Part shown: positions 1 through 64,000 of the stretch, piece after piece | Position numbering within the stretch: position 1 is the first letter of the stretch | How the letters are laid out: the number at the start of each line of letters is the position of its first letter | NCBI RefSeq assembly: GCF_900187375.1 | Contig: NZ_FYEW01000001.1 | Location: 620,001-684,000 of the forward strand | Length of the DNA stretch: 64,000 nt | Source of the DNA: Hymenobacter gelipurpurascens | GTDB lineage: Bacteria > Bacteroidota > Bacteroidia > Cytophagales > Hymenobacteraceae | Direction: 5' to 3' | The notes under the pieces: generated by a model | Seen by the model: only the letters and a program-made list of their open reading frames with translations | The model's database searches: none | What the model was told of the DNA's origin: nothing | Made by a program: the position numbers and the translations under genes

Positions 1-754
1 TTTTCTGTTGCAGCACGCCCCGGCGGTAGTCTTCAGAATCGGTCCAGAAGTACACCCGCAGGTCGACGGTGGTGGCCGTGGCTTTCTCCAGATTCACGTA
101 GGGCGTGCGGGGAGCCTGCTGCACCTCCGGCACTGAGCGCAGAAAATTCAGAATAATATGGATAACCGAATCGGGCGTTTCGGTCTCGCCAAGCTCTACA
201 CTAACCAGAAACTCCTGCCGCAGATTGCCGTCGCGGGTGTAGTTGATCAGTGGCTCTTTCAAGACCAGGGAGTTCGGCAGGAAAATGTGCTTGCCATCGA
301 AGGTGCGCACCAGTGTAGTCCGCAGATTGAGGGCCTCCACATGGCCAATCAGGTCTTTGATCTGGACTGTATCGTTGATGTGAAACGGGCGGTTAAAGGC
401 CAGAATGACTCCGGCCAGGAAGTTTTCGGCTATATCCTTGAAAGCAAAGCCCACAATAAATGCCGACACCCCCGCCGCGCTCATCAGCCCCGTTACAATG
501 CCGCTGAAACCCAAAATATTGAGGGCCAGTAGTAAGCCTACCAAAATCATGACCCATTTGCCAATGCTGGCCAGAAAGTCGCCGAGCAGCGGGTCGGCGG
601 ACCGGTTTCGGAGCCGTCCACCCAGGAAAGCACTCAGGCGGTTGGCCAGAAACACAGCCGCTACCAGCAGCACCAGCGCTACCAGCAGCTTCGGAAGAAT
701 AACTAAAAACTGCTGCCAGTAAGCCAGCAGCACACGACTCAAATCCTGCACCAT
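1..754 (-). CDS. MscS-family mechanosensitive ion channel (3' end beyond window)
   Basis: Reading in from the window edge on the minus strand gives at least 251 residues starting MVQDLSRVLLAYWQQF. The N-terminal part has hydrophobic helices (about residues 15-40 and 65-90), followed by the pore-lining helix of the MscS family (GLMSAAGVSAFIVGFAFKD, about 90-110) and the beta domain (FNRPFHINDTVQI, then TTLVRTFDGKHIFLPNS). Proteins of this family are inner-membrane channels that open under membrane tension during osmotic downshock. The ATG at 754 sits just before the first hydrophobic helix. The C-terminus lies outside the window, so total length is unknown. Family assignment is secure from the sequence; physiological role is inferred from the family. 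Confidence 0.9.
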   Translation of the reverse strand, partial: MVQDLSRVLLAYWQQFLVILPKLLVALVLLVAAVFLANRLSAFLGGRLRNRSADPLLGDFLASIGKWVMILVGLLLALNILGFSGIVTGLMSAAGVSAFIVGFAFKDIAENFLAGVILAFNRPFHINDTVQIKDLIGHVEALNLRTTLVRTFDGKHIFLPNSLVLKEPLINYTRDGNLRQEFLVSVELGETETPDSVIHIILNFLRSVPEVQQAPRTPYVNLEKATATTVDLRVYFWTDSEDYRRGVLQQK

Positions 755-790
755 ACTCTACCTCTAAAATTGGCCCGCGGGCTAAAACAG

Positions 791-820
791 AAGCCCCGTT
801 GCACAAGGGCAGCGGGGCTT
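791..820 (-). terminator. Hairpin terminator
   Basis: AAGCCCCG (791-798) pairs with CGGGGCTT (813-820). On the minus strand the hairpin is followed by a short T-rich stretch (CTGTTTT). It lies downstream of the minus-strand gene ending at 862. Confidence 0.7.
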
Positions 821-861
821 TAGAGGGGGTATACGAAAAATATGGGGCAGAAGGTTGGGCG

Positions 862-1251
862 CTAGGCCACTGCGGGCCGGTTCAACCAGCGCCAGAAAAC
901 CACACCACCCGCCGCGTAAGCCACTATATCGAGCGGATCGGGGGTGGTGCGAGCATCAAAGTGGGGCAGGATGGCTTCAAACCACACCGACATAACAACC
1001 CAGGTGCTGAAAATCCAGGACGTAGGCAGCACGAAGCTGGGCCGGTGGAAGTAGAATCGCCGAAAAAACCACAGCAGCATCGTCAGCTCTAGGGGCAGGG
1101 CCAGCACATCAGCCACGTACGAGCGCATTGCCGTGGGCAGGGGCCAGTGGGCCGAAAGGGAGCCGCCATGTTTATACACAACGGCCACCACATACACCGC
1201 TGTGCCCACCAGAAATAACGGATGCCGTAGCTCGCTAGGCCACTTCTTCAT
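862..1251 (-). CDS. Small membrane protein of unknown function
   Basis: A 129-residue protein starting MKKWPSELRHPLFLVGTAVY. It has four hydrophobic segments (about residues 11-28, 45-62, 75-97, 107-122) with few charged residues between them, so it should be an inner-membrane protein. The start at 1251 overlaps the stop of the upstream gene as ATGA, which implies translational coupling; a longer reading frame back to 1461 exists but would run through the upstream gene. The stop codon TAG is part of a CTAGGCCA motif. I do not recognise a family with known function. Confidence 0.8.
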   Translation of the reverse strand: MKKWPSELRHPLFLVGTAVYVVAVVYKHGGSLSAHWPLPTAMRSYVADVLALPLELTMLLWFFRRFYFHRPSFVLPTSWIFSTWVVMSVWFEAILPHFDARTTPDPLDIVAYAAGGVVFWRWLNRPAVA

Positions 1252-1559
1252 CCGGCCAGCAGCGTCAGGAACCACACCACAAAGGACACCAGGGCCGCAA
1301 AGGCCAACTGCCCACCCCGAATGATCTTCTTGAAGAAGCGCACGGTGGGGCTGTCGTCGGGGTTGATCTGGATCTGCAGGAACGAGGGCAGTGGTTCCTC
1401 GGCTTGTTTCTGCCGGGCCTGCTCGCTGCGGAGGCGTTGCGGATCCAGGAGCTGCCCGCACCGCTCACACCGGTCCTCTGGGCGTTGCTGCCAGTTGCTC
1501 CAGAAGCCACACGCCGGACACTTTTTGGTGGCACTGAGCAGAGAATTGGTGTTGGGCAT
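1248..1559 (-). CDS. Zinc-ribbon protein with C-terminal membrane segment
   Basis: A 103-residue protein. Residues 14-37 carry two Cys pairs (CPACGF and CERCGQ) in zinc-ribbon spacing. A charged linker of about 35 residues follows, then one hydrophobic segment at about 83-102 (LAFAALVSFVVWFLTLLAG) that ends the protein. This suggests a cytoplasmic zinc ribbon anchored to the membrane by a C-terminal helix. Its stop overlaps the start of the downstream membrane protein by four bases (ATGA), so the two are translated together and may form a complex. Function is unknown. Confidence 0.8.
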   Translation of the reverse strand: MPNTNSLLSATKKCPACGFWSNWQQRPEDRCERCGQLLDPQRLRSEQARQKQAEEPLPSFLQIQINPDDSPTVRFFKKIIRGGQLAFAALVSFVVWFLTLLAG

Positions 1560-1614
1560 GGAGAGAGGGGAAGTGCAGGCGAGAACGAGCGAATGGCCTA
1601 TCTAGAGCGAAGGA

Positions 1615-4600
1615 TTATAGCAGAGAAATACGCTTCGTGATGGTGCCATGGGCCGTGTATACTACAACCAGATAGAGCCCTGGCCGGTTCGGGGCCAGAG
1701 TTACGGTTAAGGTACGGGCCGTCTGTTGCCGCAGATTATGTGCAAGAACCAAGTGGCCTAGCGCATCAAAAATCTGCATTTGCTGGACGGCAACATTCGC
1801 TTTCTGCCAGTCAAGCGTCAGCTGGCCTGCCGTTGGGTTAGGATACAGCGTAAGAGCGGAGGAAAGTGCTGCATCTGCCGCTGTTGCAACTGGTACCACA
1901 AACTTTGTGGCCGACAGGCCGGGGCCACCGGCTCCGGCGACTGAAAGTAAGCCTGAGCGTGCCCCTGTTGGCACTTCAGCCACAATCTGTGTGGGGCTGC
2001 TGCTCACAAGCTTGGCGGGCACTCCCTCAAAGTACACGGTGTCGGTCTGGCCATCAGCCAGAAAATTCCGTCCCTCAATCGTAACCAAGGTGCCCGCACT
2101 GCCTTCAGCCGGCGAGAAGCTGCTGATGACCGGCGCTGGAATAAACGTAAACTCCGTAGCCGTAGTAGCCTTGCCGCCTGGCGTTTGTACCTCTATCGGC
2201 CCAGATGCTGCCAAGGTGGGCACGCGCACGAGCAGCTGGGTGGCAGAGGCCTGCAGCACTACTCCCGAGGTAGCCCCGAACAGCACCGTGTTGCGAGTAG
2301 GTACTTCCGAGAAGTTGGTGCCGGTAAGCGTAACAGAGCTGCCAGCTTTGCCTTTTCCTGGGCTGGAAATCGTGAGGGTAGGCGGGTGCCACGTTTTGAA
2401 AAGTGACAGGCTTTCTGCCTGGCCACCAAGAGTTTTTATCAGAATATGGCCTACTGGTGCGCCTGGAGGTACCTCTACATCTAGGCGGGAGGAAGTGGCG
2501 AGTACTACGCGAGCCGCTAGGCCACCTATCGTAACCGTATCCTGATCAGGCACTGGTGAGAAATGGGCGCCCGTAAGTGTAAGTATGGTGCCTGGAATTC
2601 CCTCTTCGGCGGAAAGAGATGTAAGTGTAGGAGGCAGAAAGGCCGTAAAGCTGGCCGTGGAATGGGCAGAACCATCAGGGGTGATAACCTGAATCCGGCC
2701 CGGAGTTGCGCCCGCCGGCACCCGCACCGTGAGCGAAGTAGGAGTGACCTGGAGAATTTGGGCTGCCGTGCCCTGGAACCGTACCTGATTACCAGTTGTA
2801 GAGGGCGCAAAATGCTGCCCCGTTATGGTAACCAGCGTGCCCGCCCGCCCCTGAGCCGGCGAGAAGCCGCTAATACCGGGAGATACAACGACATCCTTCG
2901 CAGCCAGCTCCAAGCCCGGTACCACGGAAGGGGGTACATCGAAAATTCGGTTCAGTGTAGTGTTGGTCCGGACGGGCTCGTTGTAATCAAAGAATATATC
3001 AGCGAAGTTTTCTATGCTGGCTTTTGGCGCTAGGCCACTTCGGGGTTGAATGCTGAACTGCACAAACCCATTGCTGCCTAGCAGGTTGTGGCTGCTGTCG
3101 GGGAGCAGGATATTATCAAAGGTGAAGGTAAGTACTGGCCTAGCTTGGCCCGTGATGCTCAGGTGGTAGGGGTGGGAGACGGCGCCTACCTGTAGCGTGC
3201 TGATATCCAGCCCGGCATCCAGCGTATCTACCACTACCACCCGGTAGGCCACATCGTTGCCGGTGTTCTGAAAGCGCACCTGGTAGCGGAGTGCTGTGTT
3301 GGTGGGCGTGTAGTGTTGGGCCGTGAGCCCCGCCGGAAGCACATGCTTGTCATTGGGATCATAGGAGTCCAGAATTGGCTGACAGTCTTCGGCTTTTTCG
3401 GGCTCGGCGTCATCGGGCGGGAAGGCCATCATGGCTGCACTAGGCTGCCCATTAGTAACCCTGCCGGGCAGCTCTACATTGGCACTAGCGGTGGCCTTTA
3501 GGGGGTGCCCTAGCGGCTGGTCGGCTTCTACCCGCACTACCTGGCCTGTGGCCGGAATCCGCAGCACGAGGCTGTCGGCGGCGGGCAGAGAGTAGCGGTG
3601 TATCAAGGCCAGCTGGGCATCCTGGTACACCCGCAGGTTTAGGCTATCGGTAGTAGAGCCTTTGCCGGTATTTCGGATAGTGAAGCGCGCTTGATTCCCT
3701 GGCTGAGTGGTGCCAGCCACTGTAATAGAGGCCTCATTCCAGTTGGGTGGAGGAGGGTAAGTGTTAACCGGAGTGATCCAGGCTTTGGTGCATACCGTCA
3801 AGCCCCGAATGCTGGCGTCACCACACGCAACCGAATCCAGAATGGTAATGGTGCCGTGCTGGTTTGGCTGCAAGGTGCCGACGTCGAATACATAATTCCC
3901 TCGGGCATCTTGGGTATGCGGCATATTTGCCGAAATAAACAACACATGCTGCGGCAACTCTACCATCACCTTGGCATCGGCAACGGCTACAAAGCCCGTG
4001 TTGCTGTAGGCCACCGTGGTGGTATTGCGGAAGCAGCGCCGACGCCGGTTAGAGGCCACGCTCACACTTAGATAAGGCATAGCCGAAAGTTGATTACCGA
4101 AGTCCGGACCCGGCACGGAACTATCATATTCGGCCAAATGCACAGTAGTGGCCGTGGTACAGGTCTGCAGGATAGTACGGCCGGGCTCCTGGGGTAGCAG
4201 CTGCCGAACGGTATAGGTGCCTGTATCCGCGGCAATGGAGTAGTTGCCGTTTTCGTCGCTGTAGCCATAGTAACCACCTGGCTCGGCTATCACGGCTATA
4301 TTGGGGAGGGCCGGGGCCGTTTTGGGGGCGCAGGCATAATTCAGGTCCTGAAAAATACGCCCGGTTATCAGACCTTTACGCGCTCCAGTAGGGTTTGTAG
4401 CAGTGAAAATGTGCACCGCATCCCGGTCATGGTTGAGGGCAAGCAGCCGGGTGCCTTGCAGGTTAATAGAAGGATAGCTGAACGTCCCGGGAATTCGACT
4501 GGCAAGGGTGCCAGTAGCGTCATATACCTGCACAAACGCATCGAGCGTAGAGCCGATAAACACCCTGCCGGCCGCATCAACGCTAATGCCCACATAGCAT

Positions 4601-6126
4601 CTAGGGTACGTATCATCAATAGCCGTCAGGTTCTTACTCTCGCGGATAAACTGACCGGTCGAGCTGAATTTTTGGAGTCTGTGCCCATTGATATCGGTTA
4701 CATACACAAAGCCCCGGGCATCTACCGCAATGGCTTTGGGTGTATCAAACTGACCGGCGCCTCGGCCCTTACTGCCGAAATGCAGCACCGGCCGGCCGTA
4801 TTGGTCTAGTTTATATATGATGCCAGAGTAACTATCCGTCACATAAATCTCTCCAAGCGGCCCTATACCAAGGGTTGAATAATCTGGCCCGCCCTGTGTA
4901 ACACTGGGAATAGTAATTTTACTAATGTACTGCCCTAGTGCATTGAATTTCTTGAGAGAGGTGGTCTTAAGGTCATATTGTAGCGCATAAATATTGTTAC
5001 TCATATCAGTCACTATTCCCAGTACAAAGTCGCTACCCAAAAACTCGCCTGGAGTCCCTGTATTGGGGAAACGATTTATCTTCTGACCATTGGAAGCATA
5101 CTTTACAAGCTGCCTTTTGATAGCATCATAGACGTAAAAATCGCCTGATTTATCCTGAGTTAAGAAAGTGAAGCCAGTCTGATTTCCCCATTGGCCGACT
5201 GGCTGACCGGCAGAATTTAGCTTCCACAGCTGGGCGCCGCCCGTATGATCGTAGCGGGTTTGGACCCGGGCCGTGGAAACATATAAACTGCCCTCTTCGT
5301 CAAAATGCAGCGTATTGGTTTCCGTCGTAAACCCGGGCATGAGTATGCTCTGGTAAACGCCGGCAGAGTTGAATTTAGAAATAGCAATACCGTTCAGTGT
5401 ATAGAAATTCCCGGCGGCATCTAACGCTAAGCTGTAACGGGCCTGCAGGTTATTAGAGCCGGCTTTAATGGAAAACGTCTGTTGCAGTTCCCCCGTGTTG
5501 GCACTGAGAGTCATGACGTCATAGGCGCCGTCCAGAATGAAAACGTGTCCCTTTACGTCAGTTACAATATCTTTATAAGCCGAGAGAGTCACTACACTCT
5601 CGGTTCGTGATATAATTGGGTCGTAGATCCACTGTAGCTGGGCCTGCGCATTGAATTTTAGTATCCGGAGCGGCTCTACTACATACACATTGCCCGCCGC
5701 ATCTATCGTTAGGTTCTCGGGGTAGCTGTCTCTGCTGATGGAAGGGTCCGCCGTCCATTTGGCATGGGTGAAAGTTAGCAGCTGCTGGCCCTGAGGGCTG
5801 AATTTGCGAACCTCACGGGCGCCTTTATCGGCCACATAAAAGTTGCCGGCTGCATCGGTGCTTATGGCCAGGATATTGGCCAGTTTGGCCTTAGCAGGAT
5901 CCGGGCTGTTGGGGTCAAGCTGCGCTACAAATCGGCCTTGCTCGTCTAGCTTCGTGACATGCCCATTATCCAGCACATAGACAAAGCTGTGTGCATTTGC
6001 GGCCACATCGCGCGGACTCTCAAGCGGCGTACCAATAACACCCTTCAGCTGAAATTCAGCAGATGCTTGCGCCAGGCCAGCGAGCGGCAAGAGCAGCAGG
6101 CAGCACCATACATAAAACGTACGCAT
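1615..6126 (-). CDS. Secreted NHL-repeat / IPT-domain protein with type IX sorting domain
   Basis: A 1503-residue secreted protein. The start at 6126 is chosen because it opens a signal peptide (MRTFYVWCCLLLLPLAGLAQA); the frame is open further upstream but without sense. Domains in order: NHL-type beta-propeller repeats (about 30-600, repeated D-A-x-G-N-x-Y-V motifs), a carboxypeptidase-regulatory-like domain (GRIFQDLNYAC...), a DUF11/DUF7619-like region (SYDPNDKHVLPAG ... FFDYNEPVRTNTTLNRIF), four IPT/TIG domains (SFSPAQGRAGTLVTITG and relatives), and a C-terminal Por/type IX sorting domain beginning LYPNPTAGQL. This is the usual architecture of large Bacteroidota cell-surface proteins. The binding partner or substrate is unknown. 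It is transcribed as a single gene after the deaminase. Confidence 0.9.
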   Translation of the reverse strand: MRTFYVWCCLLLLPLAGLAQASAEFQLKGVIGTPLESPRDVAANAHSFVYVLDNGHVTKLDEQGRFVAQLDPNSPDPAKAKLANILAISTDAAGNFYVADKGAREVRKFSPQGQQLLTFTHAKWTADPSISRDSYPENLTIDAAGNVYVVEPLRILKFNAQAQLQWIYDPIISRTESVVTLSAYKDIVTDVKGHVFILDGAYDVMTLSANTGELQQTFSIKAGSNNLQARYSLALDAAGNFYTLNGIAISKFNSAGVYQSILMPGFTTETNTLHFDEEGSLYVSTARVQTRYDHTGGAQLWKLNSAGQPVGQWGNQTGFTFLTQDKSGDFYVYDAIKRQLVKYASNGQKINRFPNTGTPGEFLGSDFVLGIVTDMSNNIYALQYDLKTTSLKKFNALGQYISKITIPSVTQGGPDYSTLGIGPLGEIYVTDSYSGIIYKLDQYGRPVLHFGSKGRGAGQFDTPKAIAVDARGFVYVTDINGHRLQKFSSTGQFIRESKNLTAIDDTYPRCYVGISVDAAGRVFIGSTLDAFVQVYDATGTLASRIPGTFSYPSINLQGTRLLALNHDRDAVHIFTATNPTGARKGLITGRIFQDLNYACAPKTAPALPNIAVIAEPGGYYGYSDENGNYSIAADTGTYTVRQLLPQEPGRTILQTCTTATTVHLAEYDSSVPGPDFGNQLSAMPYLSVSVASNRRRRCFRNTTTVAYSNTGFVAVADAKVMVELPQHVLFISANMPHTQDARGNYVFDVGTLQPNQHGTITILDSVACGDASIRGLTVCTKAWITPVNTYPPPPNWNEASITVAGTTQPGNQARFTIRNTGKGSTTDSLNLRVYQDAQLALIHRYSLPAADSLVLRIPATGQVVRVEADQPLGHPLKATASANVELPGRVTNGQPSAAMMAFPPDDAEPEKAEDCQPILDSYDPNDKHVLPAGLTAQHYTPTNTALRYQVRFQNTGNDVAYRVVVVDTLDAGLDISTLQVGAVSHPYHLSITGQARPVLTFTFDNILLPDSSHNLLGSNGFVQFSIQPRSGLAPKASIENFADIFFDYNEPVRTNTTLNRIFDVPPSVVPGLELAAKDVVVSPGISGFSPAQGRAGTLVTITGQHFAPSTTGNQVRFQGTAAQILQVTPTSLTVRVPAGATPGRIQVITPDGSAHSTASFTAFLPPTLTSLSAEEGIPGTILTLTGAHFSPVPDQDTVTIGGLAARVVLATSSRLDVEVPPGAPVGHILIKTLGGQAESLSLFKTWHPPTLTISSPGKGKAGSSVTLTGTNFSEVPTRNTVLFGATSGVVLQASATQLLVRVPTLAASGPIEVQTPGGKATTATEFTFIPAPVISSFSPAEGSAGTLVTIEGRNFLADGQTDTVYFEGVPAKLVSSSPTQIVAEVPTGARSGLLSVAGAGGPGLSATKFVVPVATAADAALSSALTLYPNPTAGQLTLDWQKANVAVQQMQIFDALGHLVLAHNLRQQTARTLTVTLAPNRPGLYLVVVYTAHGTITKRISLL

Positions 6127-6194
6127 GTAATAACAAGAATAAAAGTCGGGCAAATAGGATAGGCTAGGAGAATAGAAAAGAAAAAGGAGCTGGG

Positions 6195-6629
6195 TTACAG
6201 CTCCATAATATCTTCGTTCCAGAGCGTAGGCTCGTCGCGGATAAAGTCCGCCATCATCTGCACGCACTCGTCGAGGTCCAGGATTTCTACCTCCACGCCG
6301 TGGCTTTCAAGAAAGGCTCGGGACTCGCCAAATGTGCGGTCTTCGCCTACTACCACTTTCGGGATTTTGAACTGCACGATGGTGCCGGCGCACATGTAGC
6401 AGGGCATGAGCGTGGTATAGAGCACCGTGTCGCGGTAGGTGCGCTGGCGGCCGGCATTGTAGAGGGCGTCCATTTCGCCGTGCTTAATGGGGTTGTCTTC
6501 CTGCACGCGCTTGTTGCGGCCGCGGGCTACAATCTTACCGTCGCGCATGAGTACCGAGCCGATTGGAATGCCGCCTTCCTGGCGGCCCTGGCGCGCCTCA
6601 TCAATAGCGGCCTGCATAAATTCGTCCAT
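6195..6629 (-). CDS. Nucleoside/cytosine deaminase family enzyme
   Basis: A 144-residue enzyme of the zinc-dependent cytidine deaminase fold. The zinc ligands and catalytic Glu are visible as HGEMDAL (about residue 53) and PCYMC (about 75-79). The pattern (IPIGSVLMRDGKIVARGRNKR, then HGEMDAL, then TLMPCYMCAGTI) resembles yeast-type cytosine deaminase, which turns cytosine into uracil, more than tRNA-specific TadA. The start at 6629 (MDEFMQAAIDEA) matches the family; an upstream in-frame ATG at 6746 would add residues without similarity. Substrate specificity (cytosine, creatinine or another base) is inferred and not certain. Confidence 0.88.
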   Translation of the reverse strand: MDEFMQAAIDEARQGRQEGGIPIGSVLMRDGKIVARGRNKRVQEDNPIKHGEMDALYNAGRQRTYRDTVLYTTLMPCYMCAGTIVQFKIPKVVVGEDRTFGESRAFLESHGVEVEILDLDECVQMMADFIRDEPTLWNEDIMEL

Positions 6630-6717
6630 GGTATTTTGGGTAGGGCCTGCGGTGGAAGCTAGGCCAGGTGAATAGGAATAAAAGCTGCAAGCTACGGCTT
6701 GCGCTGCACTTACTGGC

Positions 6718-9700
6718 CTAGCGGGCGCAAATGCTACGATACGCACAATACTGGCACTTATCCAAGTCGTCGGTTTTGCGGATGGGTTCCTGCGGGTCGA
6801 GGATGCGGTTTATTATTCGGCCGAGCAGCTGCTCGCTGTGCTGCACAAAGTCCTGGCCGCCTTCCGTCAGAAAGCTCATATCCGCCGACATAGGGCCGGC
6901 GCTTAGGTTGCGCAGGGAAATGATAGCGGCATCCGCGGCGGGGCGCCCGCCGTGGGCCAGCATCAGGCGGTAGAGCCAGAGTTGCCGGACCTTATCGGCG
7001 CTGGGTGTGGCATCCGTGATGAGGCGCTCCACGGCATCGGTGGGGCCTTCGCCGCGCTTGAGCAGGCGCAGGTCGTAGGCCTGTACGAGGCCGGTTTTGT
7101 AGTCTACCACGCGCAGGCGGCCATCGGGCAGCTGATCCACGCGGTCAGCAAACCCTACCAGGCTCACGGGCAACTTCTCGCCGGAAGGAAGCGGCACATA
7201 AATGGTGGCCTGCAGCGCTTCTTCCAGGCTCTGCACCTGGAGCGGTAAGCCATCGGGCTGTTCCAGCAAACCCTCGAGGTAGCGGCGCACCAGCTGCGAA
7301 GCTACCTGGCCTAGTACGTGGTTAAGGCCTTCGTCGGCGCGGGCGTGGCGGCCTTCCTCCTCCTTGCGCAACGCCTTGGCAATCATGATGGGAGCGAGCT
7401 TCACGAGGCCTGGAATATCAGCGGTGGTAATGGGCTGCTTGCGCTGCTGAAAGGGCTGCATCAGTTCCTCCAGCGCCTCGTGCACCACCGTCCCGAAGCC
7501 ATCGGGACCCAGGACTTCCTCCACTTCGTCGTTTTCGCGGAAGCGGGCTACTCGCTGGAAATAGAACTGCAGGGAGCAGTTCAGGTATTGGTTTAGAGCC
7601 GTGGGCGAGAGGCCTTTCACCAGCACTGCGCGAAGAGCCAGCAGCATGCCGGCATCTTTTTCTAGCACAATGTCGCCGGGAGCTTCTCTTTCGCGCTCCA
7701 CCGTTAGCTCATGGGCCGAAGATGTTTCGGGCAGAGACGCCAAGGGCTTGTGAGGCTCCTCGGCGAGAGAAGTCACGGTCAGGTCGTGCAGGCGTAGGCC
7801 AGGGCTTTGGGGCAGCAGGTCGTTTTCAATTTGCAGCAGGAAGCGGCTTCGCTCGCCGGTGCGTGTACCCTCGGCGCCGGGCAGAATGTGGAGCAAATCT
7901 ACCTGCCGGGCGCGCTGGAGCAGGCGCCAGAACTGGTGAGCCGTGGCGGCTTCGTGGTCGGCGTAGGTGGGTAGCTGGAAGGTGGTTAGTACATCGTACG
8001 GGAACAGGGAGCTGTGGCGCTTGGGGGCCGGCAGTACGTTCTCGTTGCAGCTCAGAATGATGATGTGGTCGAAGTCGAGGGCGCGGGTTTCGAGCAAACC
8101 CATCACCTGCACATCGGCAATGGGCTCCCCGCTGAACGGCAGGCGCGTGTTCTTCATCTGCTCATAGAGAAACCGCCGGAACGAGCGCACCGACAGTCGC
8201 TGCTCTCGGCAGTCAAACACCGAATCAAGCCGCTTCACGAGCGTGAAAAATAAGTATAGGTACTCCGCCTCAATGGCAGAGTGCTGATCCTGATACGCCT
8301 TTTTGAGCAGGTCGATGAGCGTGTAGCAGGCCGCAATGATGTCGTCGCAGTTGTTCCACGTCTTGAACAGCGCCCGAATCAGCGGGTGGCCCTGCCCCCA
8401 GGTCTGCAGCTCTTCGGCGGTGAGCAGCACGGCGTGACGCTTCACAATGGTGCGGCACACTTTGTCCAGCAGGCCGTGGAAGTTCTCTTCGGGCTGCTTA
8501 TCGAGCCACTGCTGGTAGCGCCGCAAAAACGGGTGCTGCAGCAGCTTGCTTACAGCCAAGTGGTGATAGCGCGGAATGCCGTAACCGGTTTCCGGCGAGC
8601 CTTCCCTTACGCCCGTCAGGTGCACTTCAAACAGCAGATCTACCAAGTTAAACAGGGGAGTGCTCTGGAAGCTTAGACCCATGGTTACGTTGTACTCCGG
8701 CACGGCGTCCAGCGGGAGGCCGTGGAGTACGGGCAGCAGCAGTGTTTCGTCGGGAAGCACTACCGCCACCTTGGCGCTGGGGTTCTGGCGCCTCGATTCG
8801 GCCAGTAGCTGGCCCGCCACTTTGCCTTGCATGGAGGCATTGGCCACGCCCACAAACCGAATATCGCGCGGCAGACCCCGCAGCAAGTCGGCGGGGCCGC
8901 CCAGGTTTTCATTCGGCAGCTCAAAAATATCCTGGTAGCGGCGCAGGTGCTGGCCGGCGCGGTTGGGCGTACCGGGCTCCAAATAGAAGGTGTCGCCATC
9001 AAAATGCACCTCGGCCCGGCGCGCCTTCCGCAGCAGCCGAATCAGCTTTTCCTCTGCCTTCGAGAGGGAGCCTAGGCCTATAAAGACGTGCTGGGGCAGT
9101 GTTTCGTCGGCTTCCAGCCGCGTCTGGACCTTGTTTACCGCCAGTCGATACGCTAGGCCAGGGTAGGCCAGGTGGGTGCGCTCCATCTGGCGGCGCAGGC
9201 GGCGGTATACCTTCTCCAAGTCGTCCCAGAAGCGGAAATAAGCCGCCGTAGTGCTCTGCGGAGCCGGCTCGTTGCTCAGCTCCCAGCGCTCCAGGGCCTT
9301 AGCCTCCGAGAGGTACTCAAAGATTTTCTTCGGGGAGGCCAGGTTCTGATCGAGGCTGGAAAAGTCCTGGAGCAGCAACCCCGACCACCCCACAAACTGG
9401 TCGAAATCCAGCTTCGGGTCGATTTCGCGCAGAATCTCGAACAGCAGCAGCTGCAAGGCAATGGGCTCCTCCACCTGCACGCCGGCTAGCTCCACCATGT
9501 AGTCTTCCATGGCCGCAATGCGCGGGCTCCAAACCGCCTGCCCAGCCTCCGCGGCCAAGCTCAGCTCGTTCTGCAGATACACCACTGCCCGCCGCGTGGG
9601 CACTACCACTACCAGATCCGAGAGTTCATCGGTGGGGCCGTAGCGCGCCACCAGCTCCCGCGCCATCCGCGTCAGAAAGGGCGTAGCGGCGGGGAGCGTG

Positions 9701-9747
9701 GCAGAAGCAGCGGGAGGCGTGGGAGAGGCAACTGGGGAGGCAATCAT
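6718..9747 (-). CDS. addB: AddB-like PD-(D/E)XK nuclease / inactivated helicase subunit
   Basis: A 1009-residue protein of the AddB family, partner of AddA in double-strand DNA end processing for RecBCD-type recombination. The N-terminal two thirds resemble a UvrD-type helicase with degenerate motifs (VVVPTRRAVVYLQNEL at about 47-62). The C-terminal nuclease domain shows the PD-(D/E)XK core (GFADRVDQLPDGRLRVVDYKTG). An Fe-S cluster site is expected from one Cys in LNQYLNCSLQFYFQ and three in the C-terminal CQYCAYRSIC. AddA lies 3.5 kb away on the same strand (13209-16634), not adjacent as in many genomes. The stop codon TAG is inside a CTAGGCCA-type motif at 6714-6721. The minus-strand upstream sequence has TATCTTTA, one base off a -7 element. 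Confidence 0.88.
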   Translation of the reverse strand: MIASPVASPTPPAASATLPAATPFLTRMARELVARYGPTDELSDLVVVVPTRRAVVYLQNELSLAAEAGQAVWSPRIAAMEDYMVELAGVQVEEPIALQLLLFEILREIDPKLDFDQFVGWSGLLLQDFSSLDQNLASPKKIFEYLSEAKALERWELSNEPAPQSTTAAYFRFWDDLEKVYRRLRRQMERTHLAYPGLAYRLAVNKVQTRLEADETLPQHVFIGLGSLSKAEEKLIRLLRKARRAEVHFDGDTFYLEPGTPNRAGQHLRRYQDIFELPNENLGGPADLLRGLPRDIRFVGVANASMQGKVAGQLLAESRRQNPSAKVAVVLPDETLLLPVLHGLPLDAVPEYNVTMGLSFQSTPLFNLVDLLFEVHLTGVREGSPETGYGIPRYHHLAVSKLLQHPFLRRYQQWLDKQPEENFHGLLDKVCRTIVKRHAVLLTAEELQTWGQGHPLIRALFKTWNNCDDIIAACYTLIDLLKKAYQDQHSAIEAEYLYLFFTLVKRLDSVFDCREQRLSVRSFRRFLYEQMKNTRLPFSGEPIADVQVMGLLETRALDFDHIIILSCNENVLPAPKRHSSLFPYDVLTTFQLPTYADHEAATAHQFWRLLQRARQVDLLHILPGAEGTRTGERSRFLLQIENDLLPQSPGLRLHDLTVTSLAEEPHKPLASLPETSSAHELTVEREREAPGDIVLEKDAGMLLALRAVLVKGLSPTALNQYLNCSLQFYFQRVARFRENDEVEEVLGPDGFGTVVHEALEELMQPFQQRKQPITTADIPGLVKLAPIMIAKALRKEEEGRHARADEGLNHVLGQVASQLVRRYLEGLLEQPDGLPLQVQSLEEALQATIYVPLPSGEKLPVSLVGFADRVDQLPDGRLRVVDYKTGLVQAYDLRLLKRGEGPTDAVERLITDATPSADKVRQLWLYRLMLAHGGRPAADAAIISLRNLSAGPMSADMSFLTEGGQDFVQHSEQLLGRIINRILDPQEPIRKTDDLDKCQYCAYRSICAR

Positions 9748-9851
9748 ATAGCAGTAAAGATAACGCTGACAGGGTGAGGATCAGTTTCAGCCAAGAGAAG
9801 CCTGAAGGGCTATATTGGAGAAAATTCGCAGCCAATCATCTCCTAGTGCCT

Positions 9852-10049
9852 ATGAAAACCAAGTATTTTCTACTCTTCTTCTTATTGTGGCTGAGCCTCA
9901 GTGTCATGGGAGCGTTGTTCAAAATCATGCATTGGCAAGGGGCCGACGAACTGCTGATGAGTGGAATGGCCGGGTCGGTGCTGGGCGCGTTGGGCTTATT
10001 TGTAAAGCTCCTCTTCCATCCCAGGGTGAAAGACTTTCTCAACCACTAG
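9852..10049 (+). CDS. Small GldL-like membrane protein
   Basis: A 65-residue protein with two hydrophobic helices (about 5-27 and 36-57) separated by the motif GALFKIMHWQGAD. That motif is typical of the membrane helices of the gliding/type IX secretion motor protein GldL and of small Bacteroidota proteins related to it. The start at 9852 is preferred over an in-frame ATG at 9774, which would put 26 polar residues before the first helix. It is far shorter than GldL itself and lies between addB (divergent) and a VKOR-like gene. A role in gliding is not implied by the sequence alone. Confidence 0.7.
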   Translation: MKTKYFLLFFLLWLSLSVMGALFKIMHWQGADELLMSGMAGSVLGALGLFVKLLFHPRVKDFLNH

Positions 10050-10124
10050 CGCAAGCGCCACCTTAACCAAACCCCCTAAGAGCATCGTACCAGTGGCAAT
10101 AACTTAACTGCAACTGTTCTCTTA

Positions 10125-10628
10125 ATGGATCCTACTCAGCTTAGCCTTGAACTTCGTTACGGTCAGAGTGCTGACCTCAACCGCCGCCGCTGGATTATTG
10201 GCCTGTCGTTGCTGGGCGTAGCCGCCGGCCAGATCGTGAGCCTGTACCAGACCGGCATCATCCATCACCTGCCCGACCCGCCAGTTGGCCCTTTCGATTC
10301 AGATAAGGTAGATGCCTCCGACTACGGCTACAAGCGCCTGGATACTCCCGACGCCCTGCCCATGATTGTGACCTATGGCCTGACCGCCTGCCTGGCCGGA
10401 GCCGGTGGCCTACACCGCGCCAGCAAGCAACCCGCTATTCCGGTGGCTATGGGCCTCAAAACCCTCTTCGATACCTTCACGACAATCAGGCTAGGCCAGG
10501 AGGAGTGGCAGGAAAACAAGGCCCTGTGCTTCTACTGCCAGGTGGCGTCGGTGGCCTCAGTCGCCTCGTTGGCCTTGGCCATGCCCGAGGCGCTGAAGGG
10601 GCTGCGGAAGCTATTGGGTAAGCGGTAA
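10125..10628 (+). CDS. VKOR-like membrane protein
   Basis: A 167-residue protein with four hydrophobic segments (about 23-42, 82-99, 104-122, 137-155). The motif ALCFYCQVASVAS near residue 133 has the CxxC and helix context of the vitamin K epoxide reductase family, which reoxidises disulfide-forming proteins. The first periplasmic loop (DSDKVDASDYGYKRLDTPD) has no cysteine pair, which canonical bacterial VKOR enzymes carry, so enzymatic disulfide shuttling is doubtful or uses another partner. It is a single gene followed by a strong hairpin. Family assignment is moderate. Confidence 0.6.
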   Translation: MDPTQLSLELRYGQSADLNRRRWIIGLSLLGVAAGQIVSLYQTGIIHHLPDPPVGPFDSDKVDASDYGYKRLDTPDALPMIVTYGLTACLAGAGGLHRASKQPAIPVAMGLKTLFDTFTTIRLGQEEWQENKALCFYCQVASVASVASLALAMPEALKGLRKLLGKR

Positions 10629-10654
10629 TCTGCTAGGCCTTAGCCCCTCAAATC

Positions 10655-10692
10655 AACCGCCCCGTAACCGTCCGCTCTGTTACGGGGCGGTT
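10655..10692. terminator. Bidirectional hairpin terminator
   Basis: A perfect 14-bp stem: AACCGCCCCGTAAC (10655-10668) pairs with GTTACGGGGCGGTT (10679-10692), loop of 10 bases. It lies after the VKOR-like gene and before the convergent rhomboid-related gene. Between it and 10896 I see no further gene. Confidence 0.75.
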
Positions 10693-10895
10693 CTACTACC
10701 AAGGCTTGGTGGAATGGGAGGTAGAATCCTGTTTTACCTAGACACCGCCTGAGCGGTGCCGTGAGCAAGAGCTATAGTCACTAGCGTTGGCGGAAGGAAT
10801 GCCTTATTTGTGTGAAGTAGCGGCTAGCTTCCACCCATCAGCCACATCTCACCATAGGTCGTGGCCACCTTCGGAAACACGAGCATGAACAGGTA

Positions 10896-11744
10896 TTAGA
10901 TCATACCTATGCCTAGCGTCCAGACCGCTCCCCGCAAGGGTGGATACATACGCTGATCAAACGGCTCTGTATGGGGCTGCAGCACTACAGGTGTGGCGTC
11001 ATCGCGGAAGAAGGAACTGCGCCGGGCGGCCATCTGAAACCTTATGTTGTCATCGGCCTTCGTGATACGGGAGAGGTAACGGTAGCTCGTCAGATTGGCT
11101 GCTCGAAACTGCGAGTTGCAATCCCGCACAAACTTCCTGTACTGACGCTCTATTTCGCCTTTAGGTCGTGTGGCATCTAGCTCGATAGACTTACTCCAAG
11201 CCAGCCAAAGAGATGCGGTGTGCGCCGCCGAATCTGCTGCCGTGGCCAGCACTGGAGAAGCGATGTAGGCCTGTAGGAGTAGTTGGTTATCGTGCTTGCC
11301 AGTAATCGTTTCGGTGATTCTTAATCCTGCGCCTGGCTTGTATGTATAACCTTGACGCAGCGTATAAAACAGGGTAGGTGAATAGTTCTGCACGTCGCTT
11401 GGGGAGCCTAAAGACGTGAGCGTGCCAGTAGCCTGAATCAAAAAGCTGGTTAAGAAAATGGAGGCTAAGCCGATAATGCAACAGGGCACCATATAAAAAA
11501 GCGTTAACCACCGGGCATCCTGCCCTCTGTGCAGCATATTGATCCGGGGCCGCATTCCCAGAAACACGATGATGCCGCTCAATGCAAAGGGAAGCAAAAG
11601 GCGTGTCTCTGAGTAAGGGTTGACGAGCTGCCAGCATAAGGCCAGCAGCCAATAGGCAATGCTATATAGGAAAAGGAAAGCCGCACCTATCACGACAAAC
11701 GGCAAGAATATATGCCGCAGCTTAAACCCATAATTAGCAAGCAT
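10896..11744 (-). CDS. Rhomboid-family N-terminal domain protein, probably truncated
   Basis: A 282-residue membrane protein starting MLANYGFKLRHIFLPFVVIG. It has N-terminal helices (about 12-32, 45-62, 79-101), then a soluble domain. The features RPRINML, ATGTLTSL, GKHDNQL, WLAWSKSI and EPFDQR match, from memory, the N-terminal region of a Bacteroidota rhomboid intramembrane protease family; there the next helix leads on to the rhomboid domain. Here the helix WTLGIGMI is cut by TAA at 10896-10898, yet the same frame continues with 23 sensible residues (YLFMLVFPKV...) to a TAG at about 10825. The rhomboid domain itself is absent. The start at 11744 is preferred to an in-frame ATG at 11858, which lies within the upstream MFS gene. 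Likely a decayed gene. Confidence 0.6.
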   Translation of the reverse strand: MLANYGFKLRHIFLPFVVIGAAFLFLYSIAYWLLALCWQLVNPYSETRLLLPFALSGIIVFLGMRPRINMLHRGQDARWLTLFYMVPCCIIGLASIFLTSFLIQATGTLTSLGSPSDVQNYSPTLFYTLRQGYTYKPGAGLRITETITGKHDNQLLLQAYIASPVLATAADSAAHTASLWLAWSKSIELDATRPKGEIERQYRKFVRDCNSQFRAANLTSYRYLSRITKADDNIRFQMAARRSSFFRDDATPVVLQPHTEPFDQRMYPPLRGAVWTLGIGMI

Positions 11745-11799
11745 AAACAGATAATGCCCGTTGTAGAAAAAGGGAGATGTATAAAGTAAGGGGCTTTTG

Positions 11800-13062
11800 T
11801 TAGTGCCCCGCGCTAACGACTGGCTCGGCTTCCCCCTCAGCACCAACCGGGGCAACATAGCTTGACAACGAACGAACCGCTAGACCCAGACTGATCAGAA
11901 TAAGCACTGCTCCCAGCAGGAAAGGCGCGCCAGGGAAATACATAGGCGCTTTAGGGCTGGTATAGTAAGCAAACAGGTTCGTCATCAGCGGTGGGCCGAC
12001 GATGGAAGTGAGGCTCATTAGGCTGGTGAGGGCGCCCTGCAACTCGCCTTGCTGGTTGGCGGGCACCTGCCCCGAAATGATGCCCTGTAGCGCCGGCCCC
12101 GCAATGCCGCCCAGGCAGTAGGGAACCAGGAACGCAAACATCATCCAACCTTTAGTGGCGAAGGCAAACAGCACGAAACCCACCGCGTACAGCAGCATGC
12201 CTAGGTACACGGAGCGCTTCTGGCCTAGCGCCGGATTAATGCGCCGGATGAGTACGCCTTGCACCAGCGCCACCAGCAACCCAATGGCACACAGCGAGTA
12301 GCCCACCCACGCCTCGTCCCACTTAAACTTCTCCATCACGTAGTACGTCCAGGCCGATTGGGTGGCGTGGGCGGCTACGTAGATGAACAGCAGGGAAGCC
12401 ACCAGACCCATAATTACGGGGAAGCGCTTCAGCAGCTTTAGCGAGCCGATAGGGTTGGCGCGGCTCCACTCGAAGGGGCGGCGCTTCTCTGCAGGCAATG
12501 ATTCCGGCATCACGAAATAACCATACAGTACATTCAGGAACGTAAGGCCAGCTGCCACCAGAAACGGCAGCTGCGTTCCGTGCTTGCCCAGCACGCCACC
12601 CAGCAGTGGCCCGATGATGAAGCCTAGCCCGAAGGCGGCGCCAATCATTCCGAAGTTTTGAGCACGGGTTTCTGGGGTCGAAATGTCCGCGATATAGGCT
12701 GAGGCCGTGGTGAAGCTGGCACCCATCACGCCCGCAATCAGGCGGCCTACAAACAGCCAGGCGAGGCTAGGGGCAAAGGCTACCAGAATATAATCAAACC
12801 CGAAACCAAGCAGGGAGAGCAGCAACACCGGCCGCCGGCCAAACCGGTCGGAAAGGTTGCCCAGCACTGGTGAAAACAGAAACTGCATCACCGCAAACGC
12901 AAACACCAGCCACCCACCGTAGCGCGCTGCGTCGCTCACGGTGCCGCCCGTGAGGTGTTGAATAAGCCGAGGTACTACCGGAAGGATAATGCCGATGCCG
13001 ATAACATCAAGCAGCAGCGTCAGGAAGATGAAGCCAAGCGCGGCCTTGCGAGGAGCTGCCAT
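11800..13062 (-). CDS. TetA-like MFS exporter (TCR/Tet family)
   Basis: A 420-residue major facilitator protein with about 12 helices. Motif A between helices 2 and 3 is visible as [17 protein letters not shown], and the second part has the typical TetA sequences ([33 protein letters not shown]). Members export tetracycline or other small molecules by proton antiport across the inner membrane; the chromosomal Bacteroidota members have unknown natural substrates. The start at 13062 ([14 protein letters not shown]) is preferred over ATG at 13089. No TetR-type regulator is adjacent, so a dedicated resistance role is not supported. Confidence 0.88.
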
Positions 13063-13141
13063 AGAGGGGAGGGCTAGAATAGGCTGCAAAGGTAGGCCAC
13101 TCAGGGTTGCGCCGCACCTGAAATCTGGCTGCTAGACAATC

Positions 13142-13176
13142 AGCACGTCATCCTGACGAAGGAAGGATGACGTGCT
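13142..13176 (-). terminator. Hairpin, repeat-like terminator
   Basis: AGCACGTCATCCT (13142-13154) pairs perfectly with AGGATGACGTGCT (13164-13176), loop of 9 bases. It lies between the end of addA (13209) and the MFS start. The core TCATCCTGACGAAGGAAGG resembles intergenic repeats common in related genomes (from memory). A TGGCCTAG motif follows at 13193. Confidence 0.6.
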
Positions 13177-13208
13177 TTTCAGCGTTGTAAAGTGGCCTAG
13201 AATGGGTT

Positions 13209-16200
13209 TTAGAACTTCACCACTTCCTGTGTATCAAAATAATAGAGCACGCATTGTACGTCCTGGTAGCCAAGCTGCCGAAACAGTCCTGCGTATTTAA
13301 GCAGGGGCTGGCGGTGGCTCGGCTCGGCGGGTGGTACCTTGAAGTCGATGAGCGTAACGCGCGGCCGGCCGCCGTTGGGCGCAGCCTCAAACACAATCCG
13401 GTCGGGCTTATAATCCTGCTTACGCGTGCCGCCTACCAGAATCTCCCTCTCGGCTTCGGCTTGTACTTCCGGGCTGAAATAATGCGCCATTTCCGGGTGG
13501 CCTACTACGCCCTCAAGCTTCTGCAGCAGTTCTTTTTTCTCGCGGGTGCTTACCAGGCCTTCAGCCACAAGCATGGCCGCTACGCGCTCTATATCAGCGG
13601 CTAAGTGCGTCCGGCGCAGCGCGTAGTGGAGCTTCCGGTTCCACTCGCGCAACTCCTGCTGATCATCGAAGTCGAACACGGTATTAGCGTGGCGCTTCAG
13701 CCGCAGGCGCTCCTCCCAGGGGGTGCTGGTGAGGTTGGTGAGTGGCAGATCGTGGTTGGGCTTGTTAGAAGCCGGGTTGATGGGCGGCACCGTACGCTGC
13801 CCGTCGGCTACTACGTAGGCCATCTGCTCATCCTCCCACTGGCTCGTGCTTAGCAGGTACCGATGCAGAATCTCCGCCACCGTTTTAGCTGGCTCGGCGG
13901 GGGTTGGTGCTTCCCCTTCTTTAACGGCCTTCACTGGCTTAGGCTTCCGACTAATGGCATAGAGACGGTGCTGAGGGCGGGTGAAAGCCACGTAGAGCAT
14001 ATTCAGGCCTTCAAGGAAGGTTTTTTCCAACTCCTCCGTGTACTGCTGCGCCAGGGGAGTATGAAGCAACGCCTGCGTTTGGGGCAGCACCGCCACGCCC
14101 GGCATCAGCGCCACGGGCTTATCTGCTTCTTCCGTGAGGCGGCCCCAGAGCAGCGTACCGCGGTATGGCGTCAGGGACCAGTCGGCAAACGGCACGATAA
14201 CCACACCGTAGGCCAGTCCCTTGGCTTTGTGCACCGTGGTGATGGTTATGGCGTCGCGGCCGGCGGGGGCATTGATGCTGAGGCTGCTCTTTTTGAGGTC
14301 CCAGTAGGCCAGAAAGTTGTTGAGATTGTTGCCGAAGCGCAGGCTGTATTCCAGCGTCAGGTCCAGGAAGCGAAACAAGTACTCACGCTCCGCCGCCCGG
14401 TCCAGCAGCCCAAACAGCCCAATCAGGCGCTCGGTCAGCTCATAGAGGCCTAGGTTGCCGGTTTCCCGCTCCCGCACATCGTAGCCCAGGGCGCGCAGCT
14501 CATCAAAGAACGGCAGCGCCGAGTCGGCGTTTGCCAGCTCCGCCCAGTGGCGGGCGCGGTCCGGGGTGGGAGCAAGGCCGCGTACTACGCGCTCGGTCAG
14601 CAGCAGGGCTTCGGCGCGGGCCAGCGTATCGGCGGGTTGGTTAAGTACCCGAAACAGGGCCACCAGCAGGTTCACCACCTCCGCAAACTCTAGGGAAAGT
14701 GAGTCGGCCGAAATGATGTCGTAGCCCCGCTCTTTCAGAAACTTCGCTATGCGCCGGCTATGGTCGCGGCGTCGGCAGAGCACGGCCACGTCCTGCAGCC
14801 GGAAACCATCTTCCAGGGCCTGCTCCACAAGTTGCAGCGTCAGGTAGAGGGTGCTTTCCTCGTAATCCAACGTCTGGCCTACGGTGTAGCCGGGCAGCAG
14901 GGCGGGCGTATACGTGCCGATGGCGGCATCGTAGCGGCAGGCCGGCGCGTCGTCCTCGGTAAACAACAGCTCAACGTGGCCTAGCCGAGTAGTAGCTTTT
15001 GCAGGCGGCGCAATCTGCTGAAACCCCTCATCATAAATGCCTTGCACCAGCGGTAGCATCTGATGCGACTGGCTTACGTGTGCAAACAGCGTGTTATTAA
15101 ACTCAATAATCTGACTTGCCGAACGGTAATTGGTGTTCAGATTTGCTGCTTCTAGCGTTTGGTCCAGCGTGTAGTAGCGGTCGGCCAGCAGCCCGCGCAA
15201 CTCGTCGTCGGCAATGCGGCCGTAGAGGTACTCCGTTTGGTTTTGGTAGAGGCGCAGGATCTGCTCCATCTCACCTCCGCGCCAGCGGTAAATGGCCTGT
15301 TTCGCGTCGCCCACGGCCAGGCTTAGGCTGCCCGTGGATACGGCATTTTCAACCAGCGGCAGTAAGTTATTCCATTGTAAGACAGATGTATCCTGAAACT
15401 CGTCAATCAGCAAGTGCTGGTAACGGTCGCCGAGGCGCTCATAGAGGAACGGCACCGGCTCGCGCAGCACAATCTGGGCAATACGGCGGTTAAACTCGGC
15501 AATCAGCACCACGCCCCGCTCGCGGCTCAGCTGATCCACGGCCTTGCTCAGCTCACTCAGCAGCGACACCTGAAAGAGGTAGGGCAGCATACCCGTCACC
15601 AATAGGTAATCGGGCAGCAAGTGCTGGCGGAGCTGCTCCATCTGCTCGTAGGCCAGTAGCAATACCGGTTTGGCCGCATCTACACGGGCTTTGTCGGCGG
15701 CGGTTTTTACTTTGCTGCTGTACCATTTGTCCTGCTCCACGGTGGCGCGCACGTAGCTGTTGGCCTCCTTATCGGGCAGTAGACGCTCCTCCCACTTGGT
15801 CACGTAGCCCAGTAGGCCACTCTTGCCCTGGTACAGGTCTGATTCGGAAATGCCAGCCGTTTCAATAGCCTCCTGCGCCACCTCCGCCACGGTTCGGAAG
15901 GCCGTTTCAATCTCGTCGCGGCGCTGGCGCAGGCCTTCGTGCAGGCGGCGGTAATCCTGCATCGAGAGCTTCTGCAGCTGCTCTACGGCCTCGTGCACCG
16001 GCTCGCTGAGCAGAAACTGCCCAAAGTCCACCAGCTCGGCGGGCAGGTTATTCCAGCTGCGGCCTTCATCGGCCTTCATCAGGGCAAAATCCGAAATGGT
16101 GCGCGAAAGCAATGCCGCATTTGGGTCGCGGTTCACGCGGTCCAGCAGCAAGGCCACGGCGCTTTGCAGCACGGTGGCGCTGTCCAGCTCCACCTCAAAC

Positions 16201-16634
16201 GTGGCAGGCAGGCCTAGCTCCCGCGTAAACGCCGTCACAATTCGCTGCACGAAGGAGTCGATGGTACTGACGCCAAAATCGGCGTAGTGGTACATCACCA
16301 GCCGAAACGTTTTGGTAGCTCGTTGGCGCAATTCCCGCTGCCGTTCCTCCGGCGTCGGCAGATATTCTAGCTTGCCCTCGTAGGCCAGTTCTTCCGCAAT
16401 TTGGGCCAGCAGTTGGTCCTCTTCGCCTTCCACTGGGTACGCAAAGCGCCGTAGCGCTCCAATAATGCGCTCCTTCATCTCGCCCGCCGCATCGTTGGTA
16501 AACGTAATGGCCAGAATCCGCTTGAAGTACGCCGCATCCTCAGAGCCCAGCGCCAGCTTCAGGTATTCCTTGGTGAGCTGATACGTTTTGCCAGAGCCGG
16601 CAGAAGAGGAGTAGATGCGGAAGGTGGCGGGCAT
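13209..16634 (-). CDS. addA: AddA-like UvrD helicase / nuclease
   Basis: A 1141-residue superfamily 1 helicase of the AddA/RecB group. Walker A is SSSAGSGKT (Lys16), the DE box is LLIDEFQDTS, and later helicase motifs include TTVHKAKGLAYGVVIVP and GLNMLYVAFTRPQHRLY. The C-terminal nuclease has the LIDFK element (TLIDFKVPP) near the end. With AddB it would unwind and resect double-strand breaks to load RecA. The two subunits are on the same strand but separated by four genes. A -7 element (TACTTTTG on the minus strand) lies at 16657-16664, giving a short leader before the ATG at 16634. Confidence 0.9.
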   Translation of the reverse strand: MPATFRIYSSSAGSGKTYQLTKEYLKLALGSEDAAYFKRILAITFTNDAAGEMKERIIGALRRFAYPVEGEEDQLLAQIAEELAYEGKLEYLPTPEERQRELRQRATKTFRLVMYHYADFGVSTIDSFVQRIVTAFTRELGLPATFEVELDSATVLQSAVALLLDRVNRDPNAALLSRTISDFALMKADEGRSWNNLPAELVDFGQFLLSEPVHEAVEQLQKLSMQDYRRLHEGLRQRRDEIETAFRTVAEVAQEAIETAGISESDLYQGKSGLLGYVTKWEERLLPDKEANSYVRATVEQDKWYSSKVKTAADKARVDAAKPVLLLAYEQMEQLRQHLLPDYLLVTGMLPYLFQVSLLSELSKAVDQLSRERGVVLIAEFNRRIAQIVLREPVPFLYERLGDRYQHLLIDEFQDTSVLQWNNLLPLVENAVSTGSLSLAVGDAKQAIYRWRGGEMEQILRLYQNQTEYLYGRIADDELRGLLADRYYTLDQTLEAANLNTNYRSASQIIEFNNTLFAHVSQSHQMLPLVQGIYDEGFQQIAPPAKATTRLGHVELLFTEDDAPACRYDAAIGTYTPALLPGYTVGQTLDYEESTLYLTLQLVEQALEDGFRLQDVAVLCRRRDHSRRIAKFLKERGYDIISADSLSLEFAEVVNLLVALFRVLNQPADTLARAEALLLTERVVRGLAPTPDRARHWAELANADSALPFFDELRALGYDVRERETGNLGLYELTERLIGLFGLLDRAAEREYLFRFLDLTLEYSLRFGNNLNNFLAYWDLKKSSLSINAPAGRDAITITTVHKAKGLAYGVVIVPFADWSLTPYRGTLLWGRLTEEADKPVALMPGVAVLPQTQALLHTPLAQQYTEELEKTFLEGLNMLYVAFTRPQHRLYAISRKPKPVKAVKEGEAPTPAEPAKTVAEILHRYLLSTSQWEDEQMAYVVADGQRTVPPINPASNKPNHDLPLTNLTSTPWEERLRLKRHANTVFDFDDQQELREWNRKLHYALRRTHLAADIERVAAMLVAEGLVSTREKKELLQKLEGVVGHPEMAHYFSPEVQAEAEREILVGGTRKQDYKPDRIVFEAAPNGGRPRVTLIDFKVPPAEPSHRQPLLKYAGLFRQLGYQDVQCVLYYFDTQEVVKF

Positions 16635-16656
16635 TGTGGGCGGGGAAATGTGGATG

Positions 16657-16664
16657 CAAAAGTA
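16657..16664 (-). promoter_or_regulatory. Promoter -7 element of addA
   Basis: On the minus strand the sequence reads TACTTTTG, a match to the Bacteroidota -7 consensus TAnnTTTG, 22 bases before the addA ATG. A T-rich -33 region (CTACTTTTCC) lies about 20 bases upstream. Confidence 0.55.
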
Positions 16665-16742
16665 GACTTTTGTATCACGGAAAAGTAGGATGCTGCAGGA
16701 AGCAGCATTTCCTCTATTTGACGCTTAAGGCTTTTAAATCTT

Positions 16743-17339
16743 ATGATAATATTCTCAATGACAGCGTATTGGCAAAGAATTGAGAGTTGGATTAAAAGTA
16801 ATTATCCAGCTGTACTGGCTACCCTGAATGCGCCAGCTTCAGTTGCGGAATTAGATAAGGTAGAATCTGTGCTTAATGCCAAACTGCCTGAAGATTTTAA
16901 ATTATTTCTTTCGGTACATAACGGGCAAGCGCAAACGCACTTGAGTCTCTTTGATGGTGATAGTCTGTTAAGCACTGAAGATATAATTGCGGAGTGGGAA
17001 AGCTGGAATTCTATATTGCCGTCAATCAATGAAGAGGGAATAAAACTTTCTGGGAAACCCATAACCTCAGAACCAGATCCGGGAGTAAGGAATGACTGGT
17101 GGCACACTGGATGGATTCCTTTTACCACTGACGGCTGCGGAAATAGTTATTGTATTGACGTAGCTCCCACCAGCGAGGGAAAGTCAGGACAGATAATCAG
17201 AATGTGGCATGATGATGCCAATAGGCCTATCGTTGCTGCTTCCTTAAGCGAGTGGATTGACGCCTACGTTCTTGATCTAGAAAAGGGGGCATATGCGCCT
17301 TCCAATAACTTAGGCTGGGGCGGTATTATCAAAAAGTAG
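16743..17339 (+). CDS. SMI1/KNR4 (SUKH) family protein
   Basis: A 198-residue soluble protein. The pattern ASVAELDKVESVLNAKLPEDFKLFLSVHNGQ (about 33-62) followed by WIPFTTDGCGNSYCID (about 123-139) is the SUKH/SMI1-KNR4 fold. In bacteria this superfamily is rich in immunity proteins for polymorphic toxins. No toxin gene is next to it, so it is either an orphan immunity gene or has another cellular role. An alternative start is the ATG at 16758. Its base composition is visibly more AT-rich than addA and the thioesterase around it, which suggests acquisition from elsewhere. Confidence 0.82.
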   Translation: MIIFSMTAYWQRIESWIKSNYPAVLATLNAPASVAELDKVESVLNAKLPEDFKLFLSVHNGQAQTHLSLFDGDSLLSTEDIIAEWESWNSILPSINEEGIKLSGKPITSEPDPGVRNDWWHTGWIPFTTDGCGNSYCIDVAPTSEGKSGQIIRMWHDDANRPIVAASLSEWIDAYVLDLEKGAYAPSNNLGWGGIIKK

Positions 17340-17356
17340 CTTTACAAACAATAAGC

Positions 17357-17770
17357 TTATCCCACCGGCCCCCACAGTCGCTCCACCACATCCGGCTCAA
17401 TCCGGACTGGCCGTTTGGAGGCTGGATCCAGCAGTACCCACTGCGTTTCCGCTTCGCAAAGCAGTCTATTATCTGAAGCCCGCTCGATGCGCACAAAGCG
17501 CTGACACTGGGCGCCGCGCACCTCACCAATCCAGGTGGTGCAGCGCAGCTCTTCGCCCAGCAGGGCCGGGTGGCGGTAGTGTATCCGGTGTTCCCGCACC
17601 ACCCAGATATACTGCTTCCGCTCGTCGGCAGGGTAGGCCGTTAGCCAATGCTCACCAGCTGTATCCTGCACCCACCGCACGTATTGCACATTATTTACGT
17701 GGTCTAGCTCATCAATATCCTGAGGCTGCACGGTGAGCAAGCGAGAGAATCGGGACGCAGGTGTATCCAT
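17357..17770 (-). CDS. Acyl-CoA thioesterase, hotdog fold
   Basis: A 137-residue protein of the 4-hydroxybenzoyl-CoA thioesterase/YbgC-like hotdog family. The family signature is DIDELDHVNNVQYVRWVQDTAGEHW (about 18-42), containing the catalytic acidic residue, then HRIHYRHPALLGEELRCTTWIGE. Such enzymes hydrolyse acyl-CoA or acyl-ACP thioesters in the cytoplasm. It faces the SUKH gene convergently with only 17 bases between stops. Specific substrate is unknown. Confidence 0.88.
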   Translation of the reverse strand: MDTPASRFSRLLTVQPQDIDELDHVNNVQYVRWVQDTAGEHWLTAYPADERKQYIWVVREHRIHYRHPALLGEELRCTTWIGEVRGAQCQRFVRIERASDNRLLCEAETQWVLLDPASKRPVRIEPDVVERLWGPVG

Positions 17771-18084
17771 GGAGTAAATGAACGGGAATCAGAGGTATGA
17801 ATACTGCTTAAGCCACTATAAATACACTTAAAAACAGGAATGCCGCCGCGGAATGTGGCCTAGAGGGTAAGGAACGTGACGTGCAAACCGTTGAGCTACA
17901 GATTTTTTTGGTATAAATTCAGGGCATGATAGCACTGTATATGGCAGATTAGAAAGTATATGCTATATTTGAAGCAGGTTTAAGAGAATGTAGTGACCCA
18001 GACCCTGTTGAGTACTTCCGCGAGGAAGGGTAAGCAGCAAGGAAATCTGCTTATCTTAAAAAAATCATCTATCACAAAAGTACC
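17771..18084 (+). promoter_or_regulatory. Promoter and structured leader of the cold-shock gene
   Basis: A 314-base gap. It holds a TGGCCTAG motif at 17856, a -7 element TATATTTG at 17964-17971, and then a leader of about 105 bases before the cold-shock ATG at 18085. The leader contains a hairpin CTTCC-GCGA-GGAAG (18015-18028) closed by a GNRA-type tetraloop, and a second possible stem AAGCAG (18032-18037)/CTGCTT (18047-18052). Long structured leaders are usual for cold-shock mRNAs, where they control translation with temperature; that role here is inferred. Confidence 0.6.
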
Positions 18085-18276
18085 ATGCAGACAGGAACTG
18101 TAAAATTCTTCAACGAAACCAAAGGTTTTGGTTTCATCAAAGTGGACGAGACCGGCGAGGACATCTTCGTACACGTAAGCGAGCTGATCGACGAAATCCG
18201 CGACAAAGACAAAGTTGAGTTCGAAATTGCTCAGGGCCGCAAGGGCTTGAACGCCGTTAAAGTGAAACTAGCTTAG
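18085..18276 (+). CDS. Cold-shock protein (CspA family)
   Basis: A 63-residue single OB-fold protein. RNP1 is KGFGFI (residues 13-18) and RNP2 is DIFVHV (about 26-31). These bind single-stranded RNA and act as RNA chaperones. Length and motifs fit the family exactly. It is monocistronic, with a structured leader upstream and an intrinsic terminator 30 bases after the stop. The DEAD-box helicase that follows (18670) may belong to the same cold response. Confidence 0.95.
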   Translation: MQTGTVKFFNETKGFGFIKVDETGEDIFVHVSELIDEIRDKDKVEFEIAQGRKGLNAVKVKLA

Positions 18277-18669
18277 TTTTATCCTTTTTCGGATAGATTT
18301 AGAAAAGCAGGTCCTCCAAAGGGCCTGCTTTTTTTGTTGCCTGGGAAAAAGCAGATTACACGGAAGAAAGTACTACCGCTATCAAGCGGTGCCTCTCTTA
18401 ACCAATGCCCTGCTGCTGCGTATTTATGGAGAATAGCTCTGCGTAGATTAGCAGAAACATGGATTTTCCGATATTTCTCCCTACCTTTGCAGCCGCATTT
18501 GAGAACGGCCACGTTCCGCGCAGCTTGAGAGCTGCCTTTAAGAAACTTGTTGGGCCGGCTTTGTCTTCCGTCCGTTGCTTCCGTCACTTGTCGTTGTTGT
18601 TGAGTGGGAGAAGAGCGTCGCTGAATCCGCTGTTTTCAGAGCTATTGTCTCCACTCCATCAACATAGAA
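18277..18669 (+). promoter_or_regulatory. Terminator, promoter and long leader before deaD-type helicase
   Basis: A 393-base gap without a gene. After the cold-shock terminator it holds a promoter: -7 element TACCTTTG at 18482-18489 with TTTT at about 18463. Transcription from there gives a leader of about 175 bases before the helicase ATG at 18670. The leader includes a 6-bp hairpin GCAGCT-TGAG-AGCTGC (18520-18535). A long leader fits post-transcriptional control as known for deaD/csdA in other bacteria; the parallel is inference. Confidence 0.55.
18305..18335 (+). terminator. Rho-independent terminator of cold-shock gene
   Basis: AAGCAGGTCC (18305-18314) pairs with GGGCCTGCTT (18321-18330) with one wobble, followed by a run of T to 18335. 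Confidence 0.88.
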
Positions 18670-20604
18670 ATGGAAAACGAAACCGAAAAGATGAAATTCA
18701 GCGAGCTGACCCTCTCTGAAGAAATGCAGCGTGCCATTGCCGAAGTAGGCTACGAAGAAGCTTCGCCAATTCAGGCCGCTGGTATTCCCGTATTGCTGCA
18801 AGGCCGCGACGTAATCGGCCAGGCCCAGACCGGCACCGGCAAAACCGCCGCCTTCTCCATCCCCGCTATTGAGCGCATCGACACCGACTCGCGTGAAGTA
18901 CAGTGCCTCGTGCTGTGCCCCACTCGTGAGCTGGCGGTGCAGGTTTCCGGCGAAATCCAGAAGCTTGGCAAATACAAGCGTGGCTTGGCCGTAGTGCCAA
19001 TTTACGGTGGCTCTTCTTACGACCGGCAGTTCCGCGCCCTGGAGCGCGGTGTGCAGATCGTGATTGGTACGCCCGGCCGTGTGATGGACCACATTGAGCG
19101 TGGTACGCTGAAGCTGGAGCATTGCAAAATGATCATCCTCGATGAGGCGGACGAAATGCTGGACATGGGCTTCCGCGACGACATCGAGACGGTGTTGAAG
19201 AAGATGCCTGAAGAGCGCCAGACGGTATTCTTCTCGGCTACCATGAGCAAGCCGATCATGGACATGACCAAGCGCTACCAGAAAGATCCTCAGATCGTGA
19301 AGGTAAACCATCAGGAAATGACGGTTACCAACATCGAGCAGAGCTACTTCGAGGTGCGTGGTCCGCAGAAAAAGGACGTGCTGACGCGTCTCATCGACAT
19401 GTACAACATCAAGTCGGGCATCGTCTTCGCTAACACGAAGCGCATGGTGGACGAGATTGTGGGCGACCTGCAAGCCAAAGGCTACTTTGCCGAAGGCCTG
19501 CACGGCGACATGGGCCAGCAGCAGCGCCAGAACACGCTGGATAAATTTCGCAAAGGCACGCTGGAAATCCTCGTTGCTACCGACGTAGCCGCCCGCGGCA
19601 TCGACGTGGAGAACGTGGAAGTAGTAGTAAACTACGACCTGCCCGCCGACGAAGAATATTACGTACACCGCATCGGCCGCACCGGCCGCGCTGGTAAACT
19701 AGGTAAGGCCTTCACCTTCGTGAGCGGCCGCGACATTTACAAGCTGCGTGATATCATGCGCTTCACCAAAGCCACCATCAAGCAGGAGCGCGTGCCGTCC
19801 TTCGAAGATGTATCGGAGGTGAAAACGACGCTGATGCTGAACTCCATTAAGGAGGTGATTGTAAAGGGCAACCTCGACAAGTATATCGCTCGCGTACAGC
19901 GTCTTATCGATCAGGATCAGGAAGAGGCCGTAACGTCTTTGGACGTGGCTGCTGCTCTGCTGAAAATGACGATGAAAGAAGACAAGCGTGCTCAGGAAAG
20001 CCTCGATGCCAGCCGCACCCAAGGTGCTGCCCGCGCCGGCTTCACGCGCCTGTTCGTAACGATGGGCAAGAAGGATCGTCTGCATCCCCGCGACATCGTA
20101 GACCTGATTGCCGAAAACACCAGCCTCACCGCCGGTAAAGTAGGTGACATTGCTCTGTATGACAAGTTCAGCTTCGTTGAGATTCCGAACGAGTTCGTGG
20201 AGGAAGTTATCAGCCAGCTTGGCCGTAGCACCATCCAGGGCCGTCCGGTAGCGTTCAACATTGCAACTCCCCGCCAAGAAGGCGATGCCCAGCAGGAAGG
20301 CGGTGCCTTCGGTGGTGAGCGTCCGCGCCGTGGCCCAGGTGGCTTTGGTGGTGGTGAGCGTCGCGAAGGCGGCGGTAGCTACGGCGGCAACCGCGGTGGC
20401 GGCAGCTACGGTGGAAACCGTGGTGGCGGCTCCTACGGCGGTGGCGACCGTCGGGAAGGTGGCAGCAGCTACGGTGGTAACCGGGGTGGTGGCTCCTACG
20501 GCGGCAACCGCGGCGGTGGTAGCTACGGTGGCGGCAGCCGCGACGGTGGCAACCGCGGTGGCAGCAGCTACGGTGGTGGCTACAAAGGCAAGCGCGACGA
20601 ATAG
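18670..20604 (+). CDS. DEAD-box RNA helicase, DeaD/CsdA-like, with glycine-rich tail
   Basis: A 644-residue RNA helicase. All core motifs are present: Q motif region (PIQAAGIPVLLQG), [23 protein letters not shown], and [10 protein letters not shown]. Residues about 455-535 form a DbpA-type RNA-binding domain (VTMGKKDRLHPRDIVDLIA...). The last 100 residues are a glycine/arginine tail of repeated SYGGNRGGG units, which should be disordered and bind RNA. The family unwinds RNA in ribosome assembly and at low temperature. The first ATG at 18670 gives the usual N-terminus. It follows the cold-shock gene but has its own promoter and terminator. Confidence 0.92.
   Translation: MENETEKMKFSELTLSEEMQRAIAEVGYEEASPIQAAGIPVLLQGRDVIGQAQTGTGKTAAFSIPAIERIDTDSREVQCLVLCPTRELAVQVSGEIQKLGKYKRGLAVVPIYGGSSYDRQFRALERGVQIVIGTPGRVMDHIERGTLKLEHCKMIILDEADEMLDMGFRDDIETVLKKMPEERQTVFFSATMSKPIMDMTKRYQKDPQIVKVNHQEMTVTNIEQSYFEVRGPQKKDVLTRLIDMYNIKSGIVFANTKRMVDEIVGDLQAKGYFAEGLHGDMGQQQRQNTLDKFRKGTLEILVATDVAARGIDVENVEVVVNYDLPADEEYYVHRIGRTGRAGKLGKAFTFVSGRDIYKLRDIMRFTKATIKQERVPSFEDVSEVKTTLMLNSIKEVIVKGNLDKYIARVQRLIDQDQEEAVTSLDVAAALLKMTMKEDKRAQESLDASRTQGAARAGFTRLFVTMGKKDRLHPRDIVDLIAENTSLTAGKVGDIALYDKFSFVEIPNEFVEEVISQLGRSTIQGRPVAFNIATPRQEGDAQQEGGAFGGERPRRGPGGFGGGERREGGGSYGGNRGGGSYGGNRGGGSYGGGDRREGGSSYGGNRGGGSYGGNRGGGSYGGGSRDGGNRGGSSYGGGYKGKRDE
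20340..20596 (+). repeat. Tandem repeats encoding the SYGGNRGGG tail
   Basis: The helicase 3' end contains imperfect in-frame repeats of a 24-30 base unit encoding GGGSYGGNR, seven or so copies with synonymous drift. This is a coding repeat and could change copy number by slippage. It is not a CRISPR array: there are no unique spacers. Confidence 0.8.
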
Positions 20605-20644
20605 ACCTGCCCTTATGTGCTGAACGCACATGAGCTAACTACTT

Positions 20645-20688
20645 ACAAACAAAAGAGCCGCTTCCCAGGGAGCGGCTCTTTTGTTTGT
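20645..20688. terminator. Bidirectional terminator, 18-bp perfect stem
   Basis: The arm at 20645-20662 pairs perfectly with 20671-20688, loop of 8 bases. The stem is A-rich on the left and T-rich on the right, so it works for both the helicase (+) and the convergent four-helix-bundle gene (-). The last base is the first base of a TGGCCTAGGCCA palindrome (20688-20699). Confidence 0.88.
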
Positions 20689-20765
20689 GGCCTAGGCCAT
20701 TTAAGAAAGTTGGGTCGGTTCGAAAACAGGCTTTATTTCAGCCAGTCTTCGAACGACACCAGTAC

Positions 20766-21212
20766 TTATTTCGAGGCGTCGCGCAGGTTACGGATTTCGT
20801 CGTGGCCCTGCTTGATGCCAGCAGCTTGAGTTTCAATCAGGCTCTTCAGGCCGCCGGGCAAATCCTGCAGCTTCTGAGCCGTTTCATAGGCTTTCTTGGC
20901 GTAATCTTCACCACGCTCGCACTCAGCCAGAATACTATGACGATCTTTGCCGGTTACAATGCTTTTCAGGTTGATGAAAGCCCGGTGCACAGTACCTGTA
21001 ATAGAAGATTCTTCATCAGGATGCAGGTTCAGCTTGTGCATCTGATCTTCCAGCTCCGTGATATATTCGGAGCGCTGCGCTGCGTACTTCTTGAATACCT
21101 GTTTCAGATCGGCATCCTCGACGTCGGTCATGGCTTCGGTGTAGCCACGCTGGCCGTCTTTCAGAGTTTCGAGGAGTTCGTTCAGGCCGGCTTGAAGTGC
21201 TTTAGCTTCCAT
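20766..21212 (-). CDS. PA2169-type four-helix-bundle protein
   Basis: A 148-residue, charged, all-helical protein without signal peptide. The pattern LNELLETLKDGQRGYTEAMTDVEDADLKQVFKKYAAQRSEYITELEDQM and later ECERGEDYAKKAYETAQK matches the DUF2383/PA2169 four-helix-bundle family, a ferritin-like fold often linked to stress response. No iron-ligand set can be assigned with confidence. It is monocistronic, convergent with the helicase. Function is unknown beyond the fold. Confidence 0.82.
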   Translation of the reverse strand: MEAKALQAGLNELLETLKDGQRGYTEAMTDVEDADLKQVFKKYAAQRSEYITELEDQMHKLNLHPDEESSITGTVHRAFINLKSIVTGKDRHSILAECERGEDYAKKAYETAQKLQDLPGGLKSLIETQAAGIKQGHDEIRNLRDASK

Positions 21213-21564
21213 GAGGAGAGTAGTTTTGGTGTTTAGGAAAGAAAGATTGTGGTTTCCTTTACTGCCAAAGCTCCTCTAGGGTTGCGGGAGGGGAGGAGGT
21301 GAAATTGTGAAGTGGTGAGTATGTCGTCCGACAGGCCTAGAGGTGGCCTAGGCCTGTCTGTCATTGCGAGCGGAGCGAAGCAATCTTTCCTTTTCGATTG
21401 CACGAGCCGTTGATACACCACAAAGCCCTTCCCTCCACGGTGGCGGTAAGGGCTTTGTAGTTGGCTACCAGATGGCGCGCTCGGAAGGAAGGATTGCGTC
21501 GTCGTGCCTCCTCGCAATGACACGCATAGGCCTAGGCCACTCAAATGCCTACTTCACCACTTCG
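21213..21564. repeat. Intergenic region with nested REP-like inverted repeat
   Basis: A 352-base gap without a real gene. TGTCATTGCGAG (21359-21370) pairs with CTCGCAATGACA (21511-21522). Inside, GCAATCTTTCC (21380-21390) nearly matches the complement of GGAAGGATTGC (21487-21497), and CAAAGCCCTT (21421-21430) pairs with AAGGGCTTTG (21448-21457). The outer sequence (CATTGCGAGCGGAGCGAAG) is of a type repeated in many bacterial genomes, whose false translation reads DCFAPLAMT. TGGCCTAG-type motifs flank it on both sides (21344 and 21532). Confidence 0.75.
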
Positions 21565-22812
21565 CTAATTAACCTTCTCCGCCATAGCACGCCCAGCCAG
21601 ATAGCCCGTCGTCCAGGCGGCTTGGAAGTTGAAGCCGCCCGTGATGCCATCGATATCCAGCACTTCGCCGGCGAAGTGTAGGCCAGGAACTAGCCGGCTT
21701 TCCATGGTTTGCATATTGATTTCGCTGAGTACTATGCCGCCGCACGTTACAAATTCGTCTTTATAAGTGGTCTTGCCTCGGACGGGTAAGGAGGTGCGTA
21801 ACAGGCTCTCAATAAGGCGGTTTTGAAGCTTGACTGGCAGCTCGTTCCAGCGGGTTTCTGTCCCAATTCCGGCCTGCTCAGCGAGCGTGCGCCACAGTCG
21901 TTGGGGCAACCCGAAGAGGGGATTGTTCAGGACGCCTTTCTTGCCATGCTGCTCCCGAAATTCCAGAAGCCACTCCCGCAATGACTCCTCCGTATACTGC
22001 GGAATCCAGTTGATGAGGGCGGTGCTTTGGTACTGCAACTCGTGCAGCCTCCGGGCTCCCCAGGCCGAAAGTTTCAGGACGGCCGGGCCGCTCAGTCCCC
22101 AATGCGTAACAAGCACCGGGCCTTCGTATTCGAGTTTCTCGCCGGCCACCCGCACACGGGCCTGGGGCACGCTCACACCCGGCAGCTCCCGCAGCGGCGA
22201 GTTCGGGACGTTGAAGGTAAACAGGCTCGGCACGGGTTCCTGAATGGAGTGGCCTAGCTGCCGAAGCCACGCGTACTGGTCGGTTTTGGGGGCGCCTCCT
22301 GTGGCTATAAGCAGCCGCGAAACGACTAGCGTTTGGGCATGCGCGCCGCTTAAAGTAAGGCGTAGGCCACCGTCCGGCTGGGGCTCAATCTGCTCGGCGG
22401 TGGTATGCAGCCATATCTGCACTCCGGCGCGACTAGCTGCCTCCAACAAGCATTGCGCAATGGTTTCCGACGAATCGGTGGTGGGAAACATGCGGCCATC
22501 GGGCTCGGTCTTGAGCTGTACGCCCCGCCGCTCAAACCACCGCACCGTATCAGGGGCCCCAAACTGCTTGAAGGGTTCTTTGAGTTGCTTCTGACCCCGC
22601 GGATAATGCTGCACCAGTTGCGCAGGCGTATCGGCCGCGTGGGTTACGTTGCAACGGCCTCCGCCCGAAATCCGGACTTTACTCAACAGCTTACCGGTTT
22701 TTTCAATCAGTAGAACGTTAAGGTCGGGGTTGGCTTCTGCACAGGCAATAGCCCCGAAAAAACCTGCCGCACCTCCGCCCAAAACGGCTACCGTCTTCTT
22801 TTCTGCATTCAC
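21565..22812 (-). CDS. FAD-dependent oxidoreductase, HI0933/BaiN-like family
   Basis: A flavoprotein of about 415 residues. The N-terminus has the dinucleotide-binding motif VAVLGGGAAGFFGAIACAE, then KVRISGGGRCNVTH, typical of the HI0933/YhiN/BaiN family; the C-terminus has the second FAD contact (GLHFAGEVLDIDGITGGFNFQAAWTTGYLAG). The natural substrate is unclear; relatives are named aminoacetone oxidase-like. I take GTG at 22812 as the start because a -7 element (TACCTTTG at 22817-22824) sits only 4 bases upstream, implying a leaderless message; the ATG at 22860 would add 16 residues upstream of that promoter. Confidence 0.85.
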   Translation of the reverse strand: MNAEKKTVAVLGGGAAGFFGAIACAEANPDLNVLLIEKTGKLLSKVRISGGGRCNVTHAADTPAQLVQHYPRGQKQLKEPFKQFGAPDTVRWFERRGVQLKTEPDGRMFPTTDSSETIAQCLLEAASRAGVQIWLHTTAEQIEPQPDGGLRLTLSGAHAQTLVVSRLLIATGGAPKTDQYAWLRQLGHSIQEPVPSLFTFNVPNSPLRELPGVSVPQARVRVAGEKLEYEGPVLVTHWGLSGPAVLKLSAWGARRLHELQYQSTALINWIPQYTEESLREWLLEFREQHGKKGVLNNPLFGLPQRLWRTLAEQAGIGTETRWNELPVKLQNRLIESLLRTSLPVRGKTTYKDEFVTCGGIVLSEINMQTMESRLVPGLHFAGEVLDIDGITGGFNFQAAWTTGYLAGRAMAEKVN

Positions 22813-22816
22813 AAAG

Positions 22817-22824
22817 CAAAGGTA
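22817..22824 (-). promoter_or_regulatory. Promoter -7 element 4 bases before a GTG start
   Basis: TACCTTTG on the minus strand, perfect to TAnnTTTG, followed by four bases and then GTG. Transcription would begin at or next to the start codon. Confidence 0.55.
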
Positions 22825-22894
22825 ACGCTCCGCAACTCGACTTGCAGCCTCCCGACGCATTTAGAAACCCACGAAACCGTTGGCCCCAAGTGGC

Positions 22895-23743
22895 CTAGGC
22901 CAGGGCCGCCAGCACATCATCGTGCCGGAAGGTATAGCCCGTAATGCTCCGAACCAGCGTACTGTCAATGATTTTACCACCGGCTGACTCGGAGAGAAAG
23001 GTAGGAGGCTCCAACCCCAGCCGGCTGGCCGCAAGCGGGTAAAACTCCCGGCGAGTGGGGTGGTTTGCGGCGCAGGCGTTAAAGGTGTGGCCCCAACTGT
23101 TCTCGGCAATAATATGCTGGAGCAGGCCTACGCAGTCATCGAGGTGAATAAGGTTTACGGGTGCGTCGCCCTGGGGCAAATCGTGGCGGCCAGCCAGGAA
23201 CCGGCCAGCAGAGCGGCCAGGGCCCAGTAGGCCACCCAGGCGCACCACGGTATGGGCCGGGCCCAAGAACAAAGCTTCAGCCCGCAGCATAGGAGTAGTG
23301 GCATTGGCAGAAGCTTGCGCATCTGCTTCGTGCATAATGCGCGGCTCATCAGGGTAGACACCGGTAGAGCTGACGTGCAGAATGTGGCGCACGCCCGCAA
23401 GCGAGGCAGCATGTACTACCAACTCCAGCAGAGCCGGATAAGCTTCGGCGGAACCGGCTGCACGTGAAGGAGGAATATTGAGCACCAAAACTTCGACATC
23501 GTGTAGTAACACACGCAGTGTATCGGCATCAATAGAGGAAAGCCGGGGACTCAGGCGCAGTAGAAACGGCCGAATGCCTGCGTCGCGCAGGGTGAGAAGC
23601 TGGCCAGGCGTGGTGGTAGACCCGTTCACCGGATACCCCGCTTTGACCAAGGCGCGCGCCAACGGCAGGCCTAGCCACCCGCAGCCAAGCACGGCAATGG
23701 TGGGTAATGAGGCAGGCGGGGAATAGGCAGGGGTTTGGGACAT
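22895..23743 (-). CDS. NAD-dependent epimerase/dehydratase-like protein (YeeZ type)
   Basis: A 282-residue extended SDR-like protein. The nucleotide-binding motif is VLGCGWLGLPLARALVKAGY (about 18-37), followed by HVSSTGVYPD (the Ser/Tyr region of SDR enzymes) and VRLGGLLGPGR. This combination resembles the YeeZ-type NAD(P)-binding proteins found next to folate or histidine genes in some bacteria. Substrate is unknown. The start at 23743 (MSQTPAYSPPASLPTIAVLG) fits better than the ATG at 23785. The stop codon lies within the palindrome TGGCCTAGGCCA at 22891-22902. Confidence 0.82.
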   Translation of the reverse strand: MSQTPAYSPPASLPTIAVLGCGWLGLPLARALVKAGYPVNGSTTTPGQLLTLRDAGIRPFLLRLSPRLSSIDADTLRVLLHDVEVLVLNIPPSRAAGSAEAYPALLELVVHAASLAGVRHILHVSSTGVYPDEPRIMHEADAQASANATTPMLRAEALFLGPAHTVVRLGGLLGPGRSAGRFLAGRHDLPQGDAPVNLIHLDDCVGLLQHIIAENSWGHTFNACAANHPTRREFYPLAASRLGLEPPTFLSESAGGKIIDSTLVRSITGYTFRHDDVLAALA

Positions 23744-23808
23744 GGACGGGTAAAGGTGGCAAAAAATCTTACTTTGGCAACCCAAACCCGAAAGAATATA
23801 GAAAACAC

Positions 23809-23816
23809 TATTTTTG
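23809..23816 (+). promoter_or_regulatory. Promoter -7 element
   Basis: TATTTTTG, a match to TAnnTTTG, 20 bases before the GTG start of the gene at 23837. Confidence 0.5.
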
Positions 23817-23836
23817 AGGTCTAATAGGAATGCTGC

Positions 23837-24238
23837 GTGCCTGATCTGCCATCAACTTACCGTTTATATCCTGACCAGCCCGATGATTTTGAGGCCCGTA
23901 TCCGCATTCTCACTAACGAGGAAGGTGGTCGGTATATGTGGACCTATAACGGAATTCGTTGGGATTTTAGGTATGCTTTCGACCCTAAGAAGCTAACCTA
24001 TTGGATGCTTTACCCAGATTTTTATGATGCCGAGGGCAACTCCTATCCTCCTGGTCATCCGTTGCCAACAGGGGAGTGGCTCTATGCCAGAATGTATCAT
24101 TTTGGTATCCAGGAAGGACGCAGGTCTCACCAGGAGCAAGTGCGCCCTGGCACTGGTTTCTACTGTGTTGAGGGCTCCAGAATCGTCGCCGAAGGCACTG
24201 TTACCCGAATAACTGGTTTATTTGAGGAGCGGCAGTAG
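23837..24238 (+). CDS. Hypothetical protein with EF-Tu domain 3-like barrel
   Basis: A 133-residue soluble protein starting at GTG. The C-terminal part (LPTGEWLYARMYHFGIQEGRRSHQEQVRPGTGFYCVEGSRIVAEGTVTRI) has the pattern of the EF-Tu C-terminal beta-barrel domain (final GxxVAEGxVT motif) as found in small standalone proteins. The N-terminal part (YRLYPDQPDDFEARIRILTNEEGGRYMWTYNGIRWDFRYAF) fits a strand-rich start of the same fold. No ATG is available in frame. Function is unknown; the fold call is from memory of similar proteins. Confidence 0.6.
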   Translation: MPDLPSTYRLYPDQPDDFEARIRILTNEEGGRYMWTYNGIRWDFRYAFDPKKLTYWMLYPDFYDAEGNSYPPGHPLPTGEWLYARMYHFGIQEGRRSHQEQVRPGTGFYCVEGSRIVAEGTVTRITGLFEERQ

Positions 24239-24252
24239 CCGCTGCCTTTTTT
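24231..24252 (+). terminator. Short rho-independent terminator
   Basis: GGCAG (24231-24235) pairs with CTGCC (24242-24246), followed by six T. It overlaps the stop codon of the EF-Tu-like gene. Confidence 0.55.
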
Positions 24253-24282
24253 GTGTTTCTCAACTTTCCCACCGACCCCACT

Positions 24283-25164
24283 ATGTCTTCCAGCCATCCT
24301 TACGCCCAACCCATGCTTCGCGATAATGCCCTGCAGGGCAAAACCATCGTCGTGACGGGCGGCGGCACTGGCCTAGGCCGCGCCATGACCACCTATTTCC
24401 TGCAGCTGGGCGCCAACGTTGTCATCAGCTCCCGCAAGCTGGATGTGCTGGAAAAAACGGCCGAAGAACTGCGCGAACAGACCCAGAATGCCAATGTGCT
24501 GGCCGTGCAGTGCGATGTGCGCAAGTACGAGGAGGTGGAAGCGCTACTCCAAAAAACCATCGATACGTTTGGCGGGGTAGATGTGCTCCTGAACAATGCC
24601 GCCGGCAACTTCATCAGTCCCACGGAGCGCCTGAGCCATAAGGCGTTTGATGTGATTGTGGACATTGTACTGCGCGGCTCCTACAACTGCACCCTGGCTT
24701 TTGGCAAGCGCTGGATTGCGGACAAGAAACCCGGCACCATTCTCAATATTGTAACCACCTATGCATCCGTAGGGTCGGCGTACGTGGTGCCTTCAGCGGC
24801 AGCTAAAGCGGGTGTGCTGGCCATGACGCGCTCTTTGGCTGTGGAGTGGGCCAAGTACGGCATCCGGTCCAACGCCATAGCGCCCGGTCCATTCCCGACG
24901 GAGGGTGCCTGGAGCCGTCTGTTCCCCGAGCCTCTGGCCTCGAAGCTGGATCCAGCTGCCAGCGTGCCCCTCAAGCGAGTGGGCGAACATCAGGAGCTCG
25001 CCAACTTGGCAGCTTATATGGTGTCGGACTTCTCCGCTTACATGAACGGTGAAGTAGTGACGCTCGATGGTGGCGAGTGGCTCAACGGGGCCGGCGAGTT
25101 TAACAAGCTCGAAGCCATTCCGGCCCCCATGTGGGACCAGATTGAAAAGACGATGCGCCGTTAA
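24283..25164 (+). CDS. SDR oxidoreductase, 2,4-dienoyl-CoA reductase-like
   Basis: A 293-residue classical short-chain dehydrogenase. The cofactor motif is TGGGTGLGRAM (TGxxxGxG), NNAAG is present, and the substrate region GNFISPTERLSHKAFDVIVDIVLRGSYNCT is typical of mitochondrial/bacterial 2,4-dienoyl-CoA reductases, which remove double bonds at even positions in unsaturated fatty acid oxidation using NADPH. In place of the usual YxxxK the sequence has SAYVVPSAAAKAG, as in that subgroup where Tyr is replaced. The ATG at 24283 is chosen over 24253. Cytoplasmic, monocistronic. Confidence 0.88.
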   Translation: MSSSHPYAQPMLRDNALQGKTIVVTGGGTGLGRAMTTYFLQLGANVVISSRKLDVLEKTAEELREQTQNANVLAVQCDVRKYEEVEALLQKTIDTFGGVDVLLNNAAGNFISPTERLSHKAFDVIVDIVLRGSYNCTLAFGKRWIADKKPGTILNIVTTYASVGSAYVVPSAAAKAGVLAMTRSLAVEWAKYGIRSNAIAPGPFPTEGAWSRLFPEPLASKLDPAASVPLKRVGEHQELANLAAYMVSDFSAYMNGEVVTLDGGEWLNGAGEFNKLEAIPAPMWDQIEKTMRR

Positions 25165-25222
25165 CAGTACTAAATACATACCCACTGAGTGGCCTAGCAC
25201 CATAGTTAGGCTGCCCAGAAAG

Positions 25223-25270
25223 CGCTCATAAAAAAAGCCGCCCATCAGTGGGCGGCTTTTTTTATGAGCG
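25223..25270. terminator. Bidirectional terminator, 22-bp perfect stem
   Basis: The arm at 25223-25244 pairs perfectly with 25249-25270, loop TCAG. It has seven A on one side and seven T on the other, so it serves both the SDR gene (+) and the convergent DUF1571 gene (-). Confidence 0.92.
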
Positions 25271-25286
25271 TAAGAAAATACCCGTT

Positions 25287-26147
25287 CTAGAACTTATAGC
25301 CCTTGAAATCCTTGGTGAACTCAGCGGCGGGTATAGGCTGATTGGCCACGATATCGGAGAATTCAAACTTCTCAAATAGCCCTTTATCATCGTGCACCTG
25401 CACCACGAGGGGCAGCATGAGTTTCTGGTCTATGCACATCACAATCCGACGGCCATATGCGTTGGGCACCTGCAGCGTGCGGCCGGCTGGCACCGTAGCC
25501 CCCGCTGATAAATCATTGCGCTCCAGAATACGGTACTCGCCGCAGCCAAATTTGTCGGAAATGGCGGTAACGGTTTCGGGCTTGGTGGTTTTGTAGGCCA
25601 CATACCGGAACTGCGGATAGGACGCGCGTAAAATGTAGGCGGGTCTGCCGGCAATGGTGGTGTCGCCGCTGTAGCGGAACGTCTTTTCGAAGGTGTGGTC
25701 GAGGCGCTGGCTGGAGCCGTGTAGCATTTCGGCAATGGTGCCGTAGCCGGCATCTAAGGCGCTATGATGCTGGCTTTTGCGCATAAGAGCGCCCAGCGGA
25801 TCGAGGTTGAGCGTGACGTAAGGGAAGCTGTTGGGGTACACCCACGCATCGCCGTTATTTTGGCCCGTCACCCAGAGCACTTCTACTCCCTTTTGGTTGC
25901 GCAAATACACCTTATAAGGAGAGAAGGCCATTTTCATTTGGGTGTGTGCCTTCTGATAGGAGCCCTCGATGCGTTCCTGCGCCCGCACGGTGCAGCGCAG
26001 CGTTTTGAGGTTGGTAATGGCCGTACTTAAGCGGGAAATAACCTGGTCGGTGGAGAGTTTTTCGCTCGGCGCTAAGGCGGCCGCAGATGTGGCGACTGTG
26101 GCTGCTGCAAGGGCTGCAACGGCGGAGAGTCGGAAAATAGAAATCAT
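25287..26147 (-). CDS. Exported DUF1571 protein
   Basis: A 286-residue protein with a signal peptide (MISIFRLSAVAALAAATVATSAAALA). The body (LRCTVRAQERIEGSYQKAHTQMKMAFSPYKVYLRNQKGVEVLWVTGQNNGDAWVYPN) fits the DUF1571 family, which resembles the LolA/LolB half-barrel fold, and ends with FEFSDIVANQPIPAAEFTKDF. Such periplasmic proteins may carry lipid-like ligands. Start at 26147 is set by the signal peptide; an upstream in-frame ATG at 26273 gives no better leader. It may be co-transcribed with the small gene at 26310-26609, with 162 bases between. Confidence 0.78.
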   Translation of the reverse strand: MISIFRLSAVAALAAATVATSAAALAPSEKLSTDQVISRLSTAITNLKTLRCTVRAQERIEGSYQKAHTQMKMAFSPYKVYLRNQKGVEVLWVTGQNNGDAWVYPNSFPYVTLNLDPLGALMRKSQHHSALDAGYGTIAEMLHGSSQRLDHTFEKTFRYSGDTTIAGRPAYILRASYPQFRYVAYKTTKPETVTAISDKFGCGEYRILERNDLSAGATVPAGRTLQVPNAYGRRIVMCIDQKLMLPLVVQVHDDKGLFEKFEFSDIVANQPIPAAEFTKDFKGYKF

Positions 26148-26309
26148 ACAGGAACTAGCAGCTAAACAGGGATGTGGGAAGGGCATACAATATGCACAAA
26201 CCGAGCCGAAGAGATGGTAAAGTGAAATGGTAAAAGGTTGATTCTGGCGTTCAGACTGCGCAGCTTGCGCCAATTGCGCTGTCTAGGCCACTCAAACATC
26301 AGGCTTCAC

Positions 26310-26609
26310 CTAGTTGAGGCTGATACGAGGAAAGCGACCGGAAGTACTGTCGTAGATGAAGAGCTCGTCAATTTCAACCTCGCGCAAAAAATGATAAAGC
26401 GGAAACTGTTCTATTATTGACTTTATAGCCGCCGTGTGCTGCCCGTTCATAGTAACCCAGCCGCGGCTACGGTCGGCGCTGATGGCGTTGGCCTCTATGA
26501 TGCTGTCCTCGATGAGCCGGTTGATGAAGGCACGGTGGCGAGGAATAAGAACGATAAAGTCCTCATCGAAGGCATCGGGCAAACGAAAACTGACAACAAA
26601 CCGGGCCAT
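26310..26609 (-). CDS. Small conserved-looking protein of unknown function
   Basis: A 99-residue soluble protein starting MARFVVSFRLPDAFDEDFIVLIPRHRAFINRLI and ending FPLYHFLREVEIDELFIYD. The layout (beta strand, helix with HRAFINRL, strand ISADRSRGWVTM, helix, FPL, strand) is that of a dimeric alpha-beta barrel such as YciI or muconolactone isomerase, a call I make from pattern only. The ATG at 26609 is preferred because the frame upstream to 26954 runs antisense through the glycosyltransferase. Function unknown. Confidence 0.72.
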   Translation of the reverse strand: MARFVVSFRLPDAFDEDFIVLIPRHRAFINRLIEDSIIEANAISADRSRGWVTMNGQHTAAIKSIIEQFPLYHFLREVEIDELFIYDSTSGRFPRISLN

Positions 26610-26709
26610 GAAAAAAACAACTAATACGGCCTTAACGCCTCCAGAGCGCGAAAGTTGACTTCTGAGTGGCCTACCGCAACTTTTTTCGGGCTGGGAGAGA
26701 ATACGGGCT

Positions 26710-27474
26710 ATGCACTTCTCCATTATTACTCCTACCCACAACCGCCGGCAGTTTCTGCCCGAGGCCGTGGCCAGTGTCCGCGCCAGCATATCGGCGCCGC
26801 TCGACTTTACGTTTGACCACCTGATCTGCGAAAATGCCAGCACCGACGACACGGCCCAATGGCTGAAGTCGGAAGAACACAACGACGGCGTGCCGCTGCG
26901 GGTGCGGCCCCAGAGCACCAAGCTCCTGCCCGGCCCGGCGCGCAACCTGCTCATCCGGCAGGATACTCCCGCCGATGGCTGGCTGGTGCCGCTCGATGAT
27001 GATGACCTGCTCCTGCAGCGGGCACTTTATCATTATGCCGCTGAGATACAGACGCACGACGGCCAGCCCTGGTTTGTGGCCGATTTCCTGCGTGTTGACC
27101 AGGACCGGCGCTACCTGCCCAATGAGGATTACTACGCCTGGAAGTTCGAGACGCCCACCGATATGCTGCGCGCCATTTTCCGGGCCGAGCACTTCATTCA
27201 AGGCAATGTGTGCTACAGCCGGGCCTTGTTTGATGAAGTGGGTGGCTACGATGAGGAAATTGAAATGGCCGAAGACTTAGACCTCTATGTGCGGTTTCTG
27301 CTGGCCGGACACTTGCCCGTTATTTGCCCGCACATCAGCCACTTACACCGCTTCCATACCAGCAACGTCAGCATCGGGGTAGATGCCGATAAGCACGGTC
27401 AGGATTTGCAAGTGATATATGATAAGTATGCCGAACAGCTGAAAGCGCTGGGCATTGAGCGGCCGGGAGCTTGA
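26710..27474 (+). CDS. Family 2 glycosyltransferase
   Basis: A 254-residue GT-A fold enzyme. The N-terminus FSIITPTHNRRQFLPEAVASV, the middle ICENASTDDT and the metal-binding LDDDD (about 96-100) are hallmarks of family 2 glycosyltransferases, which transfer a sugar from a nucleotide sugar. EDLDLYVRFLLAGHLP (about 189-204) supplies the catalytic acidic region. No other polysaccharide genes are near, so its acceptor is unknown. It starts divergently from the small gene at 26609. Its stop is followed at once by a full TGGCCTAGGCCA palindrome (27476-27487). Confidence 0.88.
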   Translation: MHFSIITPTHNRRQFLPEAVASVRASISAPLDFTFDHLICENASTDDTAQWLKSEEHNDGVPLRVRPQSTKLLPGPARNLLIRQDTPADGWLVPLDDDDLLLQRALYHYAAEIQTHDGQPWFVADFLRVDQDRRYLPNEDYYAWKFETPTDMLRAIFRAEHFIQGNVCYSRALFDEVGGYDEEIEMAEDLDLYVRFLLAGHLPVICPHISHLHRFHTSNVSIGVDADKHGQDLQVIYDKYAEQLKALGIERPGA

Positions 27475-27491
27475 CTGGCCTAGGCCACTAA

Positions 27492-27573
27492 ACCAAGCAC
27501 CCTGTGCTACGAGAGGAAGTTGGTGTGGCCTAGAGGCCACACCAACTTCCTCTCGTAGCACAGGGTGCTTGGT
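27492..27573. repeat. 39-bp perfect inverted repeat between convergent genes
   Basis: The arm 27492-27530 is the exact reverse complement of 27535-27573; the loop is TAGA. The inner end of the left arm and the loop create a TGGCCTAG motif (27526-27533). It lies between the stops of the glycosyltransferase (+) and the amidohydrolase (-). It probably ends transcription from both sides, but the arms are much longer than a terminator needs and lack a T run. Confidence 0.9.
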
Positions 27574-27574
27574 C

Positions 27575-28861
27575 TTATTGCTTCACAATCACACCGCCTT
27601 TTACCACCAGGCGTACCTGGCGCAAGGCTTTGATGTCCTGCGTTGGGTCGCCGGAAACGGCAATCAGGTCGGCGAGTAGGCCAGGCTGAATGCGGCCGCG
27701 GTCGGGAAGCTGAAAAAGGCGGGCGTTCGTGCTGGTGAGGCCGCGCAGTACCTGCAGGGTGGGCAGGCCGAAATCCTGGATTAGTTGCTCGGCTTCGCGC
27801 AGGTTGTCGCCGTGGGTAAACACGCCCACATCGCCACCAATGGCCAGCTCTACGCCGCTTTGTTTGGCCGCTTTCATACTCAGGCGCTTCTGCACAAGCC
27901 GTTCCGGCTCGGGGTCCTGGCCTTTGCGCCAGCCCCGATACTGAGAAATAGCATCGCCGGCCGCCACAGTGGGGCAGAGGGCCACACCGCGCTGCTTCAT
28001 CAGCTTGAACACTTCTAGCGTGCCGGCATCACCATGCTCAATGGTTTGCACGCCGGCCAGCGCGGCACGGCGCATACCCTCGGGCGTGCTGGCGTGGGCC
28101 ACTACAGGCCTACCGGTGCTGCGGGCGGTTTGCACAATCAACGTCAGTTCTTCCTGCGAGAAGGTGGGTCGGCTGGGCTCCCCGGCGCCCCAGCGGTAAT
28201 CGGCGTACACCTTGATGATATCGGCTCCCTTCCCAATCTGCTCCCGTACGGCCCGAATGATGCCGTCCACACCATCGGCTTCCTGGGCACCCTGGGGCAC
28301 ATCCACCTCGGCGGAAAGCTTGGGGCCGTAGCTGCCTGTGGCCACCAGCGCGCGCGTGGCTACCAGCAGGCGCGGACCCGGAATCAGGCCCTGATCAATG
28401 GCTTGCTTGAGGCCTACGTCGGCGTAACCGGCACCTTCGCTGCCCAGGTCGCGGGCCGTAGTAAAGCCGGCTTCCAGGGTACGGCGGGCATGAGCTGTGG
28501 CGCGGGCCACGCGCAACGCTGAGGACTCTAGCAGCACCTGGTCGTTCCAAGGCGTTTCGTTGTAGGGGTGGAGCAGCATGTGGCTGTGCCCCTCAATGAG
28601 GCCCGGCAGCAGCGTAAGGCCCGGCAGTTCCAGGGTGCGGGCACCGGCTGGGGCGGTGAGCTGCGCCGAGGGGCCTACGGCTTTGATTTTGTCGTTCTCT
28701 ATCAACACGACCCAACCCGCATGCAGCGTTTCGCCATCGAAAACGGCGGCAGGGCGGAGCAGGAGCGAAGTAGGGGGAAGTGTTGAGGGCGTCGACTGGC
28801 CTAGGGCCAATTGTGAGGATACAACAAGCAGTAATATCGCAGAGGCCCCTAAAATGCGCAT
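27575..28861 (-). CDS. Exported amidohydrolase (imidazolonepropionase/prolidase-like)
   Basis: A 428-residue metal-dependent hydrolase with an N-terminal signal peptide (MRILGASAILLLVVSSQLALGQ). The amidohydrolase motifs are LPGLIEGHSHM (HxH metal ligands), IIKVYADY (the carboxylated Lys position), VVAHASTPEGM, TIEHGDAG and GGDVGVF (late Asp). This subgroup of TIM-barrel enzymes cleaves cyclic amides or Xaa-Pro type dipeptides; Bacteroidota export several of unknown substrate. The ATG at 28861 is set by the signal peptide. A TGGCCTAG motif lies within the region coding for the end of the signal peptide. Confidence 0.86.
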   Translation of the reverse strand: MRILGASAILLLVVSSQLALGQSTPSTLPPTSLLLRPAAVFDGETLHAGWVVLIENDKIKAVGPSAQLTAPAGARTLELPGLTLLPGLIEGHSHMLLHPYNETPWNDQVLLESSALRVARATAHARRTLEAGFTTARDLGSEGAGYADVGLKQAIDQGLIPGPRLLVATRALVATGSYGPKLSAEVDVPQGAQEADGVDGIIRAVREQIGKGADIIKVYADYRWGAGEPSRPTFSQEELTLIVQTARSTGRPVVAHASTPEGMRRAALAGVQTIEHGDAGTLEVFKLMKQRGVALCPTVAAGDAISQYRGWRKGQDPEPERLVQKRLSMKAAKQSGVELAIGGDVGVFTHGDNLREAEQLIQDFGLPTLQVLRGLTSTNARLFQLPDRGRIQPGLLADLIAVSGDPTQDIKALRQVRLVVKGGVIVKQ

Positions 28862-28905
28862 AGTTGGTGCGTTGAAAAATAATACGACACAAGATAGGTC
28901 GCGCT

Positions 28906-29490
28906 TTAGAATTGCTGCCAAGGCCTGCGGGCCTGTTCCGGCAACCCAATTAGCTGTCGTAGAACATGGGCCATCTGCTGAGCAATATTTTCAGCTTCCA
29001 CTTCTAAAAGAAACAGCTTGCTTGCATCTGCTAACTCCAGGTACAGAATGCCAGCATATCCTGAAGCTTCTATCCCTACTGCTCGCACTTCATCAAAGGA
29101 TAATACCCTATCTCTTGCCACCTACTGACGGTATACATCACTGAGGTGTACAACTAAAACTCGTCGAGTTCCAGTATCAATTCGAACGTCATTGTGTAAG
29201 CTTAATACATCTAAACCAATAGATTTTCGACGCTTTTCTCCCCAGATCATTAACACAAAAAGTGCTAGCCAAATAAACATTGAGTAGGCTTTTTGTTGGA
29301 TGCTTATAAATATCCAGATGCTGGCAAATACTCCAAAAGATAGATAGCCCGCTTTTTTTTGCTTTGTTGTAAGAGGGTTCCAGCGAAAACGTAATTCCGT
29401 CCGGAAATGCTGACAAGTTACCGAGCTGCCTGATGCAGAGAGTTTTCGACTGATGTGTTGTAAATCCGGAAATAAAGGAACGAGGCTCAT
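28906..29490 (-). pseudogene. Membrane protein gene interrupted by an in-frame TAG
   Basis: Read from ATG at 29490, the frame codes for a soluble start, two close hydrophobic helices (GYLSFGVFASIWIFISI and MFIWLALFVLMIWG) and then a strand-rich domain (VRIDTGTRRVLVVHLSDVYRQ). A TAG at 29122-29124 stops it, and the same frame continues at once with VARDRVLSFDEVRAVGIEASGYAGILYLELADASKLFLLEVEAENIAQQMAHVLRQLIGLP to 28906. The two parts read as one domain cut in the middle. Either the gene is broken by a nonsense mutation, or the second part starts at the GTG directly after the stop. No family recognised. Confidence 0.7.
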
Positions 29491-29504
29491 GCAGCCATAT
29501 AAAA

Positions 29505-29540
29505 AATGCCCGCCGGAAGATAGACTTTCCGGCGGGCATT
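29505..29540 (-). terminator. Rho-independent terminator of the S46 peptidase gene
   Basis: AATGCCCGCCGGAA (29505-29518) pairs perfectly with TTCCGGCGGGCATT (29527-29540). On the minus strand a run of T follows. Confidence 0.9.
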
Positions 29541-29559
29541 GTAGATAAAGGAAATGCAA

Positions 29560-31812
29560 TTATGCTTTCTCCTTAGCAGGCTTACGCTTTACTTTGATCT
29601 TTTCCAGCTTCTTGCCGGCTGGGGCCACATCATTATGTCCGCCCACCAGCGTCATTTCTTTTACGAGGTGGCCGGCGCCGGCGTATTTATCTATCACAAA
29701 CAGCATATAGCGCACATCCAGGGTGATGTTGCGTACGCGGTCGGGGTCGAACATGATATCCGACATGGTGCCTTCCCAGTTCCGGTCGAAGTTGATGCCG
29801 ATGAGCTCGCCGCTGCCGTTGATGACGGGTGAGCCGGAATTGCCGCCGGTCGTGTGGTTGGTAGCAATGAAGGCCACCGGCACCGAGCCCTTGTAGGCGT
29901 AGGGGCCATAGTCCTTGTTTTTGTACAGCTCGGCGAGGCGGGCGGGTACTTCAAACTCGGGGTTGGTAGGGTCGGCTTTCGCCATGATGCCGTCGAGGGT
30001 GGTATAAAAGTCGTATTTAGTACCGTCGGCGGGCTCATAGCCAGCTACCTGGCCGTAGGCCACTCGCAGGGTAGAGTTAGCATCGGGGTAGAACTTGCGG
30101 TCGGTTTGCTGTTGGCGCAGGCCGGCCACGTAGGTGCGCTGGAGCAGGGCAATGTTGTCGGTGGCCGCGTTATACGTGGGCAGCACCTGCTGGCGGTAGT
30201 TGTTCACGATGGCTTGTACCAGCTGAATGGCCGGATCCTGGCGCAGAGCCTGGGCGTTGCCTTTTGCCACTTCATCCAGCACTTTCAAAGAGCTTTCCAG
30301 CGACGTGAGGCGCGATTTGCCGTAAAGCTGCTCCGCGTAGGCGTTCCAGCCGGTGGTGGCATACTGCTTCTGCAGGCTTTTCACATGGGCCGGTAGCAGG
30401 GCGGCGGGCGTGCCGTTGGCATAAAATGGTAGCAAAGCAGCCGCTACTTTCTGGTCAGTTGCTACGCTATAGTTGCGGAAAAAACCCGGAGCGCCTTTCT
30501 TAAGCTTTTCCATCGCGGCTGCCAGTTCCTCGGCCGAGGCTTTGTTCTCCAGCATATCCAGCGCCGGCAGCAGACTGTTGGCATAAAACAGCAACTCCAC
30601 GCCCAGGGCAGCTTCTGTCACGTAGTCGCGGGCCAGGGTGTAGTCGCGGACGGTGGCGTAGCTTTTCTGGAACTGCGGCAGGAGCGCAGCATAAGTCGCT
30701 TTGCGGGCTTCGTCGCCGCTTTCGGCCCACTTCTGAAATTGTGCTTCCTGCTGCTGCTTGCGCGTTACGGCATCGAGTTTCTTAAGGCCACGGGTTTCGC
30801 CAATCCACTTCTTCCAGTAGTTGGCGATGCTGGCGTACTTGGCCGCATACTGAATCCGCACCTTGTCGGAAGCCTTCATATCGGCATCCAGAATGCGCAG
30901 TTTGGCATCGCGTACCTTGATTTTGGCGGGGTTCGAGAGGGAATACACCTCATCGACGCCCCAAGAAGTCAGGTATTCATTGGTCCGACCGGGGAAGCCG
31001 AACACCAGCGTAAAGTCGCCGGGCTGCACGCCGCCCAGCGAAATAGGCAGGTGGTGACGGGGCTTGAAGGGCTTATTATCGGGTGAGTACGGCGCGGGTT
31101 TGTTATCGGGGCCGGCATAAATGCGGAAGATGCTGAAGTCGCCGGTGTGGCGGGGCCAGGCCCAGTTATCGGTGTCGCCGCCGAATTTGCCGATGCTGCT
31201 CGGGGGCGCCCCCACCAGGCGGATGTCCTGGAAAACTTCCGTCACGAACAGGTAATACTCGTTGCCACTGAACATGGGTCGCACAAAGGCCTGGTAGTTG
31301 GTGCCCTGTACCGCCGCCTGCGCCACGCGCTGGCTGTTGGCCTGCACCAGCTTCTCGCGGTCGGCCTCCAGGATGCTGGTCGTCGGTATGCCCGTCAGTA
31401 CCTGACTGGTTACGTCTTCCATGCGCACAATAAAGGTGGCGGTGAGGCCCGGGTTGGGTAGCTCCTGCTCCCGCGACATGGCCCAGTAACCCTTCGTGAG
31501 GTAGTCTTTCTCTACCGAAGAATGGCTCTGGATCTGGCTGTAGCCGCAGTGGTGGTTGGTGAGCAACAGGCCTTGGTCGGAAATGATTTCGCCGGTGCAG
31601 CCGCCACCAAATTGCACCACGGCATCTTTCAAGCTGCCCTGGTTGATGCTGTAAATCTGCTCGGCCGTGAGCTTGAGGCCTTTCTTCTGCATGTCGGCCT
31701 CATTGAGCTGCTTGAGTAGCAGCGGCAGCCACATGCCTTCATCGGCGCGGGCCTGCGGAATCAGGGAAAATAGAGTTATGGCTAGCAGAGCCAGCCGGGA
31801 AAGTTGCTTCAT
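29560..31812 (-). CDS. S46 dipeptidyl peptidase, DPP11 type
   Basis: A 750-residue exported serine peptidase. After a signal peptide (MKQLSRLALLAITLFSLIPQARA) the catalytic His is in LLLTNHHCGY, the Asp in DNWAWPRHTGDF, and the Ser (about residue 659) in TTGGNSGSPV. Eighteen residues after the Ser lies an Arg (INFDRNWEG), the position that gives Porphyromonas DPP11 its preference for Asp/Glu at P1; DPP7 has Gly there. It should therefore remove acidic dipeptides from peptides in the periplasm. Start at 31812 is set by the signal peptide. A -7 element TATTTTTG lies at 31867-31874 on the minus strand. Confidence 0.92.
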   Translation of the reverse strand: MKQLSRLALLAITLFSLIPQARADEGMWLPLLLKQLNEADMQKKGLKLTAEQIYSINQGSLKDAVVQFGGGCTGEIISDQGLLLTNHHCGYSQIQSHSSVEKDYLTKGYWAMSREQELPNPGLTATFIVRMEDVTSQVLTGIPTTSILEADREKLVQANSQRVAQAAVQGTNYQAFVRPMFSGNEYYLFVTEVFQDIRLVGAPPSSIGKFGGDTDNWAWPRHTGDFSIFRIYAGPDNKPAPYSPDNKPFKPRHHLPISLGGVQPGDFTLVFGFPGRTNEYLTSWGVDEVYSLSNPAKIKVRDAKLRILDADMKASDKVRIQYAAKYASIANYWKKWIGETRGLKKLDAVTRKQQQEAQFQKWAESGDEARKATYAALLPQFQKSYATVRDYTLARDYVTEAALGVELLFYANSLLPALDMLENKASAEELAAAMEKLKKGAPGFFRNYSVATDQKVAAALLPFYANGTPAALLPAHVKSLQKQYATTGWNAYAEQLYGKSRLTSLESSLKVLDEVAKGNAQALRQDPAIQLVQAIVNNYRQQVLPTYNAATDNIALLQRTYVAGLRQQQTDRKFYPDANSTLRVAYGQVAGYEPADGTKYDFYTTLDGIMAKADPTNPEFEVPARLAELYKNKDYGPYAYKGSVPVAFIATNHTTGGNSGSPVINGSGELIGINFDRNWEGTMSDIMFDPDRVRNITLDVRYMLFVIDKYAGAGHLVKEMTLVGGHNDVAPAGKKLEKIKVKRKPAKEKA

Positions 31813-31866
31813 AAAAATGGTGGTAGGAGGAACGCTGGTGGGTGGGCCAGAGATAAAAACAAGACA

Positions 31867-31874
31867 CAAAAATA
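31867..31874 (-). promoter_or_regulatory. Promoter -7 element of the S46 peptidase gene
   Basis: TATTTTTG on the minus strand, matching TAnnTTTG, 54 bases before the ATG at 31812. Confidence 0.5.
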
Positions 31875-32044
31875 GCAAAGCTGCTGCTGGAAAAGTTCGC
31901 TAGGCCACTGTCTAGGCAAGAAATAGCGCTCCAGGCCACCCTGGAAAAGCAGCAGTGCCCACCCGAATTTGGGCAGGCACTGGCAACATGCATCACCGAT
32001 TCAGGATCGGTTTAGAGCAAAGGAATTAAGGACGTTAACTGCTC

Positions 32045-32566
32045 CTAGGAGTGGCCTAGCTCAGCTACGGCAGCGGCATTTTGCGCGTTATTCTTGGAAG
32101 CGGCCGGTACCATCGAAGCGGCCGGAATATCGTCGGTTTCCTCCGCCGCGTGCGTGGTTTCCCACTCCCGGAAGCGCACGATTTCGCCCTGGAATTTTTC
32201 TACAAACCAGCTCAGCAAAGCCAGATCATCCAGAAAACCTACCACCGGAATAAAATCAGGCACCAGATCAACTGGGGAAAGTGTGTAGAGCAGCACGCCC
32301 AGCGCCGATACAATGGTGCCGTTATCAACCTGCCGGTAGCTGCCGCTGATGTAGTTGCGCACGAGGCGCACCACCGTGAGGGCTACATCAATGAGTTGTT
32401 TGAACTTGTTGTCGCCGCTTTCCTTGCTGGCCAGCTTATTGGCGACTTCATTGAGCACCATCACTACTTTGAACGGGCGCCCGAGAAGCTTGCCGGCGCG
32501 GTTCAGGAATACGCTGAATAGCGCATTTTTGGAAATAGAAAGTCCTTTTTCGACAAGGTTTGCCAT
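32045..32566 (-). CDS. YkvA-like DUF1232 protein
   Basis: A 173-residue protein. The DUF1232 signature is YTLSPVDLVPDFIPVVGFLDDLALLSWFV (about 93-121), a hydrophobic segment pair that probably associates with the membrane. The N-terminal 70 residues are helical and charged; the last 40 are Ala-rich and low in complexity. Function of the family is unknown. ATG at 32566 (MANLVEKGLSISKNALF) is chosen; the frame is open to 32662. The final codons overlap a TGGCCTAG motif at 32052. Confidence 0.82.
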   Translation of the reverse strand: MANLVEKGLSISKNALFSVFLNRAGKLLGRPFKVVMVLNEVANKLASKESGDNKFKQLIDVALTVVRLVRNYISGSYRQVDNGTIVSALGVLLYTLSPVDLVPDFIPVVGFLDDLALLSWFVEKFQGEIVRFREWETTHAAEETDDIPAASMVPAASKNNAQNAAAVAELGHS

Positions 32567-32825
32567 GTGCTGGTTGAGATTAGAATATGCGCCGTGTACG
32601 CGCCAGGCCGGACCGGCGTTGTATGCAGTGCTTCTAGGCCAGTAATTGTACAGCGCAAACAAATCTCAGAGAATAGGAATTGCGGCAATCATGCTATGCA
32701 GGTTAGGCACTATAGGAGAAGGTACAGGCTTGGTGGCTGTTATCTCCATTTGTTGGACGGCGTAAGCCCGCTCCTGAGTACAACGGTATCCATATGTGAG
32801 CACTCAATTCTTCTCGAATAAGCTC

Positions 32826-33968
32826 TCACTTCAATTTCTCAGCTAATACGCGTTGCAACTCTTCCCCAAGTAAATTTTTGGCTACTATGTTGCCGGTTGG
32901 GTCTAGTAGAAAGTTTTGCGGAATGCTTTCCACCTGATACAGTTTAGCTACGTTACCAGCCCTTGCATTGTCGATCACCTGAGCCCAGGGTAGTTTATCT
33001 TCCCGCACAGCCTTTAGCCAATTGCTCCGGTTGTCAGCTGCATCAATTGAGACACTTACCACGTCGAAGTTCTTTCCTTTGTAGGCCTTATAGGCGCGTA
33101 ACACGTTGGGATTTTCCTTTCGACAAGGACCACACCAACTGGCCCAGAAATCAATGAGTACATAGCGGCCCCGATAGTCGGCGAGTGACACGGACTTGCC
33201 GGTTGGAGTATTTAGAGTAAAACTTGGCGCCTTCGATCCTAAGGATATAATTGGGCGACGGTAGTCTGCCAACTTAGTAGCAACTTGCTGGCCCTCCGGG
33301 CTATTGCGCAAGGCAGGTGTGAGATGAGCCAATAAATAGCGAACAGTAGCCGTATCAGCCTTTGTATTGCTCATCATGTCTACCGCATCCAGGCTGACGA
33401 ATGAGGCTGGATTGTTCATTATGAACGCAGAGTCGATGGCTGTACGCTGACGATTAAGGGCAGCTCGCCTTGCGGCTCGTGCTTGTTTAAACTCTACTGA
33501 GCTCCGTTGCTCAGCAGTAGCCCGCTTATACTCAGTATCATACTGCTTATAGCCAGCTACAATCGGATGCTCCGCCTGATCAAGCTGCTGCAATTTCGTG
33601 GTCAAGGGGCCACCCACCACACGGGCGTACTTCAATGAATCGGAGCTGGTTAGTGTAGTAGTGCCAGGCTCTAAGTAAAATGCTGTGCGAACATCAGCAT
33701 GTAGAATACCCATGCCCTCCGTTTCGCGCGAGCTGCCTCGCCGACTTAGTAGTATAAAAGCTCTACCAGGCTTGTCAACTTGACCACGCAACGTGAAGCG
33801 ACCATTATGAACGGCAGCAGAATCAATGTATTTGCCTCCGTAGTACAAAAAGGCTTTGGCCGGTGCATTGATAGCGCGGTTAACTTGACCTTCTATAGTG
33901 TAAGATTTATCAGATTGAACGGCGGCAAGCAACGGGAGTGCAAGCAGGCCTAGATAGATAATTTTCAT
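32826..33968 (-). CDS. TlpA-like thioredoxin-fold protein with DUF4369 domain
   Basis: A 380-residue exported thiol-disulfide protein. A signal peptide (MKIIYLGLLALPLLAAVQS) is followed by a DUF4369-type strand domain (YTIEGQVNRAINAPAKAFLYYGGKYIDSAAVHNGRFTLRGQV), a helical middle, and a C-terminal thioredoxin domain with the active site DFWASWCGPCRKE (about residue 275). This is a common Bacteroidota envelope reductase architecture, used in cytochrome maturation or peptide-bound thiol reduction. It is monocistronic. The 257 bases upstream to 34225 hold no gene. Confidence 0.9.
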   Translation of the reverse strand: MKIIYLGLLALPLLAAVQSDKSYTIEGQVNRAINAPAKAFLYYGGKYIDSAAVHNGRFTLRGQVDKPGRAFILLSRRGSSRETEGMGILHADVRTAFYLEPGTTTLTSSDSLKYARVVGGPLTTKLQQLDQAEHPIVAGYKQYDTEYKRATAEQRSSVEFKQARAARRAALNRQRTAIDSAFIMNNPASFVSLDAVDMMSNTKADTATVRYLLAHLTPALRNSPEGQQVATKLADYRRPIISLGSKAPSFTLNTPTGKSVSLADYRGRYVLIDFWASWCGPCRKENPNVLRAYKAYKGKNFDVVSVSIDAADNRSNWLKAVREDKLPWAQVIDNARAGNVAKLYQVESIPQNFLLDPTGNIVAKNLLGEELQRVLAEKLK

Positions 33969-34225
33969 ACTGAGATATCAGAGGGAAAGTAGTTTAGGAT
34001 TACTATGTTTCTATCAAATATACGGTGGCCTTACACGGGTGCAAGTGTACTCCCCGTCGTGTGGCATTTAACTTATTCTAAGACCTCAGTAGAGAAAAAC
34101 GACTAAAGGATACCGGGGAAATGACTAGAAACGGTTGAAAGCATGAATGTCCGTAACGGCAGTATATAGAGGGATAGTTAAGCGTAAAATTCCGAAGAAT
34201 AACGGCTTTCTTGTAGTTTAGCCCC

Positions 34226-34768
34226 ATGAGCAACCACCTGACCACCCGTCCCGCATCCGGCGAGTACGCCCCGTACTACGACCTCTACATCCAGAACATT
34301 CCCGCAGGCCACAACCCGCTTCAGCATCTGCGGGAGCAGCCGTTGCTGCTAAAGGAGCTGCTCGCCGATTTTACCGAGGAGCAGGGTTTGCTGCGCTACG
34401 CCCCCGGCAAGTGGAGCATCAAGGAAATGCTGGTGCACATGATGGATACCGAACGCATTTTTGCCTACCGCGCCCTGCGCATTGCCCGTGGCGACAAGCA
34501 GCCCCTGCCCGGCTTCGAACAGGATGACTATGTGCCAGCCTCCGGTGCGGATAAGCGGACTATGGAAAGCATTCTGCACGAGTATGATACGGTGCGCGCC
34601 GCTACCTTGAGTTTGTTCGATTCGTTTGAGCCAGAGGCCTACAGCCAGATGGGTACCGCGAGCAACAATCCGGTAAGTGTGCGGGCTCTGGCCTACATTC
34701 TGCCTGGCCATGAGGCGCACCATCTGCATATTTTGCAGGATCGATACCTGTCCATGCTGGTCAAATAA
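34226..34768 (+). CDS. DinB-family metal-binding protein
   Basis: A 180-residue four-helix protein. The three His metal ligands of the DinB fold are visible as VHMMDTERIFAYRAL (about 70) and PGHEAHHLHILQDRYL (near 160). Many members are thiol transferases using bacillithiol or similar; others have no known role. The sequence before the ATG (TAGTTTAG at 34214-34221, then four bases) is one base off a -7 element, so the mRNA may be leaderless. Confidence 0.85.
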   Translation: MSNHLTTRPASGEYAPYYDLYIQNIPAGHNPLQHLREQPLLLKELLADFTEEQGLLRYAPGKWSIKEMLVHMMDTERIFAYRALRIARGDKQPLPGFEQDDYVPASGADKRTMESILHEYDTVRAATLSLFDSFEPEAYSQMGTASNNPVSVRALAYILPGHEAHHLHILQDRYLSMLVK

Positions 34769-34840
34769 CGTACTTGCAGACAACACCCTGCCGCGCCGCC
34801 GCGTTAGGGGTTTATCCATTCCCTCCAACTACTCATCATC

Positions 34841-34957
34841 ATGGCTAAAGCACAAGAACCCCGCAAGGAAAAGAAAAAGGAGCCTGCCAAAACCACCAAG
34901 GAGAAAAAGGCCGCCAAAGAAGAGAAGAAAGCCCTGAAGTCTCGTCAGCAGGACTAA
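34841..34957 (+). CDS. Tiny lysine-rich protein
   Basis: A 38-residue reading frame, MAKAQEPRKEKKKEPAKT... ending KSRQQD, with 15 Lys and no hydrophobic core. It starts 73 bases after the DinB stop and is followed within 25 bases by a hairpin, which supports a real transcribed gene. Such small basic proteins bind nucleic acids or occur as uncharacterised Bacteroidota genes. Function unknown. It is too short to be sure of expression. Confidence 0.6.
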   Translation: MAKAQEPRKEKKKEPAKTTKEKKAAKEEKKALKSRQQD

Positions 34958-34980
34958 TTGGCCCATTAAGAATTTCCTGG

Positions 34981-35013
34981 AACAGCCGGCTCACTTCAGA
35001 GAAGCCGGCTGTT
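34981..35013 (+). terminator. Rho-independent terminator
   Basis: AACAGCCGGCT (34981-34991) pairs perfectly with AGCCGGCTGTT (35003-35013), then TTGCTTT. Confidence 0.82.
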
Positions 35014-35042
35014 TTGCTTTATGAATTAGTGCCTGACTGCCC

Positions 35043-35441
35043 GTGAATCAACGAATTGCGCTTGTTACCCTGGTGGTAGCTGATTACGATGAAGCCATTG
35101 ACTTTTACACTCAGAAGCTAGGCTTTCGGCTGCTAGAAGATACCGTGCTTAGTGCACAGAAACGGTGGGTGCGCGTGGCGCCTCAGGGGTTGGCCGGCGC
35201 TGAGCTACTGCTGGCCCGCGCTGCTACGCCCGCGCAAGCTCAGTGCGTTGGCAACCAGACCGGCGGCCGCGTGGCCCTGTTCCTTTACACCGATGATGTA
35301 GCCCGCGATTATGCGCAGCTTCAGGCACAGGGCGTGACGATAGTACGCCCGCCAATAGCAGAACCATACGGTAAAGTGCTAGTATTCGCTGATTTGTATG
35401 GCAACCAATGGGACTTACTGGAGCCCACTCAGAGCGTATAG
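35043..35441 (+). CDS. VOC-family (glyoxalase/bleomycin resistance-like) protein
   Basis: A 132-residue protein with two beta-alpha-beta-beta-beta units: LVTLVVADYDEAIDFYTQKLGFRLLED at the N-terminus and VALFLYTDDVARDYAQLQAQGVTIVRPPI ... VLVFADLYGNQWDLLEPT at the C-terminus. The last Glu is the usual metal ligand. Family members are dioxygenases, isomerases or binding proteins, and the substrate cannot be read here. It starts at GTG 35043. Its 3' end overlaps the convergent gene at 35429-36055 by 13 bases. Confidence 0.86.
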   Translation: MNQRIALVTLVVADYDEAIDFYTQKLGFRLLEDTVLSAQKRWVRVAPQGLAGAELLLARAATPAQAQCVGNQTGGRVALFLYTDDVARDYAQLQAQGVTIVRPPIAEPYGKVLVFADLYGNQWDLLEPTQSV

Positions 35442-36055
35442 TACACTTCCTTCTCCTTATCGTGGTGCTTGATGTAGCCGTGCAGCGTGAGCTTGATGAG
35501 CGTGCGGTACGCTCGCCGCTGCCCAATGTTCAGCAGCTTCATGTACTGGCCTAGCGTGATGCGCGGGTGCTGCCGCAGATAGTCCAGCACCGCCACTTCT
35601 TCTTTGCTTAGCGGAATGCGCTCAAATGCTGGCGTGGCATCGGAACGCTCCAGCACTTTCTCGGTGAGTTGGCTGGTTTGCACGCTCTCATCGCGTACAC
35701 GCACATAGGAGCGCCAGTCGTCGGTGGCTACTTGGGCGCGGTGCGGCTTCACTGGGCTTTCGGGTACTGTTACAACCACTACCATCCGGCCATCTTCCTC
35801 TATTTCCCGGAACCGAAGCGTCAGGGGCGGGTCTATGTAGTGGGCGGCGGCTTCGCGTAACTGATACATTTCTTCCTCCGCATCGCGCACGCCCACAATC
35901 CGGCCATCATCATCCACCCCAACAAGCACGCGTCCGCCATGCGTGTTGGCCAAGGAGGAAAGCGTGCGGGAAATACGATGCGGATGGGTGGTTCGCTTCT
36001 TGAACTCCAGCTGTTCTCCTTCGCCCTGCCGAATCAGTTCCTGTAAGTCCGTCAT
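35429..36055 (-). CDS. AlbA/Schlafen-type putative ATP-binding protein
   Basis: A 208-residue protein. Residues about 1-130 match the AlbA_2 (Schlafen-like) domain: GEGEQLEFKKRTTHPHRISRTLSSLANTHGGRVLVGVDDDGRIVG, ending with SYVRVRDES. Residues about 145-208 form a winged-helix domain (LDYLRQHPRITLGQYMKLLNIGQRRAYRTLIKLTLHGYI). The combination suggests a DNA-binding regulator or a nucleic-acid enzyme. Cytoplasmic and monocistronic. It overlaps the convergent VOC gene by 13 bases. Confidence 0.85.
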   Translation of the reverse strand: MTDLQELIRQGEGEQLEFKKRTTHPHRISRTLSSLANTHGGRVLVGVDDDGRIVGVRDAEEEMYQLREAAAHYIDPPLTLRFREIEEDGRMVVVVTVPESPVKPHRAQVATDDWRSYVRVRDESVQTSQLTEKVLERSDATPAFERIPLSKEEVAVLDYLRQHPRITLGQYMKLLNIGQRRAYRTLIKLTLHGYIKHHDKEKEVYYTL

Positions 36056-36170
36056 AGAAGTATAAGGAGATGACCCGAAGTATCGCTAGGCCTGTTTCCG
36101 ATACATAAACACAACAAAACGCAAAATGTAGCCGGGAGTAAGCACAGCAGCTTATTTGCGTGCGTACACT

Positions 36171-37040
36171 TTACTCAATCCCGGTTTCTTCAGCCGAAAT
36201 CCGCCACAACCGGCTGGCTTCAATGCTACTCCCTGAGCGGCCGGAACTTCGGGCCGGGCGGCAGTTGGTGAAATAGCGGCCACTCACGTTGGCTACCTCG
36301 GGGGAGGAGGCCAGGTAGATACTGGTGCGGGCACCCTGCTCGGGCGCAACCATTACGGGGCGCGCCATCCACCACAGTGCTTTCATCACGGCCGAAGTAT
36401 CGGGGCGCATAAGAGCGGTATCCACCATGCCCGGGTGCAGGCAGTTAGCCGTGATGCCCGTGAGGTCGAGGCGGTGAGCCAGCTCTTTCGTGAACAGGAT
36501 GTTGGCGAGCTTGGAATCGGCGTAGGCCGTTAGCCAGCTGTATTTATCAGGAGAGTTGCGGGTTTCGCGGTTGGGTTCAATCTCGCCCACCCAATGCGCC
36601 ACCGACGATACCGTTACCACGCGCGCCTTGCCGGCGGCATCCAGCAGCGGCAAGAGCAGGTTGGTGAGGGCGTAGGGCGCAAGGTGGTTGGTGGCCCAGC
36701 TCAGCTCATGACCTTCTTCCGTGATGCTAAGCGTGCCGGGCATGATGCCGGCATTATTCACCAGAATATCCAGCTGGCTAAGCTCCTGCTGTACCTCATC
36801 GGCCAAGGCCCGCACATTGCGCAGCAGCGATAAATCGAAGCATTTCACGTGCACCTCGGCGTCGGGCCCAGCGGCTAGCTGAATGGCGGCCCGGGCTCGT
36901 TCGGCCTTCTCGGTATCGCGGCCCACGAGCACAACGCGGGCTCCCTGGCGCGCCAGTTCGCGCGCCGTCACCAGTCCGATGCCGCTTGTAGCCCCCGTGA
37001 TGAGGGCCGTTTTACCAGAAAGAGGGAGTGCTGCAGCCAT
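36171..37040 (-). CDS. SDR oxidoreductase, retinol dehydrogenase-like
   Basis: A 289-residue short-chain dehydrogenase. The cofactor site is TGATSGIGLVTARELARQGARVVLVGRD (TGxxxGIG), then NNAGIMPG, VSSVAHW and YADSKLANILF (catalytic YxxxK with a spaced Lys). The sequence resembles the retinol dehydrogenase/WW-domain oxidoreductase-like group. Substrate is unknown. Start at 37040; a -7 element TACCTTTG is at 37047-37054 on the minus strand, only six bases upstream, pointing to a leaderless or near-leaderless mRNA. Confidence 0.88.
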   Translation of the reverse strand: MAAALPLSGKTALITGATSGIGLVTARELARQGARVVLVGRDTEKAERARAAIQLAAGPDAEVHVKCFDLSLLRNVRALADEVQQELSQLDILVNNAGIMPGTLSITEEGHELSWATNHLAPYALTNLLLPLLDAAGKARVVTVSSVAHWVGEIEPNRETRNSPDKYSWLTAYADSKLANILFTKELAHRLDLTGITANCLHPGMVDTALMRPDTSAVMKALWWMARPVMVAPEQGARTSIYLASSPEVANVSGRYFTNCRPARSSGRSGSSIEASRLWRISAEETGIE

Positions 37041-37046
37041 AGGTGG

Positions 37047-37054
37047 CAAAGGTA
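37047..37054 (-). promoter_or_regulatory. Promoter -7 element 6 bases before ATG
   Basis: TACCTTTG on the minus strand followed by CCACCT and the ATG of the SDR gene at 37040. Confidence 0.6.
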
Positions 37055-37170
37055 AAAGCAAAGTCGGGGCTAACGAAGGCGCAGAGTGGCCTAGGTGCGG
37101 TAAGAAGCAGCCTCGCTTACGAAAAACGTGGCCAGTCGGGTGAGTCTACAATTGATTTCGGACAGAAGAA

Positions 37171-37196
37171 GTAGCATCATCAGCAGATGATGCTAC
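37171..37196. other. Hairpin downstream of the DUF3127 gene
   Basis: GTAGCATCAT (37171-37180) pairs with ATGATGCTAC (37187-37196), loop CAGCAG. It lies beyond the terminator of the DUF3127 gene, between two minus-strand genes. It has no clear T run; role unknown. Confidence 0.45.
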
Positions 37197-37263
37197 TCTA
37201 TATATATCAATTATAGGCCAGTAGCAGCTCCCTGAAAGCAGGCTGCTGGGCGGGTTGCAAGAA

Positions 37264-37296
37264 AAAAGCTGCTTCCGATTTCCGGAAGCAGCTTTT
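37264..37296 (-). terminator. Rho-independent terminator of the DUF3127 gene
   Basis: AAAAGCTGCTTCCG (37264-37277) pairs perfectly with CGGAAGCAGCTTTT (37283-37296), loop of 5 bases. Confidence 0.9.
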
Positions 37297-37323
37297 GCAA
37301 CATAACGCAGAAGATAACGCCGC

Positions 37324-37746
37324 TTAGAAGGGCAGGTCGTTGTCGTCGTCGGAGGCGATGGGAGCGGCCGAAGCGCGCAGGTTCGGGTTCTGGTTGGCAG
37401 CCGGAGCAGCAGCACGAGGGGCCGACTGCTGGAAGTTGCCACCACCTTGCGGAGCTGCAGCACCACCGGTGCCAGCCTCAATGCGCCAGGCTTCGAGGTT
37501 GGTGAAGTACAGCATCTGGCCGTTCTTGTTAAAGCCACGACCACGCAGGTTGAAGGAAATTTTTACCTCGTCGCCTACTTTGTAGGAGTCGATGAGGGCG
37601 GTTTTGTCCTGCACCAATTGGAACTTGATATGCTCAGGATACTGGCCGTCTACGACTTCCAGCACGAACTCGCGCTTGCGGAATTTTTCGCTCACCTGCT
37701 GTTCGTCGAATATCTCGTGCAGGCGGCCGGTAGCTTCGTAAGCCAT
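37324..37746 (-). CDS. DUF3127 OB-fold protein with SSB-like acidic tail
   Basis: A 140-residue protein. Residues 1-90 match DUF3127 (MAYEATGRLHEIFDEQQVSEKFRKREFVLEV ... VKISFNLRGRGF), a predicted OB fold. A disordered Gly/Pro/Ala/Asn linker follows and the protein ends SDDDNDLPF, closely like the C-terminal tip of SSB (DDDIPF) that recruits RecQ, PriA and other repair proteins. It is therefore probably a single-stranded nucleic acid binding protein. A -7 element TACGTTTG lies at 37784-37791 on the minus strand, 38 bases before the ATG. Confidence 0.88.
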   Translation of the reverse strand: MAYEATGRLHEIFDEQQVSEKFRKREFVLEVVDGQYPEHIKFQLVQDKTALIDSYKVGDEVKISFNLRGRGFNKNGQMLYFTNLEAWRIEAGTGGAAAPQGGGNFQQSAPRAAAPAANQNPNLRASAAPIASDDDNDLPF

Positions 37747-37783
37747 AGGAAAGAATATGTTTGGGGATGTTGAAACAGTTAAT

Positions 37784-37791
37784 CAAACGTA
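37784..37791 (-). promoter_or_regulatory. Promoter -7 element of the DUF3127 gene
   Basis: TACGTTTG on the minus strand, matching TAnnTTTG, with a run of eight T just upstream. Confidence 0.55.
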
Positions 37792-37895
37792 CGAAAAAAA
37801 ACGCGGTTCGGCTAGGTTCGTCGGGCCCTTTCGGGGGCATTTGCCTGCGTACCTTTACCTTGCGTTTTGCCTTTTCTCTGAAATAGTTTTTCCTG

Positions 37896-38882
37896 ATGAA
37901 TACTACTTTTTCCCTGGCCCTGCACGGTGGCGCCGGCACGATATCCCGGCACCTGATGACGCCGGCACAGGAGCAGCTTTACCTGCAGGCCTTACGCACA
38001 GCGCTGGAAATTGGTACGGCTGTGCTCCGCCAGGGAGGCTCCGCGCTGGATGCCGTGGAGCTGACCGTGCGCAGCCTCGAAGACTGCCCACTCTTCAACG
38101 CAGGCAAAGGCGCGGTATTCACGCATGATGGCCACCACGAGATGGATGCCGCCATTATGGACGGCCGCGACCGGGCAGCCGGGGCAGTGGCCGGCGCCCG
38201 TACCGTACAGAACCCCATCCGGGCGGCACGCCTCGTGATGGAGCAAACCGACCATGTGCTACTGGCCTACCCCGGCGCCGATGAATTGGCTCTGCAACAT
38301 GGCCTGCCTACGCAGCCCGCTGAGTATTTCTTCACCCAGCACCGCTACGACCAATTGCAGGAAGCCCTCCGCGAAGGCCGCATGCGCCTCGACCACAGTG
38401 AGCCCATTGCGGAGTCCGCCCCACTGGAGGAGCCGGTAGCTTTTGTCGAAGACCCCAAAAAGAAGATGGGCACGGTAGGGGCCGTTGCCCGCGACCAGCA
38501 CGGCAACCTGGCTGCGGCCACCAGCACCGGCGGCATGACCAACAAGCGCTACTCGCGCATCGGCGACTCGCCCATCATTGGCTCCGGTACCTTCGCCGAT
38601 AACCGGACCTGCGCCATCAGCTGCACCGGGCACGGCGAGTTTTTCCTGCGCGCCGTGGTGGCCCACGACATTAGCTGCCTCGTGGAGTATCGCGGCCTGA
38701 GTCTGGCAGAAGCCTGCCGGATTGTGGTGCACGAAAAGCTGGCTCCAGTTGGGGGCGAGGGTGGCCTAGTAGCCGTAGATGCGCTCGGCAACGTATCGCT
38801 TCCTTTCAACTCCGACGGCATGTACCGCGCCAGCTTTAGCTCCCAGGATGCGGCGCCTTATTTGGGCATCTACAAAGACTGA
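37896..38882 (+). CDS. Isoaspartyl peptidase / plant-type asparaginase
   Basis: A 328-residue Ntn-hydrolase. LALHGGAGTISRHLM and FNAGKGAVF are family motifs; the nucleophile is Thr193 in KKKMGTVGAVARD, where autocleavage creates the two chains, and ATSTGGMTNKRYSRIGDSPIIGSGT is the substrate site. The enzyme cleaves beta-aspartyl dipeptides. The convergent neighbour at 39098 is a cyanophycinase-like peptidase, which releases beta-Asp-Arg from cyanophycin; together they would complete cyanophycin breakdown to Asp and Arg. No cyanophycin synthetase is in the window. Start ATG at 37896. Confidence 0.92.
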   Translation: MNTTFSLALHGGAGTISRHLMTPAQEQLYLQALRTALEIGTAVLRQGGSALDAVELTVRSLEDCPLFNAGKGAVFTHDGHHEMDAAIMDGRDRAAGAVAGARTVQNPIRAARLVMEQTDHVLLAYPGADELALQHGLPTQPAEYFFTQHRYDQLQEALREGRMRLDHSEPIAESAPLEEPVAFVEDPKKKMGTVGAVARDQHGNLAAATSTGGMTNKRYSRIGDSPIIGSGTFADNRTCAISCTGHGEFFLRAVVAHDISCLVEYRGLSLAEACRIVVHEKLAPVGGEGGLVAVDALGNVSLPFNSDGMYRASFSSQDAAPYLGIYKD

Positions 38883-39034
38883 TTTCTAGGCTAGTTTGTG
38901 GAGCTATATATATAAGGAGTAGCCCGAAATTTGATTTAATGGGTTAAGTAATTGATGCACAGGAATTAAACGACTAATTATTGGCTTCTCCTATTGTGTC
39001 CCCAAGGTCGTTCTCACTAAGGGCTATTTCATAG

Positions 39035-39073
39035 AAAAGCGCCGCGTTTCCCAGGAGGAAGCGCGGCGCTTTT
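39035..39073. terminator. Bidirectional terminator between isoaspartyl peptidase and cyanophycinase
   Basis: AAAAGCGCCGCG (39035-39046) pairs perfectly with CGCGGCGCTTTT (39062-39073), with A and T ends on both sides. A CTAGGCCA motif starts two bases later (39075). The rest of the gap 38883-39097 holds nothing I can assign. Confidence 0.88.
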
Positions 39074-39097
39074 GCTAGGCCACTAGGGGCCGCTGAA

Positions 39098-40039
39098 TTA
39101 CATGCCGGAGGAGGCGGGCTCGTTCGCACCCTGCCCGGCCGTAAGGGCTACAGACTCGCTGGCTTGCAACCGCAGATTTAAACTGGGGTAGAATTCGCGC
39201 TCGTGTACATCATACACGTTGCCTTTTACTAGCGCGTGCAACAGCATGTTCTCGATGGAAATAGCAGTGCCTTTGGCCGCCGCTGCCGCATTGTTGTGCT
39301 CCAGTTTATGACCATCCATGATGATGACCAGGTTGGAGCCAATGGTTTCCATCAGGTGGCCATCCGTAATCAGAACGCCAGTGTCTTCACCCAGCCCAAT
39401 ACCGATGAGCTTAGGGTGGAGGGCCACCGCCTCAATGAGCCGACCAAAGCGGCCGCGCTTCACAAAGTGGGAGTCGATAACGACACAGTCGATGAGGCCT
39501 AGGCCAGTGCCCATCTTCACGGCGCCCTTCATCAGAGCATCCGGCACGCTGCCGCCTTTAATCATGGTTTGCGACATGGCCATAGCCCCGGCACTAGTGC
39601 CCGCAATGATGAAGTTCGGCTGCTTGCGATACCGCTCCTTCAGCGTGCGCAGAAACTCCGTGCCCCCGAACATTTCCGTCAGGCGCGACTGGTTGCCGCC
39701 GGAGAACATCACCACGTCGGCCACTTTCAGGCGCTCCACATATTCTGGCTGCAGCGCATCTTGCGGCACCCGAATATCCATGATGCCCACGTTGTGGCAG
39801 TTGAGCATGTCGAAGGAGGAAACATACACGCGCGCTACTTCCTCCGGAATCATGGAGGCCGTTGTGATTACCTCGATGCGCGGATCGGTTTTGCCCGACT
39901 CCAACACAACGCGTTTCAGTATACCCAACTCGAAGAAGTTGAGGTAGTATTTTTTTTTGGTGCGCGGATTAGGGTAAGTGCCCTTGTCTTCATTGCCACC
40001 AATGGCAATCAACTTGCCGAGAGGTTTATCTTTTTTCAA
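39098..40039 (-). CDS. Cyanophycinase (peptidase S51)
   Basis: A 313-residue cytoplasmic serine peptidase of family S51. The N-terminus GKLIAIGGNEDKG, the nucleophile elbow IAGTSAGAMAMS, and GLGLIDCVVIDSHFVKRGRFGRLIEAV with GIGLGEDTGVLI match cyanophycinase, which cuts cyanophycin into beta-Asp-Arg dipeptides. The facing gene (37896-38882) encodes the dipeptide-cleaving enzyme. Members without cyanophycin synthetase in the genome may act on imported polymer or on isoaspartyl peptides. The C-terminal 20 residues are polar and probably disordered. Confidence 0.9.
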   Translation of the reverse strand: MKKDKPLGKLIAIGGNEDKGTYPNPRTKKKYYLNFFELGILKRVVLESGKTDPRIEVITTASMIPEEVARVYVSSFDMLNCHNVGIMDIRVPQDALQPEYVERLKVADVVMFSGGNQSRLTEMFGGTEFLRTLKERYRKQPNFIIAGTSAGAMAMSQTMIKGGSVPDALMKGAVKMGTGLGLIDCVVIDSHFVKRGRFGRLIEAVALHPKLIGIGLGEDTGVLITDGHLMETIGSNLVIIMDGHKLEHNNAAAAAKGTAISIENMLLHALVKGNVYDVHEREFYPSLNLRLQASESVALTAGQGANEPASSGM

Positions 40040-40231
40040 TTCGGAAAATCAACTTAGTCAACAATTGGAAAGGCCCACCTACTTCCAGCAAGGTTCGGGC
40101 CAGCGCTAGGCCAGTAGGAGAGATAAACAGACAGGCCGGCAAATCTGCTTATATTCTACGCCACCTATTTTTAAAGGAACACAATTTGAAGCGCTAGTGC
40201 TACTTGTTTGGTTGAAAACTGATATCAGCTA

Positions 40232-42049
40232 CTAAATGGGCTTGCCCAACAGCGCATCAAAAGTAACGGACGCTACAGCGTGGTAGTTCGGACGGGCTTC
40301 GGCGTAGATGCGCTGGGCCCGCGCTTTCCCGTTGGGAGTAGCCAGCAAGGCTTTGTAGAGCGGCACCAGAAATTTACGGCGGCCCACCCGAACCAGAAAC
40401 TGGTGCAGAGCCTCATCGGCGGGGGAGTAGCCGGCCGCGATGGTGTGCGGAAACCAGGCGGCTACTATTTCGGAGTTGCCAGACTTCGTGAAGCCAAATG
40501 CAGCATCCAACTCAGCGAGCTTCTCTTGAGTAAGCTTGGACGGCAGTCCGTGCAGGAAGTGTACCCATTCGTGGCTGCTCCACTCTGAGGTGGCTAGGCC
40601 CGCCGCGGGTGTGCCCTTCTGCCAACTTTGCAACGCCTCCTCTACCGCCGCAAATCGCGCCGACGAAACCGGCGGCGCCACCGATGGTATACCGGGCTCA
40701 TTGATCCAGGCATCTAACTGCAACTGCTGCTCTAGGCCAGGGTGGTGAGTAAACAGCTCCTGCCGCAGGTAAGCCACAAACGAATCGGTGTCCATACTCT
40801 GGAAACTGTGGCGAGCAAAGTACTCCTTGATAAACGTATCGAGGGCCTCACGACCAATCAAGTGTTCTATCGTGAGCAGGAGGTAGTCGCCTTTTTCGTA
40901 GGCAATTTCGTTGAGGCCCTCATCGGGGTCGCGCCCGGCCAGCTGAAGGTGCAGGTGCGTATCGGGGCTGTTGGTACCTAGTTCCTCGATAGTATGGAGT
41001 AGGGCGGAGTGGCCTAGCACCTGCAGCATCTCGGCATAGGGGCGGCCGTAAAGCTTCTCCATAATCCGGCGCTCAAAGTATACCGTGAAGCCTTCGTTCA
41101 GCCAAAAGTCGTTCCAGGTGGCATTCGTAACCAGGTTGCCGGACCAGGAGTGGGCCAACTCATGCGCCACCAGGCTGGTCAGGCTTCGGTCGCCGGCTAG
41201 AATGGTAGGAGTTACAAATGTTAAACGCGGATTTTCCATTCCACCGAAGGGAAAGGAGGGAGGCAGCACCAGCAGATCGTATCGTTCCCAGCGGTAAGGA
41301 CCGTACAAGTCCTCCGCCGCAACCACCATGTTTTCCAGATCAACAAATTCACTGGTGGCAGTTGGGAGGGTAGTTGGCTCCGCATAAACTCCGGTTCGCG
41401 CGCTTAGCGGCTCAAATGCCAGGTGGCCAACAGCCAGCGCCATGAGGTAGGCCGGCACGGGCTGGGTCATGCGAAAGTGGTACTTCCCAGAGGGGGCTAG
41501 TTGTTGCGGGTTTTCTGCGCTCATCAGGGCCAGCAACTCGGCAGGCACCTGCACACTGGCATCGTACGTGAAGCGTACACCCGGCGAGTCCTGGCACGGA
41601 ATCCAGGTGCGGGCCAAAATGGCTTGTGACTGAGTAAAGAGAAAAGGGTGCTGCCGACCGGCGGTTTGTTCGGGAGCAAGCCATTGGAGCGCGGCCGCTC
41701 CCGGCGTAGTTTGGTACCTGATAGTAACGGCGGCCGTGTCGGGCCGAATGGCAATGCGCAAGGACTGGCCTAGCACCGGATCGTCTTCTCCCAGTGTGAA
41801 GCTAGTCGGTTCGCCCTCTGGCCCGCCCAGCAGTACTGCTTCAATAGCCAACGAGCGGGCATCCAGTAACAGCTCCGTGGCTCCGGCAGCATTGGCCAGT
41901 TGCCAAGTGGCATGGCCTGCCAAGGTTTGGGTGGTAAAATCAACCGTTAGGTCGAGGTCCAGGTGGTGCACGCTTACCTCAGCAGGCCGGGCATAGCTGT
42001 GCGGGTCGGTGATATAGTGCGGAGTAGTGGGTGCTGGGGTGTGGGGCAT
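40232..42049 (-). CDS. M1 family aminopeptidase, leukotriene A4 hydrolase-like
   Basis: A 605-residue metallopeptidase. The exopeptidase motif GGMEN is in PSFPFGGMENPRLTFVTP, the zinc site is HELAHSW (near residue 295) plus NEGFTVYFE, and the N-terminal domain is a beta saddle. The C-terminal helical domain (last 130 residues) is as in leukotriene A4 hydrolase, so it is the short M1 type. No signal peptide is seen, so it probably acts in the cytoplasm. Start at 42049 (MPHTPAPTTPHYITDPHSYARPAEV) is preferred over ATG 42076. Confidence 0.92.
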   Translation of the reverse strand: MPHTPAPTTPHYITDPHSYARPAEVSVHHLDLDLTVDFTTQTLAGHATWQLANAAGATELLLDARSLAIEAVLLGGPEGEPTSFTLGEDDPVLGQSLRIAIRPDTAAVTIRYQTTPGAAALQWLAPEQTAGRQHPFLFTQSQAILARTWIPCQDSPGVRFTYDASVQVPAELLALMSAENPQQLAPSGKYHFRMTQPVPAYLMALAVGHLAFEPLSARTGVYAEPTTLPTATSEFVDLENMVVAAEDLYGPYRWERYDLLVLPPSFPFGGMENPRLTFVTPTILAGDRSLTSLVAHELAHSWSGNLVTNATWNDFWLNEGFTVYFERRIMEKLYGRPYAEMLQVLGHSALLHTIEELGTNSPDTHLHLQLAGRDPDEGLNEIAYEKGDYLLLTIEHLIGREALDTFIKEYFARHSFQSMDTDSFVAYLRQELFTHHPGLEQQLQLDAWINEPGIPSVAPPVSSARFAAVEEALQSWQKGTPAAGLATSEWSSHEWVHFLHGLPSKLTQEKLAELDAAFGFTKSGNSEIVAAWFPHTIAAGYSPADEALHQFLVRVGRRKFLVPLYKALLATPNGKARAQRIYAEARPNYHAVASVTFDALLGKPI

Positions 42050-42386
42050 GAGAGAAGAACAGAAGGTAAAGCACAACGCAAGTATAGGACAGGATTCACT
42101 GCCGTATTCTGGGCACCGGTTGTCGGGCCTGGCCCAAGTGGCCTAGGCCAGCTACTATACGCGTAGGGAAGTTGAAGGTCGGTCCTATAGCTACTTTCTA
42201 CTCTCGGAGTTTACAAGCGTAAGCCGAAATCTGCTAACTTGCGACAGTAGGAAAGAACCATCGGTCTGACAACTCAACAGCCCGTAAACCAGTAAAACGC
42301 CGCAGGCTCGCGTCGGAACTTGGACAGCTTTTTGTCTGCCATCTTCAAGACCCCGCCGTCGTTTTAATTCTTTTCTCACTCCCCGC
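42050..42386. promoter_or_regulatory. Divergent intergenic region between aminopeptidase and L,D-transpeptidase genes
   Basis: A 337-base gap that must hold the promoters of both divergent genes. It contains the full palindrome TGGCCTAGGCCA at 42139-42150. A weak -7-like element (TACCTTCT, minus strand) lies about 20 bases before the aminopeptidase ATG. I see no small gene. Confidence 0.4.
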
Positions 42387-44159
42387 ATGAACGAGACACA
42401 CCAGTTTTCATATTTCAACACCCTTTGTTGCTGGCTGCTGGGCCTGCTGCTGCTCACCTCCACGGTGTCGTGCAGCCAGGACCAGAAAGACCAGATCAAA
42501 GATGCGCTGCCAGGTGGCCTCACCAAGGCTGGCGGCGCGCAGCCCAAGCTCGATAGCGTGTACATTGTAAAGTACATGAGCGCTGAGCCGAAGTTTAAGG
42601 ACCAGATTGAGTGGGCCAAGAAGTTCTACAAAGAGCGTGACTTCCGATTGGGCTGGTTCCGCAACCACGAAGTGGTACCCCAGGCGCAAACGATGCTCGG
42701 TGTCATCAATAAGGCTGCTGATGAGGGCTTAGACCCTAAAGACTATCAGACTAAGGACTTTACAAAGCTTTTTGCCGCCCTAAATGAGGCGCAGTCTGAC
42801 TCTACCAAGCGCAATGCACTGGAAAAGGAGATTGATGTAGCCCTTTCAGGTACCTACTTCAACTGGGCTTCTGATTTCTATCGGGGTACCGTAAACCCGC
42901 GCCAGACCAAGAGCATTGACTGGAATGTGAAGCGCAATAAAATCAAACTTCACAAGGCCCTCATGACCATCCTAAAGGAGCGGGAAAGCACGTATCCTTA
43001 TTATGAGTTTGAGCCTCTGCACCCGGAATATGACCGTCTGAAAAAGGCGTTAGCCGACTACCGGACTGTTCAGCGTAACGGGGGATGGGCAACCATTCCG
43101 GCTGGTACCAAGCTTAAGCCGGGAGCCAGTTCTCCGGCAGTAGCGGCCTTGCGTAGCCGCTTGCTAGGCACTGAGGCCGTAGCTCCAGACGCTTCTGCGA
43201 TGCCGGTGCAAAGCGTGTCAAACAAGCCAGGCGCTACTATTGCAGCAGGTACTACTGCCGCTCCTGCTCATGTTTATGACGAGCAATTGGTGGCGGCTGT
43301 AAAAGAATTCCAAACCTTAAATGGTCAGAAAGCCGATGGAATTGTAGCCGGGGAGACCCTGCGTTTGCTCAACATTCCGGTCTCTCAGCGCATCGACCAG
43401 ATCGTGCTGAACATGGAGCGGTGGCGTTGGATCCCGAAAAAATTCGAGCCCAGCTACCTCCTAGTGAATATTCCTGACTACACCCTGCACGTGGTTGAGG
43501 ATGGGAAAGAAGCCTTCAATATGCGTGTAATTGTGGGCAAGACGCTCAATGCAACGCCGGTCTTCAGCGACCAGATGGAGTTTGTGGTGCTGGCTCCCTA
43601 CTGGAATGTGCCCTTCAGCATCATCGATAAAGAACTGCGTCCGAAGCTAGAAGCCGATGCCCAAGGCACGCTTGACCGCTTAGATATGGAGGTCGTGAAG
43701 GGCTGGGGCGCGAAGGCAACCCCCGTTGATGCAAACAGCATTGACTGGGCCAACGTGAACGAAAAGACGTGGAAGTACACCTTGCGTCGTCGCCCCGGAC
43801 CTAAGAATGACCTCGGCGATGTGAAGTTCATCTTCCCTAATTCTAACGATATCTACCTTCACGATACTCCCCACGATGAGCTGTTCAGCCAGAACAAACG
43901 TGGGTTCAGCCATGGTTGTGTGCGGGTAGCAGAGCCAATAAAACTGGCGGAATATCTGTTGCGCAACAAGCCCGGCTGGGACAAAACGGCCATACTGGAT
44001 ACGATTGCCGGACGCCGTGAAAAGTACGTGACCCTTCCCGAGAAGCTCCCGGTTTACTTGGTGTACTTCACCACGTGGGTAGATGAAAACGGAAAAGTCA
44101 ACTTCCGTGAAGACATTTACGGACACGACAAGTCCCTCGCGAAAGAGTACTTTAACTAG
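42387..44159 (+). CDS. L,D-transpeptidase lipoprotein (YcbB/LdtD-like)
   Basis: A 590-residue envelope protein. Residues 1-31 are a lipoprotein signal (LLGLLLLTSTVSCSQD; Cys about 29). A helical scaffold domain follows, then a peptidoglycan-binding domain (YDEQLVAAVKEFQTLNGQKADGIVAGETLRLLN, about 300-335), then a YkuD L,D-transpeptidase domain with SHGCVRV (His509, Cys511). Such enzymes make 3-3 cross-links in peptidoglycan. The domain order and length match the YcbB type, anchored here to a membrane by lipid. The Pro/Ala-rich linker (about 270-300) is low in complexity. Confidence 0.9.
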   Translation: MNETHQFSYFNTLCCWLLGLLLLTSTVSCSQDQKDQIKDALPGGLTKAGGAQPKLDSVYIVKYMSAEPKFKDQIEWAKKFYKERDFRLGWFRNHEVVPQAQTMLGVINKAADEGLDPKDYQTKDFTKLFAALNEAQSDSTKRNALEKEIDVALSGTYFNWASDFYRGTVNPRQTKSIDWNVKRNKIKLHKALMTILKERESTYPYYEFEPLHPEYDRLKKALADYRTVQRNGGWATIPAGTKLKPGASSPAVAALRSRLLGTEAVAPDASAMPVQSVSNKPGATIAAGTTAAPAHVYDEQLVAAVKEFQTLNGQKADGIVAGETLRLLNIPVSQRIDQIVLNMERWRWIPKKFEPSYLLVNIPDYTLHVVEDGKEAFNMRVIVGKTLNATPVFSDQMEFVVLAPYWNVPFSIIDKELRPKLEADAQGTLDRLDMEVVKGWGAKATPVDANSIDWANVNEKTWKYTLRRRPGPKNDLGDVKFIFPNSNDIYLHDTPHDELFSQNKRGFSHGCVRVAEPIKLAEYLLRNKPGWDKTAILDTIAGRREKYVTLPEKLPVYLVYFTTWVDENGKVNFREDIYGHDKSLAKEYFN

Positions 44160-44180
44160 CCCGCGAGACGGTTTTCTTGT

Positions 44181-44222
44181 AAGCGCCCCGGTCTGTTGCA
44201 TCAGCAATAGACCGGGGCGCTT
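44181..44222 (+). terminator. Strong rho-independent terminator
   Basis: The arm 44181-44199 pairs with 44204-44222 (one wobble), loop ATCA; the outer 14 bp are perfect (AAGCGCCCCGGTCT). A T-rich run follows (TTTCTTTTTTTT). Confidence 0.93.
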
Positions 44223-44440
44223 TCTTTTTTTTGCTATAGCCACTGGTTGCCTCAGCGTACTCAAACTCCTATGCACAAGCAGAAGAGGAGCCAAGATCAT
44301 TCATACTGTGACGAAGAGGCAAAAATTAGCGAGTAGAACTCGATGGGGGCTGTTGATATAGAACCTTAAGCAGCCCGCTTGCAAATTGTATAGTATCCTA
44401 ATGGCTTTTCGAAGGCGTCAAAGTAAACAATAGAGCAAGT

Positions 44441-44586
44441 ATTTACATATGTAATACAATTGTAAACTTGGTATTGAATTGTTTACTGTTGTAAATATAG
44501 ATTTGCTCCCTTTATCAGCAGTTTACAACTGTGTACTTCGTCCATCATTACGAATTGGCTGAATGATAATGGCTACATTTGTAATC
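44441..44586 (+). promoter_or_regulatory. Operator array over the promoter of the XRE-family gene
   Basis: Four 16-bp near-palindromes share the core TAC-N4-GTA: ATTTACatatGTAATA (44441-44456), GTTTACtgttGTAAAT (44481-44496), GTTTACaactGTGTAC (44521-44536) and GGCTACatttGTAATC (44571-44586). The first three start exactly 40 bases apart. A promoter fits between them: TTG at 44479-44481 and -7 element TAGATTTG at 44498-44505, so site 2 fills the spacer and site 3 lies just downstream of the expected start of transcription. The natural reading is repression by the XRE protein encoded next. Confidence 0.7.
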
Positions 44587-44604
44587 TAGTTATTGGAATG
44601 CCAT

Positions 44605-45276
44605 ATGGTTGAGCGTATTCGGGAAATATTAACGGGACGGCAGCTTACGCCTACTCAGTTTGCTGATAGTATTGGGGTGGCTAGGCCTATTGTAAGCCAT
44701 ATACTAAGCGGGCGTAATAAGCCTAGTTTGGAAGTGGTCCAGAAGATTATTACGGCCTTCCCGGATCTTTCTATCCCTTGGTTACTAAGTGGCACAGGCG
44801 CTATGCTTGCAGCTGCGTCTGACCCGGCTTCCCTTATTCCCGTGCCTTCCGTAGCCGCCGAACGTACCAAGGCCTCCAGTAAGGCTGCAGTAGCGCGTCC
44901 GGTGGCTCCAGAGGTACCGGAGGTGCAACGTACTGCCCCAACTCTTTCCAGCCCCCCTGAAATTACCTCTCAGCAGGTAGCCCCCGTTTTTCAAGGTCCA
45001 GTAGTTAGACTGTCTAGTGAGCCTAACCCGGCAGCAGTTAACACCCCAGTGAAAGTCGCCGTAGCAGACACAGTAGTTACTAGGCCACCAGCGCAGGATA
45101 CTCTGCCGTTACCCAGTGCAGTTTCTGTTGCGCAGCAGCCCGTTGCGAAAGCTGACAAAGAAGCTGAAACCATGGCTAAGGCCTTTGCTGAACCCGGTAA
45201 AACGATACGCCGCATCGTAATTTTCTATCACGATGGCACATTCTCTGACTTTCAGCCTGAAAAGTCTGACCTGTAA
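44605..45276 (+). CDS. XRE-family helix-turn-helix regulator with long linker
   Basis: A 223-residue protein. Residues 1-65 are a Cro/C1-type helix-turn-helix domain (VERIREILTGRQLTPTQFADSIGVARPIVSHILSGRNKPSLEVVQKIITAFPDLSIPWLLSGTG). Residues about 70-190 are low-complexity Pro/Ala/Val-rich and probably disordered. The last 30 residues form a conserved-looking tail (GKTIRRIVIFYHDGTFSDFQPEK). The operator array directly upstream suggests it represses its own gene. The ATG at 44605 is used; a TTG four codons earlier is less likely. The layout of HTH, linker and short C-terminal strand unit recurs in Bacteroidota. Confidence 0.82.
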   Translation: MVERIREILTGRQLTPTQFADSIGVARPIVSHILSGRNKPSLEVVQKIITAFPDLSIPWLLSGTGAMLAAASDPASLIPVPSVAAERTKASSKAAVARPVAPEVPEVQRTAPTLSSPPEITSQQVAPVFQGPVVRLSSEPNPAAVNTPVKVAVADTVVTRPPAQDTLPLPSAVSVAQQPVAKADKEAETMAKAFAEPGKTIRRIVIFYHDGTFSDFQPEKSDL

Positions 45277-46074
45277 GCTGTTACTGGCGTTGCCATTCTG
45301 GGCTTATCATATTGCCGCTCGGAAAGAAGGACATTTATTTTGCTGAACAACCTGTTGTCTGTTGGTGGGTTTGCAGCTGTTCATGAATATTGCTTTCATC
45401 GTTATATGCAATTTGTCAGTATGCACTTCGGAGTATGGACAGGGGGCCATTTCCATGCTACTTACGATCTAATTGAAAGCGCATTTCTATTGAAGGTATT
45501 GTTGGAGATGTATAAGTATTTTCTTTGCTAAGGCTGTTTGTCAATCGTTGTCAGGCGTATTTTTAATTAAGTGAATTTCAGGTATTTATATCATTGAGTT
45601 AAAGCTTTTGTTTTGACTAAAGTTTATATTTAATAAAAGTAATATTATAAAATAATTCATACTTACATTTAATGCTTATTTAGTTGGTGAATAGGAAGGG
45701 AGATGTTAACTATTTTGCCTTTCATAGTGGCCGAGAAAAAGTCTATTGTCTGTTAGGCTATTTGCGCTAACAGAATTAGCGAGAATTTTTATACTACCTC
45801 AGCGTATTGGGAATGCAAAATTGCTTTTTCTGTCTAAAGCGTAGTAGGCGCGTTGGCGCTCATATAGTGAGGGAAAGGCTTTAGTGGTGAGTAACATTTG
45901 TGAAAGTATTCAGCGGTTGAGCCTTTGTATAATTGGCTGCCTCGTAGCTGTGACTGCCCATTTACTTTTGTTGCCTGCCACGCTAGCGCCAACTATTAAA
46001 GGAGGCCAGAATTAGGCACTATAGTTAAGTGGGTTCTGCTTGGCTGTTTTCGGGGGGCTGCTTACCTTTGGGCT
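45277..46074. other. AT-rich region without a supported gene
   Basis: About 800 bases, the most AT-rich stretch of the window (particularly 45530-45720, with long runs of A and T such as TTTAATAAAAGTAATATT). A 63-codon frame at 45340-45531 starting at TTG has no features and I do not support it. The only clear signal is the promoter at its right end (46063-46070). The composition could reflect foreign DNA, a degraded gene or a binding region for nucleoid proteins. Confidence 0.55.
46063..46070 (+). promoter_or_regulatory. Promoter -7 element 4 bases before ATG
   Basis: TACCTTTG, perfect to TAnnTTTG, followed by GGCT and the ATG of the small lipoprotein at 46075. Transcription should begin at or beside the start codon. 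Confidence 0.6.
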
Positions 46075-46245
46075 ATGAAAAATTTCCGTCTGTTCGTCCT
46101 GTTCGCCGCTGGCGCCTCGTTGTTCCTGTCGTCTTGCTCGCAAGCTCCCGACGCGGAGAAAGATCCTAATGCTGACGCCGCTTATAAGCGCACCCACCGT
46201 CCTGAAGGATATCGGGAGGCTCAGCGTAGCAACGTTAACTACTAA
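46075..46245 (+). CDS. Small lipoprotein
   Basis: A 56-residue protein, MKNFRLFVLFAAGASLFLSSCSQAPDAEKDPN... ending EAQRSNVNY. The lipobox LSSC places the lipidated Cys at residue 21, leaving a mature peptide of only 36 polar residues. It has its own -7 element four bases upstream and a bidirectional terminator downstream, so it is a complete transcription unit. Function unknown; small lipoproteins of this kind are common in Bacteroidota. Confidence 0.82.
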   Translation: MKNFRLFVLFAAGASLFLSSCSQAPDAEKDPNADAAYKRTHRPEGYREAQRSNVNY

Positions 46246-46320
46246 GGCATACAGCTAGGCCACCTTGGCCACTCAACGTAGGGCAAGGAGAGACCTAGCG
46301 TGAGTAATGTATAGCAGGCC

Positions 46321-46372
46321 AAAAGCCCATAAGCCCCGCTGCACCTAGGTGCAGCGGGGCTTATGGGCTTTT
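46321..46372. terminator. 52-bp perfect palindrome, bidirectional terminator
   Basis: 46321-46346 is the exact reverse complement of 46347-46372, centred on CCTAGG, starting AAAAGCCC and ending GGGCTTTT. It separates the small lipoprotein (+) from the convergent gene at 46406 (-). As RNA it forms a 24-bp stem with a 4-base loop and T-rich exit on both strands. Confidence 0.9.
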
Positions 46373-46405
46373 AAGTTGTAGAACTTGAAGGAAGTGCAGA
46401 CTGCT

Positions 46406-46900
46406 TTATTCAGCAACCAGTATGGCAACAGGTTTTTCAGGGGAAGGAGCCACAGAAAGATCAGGAAGCTGAATATCGGCTAGCAGACGGCCTTCTAGCA
46501 GGTTTGCCCACGTCCGGAGATACAGCACCACATCATCGCGCTGATTATGGCGCAAGGCATTTCGACGCTCGAAGTGAATGGCAGCGCGAATGGTCGGATC
46601 CGCGAGGCGCTCTAGGTGAGTTAGATCTTGGCGCGTGAAGCCCAGGGCCAGCATCTCATCAATGGTTTCGTCGATGGGTAGGCCACTGGTAGGACAGTAG
46701 TCAGTAATCTGCCGCTCCCAGTCGCCGTAGCGCTGCATGGCGCGGGCATGAATTTCACCCTTACTCAGCTTAGTGACAGTCTGAGCCAGGTGGCCGCAGT
46801 TGCAGCTGCCCATATGGCCCCACTGGTACGGGGCCTGCGTGGCAAGACGCTGAGCGGTGTCGCGAAGGGCTTGAATGACGGAAAGAGTGCTTTTAGCCAT
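46406..46900 (-). CDS. Hypothetical protein with CNCGH motif
   Basis: A 164-residue soluble protein. The N-terminal half has WGHMGSCNCGHLAQTVT (about 27-43) and later DYCPTSGLPIDETIDEMLALGFTRQDLTHLERLADP; the Cys and His residues could bind a metal. The C-terminal part is helical (AAIHFERRNALRHNQRDDVVLYLRTWANLLEGRL). I recall similar uncharacterised proteins in Bacteroidota but no function. ATG at 46900 is the only good start. Monocistronic between two hairpins. Confidence 0.75.
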   Translation of the reverse strand: MAKSTLSVIQALRDTAQRLATQAPYQWGHMGSCNCGHLAQTVTKLSKGEIHARAMQRYGDWERQITDYCPTSGLPIDETIDEMLALGFTRQDLTHLERLADPTIRAAIHFERRNALRHNQRDDVVLYLRTWANLLEGRLLADIQLPDLSVAPSPEKPVAILVAE

Positions 46901-47032
46901 AACAGAACAACGTTGGAGCGAAAGTATATCTGCCGGAAGATGGGCATGTACCCACTAATAAGGAACAACGAAGGGGTTTTGTTTCCTTCTGGCCTACCAT
47001 CTAGCGTAAAGCTGGAAATTTCTTTATAAAAC

Positions 47033-47080
47033 AAGCAGCCCTGCTTACAATGGCCGAAGCCAAAGCAAGCAGGGCTGCTT
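47033..47080 (-). terminator. Terminator of the RhlE-like helicase gene
   Basis: AAGCAGCCCTGCTT (47033-47046) pairs perfectly with AAGCAGGGCTGCTT (47067-47080); on the minus strand GTTTTAT follows. Confidence 0.82.
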
Positions 47081-47107
47081 ACAGATAAAGTGCTTACGGA
47101 AGGTGGC

Positions 47108-48523
<1,416 letters not shown>

Positions 48524-48838
48524 CAAAAAGAAAGAAAAACGGCTGCCAAACGGGCAGTAGAAATGGCAAAACAACAATTGCGCCGACAAAGGTCGGCTTT
48601 TTTGCGCCGATTGTCGGAATGCCGCTTAAAGGACAAGTGCAACCGTAAGAAAAGAAATGAATAACGACGGAAGGATAGGTTTATAACGATTTGATCCTCA
48701 AATATATGAAAATAAATATAAAGCTTTGGCAGGGATGATGAACTGCGCCGGGCTAACGTTTCAGTTTGAGTGACAACACCCAAATCAGTAAAATCCGTTT
48801 ACTTCTCTGAGAAATAACTTAAACCAGATACCTCTCTT
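48524..48838. promoter_or_regulatory. Divergent gap between RhlE-like and Nudix genes
   Basis: A 315-base gap. On the minus strand, upstream of the helicase, GACCTTTG (near 48586-48593) is one base off TAnnTTTG. It lies inside a short hairpin GCCGAC (48582-48587)/GTCGGC (48592-48597) that on the plus strand is followed by six T. I see no gene here; the promoters of both genes are expected in it. Confidence 0.4.
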
Positions 48839-49354
48839 ATGCGCATCATCGATCAGAAACTGGCCTACGATGGTCACTATAAGTTACGTCAGTTGCAGCT
48901 CCAGGACGGAAAAGATGTACTAAAACGAGAACGGTTTGAGCCCGGCACGGCCGTTGCGGCCTTGGTATTTAATACCAAAGCCCAGCAATATATCCTGACC
49001 CGCCAATACCGTATTGGGCCGGAAAGAGAGTTGGTAGAGCTGGCGGCAGGAATGGTAGACGGCACCGAAGAGCCAGAGGAAGCTATCCGGCGAGAGATTC
49101 AGGAGGAGCTAGGCTTCGAGGTGGACTATCTGGAGCAAATTGTGCGGTTGCTGCCTTCTCCGGGGACGAGTGCGGAGGTCATTACGGTATTCTATGCCGA
49201 AGTAAGCAAGCAAACAGGCGAGGGAGGTGGCCTAGCATCCGAACACGAGAAAATAGAAGCGATGCATTACCGGGCAGAGGAGTTGTGGAAAGCGTCTTTT
49301 GAAGATGCCAAAACACTAGTGGCGGTCCAGTGGGCCCAACTGCGAACGAAATGA
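48839..49354 (+). CDS. Nudix hydrolase (ADP-ribose pyrophosphatase-like)
   Basis: A 171-residue enzyme. The Nudix box is complete: GMVDGTEEPEEAIRREIQEELGF (about 77-99), matching Gx5Ex7REUxEExGU. The N-terminal strands (DGHYKLRQLQLQDG) and the later PSPGTSAEVITVFYAEVSK fit the ADP-ribose/nucleoside diphosphate sugar pyrophosphatase subgroup. It would clear ADP-ribose or related diphosphates in the cytoplasm. Monocistronic, with a long bidirectional hairpin after it. Confidence 0.9.
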   Translation: MRIIDQKLAYDGHYKLRQLQLQDGKDVLKRERFEPGTAVAALVFNTKAQQYILTRQYRIGPERELVELAAGMVDGTEEPEEAIRREIQEELGFEVDYLEQIVRLLPSPGTSAEVITVFYAEVSKQTGEGGGLASEHEKIEAMHYRAEELWKASFEDAKTLVAVQWAQLRTK

Positions 49355-49422
49355 GCAGGCTACTTCTTGGGGGCCGATAGCTTATGCGAAGCGTAACGCC
49401 TGCGCAGTATCTGTTGTGTTGT

Positions 49423-49473
49423 CCAAATGATAAAGCCTGGCTCTTGCATTAAGAGTCAGGCTTTATCATTTGG
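49423..49473. terminator. Bidirectional terminator, 23-bp stem
   Basis: 49423-49445 pairs with 49451-49473 with a single G-T wobble, loop GCATT. It separates the Nudix gene (+) from the convergent exported-protein gene (-). Confidence 0.88.
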
Positions 49474-49487
49474 GTGATGTTTGTAAT

Positions 49488-50048
49488 CTACTCAGCCTTA
49501 ATGATATATTCGAAGTTTTGCTTCGTTTTGGCGTCGTTGATTGTCAGGAAAATATCCTGCGGTGTATCGGTTTTTGTAAATGGTAAAGCGCGCTTGCTCA
49601 TGTACAAGTCGCGGTTCCAGAAGCGGCCCTGCCCAGCTGGCAGCTCCTGTACGTTGAGGACTTCCTTGCCATCTTTGGTTTTAGCAACCAGGCTCAAATA
49701 AGCTGGGTCGGCGTTCTGGGCACCGCGGCGGTACATAGTCACGGTGAGCATGCCACCAGCGGGCAATTGGCGGAAACGGCGCTCGTAGGTAGTATCCGCC
49801 ATGCTGTTCATGCGCTTCAGCTCATTGATTTCGGTGAGCAGCTCGGCGTAGGGGCGGTAGGCCACTCGGGTTACGCAGGCTTCCACTTCCGCATCTTCGT
49901 CGGTGTTCTTCGTGACGTTGAGTACGTAGGGGCTTTCCTCGTCCTTCTTGGGGAAGGTGTATTTTTTGCGGGCCTTGCCAGGCATGTACTGAGCTGAGGT
50001 AGCCAGTGTGCCGAGCATAAGCGCGGAGAGGAGGATAAATTTCTTCAT
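49488..50048 (-). CDS. Exported protein of unknown function
   Basis: A 186-residue protein with a signal peptide (MKKFILLSALMLGTLATSAQ, cut after the Gln-rich site). The mature part (YAELLTEINELKRMNSMADTTYERRFRQLPAGGMLTVTMYRRGAQNADPAYLSLVAKTKDGKEVLNVQELP) is strand-rich and reads like a small periplasmic beta-sandwich. No catalytic motif is visible. ATG at 50048 is chosen for its leader. A -7 element TATATTTG lies at 50096-50103 on the minus strand. Confidence 0.78.
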   Translation of the reverse strand: MKKFILLSALMLGTLATSAQYMPGKARKKYTFPKKDEESPYVLNVTKNTDEDAEVEACVTRVAYRPYAELLTEINELKRMNSMADTTYERRFRQLPAGGMLTVTMYRRGAQNADPAYLSLVAKTKDGKEVLNVQELPAGQGRFWNRDLYMSKRALPFTKTDTPQDIFLTINDAKTKQNFEYIIKAE

Positions 50049-50095
50049 AGAAGCAGCTGAAAGCAAGTAAGAAAATAGGCCGGATTCCGACGGTG

Positions 50096-50103
50096 CAAAT
50101 ATA
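50096..50103 (-). promoter_or_regulatory. Promoter -7 element of the exported-protein gene
   Basis: TATATTTG on the minus strand, matching TAnnTTTG, 47 bases before the ATG at 50048. Confidence 0.5.
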
Positions 50104-50303
50104 ACATTTCGGTGGCGCCGGTTTATATATTTTCGACAGGCTTTGTACAATACCTAGCGAAGCTACCAGCTGCCCCGTCCAAGTTGTAGTGGCCTAGCGA
50201 GTAACAGTAGTGTTTTAGCGGCGTTACTGCTTCATTTGTCGTAGCTGGGGCAACTACCTGCCTAATCAATTTCCGAGGCCCTATTTGCGAACTTCAGTGC
50301 CTG

Positions 50304-52250
50304 TTAATAGTGCCCGCCTACTTTTCGGTAGTTTAGGCGTGCCATAGCGGAGGGAAACTGGGGGAGCCTGCGCGGCGCGGAGTGGCCTAGGCCAGCCGTA
50401 TCGGTGAGAGCATGCAGAAACGACACTAAATCATGCTTTTCCTGAGTGGTGAGATGGAGCTTATCGGCTGGGAGCGTTTGGTTTGGTACATCAAGGCCCA
50501 GCCCGGCGCCACCGCCCTGGTCGTAGAAGTCTATTACTTCTTCCAAAGTACGATAGGCACCCTGGTGCATGTAAGGCGCTGTAAGCGCTATGTTGCGCAG
50601 TGAGGGCGTTTTGAACGCGTGCTCCTGCCACCGGATTCCGGTAGCGCCGCCCCGGCCCAGGTCGGAATCGAGGGAGCGAGGGCGCCGACTGGCCCGGGCG
50701 GGTGTACCCAGTACTTCGGCCTCGGTGCGCTCGAAACCCGGTGGCACAGTGCCATTGAAAAGCGGCAGGAAATGGCAGGTGGCGCACTTGGCTTTACCCA
50801 GAAACACGTTGGCACCGCGCCGGGCACTGGGGCTTAGTGCCTCGCGCTGCCCCCGCATGTACTTATCGAGTGGCGCATCGAGGCGAATCAGGGAACGGAG
50901 GTAAGCCGCCAAAACGGTTTTTACATGCTGCTCCTGAACGGCAGTTTGCTGGGGCTCGGTGGCGAAAGCCTGCGCGAATGCCGCCCGGTAAGAGGAGTTC
51001 CGCGACAACAGGCGGGCGGCGGTGGCCAGTGACCCATGCATTTCAACGGGGCTCGCGACTACAGATGCTACTTGGTCTTCCAGAAAGCTCACGCGCCCAT
51101 CATAAAACTGGGTGCGCTGCAAGGCTGCGTTGAGCAGGGTAGGTGCATTGCGCAATACCACGCCTCGTCCGCCGTAGGCCACACTTTTCGCCTGGCCATC
51201 GGTAAAGGCGCGGGTGGGCTGGTGGCAGCTGGCGCAACTACGGCTGCCATTGCCCGACAGCACCGGATCAAAAAACAACTGCCGGCCTAGCGCCGCTTGC
51301 GCAACGGTGGGACGCACGGTGGAAGTAGGCGCGAAACCAACGGCATCAAACGCCCCAACTTCAAACAGGGAACCGGCATCGGGCCGCAGGGCCCTCACTT
51401 CCTTAAACGCCGGAATCCCTAAAGTCTGCTGCATTGCCCAAAGCTGCTGACTCAGTGGATTGGCGTAGGCAACCAGAAACTCGAGCCGGTCAAAATGAGC
51501 AGCGCTAGAGTGGCCTAGGTAAGCCTGTACTGCGCGGAAAGTGCTGTCTAGCCGAACGGCGAGGCTAGGGTGGCGGGTGCGCAACTGCGGTTGATAGGGC
51601 GCAATAGTTGCCTGCACAGCGGCCAGGGCTTCGGCAGCCTCGGGCACGGCCCCCGGCGAGGCGGGAGTATCGAAGCCCGGGATACCCAGCGTCATCACCC
51701 GAAAGACCTCCAGCCGCGCAGCATCAAACAGGTGGCGGTCGGTGGGAGAAAGCGTTTCGGCCGCATGGTGCAGGCCTAGCAGGCTGCTCTGCACGAAGGC
51801 CACTTGTTCCAGCACTTCTTCCCGTTGTGCGGGCTTGTAGAGGGCAGGGTAGAAGTACGTTTCCAGAACCTGCAAGCCCTCTGGTGCATGCACGCGTTGT
51901 TGCTGGTCGAACTCTTCTACTTCGCCCAGCGCGGGCCCGTTCAGAAGCTTGGCGGTGGAGGGACTGTAGTATTCGGCCAGTAGTTCTACCCGCTTCCAGG
52001 CTCGGCGAGCAGCCAGAAAAGCCTGGCGCTGCCGCTCTGCCTGCTGTCCAGTAGCCACGGCATGGCGTAAGCGAGCTACAGCAGAATCTAGTTGCGTCAG
52101 ATCCTGCCCATACTGCCGAAGGACCTGCATGGCCAGGCTGGCAGGGGAGAGTTTATATGCAAGGCTGGTAGTCGATGAAGACCATTGGCAGCTTATCAGA
52201 GATAGAGCCATGCCTACCAGAATGACAAGGGAAATCCGGAAGTAAATCAT
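50304..52250 (-). CDS. Imelysin-like / di-haem cytochrome c peroxidase fusion lipoprotein
   Basis: A 648-residue lipoprotein (MIYFRISLVILVGMALSLISCQW; lipobox Cys about 21). Residues about 30-290 are a helical domain resembling the imelysin/EfeO fold (RRAWKRVELLAEYYSPSTAKLLNGPALGEVEEFD). Residues about 310-640 are a di-haem peroxidase of the MauG/CcpA type with two haem sites, CASCH (about 338) and CATCH (about 488), and LRNIALTAPYMHQG near the end. The family reduces hydrogen peroxide or oxidises a protein partner; an imelysin domain suggests iron or haem handling. It follows the PhoX-like gene on the same strand, with a terminator between. Confidence 0.85.
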   Translation of the reverse strand: MIYFRISLVILVGMALSLISCQWSSSTTSLAYKLSPASLAMQVLRQYGQDLTQLDSAVARLRHAVATGQQAERQRQAFLAARRAWKRVELLAEYYSPSTAKLLNGPALGEVEEFDQQQRVHAPEGLQVLETYFYPALYKPAQREEVLEQVAFVQSSLLGLHHAAETLSPTDRHLFDAARLEVFRVMTLGIPGFDTPASPGAVPEAAEALAAVQATIAPYQPQLRTRHPSLAVRLDSTFRAVQAYLGHSSAAHFDRLEFLVAYANPLSQQLWAMQQTLGIPAFKEVRALRPDAGSLFEVGAFDAVGFAPTSTVRPTVAQAALGRQLFFDPVLSGNGSRSCASCHQPTRAFTDGQAKSVAYGGRGVVLRNAPTLLNAALQRTQFYDGRVSFLEDQVASVVASPVEMHGSLATAARLLSRNSSYRAAFAQAFATEPQQTAVQEQHVKTVLAAYLRSLIRLDAPLDKYMRGQREALSPSARRGANVFLGKAKCATCHFLPLFNGTVPPGFERTEAEVLGTPARASRRPRSLDSDLGRGGATGIRWQEHAFKTPSLRNIALTAPYMHQGAYRTLEEVIDFYDQGGGAGLGLDVPNQTLPADKLHLTTQEKHDLVSFLHALTDTAGLGHSAPRRLPQFPSAMARLNYRKVGGHY

Positions 52251-52366
52251 TGGTGATGAAATGAATACCAAATGAGTAAAATGTTTTTTAAGCATTTGGG
52301 TATATCGTAAAAGCAAATAAACAGGATGGTTCTGATCCTTTTTATTCTCCGAACTTCCGCGTGAAA

Positions 52367-52396
52367 AGCCCCGCTTCCAGAAGTAGAAGCGGGGCT
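52367..52396 (-). terminator. Terminator of the PhoX-like gene
   Basis: AGCCCCGCTTC (52367-52377) pairs perfectly with GAAGCGGGGCT (52386-52396), followed on the minus strand by four T. Confidence 0.85.
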
Positions 52397-52459
52397 CAAT
52401 AGCTCACATGAATGGATGTAGTAACCTAACCATAGAGGGCCTAATGATAGGTAAATACG

Positions 52460-53953
52460 CTAGCGTGGCAGGCCGCTCAGGACCACTACCTGGCTGGCCT
52501 GGTCGTTGCCATTGTTGGGCTTAGCGCCGCCGTCCTTGTACTTCTGTGCCCGCCAGGAATGGGGCTGAATGCAGAGTGTGAAAGTGTTTGGCTGGCCTAC
52601 CACATCCGATACATCTACTAGCGCGCCGTATTCCCAGCTGCCTTTCGTGGAGGGGGCGGGCGTGTAGGCTGAGCCTGTCACGTTGTACTTGTCTTTGTCG
52701 GTTTCCGTGCGGTGGTGGTCCAGCTCCATTACCTTCTTCAGCTCACCGGTGGCAATGTTGTACTGGTAGAGGTAGGCATCGTGGGTTTCGGTGCCGTAGC
52801 CGTTGGAGTCTTCCTGAATGTAGACGTAGTTCTGGGTTACGCAAATGTTGTCGGGGTTCTGGAAGTCCTTGGCTTTGCCGTTGCGGTCGTCGCCATCCAG
52901 CACTACTTCCAGCGTGCCTTGCAGTGGGTTTTGCTCATTGAGCAGGAGGCGGTAGGTCCGGCCCCATTTGGTGCGGCTTTGGTCGGCATTTACGCCCGTA
53001 AAATCCTGGCCCGTTACGTTGAAGTAGACTTCGCGGCCGTTGGCCCCGCCGCCTTTGCGGTAATCGAGGTCTTCTACCCGGCCAAACTTAATGGCTTTAA
53101 GCGGATCTACCTGAGCCTGCATTTGGGTGCCGGTCAGGTTTTTATAATCCGGAATGGCCACGAACTCTACCTCGTATTTCTGGCCTAGGGTTATGTCTTT
53201 CTCCTTTTGGTTCAGGTCTTTGCGGCGGAGCATGTACTGCTGACCACCCTCTAAGTCGCCTACCGCATTGCTGACGTAGAGCGCCACTTGCCCGCCGCTG
53301 GCATCGGAAGCATCCTCGCCGGTCAGGATAACGGTTTTGCCGGTGTAGGCCGTTTTGGGCAGAGGCACGGCGTTTTCGGCGCTCCAGTAGCCCAGGCCTT
53401 TGATGCCTTTCGGGGTGCTTTGCGTGTTATTATCGGCGAAAGGCTGGATGAGGTGGGTCTGAGCATCTACGGCGCTTTCACCGGCGCTCAGGAAGTAGGG
53501 ACCGAAGCCGTGCTCCTCGGGCGTTACCAGCGTGGCGGAGCACAGGCGCCAGCGGCCTCCGTCGGAGTTCAGCACGTACTCGCCGCGCACGGGGCGAAGC
53601 GTCTCATCGAACTGCACCCGCGAAATGGCCATGTTGTCCTCGTTGTTCACCAGCATGGTAAACCCCTTTCCGTCGGGGTTGCGCAGCAGGCCGGCCCCAT
53701 CGGCCGAGCCCCCGAACATGAAGTCGGGCGAGGCGGCCAGCTTGTCGTCGGAACTGATAAGCGAGTACATCTTCACGCTCTCAAACCCAGCCTGCATCTT
53801 CGCCAGCACCGGCGTAGTGGAGTAGTTATCGAGCTTTACCGTGCTGGGTGTTTCCGCTGGGGTATTGCTGTCGTTGTCGTTGGAGCAAGCCGCTAGGCCA
53901 GTCGAGAAAGCCAGGCCGAGCAATAAGCGCGCTGAGAGGGTAGGAGTGTGCAT
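52460..53953 (-). CDS. PhoX-like (DUF839) lipoprotein
   Basis: A lipoprotein of about 497 residues (MHTPTLSARLLLGLAFSTGLAACSND; lipobox LAAC). Motifs of the PhoX/DUF839 beta-propeller are seen: LVNNEDNMAISRVQFDE, ILTGEDASDASGGQVALYV, RVEDLDYRKGG, FQNPDNICVTQNYVYIQEDSNG. PhoX enzymes are calcium/iron-dependent alkaline phosphatases; whether this member is a phosphatase depends on metal ligands I cannot confirm. The ATG at 53953 or 53959 may start it. A -7 element TACTTTTG lies at 54001-54008 on the minus strand. The next gene on this strand is the peroxidase fusion. Confidence 0.78.
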   Translation of the reverse strand: MHTPTLSARLLLGLAFSTGLAACSNDNDSNTPAETPSTVKLDNYSTTPVLAKMQAGFESVKMYSLISSDDKLAASPDFMFGGSADGAGLLRNPDGKGFTMLVNNEDNMAISRVQFDETLRPVRGEYVLNSDGGRWRLCSATLVTPEEHGFGPYFLSAGESAVDAQTHLIQPFADNNTQSTPKGIKGLGYWSAENAVPLPKTAYTGKTVILTGEDASDASGGQVALYVSNAVGDLEGGQQYMLRRKDLNQKEKDITLGQKYEVEFVAIPDYKNLTGTQMQAQVDPLKAIKFGRVEDLDYRKGGGANGREVYFNVTGQDFTGVNADQSRTKWGRTYRLLLNEQNPLQGTLEVVLDGDDRNGKAKDFQNPDNICVTQNYVYIQEDSNGYGTETHDAYLYQYNIATGELKKVMELDHHRTETDKDKYNVTGSAYTPAPSTKGSWEYGALVDVSDVVGQPNTFTLCIQPHSWRAQKYKDGGAKPNNGNDQASQVVVLSGLPR

Positions 53954-54000
53954 AAACACGGAGAAAAACAGTGGGCGAAAGGGTGTCGTGAAAGGATGCC

Positions 54001-54008
54001 CAAAAGTA
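54001..54008 (-). promoter_or_regulatory. Promoter -7 element of the PhoX-like gene
   Basis: TACTTTTG on the minus strand, matching TAnnTTTG, about 47 bases before the ATG. Confidence 0.5.
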
Positions 54009-54249
54009 TTTTGACCGTGTTATCACACTGTTGGCAGCTGGTTATGAAGCTGTGTCCAAATGATGAAGGTGAAATGACCTACCCGTTATGGTAGTGTTAG
54101 CAGCTGCTTCTGGCGCTTATGCTGCGAGACAGCACTCATGGCATAGGAGAGCCGTTCCACTGCCTCGGCTTAACCAAGCAAACCAGTATCTTGCCAGCTG
54201 CCCGCCTCGTTTGGCGGTGCCGTGTACTATCTGCGCTGCTATATATCAG

Positions 54250-55668
54250 ATGCTTCTTACGATTACCACCACTCACCAGCCCGCTACTGACCTGGGCTAT
54301 CTGCTGCACAAAAATCCGGCTCGTCTGCAAACGCTGGAAGTGGCCTACGGGCAGGCGCACATCTTTTATCCCGAGGCTACGCCGGAACGGTGCACGGCGG
54401 CCCTCCTACTTGATATCGACCCTATTGCCCTGGTGCGCAACCACCGTGGCCCGGCCGGCGACGGCTTTGCCCTGGAGCAATACGTCAACGACCGGCCCTA
54501 TGCTGCTTCTTCGTTTTTGAGTTCGGCTCTGTCCAAAGCGTTTAACACGGCCATGAACGGCACCTGCAAAGACCGCCCGGAACTGCCAGAGCTCCTGCTG
54601 CCCTTTGAGGCGACTGTGGCCGTGATGCCGGCCGCCAGCGTGGAGCAGCTGGAGCACCTGTTCGGGCCCCTGGGCTACGAGGTAGATGCGCAGGCCCACC
54701 CCCTGGACCCCACCATGCCGGAATGGGGAAACAGCCGCTACTTTACGCTGCGGTTGCGCCATGCGGCCCTGCGCCTGCGTGATCTGCTGACGCATCTCTA
54801 CGTGCTCATACCCGTCCTCGACAACAACAAACACTACTGGCTAGACCAGTCGGAGGCCGAAAAGCTGTTGCACCGGGGAGGGGAGTGGTTGCCGCAGCAT
54901 CCGGAGCGAGAGTACATTACCCGCCGCTACCTGCGGTTTGCGGAGCTGGTAAACCCCACGCTGGAGCGGCTACTGGCCTACGATGAGCTGGCCCCGGACG
55001 ATCAGACGTCAATGGAGCTGGCGGAAACGGCTGAAACCGAACCGGACGATGCGCAGGCAGCGGGCAAGCAACACCTGCACGACCTGCGCCTGGAACGCGT
55101 AGCCGAAGAAATCCGGCGCATAGGGGCGAAGCGGGTGCTGGACCTGGGCTGCGGGGAAGGTAAGCTGGTGCGCCGGTTGCTGAAGGTGGCGCACATCGAG
55201 CATATCCTGGCCCTGGATGTATCGTGGCGGGAGCTGGAGCGGGCCCAGCAGCGGCTGCACGTAAGAGAGATGCCTCCGCGCCAGCGCGAGCGGCTCACGC
55301 TTACCCAGGGCTCCCTGCTCTACCACGACCCGCGCCTGGCGGGCTACGATGCGGCCGCCGTAGTCGAGGTAATTGAGCACCTGGATGAAACCCGACTGGC
55401 GGCTTTCGAGCAGGTCGTATTTGCGCGAGCCCAGCCCGGCGCCGTACTCGTGACGACGCCAAACGCCGACTACAATCAGCGGTACGAAACCCTTTCCGCC
55501 GGCCAGTTCCGCCACTCCGACCACCGCTTTGAGTGGACGCGGGCCCAGTTTATCGAGTGGGCCACTGGTGTGGCTGCGCGCCACGGGTACCGGGTGCGAG
55601 TGGAGCCATTAGGCCCGGAAGCCGCGGAGGTAGGCGCGCCCTCGCAATTAGCGGTATTTGAGCGGTAG
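54250..55668 (+). CDS. hen1: Hen1 RNA 3'-terminal ribose 2'-O-methyltransferase
   Basis: A 472-residue bacterial Hen1. The N-terminal half (MLLTITTTHQPATDLGYLLHKNPARLQTLEVAYGQAHIFYPEATPERCTAALLLDIDP) is the bacterial-specific region that binds Pnkp. The C-terminal half is the methyltransferase: SAM site RVLDLGCGEGKL (about 295-306) and the metal-binding EVIEHLDE (Glu373, Glu376, His377) with FRHSDHRFEW. It methylates the 3'-terminal 2'-OH of a cleaved RNA before ligation, protecting the repaired site. The Pnkp gene follows on the same strand after 117 bases. Start at ATG 54250 matches the family; the frame is open from 54088. Confidence 0.95.
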   Translation: MLLTITTTHQPATDLGYLLHKNPARLQTLEVAYGQAHIFYPEATPERCTAALLLDIDPIALVRNHRGPAGDGFALEQYVNDRPYAASSFLSSALSKAFNTAMNGTCKDRPELPELLLPFEATVAVMPAASVEQLEHLFGPLGYEVDAQAHPLDPTMPEWGNSRYFTLRLRHAALRLRDLLTHLYVLIPVLDNNKHYWLDQSEAEKLLHRGGEWLPQHPEREYITRRYLRFAELVNPTLERLLAYDELAPDDQTSMELAETAETEPDDAQAAGKQHLHDLRLERVAEEIRRIGAKRVLDLGCGEGKLVRRLLKVAHIEHILALDVSWRELERAQQRLHVREMPPRQRERLTLTQGSLLYHDPRLAGYDAAAVVEVIEHLDETRLAAFEQVVFARAQPGAVLVTTPNADYNQRYETLSAGQFRHSDHRFEWTRAQFIEWATGVAARHGYRVRVEPLGPEAAEVGAPSQLAVFER

Positions 55669-55785
55669 AGCAGCAGCTGGCGCAATGCTTCCCCGGGAAC
55701 AAGTGCTGAAAGGCGTGGCCTAGGCCTGTTCGGGTGCGTGCGCAATCCACTGTATCTGCCCGTTTTCTTTCCTGATTATACGATT

Positions 55786-58386
55786 ATGTCTTTGCATACT
55801 CTTAAGCTGCCCGAACTCTCGCTGGTGCTTCTCATTGGCACATCCGGAGCCGGTAAATCTACCTTTGCCCGACGGCTGTTTCAGGCCACCGAAATAGTAT
55901 CCTCGGACCAGTGCCGGGCGCTGGTGGCCGATGACGAGAACGACCAATCGGCCACGCCCGAGGCATTTGCCCTGCTGCACTACCTGGTAGGCCTACGCCT
56001 TAAGCGCGGCCTGCTCACGGTGGTTGATGCCACCAACGTGCAGGCTAAGGCCCGCAAAACCCTCGTGCAGCTGGCCCGCGACTACCACGTGCTGCCCACC
56101 GCCATCATTCTGGATGTGCCCGACCGCCTGGCCGAAGACCGCAACCGCCAGCGCATTGAGCGCCAGCACATGGGCCGCCACGTGGTGCCGCAGCAGCGCC
56201 AGCAGCTGCGCCGCTCTCTCAAAACGCTGAAGCAGGAAGGTTTCAGGCACGTTTACCACCTGCACGGCTCCGAGGAAATTGATGCGGTACAAACTATCAT
56301 TAGGGACCCACTCTACAGCAACCGCAAGCAGGATAGCGGTCCTTTTGACATCATCGGCGACGTGCACGGCTGCTACGAGGAGCTGGTCCAGCTGCTGACT
56401 GGCCTAGGCTATGCGGTGGAGACCGAAGAGCGGAAGGATCTGCGCGACCTGGGAGTGCGCGTGACGGCACCTGTGGGCCGCCGGGCGCTGTTCCTGGGCG
56501 ACCTGGTAGACCGTGGCCCCGCCTCGCCGCAGGTGCTGCGCCTAGTGATGCACATGGTGCAGAGTGGCCTAGCGCTGTGCGTGCCCGGCAATCACGATAT
56601 CAAACTGCTGCGCTACCTCAACGGCAAAACCGTAAATGAGCAGCATGGCTTTGCGGAAACAGTAGCGCAGCTTGCTACCGAGCCCGACTCGTTCAAGAGC
56701 CAGGTGCGGCAGTTTCTGGACGGCCTCGTGAGCCACTACGTGCTGGATGGCGGTAAGCTGGTGGTGGCCCACGCCGGCATGCGCGAAGAAATGCAGGGCC
56801 GCGGCTCCGGCGCCGTGCGGGCCTTTGCGCTGTTCGGGGAAACAACCGGCGAAATCGATGAGTTTGGCTTGCCGGTGCGCTACAACTGGGCCTCGGAGTA
56901 CCGGGGGCGCGCTATGGTGGTGTATGGCCACACGCCCGTACCGGACCCCGAGTGGCTCAACAATACGATTGATATTGATACCGGCTGCGTATTCGGGGGC
57001 CGCCTCACGGCCCTGCGCTACCCCGAGCGGGAACTGATTTCCGTGCCCGCCACACAGGTGTACTGCGAGCCCGTCCGCCCGCTGCGCCCCGCAGAAGTGG
57101 CCGCAGATGCCGCCCAACTCACGGCCCAGCAGCAGCACGACGATCTGCTCGACATTCGGGACGTAACCGGCAAACAGATTATCAAGACGCGCCTGCTGCC
57201 CTCCGTGACCATTCGGGAGGAAAACGCCACGGCGGCGCTGGAGGTCATGAGCCGCTTCGCCCTGAACCCGAAGTGGCTGCTCTACCTGCCGCCCACCATG
57301 AGCCCCTCCGAAACCAGCGCCCTCCCCGATATGCTGGAGCACCCCACCGAAGCCTTCGACTACTTCCGTCGGCAAGGCCTGGAACGGGTGGTCTGTGAGG
57401 AAAAGCATATGGGCAGCCGCGTGGTAGTGGTGCTGGCCAGGGATAAGGACACTGCGCGCCGCCGCTTTGGGGTGGTAGGCGAGGGGCCGGGCAAGTGCTA
57501 TACCCGCACTGGCCGCAACTTCTTCACGGATACTGGCCTAGAAGCCGCTTTCCTGACGCGCCTGCAGGAGGCCCTGACCACGGCTGGCTTCTGGGAGAAG
57601 TTCCACACCGACTGGATCTGCCTGGATGCCGAGCTGCTGCCGTGGTCGGCGAAGGCGCAGGAGCTGATCAAGAATCAATACGCCGCCGTAGCCGCTGCCG
57701 CCACGGCCGCCCTGCCTGAGGTTGCGGCTGTGCTCACGCAAGCCACCGCACGTGGCCTAGAGGGCGTAGAGGCGCTGTTGGCGCGTACCTCGGCCCGCCA
57801 AGCCGCCGCTCAGCACTACGCCGAGGCCTACCGCCGCTACTGCTGGCCCGTAGAAAGCCTTGCGGATTTGCGGCTGGCGCCCTTCCACCTGCTTGCTACG
57901 GAGGGCCGCACTTACTTCGATAAGGACCACGCCTGGCACATGGAAACCCTGCGTGCCATTTGCCTCGCCGATGAAGGCCTGCTCCGCGCCACGCCCTACC
58001 GGGTGGTGCATCTGCAGGATATAGCCGATGTGGAAGCTGCCACCCAGTGGTGGACCGACCTCACCGCGGCCGGCGGCGAAGGCATGGTAGTCAAGCCCTA
58101 TGATTTCATCCCGGGGGGCCGCCAAAATCTGGTGCAGCCGGCTCTGAAGTGCCGCGGCCGGGAATATCTGCGCATCATCTACGGCCCCGACTACCTGCTG
58201 CCCGGCAACCTGGAGCGCCTGCGCGAGCGGGCCGTGAAAAGCAAGCGTAACCTGGCCCTGCGCGAATTTGCCCTCGGCGTAGAAGGCCTGGAGCGGTTTG
58301 TGGCCGGCGCCCCGCTACGGGAAGTGCACCAATGCGTATTCGGGGTGCTGGCCCTGGAAAGCGAGGCCGTGGACCCGCGGTTGTAA
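55786..58386 (+). CDS. pnkp: Pnkp polynucleotide kinase-phosphatase-ligase
   Basis: An 866-residue RNA repair enzyme with three domains. Kinase: P-loop GTSGAGKST (Lys24, Ser25), about 1-170. Phosphatase: FDIIGDVHGCYEE (Asp188-His194), LGDLVDRG and VPGNHDIKLL, about 185-400. Ligase-like adenylyltransferase: EEKHMGSRV (Lys540) and GEGMVVKPYDF, about 480-866. It heals RNA ends (5' kinase, 2',3' phosphatase) and, with Hen1, seals them. Start at ATG 55786 is set by the family. In the gap from hen1 lies TGGCCTAGGCCT at 55716, and two more motif copies sit within the gene. A decayed copy of the 3' end lies at 59340-59474. Confidence 0.95.
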   Translation: MSLHTLKLPELSLVLLIGTSGAGKSTFARRLFQATEIVSSDQCRALVADDENDQSATPEAFALLHYLVGLRLKRGLLTVVDATNVQAKARKTLVQLARDYHVLPTAIILDVPDRLAEDRNRQRIERQHMGRHVVPQQRQQLRRSLKTLKQEGFRHVYHLHGSEEIDAVQTIIRDPLYSNRKQDSGPFDIIGDVHGCYEELVQLLTGLGYAVETEERKDLRDLGVRVTAPVGRRALFLGDLVDRGPASPQVLRLVMHMVQSGLALCVPGNHDIKLLRYLNGKTVNEQHGFAETVAQLATEPDSFKSQVRQFLDGLVSHYVLDGGKLVVAHAGMREEMQGRGSGAVRAFALFGETTGEIDEFGLPVRYNWASEYRGRAMVVYGHTPVPDPEWLNNTIDIDTGCVFGGRLTALRYPERELISVPATQVYCEPVRPLRPAEVAADAAQLTAQQQHDDLLDIRDVTGKQIIKTRLLPSVTIREENATAALEVMSRFALNPKWLLYLPPTMSPSETSALPDMLEHPTEAFDYFRRQGLERVVCEEKHMGSRVVVVLARDKDTARRRFGVVGEGPGKCYTRTGRNFFTDTGLEAAFLTRLQEALTTAGFWEKFHTDWICLDAELLPWSAKAQELIKNQYAAVAAAATAALPEVAAVLTQATARGLEGVEALLARTSARQAAAQHYAEAYRRYCWPVESLADLRLAPFHLLATEGRTYFDKDHAWHMETLRAICLADEGLLRATPYRVVHLQDIADVEAATQWWTDLTAAGGEGMVVKPYDFIPGGRQNLVQPALKCRGREYLRIIYGPDYLLPGNLERLRERAVKSKRNLALREFALGVEGLERFVAGAPLREVHQCVFGVLALESEAVDPRL

Positions 58387-58466
58387 GGCATGAGCCCGTC
58401 CGGATTTAGTTGGGCTTAATTACCAGAGTATGCTTTCCTTGTAGTCATTCATTACTTTGCCCCTAT

Positions 58467-59255
58467 ATGAAACAGCTTCACCTTGTGGTTCTTACCATTC
58501 TCGTAGCGTTTGGGTTAAGTAAAGGACCTGCTGCGGCCGGCACCCTGGCGGCGCGGCCCGCCTATATGGAGCTTAAGGTATATCACCTCAAAACCAGCCG
58601 GCAGGAAGCGGTAATTGACAGTTTCTTACAGCACCAGTATATGCCGGCGCTGCGCGCCGCTGGTATTGCTACTATTGGCGTATTCAAACCCATTGGCAAC
58701 GATACGGCCGCTGACAGACGGATCTACGTTCTGACTCCTTACTCATCCTGGAAGCAGTGGGAGAACGTGGCCAAGGAAACTACCACGAAACTGGTGGCCG
58801 CCGGGGGCGCTTACGTAAATACCGCCCACAACAATCCGGCCTACAGCCGCCTGGAAACGGTTTTCATCAAGCCTTTCGAGCAGATGACCAGCTTAATGAC
58901 CCCGCGGCTCAATGCCCCCAAGAACGAACGCGTGTATGAATTGCGGAGCTACGAAGGAGCCAGCGAGAAGATATTCCGCAATAAAGTCCAGATGTTTAAT
59001 GCAGGCGGGGAAATCAAGCTATTCGCTCGACTAGACTTCAACGCCGTTTTCTACGGAGAAGTAATCTTCGGCTCGAAAATGCCGAACCTGTTATACATGA
59101 CCACTTTTGCTAACATGCAAGCCCGCGAAGCGCATTGGAAAGCCTTCGGTAGCGACCCTGAGTGGAAAAAGCTGTCCAGCCTGCCCGAGTACCAGAACAA
59201 CGTGTCACACATCGACATCGTTTTTCTGCGCCAAACTGAGTATTCGGGCCTTTAG
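58467..59255 (+). CDS. Exported NIPSNAP-family protein
   Basis: A 262-residue protein with a signal peptide (MKQLHLVVLTILVAFGLSKGPAAAG). The mature part has two ferredoxin-like NIPSNAP repeats: MELKVYHLKTSRQEAVIDSFLQHQYMPALRAAGIATIGVFKPIGND and VYELRSYEGASEKIFRNKVQMFNAGGEIKLFARLDF. The second ends with SDPEWKKLSSLPEYQNNVSHIDIVFLRQ. NIPSNAP domains bind other proteins or small ligands; the exported Bacteroidota form has no known function. ATG at 58467 is chosen because the signal peptide begins there. Confidence 0.88.
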   Translation: MKQLHLVVLTILVAFGLSKGPAAAGTLAARPAYMELKVYHLKTSRQEAVIDSFLQHQYMPALRAAGIATIGVFKPIGNDTAADRRIYVLTPYSSWKQWENVAKETTTKLVAAGGAYVNTAHNNPAYSRLETVFIKPFEQMTSLMTPRLNAPKNERVYELRSYEGASEKIFRNKVQMFNAGGEIKLFARLDFNAVFYGEVIFGSKMPNLLYMTTFANMQAREAHWKAFGSDPEWKKLSSLPEYQNNVSHIDIVFLRQTEYSGL

Positions 59256-59339
59256 AGTAAGGGAGGGATAATTCCTTCTGTCATAGCCTGATTCATGCTT
59301 AGCAGCTTCGGGCGTGCTCTAGGCCACTGGAATGCCGAG

Positions 59340-59474
59340 CTGGGCCTGAGGCCAGTTTGCCGTCTTGGTAGAATCCCTGGAATGGTTTGTGGCCAGCACG
59401 CCGCTAAGGGGGTACACCACTTCGTGTGCGGGGTACTGGCGCTGGAGAAATAGAACTTGGGCCGACGGTTGTAG
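59340..59474 (+). pseudogene. Decayed fragment of the Pnkp 3' end
   Basis: About 135 bases align, by eye, with the last 135 bases of the Pnkp gene (58252-58385). Both contain TGGTTTGTGGCC / CGGTTTGTGGCC-like sequence coding L-E-x-F-V-A-x-x-P-L-R, then V-H-x-x-V-x-G-V-L-A-L-E, and both end CGGTTGTA. One inserted base (near 59353), one deleted base (near 59408) and an in-frame TAG after LALEK destroy the reading frame. It is therefore a remnant of a second Pnkp-like gene or of a duplication. It lies between the NIPSNAP gene and the S41 peptidase gene. Confidence 0.75.
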
Positions 59475-59483
59475 GTAATCAGA

Positions 59484-59524
59484 AAGGGCAGGTAGCTAGC
59501 CCCGTGGCATTACTACCTGCCCTT
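59484..59524. terminator. Hairpin overlapping the S41 peptidase stop
   Basis: AAGGGCAGGTA (59484-59494) pairs perfectly with TACCTGCCCTT (59514-59524). The right arm contains the stop codon of the S41 gene on the minus strand. Confidence 0.65.
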
Positions 59525-60553
59525 AGGTTTCTTCAGCCACTTCAGCGCCGCAGCTACTTTGGTGTCTTTGTTGAGGTCCGTGAAATTGTCACCGCCGCTG
59601 ATGAGCACATCGGGGGTAAGGTGGGACTTGTAAGCCACTTGGTTGCGGTCGGCGTCTTGCAGGCCGGCAATGGTGAGGTACGACGTGCCGCTGATGCGGT
59701 AGCTTTCATTGGCGGTGGTAGCGCCGTAGGTAGGCTCACCGAAAAAGCGGGTATTGGGCCTCCCTTTCAGACTTATGGCTACAATTTCACCGGAGCTGGC
59801 CGTTCGGCCGCTGAGCAGCACGGCAATGGGTTTATCGGTGCGCTGGGCAGGGCAGCGGTTCTGCAGGGTAGTCACGCGCATAGTATCCATATAGAAGTTG
59901 CCCTGCCGGAGGTACCACTGCTGATCGGGCTTGCCATCCTTGTCCACGAAGCCGCCCAGGTGGCCATCACCCAGCAACGGCGCAATGCCGGCCAACATGG
60001 GCGCCATGGCACCGCCGTCGTTCAGGCGCAGGTCAATAATCCAGGACTTGGCTTTGTCGGGGTTGATGCGGCAGAGAGAATCCTGCACCACTTTGGCTGC
60101 GTCGCGCATAGCTTGCAGGCTGCCTCCGGCATTTATGCCCGGCAGCTGAATGTAGCCCACATTGCCGGGCAGCATCTTCACCAGCACACCGGGCTTTTTG
60201 GCCAGTGCTTCTTTCACGGCCACATTGGAGTAGGCCGGGCGCGCTGTATTACGCCACTTGTAGGTTTTGCCTTGGTAGGTCAGCCAGCCGTGGTCATCCT
60301 TCAGCTGTTCAAATACATACGGATAAATTGGCAGCAACTCCCGCACCGACTGCGCCCCTTGAGCTTTCTGGTACACCGTCTGGCGCAGCTGCGGCCAGTC
60401 TACAGTGCCACGCTCCAGCGAATACATCTCCAGCAACGCCAGGCTCTTATCCAGGAAGGTTTTAACGGAATCGGGGAGCGAGGCCGGTACTGTTTGGCAA
60501 TGGGCCGTGTGGGTAGCAACGAATAGCAGCACGAGTAATCCTGGTTTCTTCAT
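59513..60553 (-). CDS. S41 family peptidase
   Basis: A 346-residue exported protein (signal peptide MKKPGLLVLLFVATHTAHCQ). The catalytic region of the S41 (C-terminal processing/tricorn-like) family is visible: GNVGYIQLPGINAGG, WIIDLRLNDGGAMAPMLAGIAPLLGDG, then VLLSGRTASSGEIVAISLKGRPNTRFFGEPTYGATTANE, where the Ser of ASSGE is the nucleophile. There is no PDZ domain, so it is the short TSP-like form. Substrate unknown. It is convergent with the NIPSNAP gene and 49 bases before the HEAT-repeat gene on the same strand. Confidence 0.88.
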   Translation of the reverse strand: MKKPGLLVLLFVATHTAHCQTVPASLPDSVKTFLDKSLALLEMYSLERGTVDWPQLRQTVYQKAQGAQSVRELLPIYPYVFEQLKDDHGWLTYQGKTYKWRNTARPAYSNVAVKEALAKKPGVLVKMLPGNVGYIQLPGINAGGSLQAMRDAAKVVQDSLCRINPDKAKSWIIDLRLNDGGAMAPMLAGIAPLLGDGHLGGFVDKDGKPDQQWYLRQGNFYMDTMRVTTLQNRCPAQRTDKPIAVLLSGRTASSGEIVAISLKGRPNTRFFGEPTYGATTANESYRISGTSYLTIAGLQDADRNQVAYKSHLTPDVLISGGDNFTDLNKDTKVAAALKWLKKPKGR

Positions 60554-60602
60554 GCCGGGAAGATGCAGGTTACTGACAAATGGTTGGTTGCAAGGTTAAT
60601 GT

Positions 60603-61268
60603 TTAAAGTTTATTTCGATTGTCGAGCAATTCCAGATATCGACCAAGCCACTCTTTTCCCTCTCTCGTGGTTTCTAATTCCAAGAAGTCCTGAGCTACTA
60701 CTTGCAGTTCCCCATAAACGGGTTCAAAATTATAGGATTCAGCATCTAATCGATGAAAGGGTCTGAGAGGACACATACCCATCAATGCGTTCAATGCAGC
60801 ATTCCGAATTTGAGGGTTGATATTGCTGAGTTGAGCGCGTACGGTATCAACTACCAAGGCCGGATATTGGCGAATGTGTGCATTCTTGCCCAGCGCCCAA
60901 ATACCCATTTCCAGGTGATTGTCATCCGTACTTTGAAGGATATACTCAATCAATATCCGCACTGAATCTGGTCCGGTAATGCTAAGTCCCCAGATAGCTC
61001 TGTCGACTATAGGCCCATGATTAGTGGTAAGCAGAGCTACAAGTTGAGGCGTAAGCAATACTGCGTCCTGGTGCACTGCGTGTGGATATTTCTTCACCAG
61101 AATGTCAAGGCTAAGGAACACCACACTATCATCTTGGCTGGTCAGATTTGCCAGCAAAAGCGGATAGACCTCGGGTGAGGGGGCCTCGCTTAGCAAATTT
61201 CTCAAAACGGCTAATTGCTCTTCTATGGTCTTGGAAGACAAGCGGCGTATTACTTCCTGTGTATCCAT
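60603..61268 (-). CDS. HEAT-repeat-like protein
   Basis: A 221-residue all-helical soluble protein. Repeating helix pairs are visible (YPLLLANLTSQDDSVVFLSLDILVKKY; LLTTNHGPIVDRAIWGLSITG; SVRILIEYILQSTDDNHLEMGIWALGKN; VRAQLSNINPQIRNAALNALMGM), with the spacing of HEAT repeats. This fold binds other proteins. No catalytic site. It is slightly more AT-rich than its neighbours. It lies 18 bases before the M28 peptidase stop, on the same strand; function unknown. Confidence 0.78.
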   Translation of the reverse strand: MDTQEVIRRLSSKTIEEQLAVLRNLLSEAPSPEVYPLLLANLTSQDDSVVFLSLDILVKKYPHAVHQDAVLLTPQLVALLTTNHGPIVDRAIWGLSITGPDSVRILIEYILQSTDDNHLEMGIWALGKNAHIRQYPALVVDTVRAQLSNINPQIRNAALNALMGMCPLRPFHRLDAESYNFEPVYGELQVVAQDFLELETTREGKEWLGRYLELLDNRNKL

Positions 61269-61286
61269 GCAATAAGGTGTACGCGT

Positions 61287-63011
61287 CTACTTGCGACCCA
61301 TACTCTTAGCCCGAGCGCCCTTGAACTCCGAGCCGGCGCGCCACTGCGGGAACGTGGTTTCGCTGGCCAGGCGCTGGCCTACGCGGAAGTAGAGCTGGGC
61401 ATCCTGGGCAATGCCGCTCAGGTCCCAGCTGGGGTCGAACTGGTCGGCGGGCTTGTGGTACATGTTGGTGGTGTAGTTCTGGCGCTGTTTGGCAATGGCT
61501 TCCTTGCCGCCGGTGCGGCTCTCGAAACCGCCGCTGGCGTAGAGCGAGGGCACGCCCACGTGGGCAAAGCTGAAGTGGTCGGAGCGGTAGAACATGCCCG
61601 TTTCGGGCGTTTGGTCGGGCAGCACGTAGCGGTCCTGTTCCTTGGCGGCGGCGCGGGCGTAGTCCTCCAGCTCCGACTGTCCGTAGCCGATAACGGTGAG
61701 GTCCTTCATCTGGCCGTAGGGCCAGAGCATGTCCATATTCAGGTCCGCTACAGTCTTGTTGAGCGGGAAGGGCGGGTGCTGGACGTAGTAGGCCGAGCCC
61801 AGCAGGCCTTGCTCTTCGCCGGTTACCGCCAGAAACACGATGCTGCGCTGGGGCTTCTCTTTGGCCTGCTGGAAGGCTTCCGCAATGCTGAGCAGCGCCG
61901 CTAGGCCAGTACCATCATCCACGGCCCCGTTATAGATAGAGTCGCCGGCAATGGCTTTGCCTACCCCAAAATGGTCCCAGTGGGCTGAGTAGATGATATA
62001 TTCCTCGGGGCGAGTGGTGCCGGGCAGTACGGCCAGCACGTTGCGCGAAGTCTGGCGCCGCAGCTTGTTCTGGATGCTGCCCGTGAGCGTAAGCCCACCG
62101 AGTGACCTAGCCCGGAAGCCCTTGGTGTTCGCGGCGGCGTAGAGCTGGTCGTAGTTCTGGCCGGCCGCCTGAAACAGCTTTTTAGCCGCATCTAGAGTCA
62201 GCCAGCCTTCCAGGGCACACTTGTCGGCGCCTTTGTTGGCGGTTTGGGCGCGCAGCTTGGGGCTGACGGCCCCGCTCAGCACCACCGACCATGGGTAAGC
62301 TGCGGGCTTCGTATCGTGCACGATGAGCAGGCCGGCGGCACCGTGGCGGGCGGCTTCCTCGTATTTGTAGGTCCAGCGGCCGTAGTAGGTCATGGCCTTG
62401 CCGTTGAACAGGGTCGTGTCGTTGCCCGCATTGCCGGGGTCATTCACCAGCACTACCACAGTTTTGCCTTTCACATCGAGGCCGGCGTAGTCATCCCAGC
62501 CGTATTCGGGCGCTACTACGCCGTAGCCAGCAAACACCAGCTCGGAGTTCGTGACGGCTACCTGGGGCTGCTCCCGTTGGGTGAAGGCCACAAAATCGGT
62601 CTTGTACTGGAAACTCAACATCTGTCCTTTGCCTTTGATTTGCAGAGTGGGGCTGGGTGTGCCTGTGATTTCTACCAGCGGCACCGGCTGGAAGTAAGAG
62701 CCATCGGGGCCGGACTTCAGGCCCAGGCGCTTGAACTCATCGGCCAGATACTTCGTGCTCCGCTCTTCGCCCACAGTAAACGGCTTGCGACCCAACATCT
62801 CATCCGAGGAAATAGCCTGCAGATACTTACTGATGCTGGCCGCCGTGATGGCTGGCGCAGCTGCGGAAGATGCCGCCGTTGTCTCGGGCGTGTTGTCAGA
62901 AGTGGAAGCAGCTGTGTTGTCCGACTGAGATTGACAGCCCGACAGGCCTAGGCCTAGCATGAAAGCCGCCGCTAGCGGGCGGGCAGGAGAGGGCAAGAAG
63001 GGGAGAACCAT
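61287..63011 (-). CDS. M28 family metallopeptidase lipoprotein
   Basis: A 574-residue lipoprotein (LAAAFMLGLGLSGCQSQ; lipobox LSGC, Cys about 26), followed by a Ser/Thr/Ala-rich linker. A protease-associated domain is inserted (GYGVVAPEYGWDDYAGLDVKGKTVVVLVNDPG ... AAGLLIVHD). The catalytic M28 domain shows IIYSAHWDHFGVG, GAVDDGTGLAALLSIAEAF, TGEEQGLLGS, LNMDM and FYRSDHFSFAHVGVPSLY, which supply the two-zinc site. It should remove amino acids from peptides at the cell surface. Start ATG 63011. Convergent overlap is absent. Confidence 0.92.
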   Translation of the reverse strand: MVLPFLPSPARPLAAAFMLGLGLSGCQSQSDNTAASTSDNTPETTAASSAAAPAITAASISKYLQAISSDEMLGRKPFTVGEERSTKYLADEFKRLGLKSGPDGSYFQPVPLVEITGTPSPTLQIKGKGQMLSFQYKTDFVAFTQREQPQVAVTNSELVFAGYGVVAPEYGWDDYAGLDVKGKTVVVLVNDPGNAGNDTTLFNGKAMTYYGRWTYKYEEAARHGAAGLLIVHDTKPAAYPWSVVLSGAVSPKLRAQTANKGADKCALEGWLTLDAAKKLFQAAGQNYDQLYAAANTKGFRARSLGGLTLTGSIQNKLRRQTSRNVLAVLPGTTRPEEYIIYSAHWDHFGVGKAIAGDSIYNGAVDDGTGLAALLSIAEAFQQAKEKPQRSIVFLAVTGEEQGLLGSAYYVQHPPFPLNKTVADLNMDMLWPYGQMKDLTVIGYGQSELEDYARAAAKEQDRYVLPDQTPETGMFYRSDHFSFAHVGVPSLYASGGFESRTGGKEAIAKQRQNYTTNMYHKPADQFDPSWDLSGIAQDAQLYFRVGQRLASETTFPQWRAGSEFKGARAKSMGRK

Positions 63012-63108
63012 CAGGAAATTCTGGTTTCTGGTGGAGCCGTCACCGGCAATGGAGTAGCGAGGAGTGGCCTAGGATGCCGGTAATGTAAGGCATTGAGCGG
63101 TTGCAGCG

Positions 63109-64000
63109 CTACTGTTCGCTCCACTTTTGTGCGTAGCCGCTCTGCTGCAGAAAGTTGCTGAAATCTGTAGTGGAGAGCATATCGGCCACAGCTTGTTGCT
63201 TGTTGGTGGCTTTGGCGTAGTAGCTCTCACAGATTTTGTAGCCCACGTAATAGCCCAGGTCGCAGGGCTTATCCGGGGTTTCCTGGGGTGCATTAGCCAG
63301 CCAGTTTTGGATATGGCTGCCACGCATTTCCCGCCGAAAAGCAGCCCAAAGTTGCTGCTCGTGGGCGTTGCCATAGGTGTGTAGTCGGGCATTGGTGCCC
63401 AGGGAGCCCGTTACCAGTTCGGCTATAAAATCGGCCATGCCCTCGCGGGTAGCATAGCTCAGCAGATTGTCTTGCGCGCGTTGCTGCACGTTGTGGATCA
63501 TTTCGTGGGTTACCACATACGGTATGTCCGTTACCAGACCACTGCGGTTGCGCTCTACCTGGGTCAGTTCCGAGGTGTCCACTCCTGGGCCGTAGGCCAC
63601 ATGCTCAGTCCCGATCAGGAGGCCAGGGGGTTGGGCGGTGCTTCCGGAAAAGCCACCTGCCAGAAAGTAGATGTTGCTGAAGCGGGCGGCCGGGTATAGC
63701 GCCTGCAGCCGCCGAAAAGCTGCCAGTATCTGCGGCTTCTGTCCGGCTACGTCCAGCATGTGGTTCCGGATGGAGGCGTAGTAACGCGGACGTTTCGTGA
63801 TGCGGCGGGCAAAGAGCACCGGGTTTTTCTTGAACCGACGCTCGTAGTAATCCAGTAGGCCAGGGGAGCCCTTTGCGAAATACTGTTGCTCGAATACGCG
63901 GTAGGCCTGCGCCGTATCGCGCATGGCAGCGGGGTAGGCCGCCCAGAAGTTGTCAAGGTCGGTGGTGACCAGTTGTACCTCTTCTACCTGCGCAAGCTGG
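63109..64000 (-). CDS. DUF2268-type Zn metalloprotease-like protein (5' end beyond window)
   Basis: At least 297 residues; the frame runs off the window end (the reading frame is open upstream of the ATG at 63924, with NFWAAYPAAMRDTAQAYRVFEQQYFAKGSPGL). The zinc motif HEMIH is in PYVVTHEMIHNVQQRAQDN, followed by EGMADFIAEL (Glu ligand region). The pattern matches the DUF2268/GldB-like predicted metalloprotease family. The C-terminus CDLGYYVGYKICESYYAKATNKQQAVADMLSTTDFSNFLQQSGY is typical. It is downstream-most in the window; function is unknown. Confidence 0.82.
   Translation of the reverse strand, partial: QLAQVEEVQLVTTDLDNFWAAYPAAMRDTAQAYRVFEQQYFAKGSPGLLDYYERRFKKNPVLFARRITKRPRYYASIRNHMLDVAGQKPQILAAFRRLQALYPAARFSNIYFLAGGFSGSTAQPPGLLIGTEHVAYGPGVDTSELTQVERNRSGLVTDIPYVVTHEMIHNVQQRAQDNLLSYATREGMADFIAELVTGSLGTNARLHTYGNAHEQQLWAAFRREMRGSHIQNWLANAPQETPDKPCDLGYYVGYKICESYYAKATNKQQAVADMLSTTDFSNFLQQSGYAQKWSEQ

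Follow-up and report, generated by a model that had tools for sequence, protein, structure and literature searches.

The window, that is the whole 64,000-nucleotide stretch of the Hymenobacter gelipurpurascens genome analysed here, is filled with copies of one short DNA word. Counted on both strands it holds 25 copies of CTAGGCCA and 36 of TGGCCTAG, 61 in all, where a third-order Markov model expects 3.0, and these lie at exactly 56 distinct places because five are full palindromes TGGCCTAGGCCA, each consisting of two overlapping units. The first-pass annotation had reported about 56 half-form copies, far above expectation, and five palindromes where fewer than one was expected, and both counts were reproduced. 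The expectation for the 12-mer was 0.014 at third order and 0.83 at fifth order, the latter being larger because higher orders absorb the word itself. By our own gene models 30 of the 56 places are genic, 23 are intergenic and 3 overlap gene ends, in agreement with the approximately 25 copies placed earlier between genes or at gene ends, and gene models do end at the stop codons at 862, 6718 and 22895, as had been noted. Scans against Rfam and for tRNAs gave no matches in the window. The window also encodes a PD-(D/E)XK protein and a UvrD helicase, which we take to be AddAB. The copies are listed below with their strand; in the list, carriers are the four Hymenobacter genomes that have this word in large number.

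862..869 (-) unit over stop codon of gene model 862-1209
1235..1242 (-) unit, kept in 4/4 carriers
1754..1761 (+) unit
2517..2524 (-) unit
3030..3037 (-) unit
3136..3143 (+) unit
6659..6666 (-) unit, absent only from G164 among carriers
6714..6721 (+) unit over stop codon of gene 6718-9747
7307..7314 (+) unit, absent only from G164 among carriers
9153..9160 (-) unit, absent only from G164 among carriers
10491..10498 (-) unit, kept in 4/4 carriers
12221..12228 (+) unit, kept in 4/4 carriers
13193..13200 (+) unit
14977..14984 (+) unit
17856..17863 (+) unit
20688..20699 full palindrome
21344..21351 (+) unit
21532..21539 (-) unit
22250..22257 (+) unit, kept in 4/4 carriers
22891..22902 full palindrome, holds TAG stop at 22895; left unit kept in 4/4 carriers
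24369..24376 (+) unit, absent only from G164 among carriers
25190..25197 (+) unit
26283..26290 (-) unit
27476..27487 full palindrome, intergenic
27526..27533 (+) unit within terminator-like inverted repeat (by eye)
28797..28804 (+) unit
31900..31907 (-) unit
32052..32059 (+) unit, kept in 4/4 carriers
32634..32641 (-) unit
35547..35554 (+) unit, absent only from G164 among carriers
37087..37094 (+) unit
38762..38769 (+) unit, absent only from G164 among carriers
39075..39082 (-) unit
39499..39506 (-) unit, kept in 4/4 carriers
40106..40113 (-) unit
40732..40739 (-) unit
41010..41017 (+) unit
41766..41773 (+) unit, kept in 4/4 carriers
42139..42150 full palindrome, intergenic
45080..45087 (-) unit
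46255..46262 (-) unit
47104..47111 (+) unit at gene end
49228..49235 (+) unit, absent only from G164 among carriers
50190..50197 (+) unit
50383..50394 full palindrome; left unit kept in 4/4 carriers
51511..51518 (+) unit, kept in 4/4 carriers
53181..53188 (+) unit
53893..53900 (-) unit, absent only from G164 among carriers
55716..55723 (+) unit
56400..56407 (+) unit, kept in 4/4 carriers; upstream S alternates C/G
56565..56572 (+) unit, absent only from G164 among carriers
57534..57541 (+) unit, kept in 4/4 carriers; upstream S alternates C/G
57753..57760 (+) unit
59319..59326 (-) unit
61901..61908 (-) unit
63065..63072 (+) unit

The unit and its placement in the genome

The word is lineage-specific and saturates the entire 5.06-Mb genome. 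The 12-mer palindrome occurs 259 times genome-wide as against once for the reversed control, and CTAGGCCA was found 348 times in a 384-kb sample where 19.7 copies were expected from a third-order and 61.9 from a fourth-order Markov model. The genome-wide, HIP1-like signal that had been proposed from the window is therefore real and extends well outside it. What did not hold is that the 12-bp palindrome is the unit. The two arms that share CTAG occur independently, with 22 palindromes observed given CTAG and 32 expected from independent arms, and hence the palindrome is not the unit. A palindromic dimer site had been suggested by 40 pairs at offset 5 against at most 4 at any other offset, but recognition by a dimer was dropped when this excess vanished once conditioned on CTAG. 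The unit is an asymmetric and graded 10-mer, ASWGGCCTAS (S = C/G), whose exact form ASTGGCCTAS has 4,028 copies in the genome (0.80 per kb) compared to 23 for its control, divided equally between the strands (2,012 and 2,016). C is tolerated for the G of CTAG, GTAGGCCA being present 231 times against 41.8 expected, and A is tolerated for the first T, AGGCCTA being present 310 times in 460 kb of the source genome and 43 times in 400 kb of five sister genomes. CTAG is mildly under-represented even with the word (1,890 versus 2,333 expected, second-order).

Copies are twice as dense between genes as in genes, 2.55 and 1.27 per kb, respectively. The claim that genic copies use the codon CTA stands for most of them, since 164 of 190 CTAG-type copies lie in the CTA GGC or GGC CTA frames. 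In 384 kb of the source genome TAG ends 131 gene models, TAA 123 and TGA 36; of the TAG stops, 36 fall within a copy of the word. Orientation is biased inside genes (275 versus 122), which fits a bar on in-frame TAG. Between co-directional genes there is no bias (49 versus 52), and an RNA-level signal was rejected for this reason. The density of the seven-mer TGGCCTA was about equal in convergent, divergent and co-directional gaps (2.34, 2.21 and 2.80 per kb), and 89 non-overlapping close pairs comprised 32 in the order TAGGCCA...TGGCCTA, 17 in the other inverted order and 40 direct. From this mild excess of pairs, the similar density across gap types and the hairpin-like repeat at 27526, terminator hairpins can be a minor part at most.

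Spacing was near random, as coefficients of variation departed by no more than about one SD from those of randomly placed sites (L012 left out), the exception being G164 in which the seven-mers were two SD more clustered than random. On the 20-kb scale, again with L012 left out, the counts of 15 stretches were slightly more even than Poisson (variance/mean 0.45). One stretch, which bears a plasmid-type Rep3 gene, had 7 seven-mers where 15 others averaged 33.5, a deficit with a P of 3e-8 in a stretch that was noticed because it was the lowest.

Carriers, retention of sites and words of related lineages

Of 120 Hymenobacter genomes, four (G000, G163, G164 and G172) carry 2,302 to 4,028 copies while the remaining genomes have 17 to 119. 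The other three carriers are the nearest to G000 by the S46 protein, which was found in 62 of the 120 genomes, and a tree of nine genomes (28,777 columns) places all four together. In 394 other sampled genomes of the phylum, three of them Hymenobacter, the stricter pattern ASTGGCCTAGGCCA was present as one copy in one genome. The four species have the word at the same places, with 46 of 64 sites retained in G163, 45 of 66 in G172 and 34 of 61 in G164, whereas permuted control words were retained at 24-28% (word versus control, p 1e-13 to 2e-7). The sites mostly align gap-free to relatives without the word, and in the sister genome G104 the word is present at 5 of 45 sites, the aligned words there being mostly 1-3 substitutions off. 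The sites arose by point substitution and were then kept above control words. Where retained sites had changed at an S position, the change was more often a C/G swap than any other, at 10:3 (upstream 8:1, downstream 2:2; background 4,645 versus 10,088, p about 0.001 with three genomes pooled). The G164 lineage may be losing its word.

Elsewhere in the family Hymenobacteraceae there are lineages with different words. CCTACCCCC is present in 539 to 3,530 copies in 12 of 120 Hymenobacter genomes, and ACCTAGGK in 3,256 to 7,420 copies in 8 of 200 family genomes belonging to two genera. Of nine named Pontibacter loci, seven have the Pontibacter word AASTATAR as either AAGTATAA or AACTATAR. The TGGCCTA clade has a CCTACCCC-bearing sister clade. 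ASTGGCCTAS, CCTACCCCC and ACCTAGGK were all counted in 116 Hymenobacter genomes, of which none was high in two, and 99 of 120 genomes of the genus carry none of these three words (ACCTAGGK counted in 116). No word of similar strength emerged from five Rufibacter loci or from most of the other non-carrier loci in the 20-22 kb taken per genome, an amount in which weaker words are possible. CCAAAAACGA in genus g6 was set aside as it resembles a longer interspersed repeat.

A possible signal for uptake of self-DNA

The reading that we prefer, and offer with reserve, is that the word may be a self-DNA uptake signal for pilus-independent competence; an uptake sequence was rightly among the options listed in the first-pass annotation. 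A putative surface or periplasmic DNA receptor of such a system would prefer word-bearing fragments, recombination of the preferred DNA would raise the number of words and then hold the word in place, a changed receptor specificity would found another dialect, and once the receptor was lost the word would decay, as may be under way in G164. Recombination of preferred DNA is the driver proposed for the DUS of Neisseria and the USS of Haemophilus. Support for the uptake reading comes from the density of the word, its equal strands, the graded asymmetric motif, its high numbers in four grouped genomes of the genus, the retention of sites, the C/G swaps, the dialects and the low count in the Rep3 stretch. 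ComEC, the inner-membrane channel of DUS systems, lends further support, being present in 43 of 43 genomes. So does Riemerella, also of the Bacteroidota, which is described as competent with no pilus homologue found and in which R. columbina prefers its own DNA (PMC8459023, PMC7965970).

Several observations go against the uptake reading. Titles and abstracts searched for the genus name with natural transformation gave no report of competence in Hymenobacter, where it is only putative, and ComEC is present equally in carriers and non-carriers. PF00437 (pilus/T2SS ATPase) was above the cut-off in none of 22 carriers, five having sub-threshold matches, and the known type of DUS receptor, a minor pilin, would therefore have nothing to sit on. 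RA0C_RS04915, an essential Riemerella uptake protein, was described by its authors as found only in Flavobacteriaceae (PMC8459023), and the k-mers described for Riemerella are only A/T-rich with no clear uptake word in R. columbina (PMC7965970). The pilus-independent competence proteins of Riemerella include a DUF5689/DUF5017 protein, an outer-membrane protein with a carboxypeptidase-regulatory domain, an HHH protein and a DUF1343 protein. Inverted-pair terminators, given as a DUS trait (PMC3630211), play no more than a small part here (32 of 89 close pairs). Retention does not separate drive from selection on binding sites, and the Pontibacter genome G018 has both Pontibacter words.

Like the DUS of Neisseriaceae and the USS of Pasteurellaceae, the Hymenobacter word is short and asymmetric, is present in thousands of copies at high density on both strands with an intergenic excess, and has dialects among relatives with possible decay in some lineages. 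The DUS dialects of Neisseriaceae are reported to share the trinucleotide CTG (PMC3630211), and the Hymenobacteraceae words, judged by eye from logos, may have S-T-A in common. Unlike DUS and USS, the dialects alternate within one genus in which most genomes have none of the three words counted, the carriers are without the type IV pilus ATPase above cut-off, and uptake is a prediction from sequence. It is conceivable, and we suggest it with similar caution, that Hymenobacteraceae have a pilus-less recognition of self-DNA in which genomes are watermarked by one of at least five S-T-A words, with repeated switches of specificity within a genus and a reader of a new type. Words that saturate a genome and come in dialects have been documented as uptake signals in two families of Proteobacteria, and cyanobacteria have them in the form of HIP1. 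The present data add a third phylum with several such words, of which two differ sharply between congeners in being present or absent, and with one lineage apparently losing its word and sister clades having different ones. This makes it possible to test what reads the word, whether drive or selection maintains it and how specificity switches, and an uptake function would give a handle on the DNA receptor of pilus-less competence in Bacteroidota.

Alternative readings

The word could instead be bound on the chromosome by an abundant nucleoid or chromosome-organising protein whose specificity shifted between lineages and whose sites are kept by selection. We consider this rather unlikely and do not favour it, even though exact sites are strongly retained, copies have no orientation between co-directional genes, and the TA step in every dialect together with the C/G-biased upstream flank suggests protein-DNA readout. 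Thousands of sites would have to be remade at each change of specificity, for which the force would have to be strong or drive-like, palindromes are no more frequent than independent arms would give, and the 99 of 120 genomes of the genus without any of the three words argue that there is no universal need for one.

Chi sites are asymmetric, over-represented, lineage-specific words that differ between bacterial groups. The Hymenobacter word is like them in these respects and in its high density, and the putative AddAB of the window could be its reader if it were a Chi-like site read by an AddAB/RecBCD-type helicase-nuclease in double-strand-break repair. However, the word lacks the orientation bias along the replichore that marks Chi: 17 stretches of contig C1 had no strand polarity (315 versus 294, heterogeneity p 0.31), and 20 stretches of the G164 chromosome were split 197 versus 179 (heterogeneity p 0.02) without GC-skew correlation. 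Presence in only some congeners is also unexpected as all of them presumably repair breaks, and we regard the Chi-like reading as improbable and do not favour it.

Still less probable is that the word is of the HIP1 type, driven to accumulate by DNA methylation and mismatch repair with a cognate methyltransferase, a model described for HIP1 in PMC4390886. In both cases a word is iterated genome-wide at about one per kb, palindromic forms of the Hymenobacter word are conspicuous, and alternate HIP words are described as replacing one another among cyanobacterial genomes (PMC4390886). HIP1 is also said to be "maintained by selection" (PMC6604393, citing Xu 2018), and the Hymenobacter word is likewise maintained. 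But HIP1 is a palindrome with cognate methyltransferases, while the Hymenobacter unit is an asymmetric half-site, the arms being independent and GTAGGCCA enriched too. Three methyltransferase families that were searched gave none common to the four carriers, with no match to PF00145 in G000 and G164, to PF01555 in G163, G164 and G172, and to PF02384 in G164. There are five PF02384 places in G000, G163 and G172, and in a comparison of four of them the best pair (G163-G172) had 27% identity over 271 aa, and the G163 and G172 proteins had no likeness of note to those of G000. The earlier suggestion of a methylation target is thus not supported, although it fits this model that G164, the carrier without a match to any of the three families, is the one apparently losing sites.

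That the word results from base composition, from codon use or from a mobile repeat dispersed in the genome is very improbable, for although genic copies follow codon-compatible frames, copies are denser between genes, the reversed 12-mer control is nearly absent, sister genomes whose G+C is similar or slightly higher are without the word, and most sites align gap-free to relatives that lack it. Two 14-mers matched 36 and 37 IMG/VR stretches (71 loci, contig pieces). Carriage by phage was rejected, as the richest of these loci, each of which had been picked for having one match, held only 3 exact 10-mers in 7.4 kb (L251).

The repeated unit and its abundance

The first-pass annotation had described a 12-bp palindrome iterated through the window, with about 56 copies of its half-form. 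This count is borne out, as 25 copies of CTAGGCCA and 36 of TGGCCTAG were found at 56 distinct places, five of which are full palindromes, compared to 3.0 half-form copies expected on both strands under a third-order Markov model. The enrichment also holds across the genome of H. gelipurpurascens (5.06 Mb in 9 contigs), where the 12-mer occurs 259 times and its reversed control once. The palindrome, however, is not the unit. Where CTAG occurs, the probability of finding an arm is 0.184, from which 32 palindromes are expected and 22 were observed, and the palindrome is thus the product of two units sharing CTAG. The real unit is the asymmetric 10-mer ASTGGCCTAS (S is C or G): in a 384-kb sample of the genome the top enriched words of 7 to 12 letters nest in it and its overlaps, and genome-wide it occurs 2,012 and 2,016 times on the two strands, compared to 10 and 13 for the reversed control. 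Per base, its core TGGCCTA is about 8.5-fold and AGGCCTA about 6-fold more frequent than in five sister genomes, whereas GGGCCTA (1.6-fold) and CGGCCTA (0.8-fold) show little or no rise. The core is flanked mostly by C or G, in 92% of cases on one side and 94% on the other, and an A stands two positions before the core in 55% of the units.

Carriers and other words in the family

ASTGGCCTAS is carried by four of the 120 genomes of the genus, H. gelipurpurascens (G000) with 4,028 copies, G163 with 3,506, G172 with 3,339 and G164 with 2,302, while the remaining genomes have 17 to 119; the highest of these, such as G124 (119), G150 (111) and G169 (97), are above the usual 40 or so and far under the carriers. 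Among 200 genomes of the family the 12-mer is high in the same four (259, 157, 154 and 93) and occurs 0 to 5 times in the other 196. By the S46 peptidase the other three carriers are the nearest to G000, at 93-94% identity with the next genomes at 88-89%, but since 58 of the 120 genomes gave no match to this peptidase, a non-carrier inside the carrier clade is possible. A nine-genome tree (28,777 aligned columns) separates the four carriers from five sisters and places G000 outside (G163,(G164,G172)).

The sister clade has another word, CCTACCCCC, noticed in loci L069-L072 (G169) and L061-L064 (G104). It is present at 539-3,530 copies in 12 other Hymenobacter genomes: 3,530, 3,409, 3,140, 3,123 and 2,419 in five, 1,259, 1,250 and 1,149 in G169, G124 and G154, and 711, 688, 647 and 539 in four more. 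G146 has 330 and G120 has 294, all remaining genomes have at most 147, and the TGGCCTA clade has 36-69. The word is graded across genomes and not all-or-none, and it is perhaps decaying in G120 and G146, where the counts are lower. A third word, ACCTAGGK, noticed in L325 (G080), L327 (G178), L314 (G004) and L316 (G015), was counted 7,420, 4,713, 4,618, 3,646 and 3,627 times in five further Hymenobacter genomes. Three members of genus g5 have 3,256-3,318 copies of it, compared to 16-26 in five other g5 genomes, 389 in G059 and at most 198 in the rest of the 200, the palindrome ACCTAGGT within these counts being scored on both strands. Among 116 Hymenobacter genomes in which each of the three words was scored (4, 12 and 5 carriers, drafts of the G197 type counted alike), none was high in two.

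In Pontibacter (genus g3), for which the figures come from samples of 20-22 kb, AAGTATAA was found in loci of P. arcticus, P. vulgaris, P. anaerobius and P. mangrovi and AACTATAR in loci of P. fetidus, P. populi and P. burrus, that is, one or the other in seven of nine named loci, the top 8-mer occurring 18-44 times per 22 kb. Of seven g3 genomes, three have one word, G018 has both (in L307) and three have none. These words were seen in L141, L142, L146, L147, L152, L154, L155, L305, L307, L308 and L310.

Placement, origin and upkeep of the sites

With genes taken from our own models, the density of the 7-mer core is 2.55 per kb between genes and 1.27 per kb within them, a twofold difference, and all five kinds of word are denser outside long ORFs, CCTACCC (the core of CCTACCCCC) only slightly (1.48 and 1.19 per kb). 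The 7-mer is about equally dense between convergent, divergent and co-directional gene pairs and shows no preferred orientation between co-directional genes (49 and 52). Across 17 stretches, contig C1 showed no replication polarity (heterogeneity p 0.31), and the mild strand heterogeneity seen on the chromosome of G164 (p 0.02) does not follow GC skew. The units are spaced nearly as in random placement. Among 290 gene models of the G000 sample the stops are TAG in 131, TAA in 123 and TGA in 36, and 36 of the 131 TAG stops, over a quarter, lie inside a unit; the word appears to reshape stop-codon use in this genome. The 20-kb stretch L012 (C1, 1400001-1420000), singled out as the lowest of 16, has 7 copies compared to a mean of 33.5 in the other 15. 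It encodes a plasmid-type initiator and is likely a recent insertion, its poverty in copies being as expected of newer DNA. On contig C4, L085 is also poor (9 in 20 kb), with 30 in L083 and 32 in L084. The initiator and three genes observed in the window, which also encodes domains of Bacteroidota type, are:

L012, 5674-7062, +, Rep3 initiator
Window, 6718-9747, - and 13209-16634, -, a PD-(D/E)XK nuclease and, close by, a UvrD-type helicase, which may form an AddAB pair
Window, 55738-58386, +, Pnkp-type protein with three domains (AAA_33, metallophosphatase, PNKP ligase)

Retention was counted for G000 7-mer sites that align without gaps. The aligned blocks span 46-48 kb of the window in carriers and 27-42 kb in the other genomes; sites falling outside them were left out, as were the 2-7 sites per genome with gaps. 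G163 keeps 46 of 64 sites intact, G172 keeps 45 of 66 and G164 keeps 34 of 61, whereas permuted control words in these alignments stay intact at 24-28%. The intact sites number only 2-5 of 45-48 in G104, G120, G169, G150 and G146, and 5 of 26 in G142. The aligned words in non-carriers differ mostly by one to three point substitutions, which together with the retention above controls shows that the sites were built by substitution and have been maintained. At the S positions of retained sites, swaps between C and G stand to other changes as 8:1 upstream and 2:2 downstream, against a background of 4,645 to 10,088 (p 0.001 pooled, and 0.0006 for the upstream side by itself). Of 63 G000 sites comparable across the carriers, 25 are in all four and 14 only in G000, while 12 are absent only in G164, 4 only in G163 and 2 only in G172. 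Judged from this one 64-kb region, upkeep seems to have weakened in G164, the carrier with the fewest copies. Between G169 and G104, CCTACCC was kept above controls at 23/46 and 23/32 (controls 28% and 33%), as it was at 18/25 from G146 to G169 (34%). From G169 it was borderline to G146 (18/46, 25%) and to G150 (11/40, 15%), and between G120 and G146 retention was not significant (19/37, 39%).

Possible roles of the words

The word is asymmetric and graded, it has dialects, it is present in some relatives and absent from others, and it is kept up and may in places decay, which is the pattern of DNA uptake sequences. The Neisseriaceae dialects of these have a required CTG in common (PMC3630211). 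Judged by eye, all the words found here contain C/G-T-A. PF00437 exceeded its cut-off in none of 22 carriers and one of 21 other genomes, so that by this family the known uptake machinery appears to be missing in carriers. Competence in Bacteroidota does not have to depend on such machinery: Riemerella is competent without pilus homologues (PMC8459023, PMC7965970). It uses ComEC, DprA, ComF and RecA together with proteins whose function is unknown, and its species R. columbina favours its own DNA. One of the uptake proteins is reported there solely from Flavobacteriaceae (PMC8459023), and no clear uptake word is described for Riemerella in PMC7965970. ComEC, found in 43 of 43 genomes, allows the idea of uptake and does not favour it.

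A Chi site and a site for a chromosomal binding protein are both possible. The methylation model (PMC4390886) of HIP1, the signal to which the first-pass annotation had likened the word, fails on the methyltransferases searched: among PF00145, PF01555 and PF02384 the carriers have no enzyme in common, and G164 has no match to any of the three families. G000, G163 and G172 have five PF02384 places between them, of which four were compared and are not alike. Because G164 may be losing sites, its lack of these families is weaker evidence than the lack of an enzyme shared by the other three carriers. In the literature searched, in which subscription journals are scarcely covered, we found no account of iterated words in either Hymenobacter or Pontibacter. 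Two other features were also seen, a longer interspersed repeat around AACAGGCCAAAAACGAA in genus g6 (L319, L320), and words of the AAAAGCCC / AAGCCCCC type, perhaps terminator stems, enriched in Hymenobacter sp. BT188 and H. qilianensis (L129, L136).
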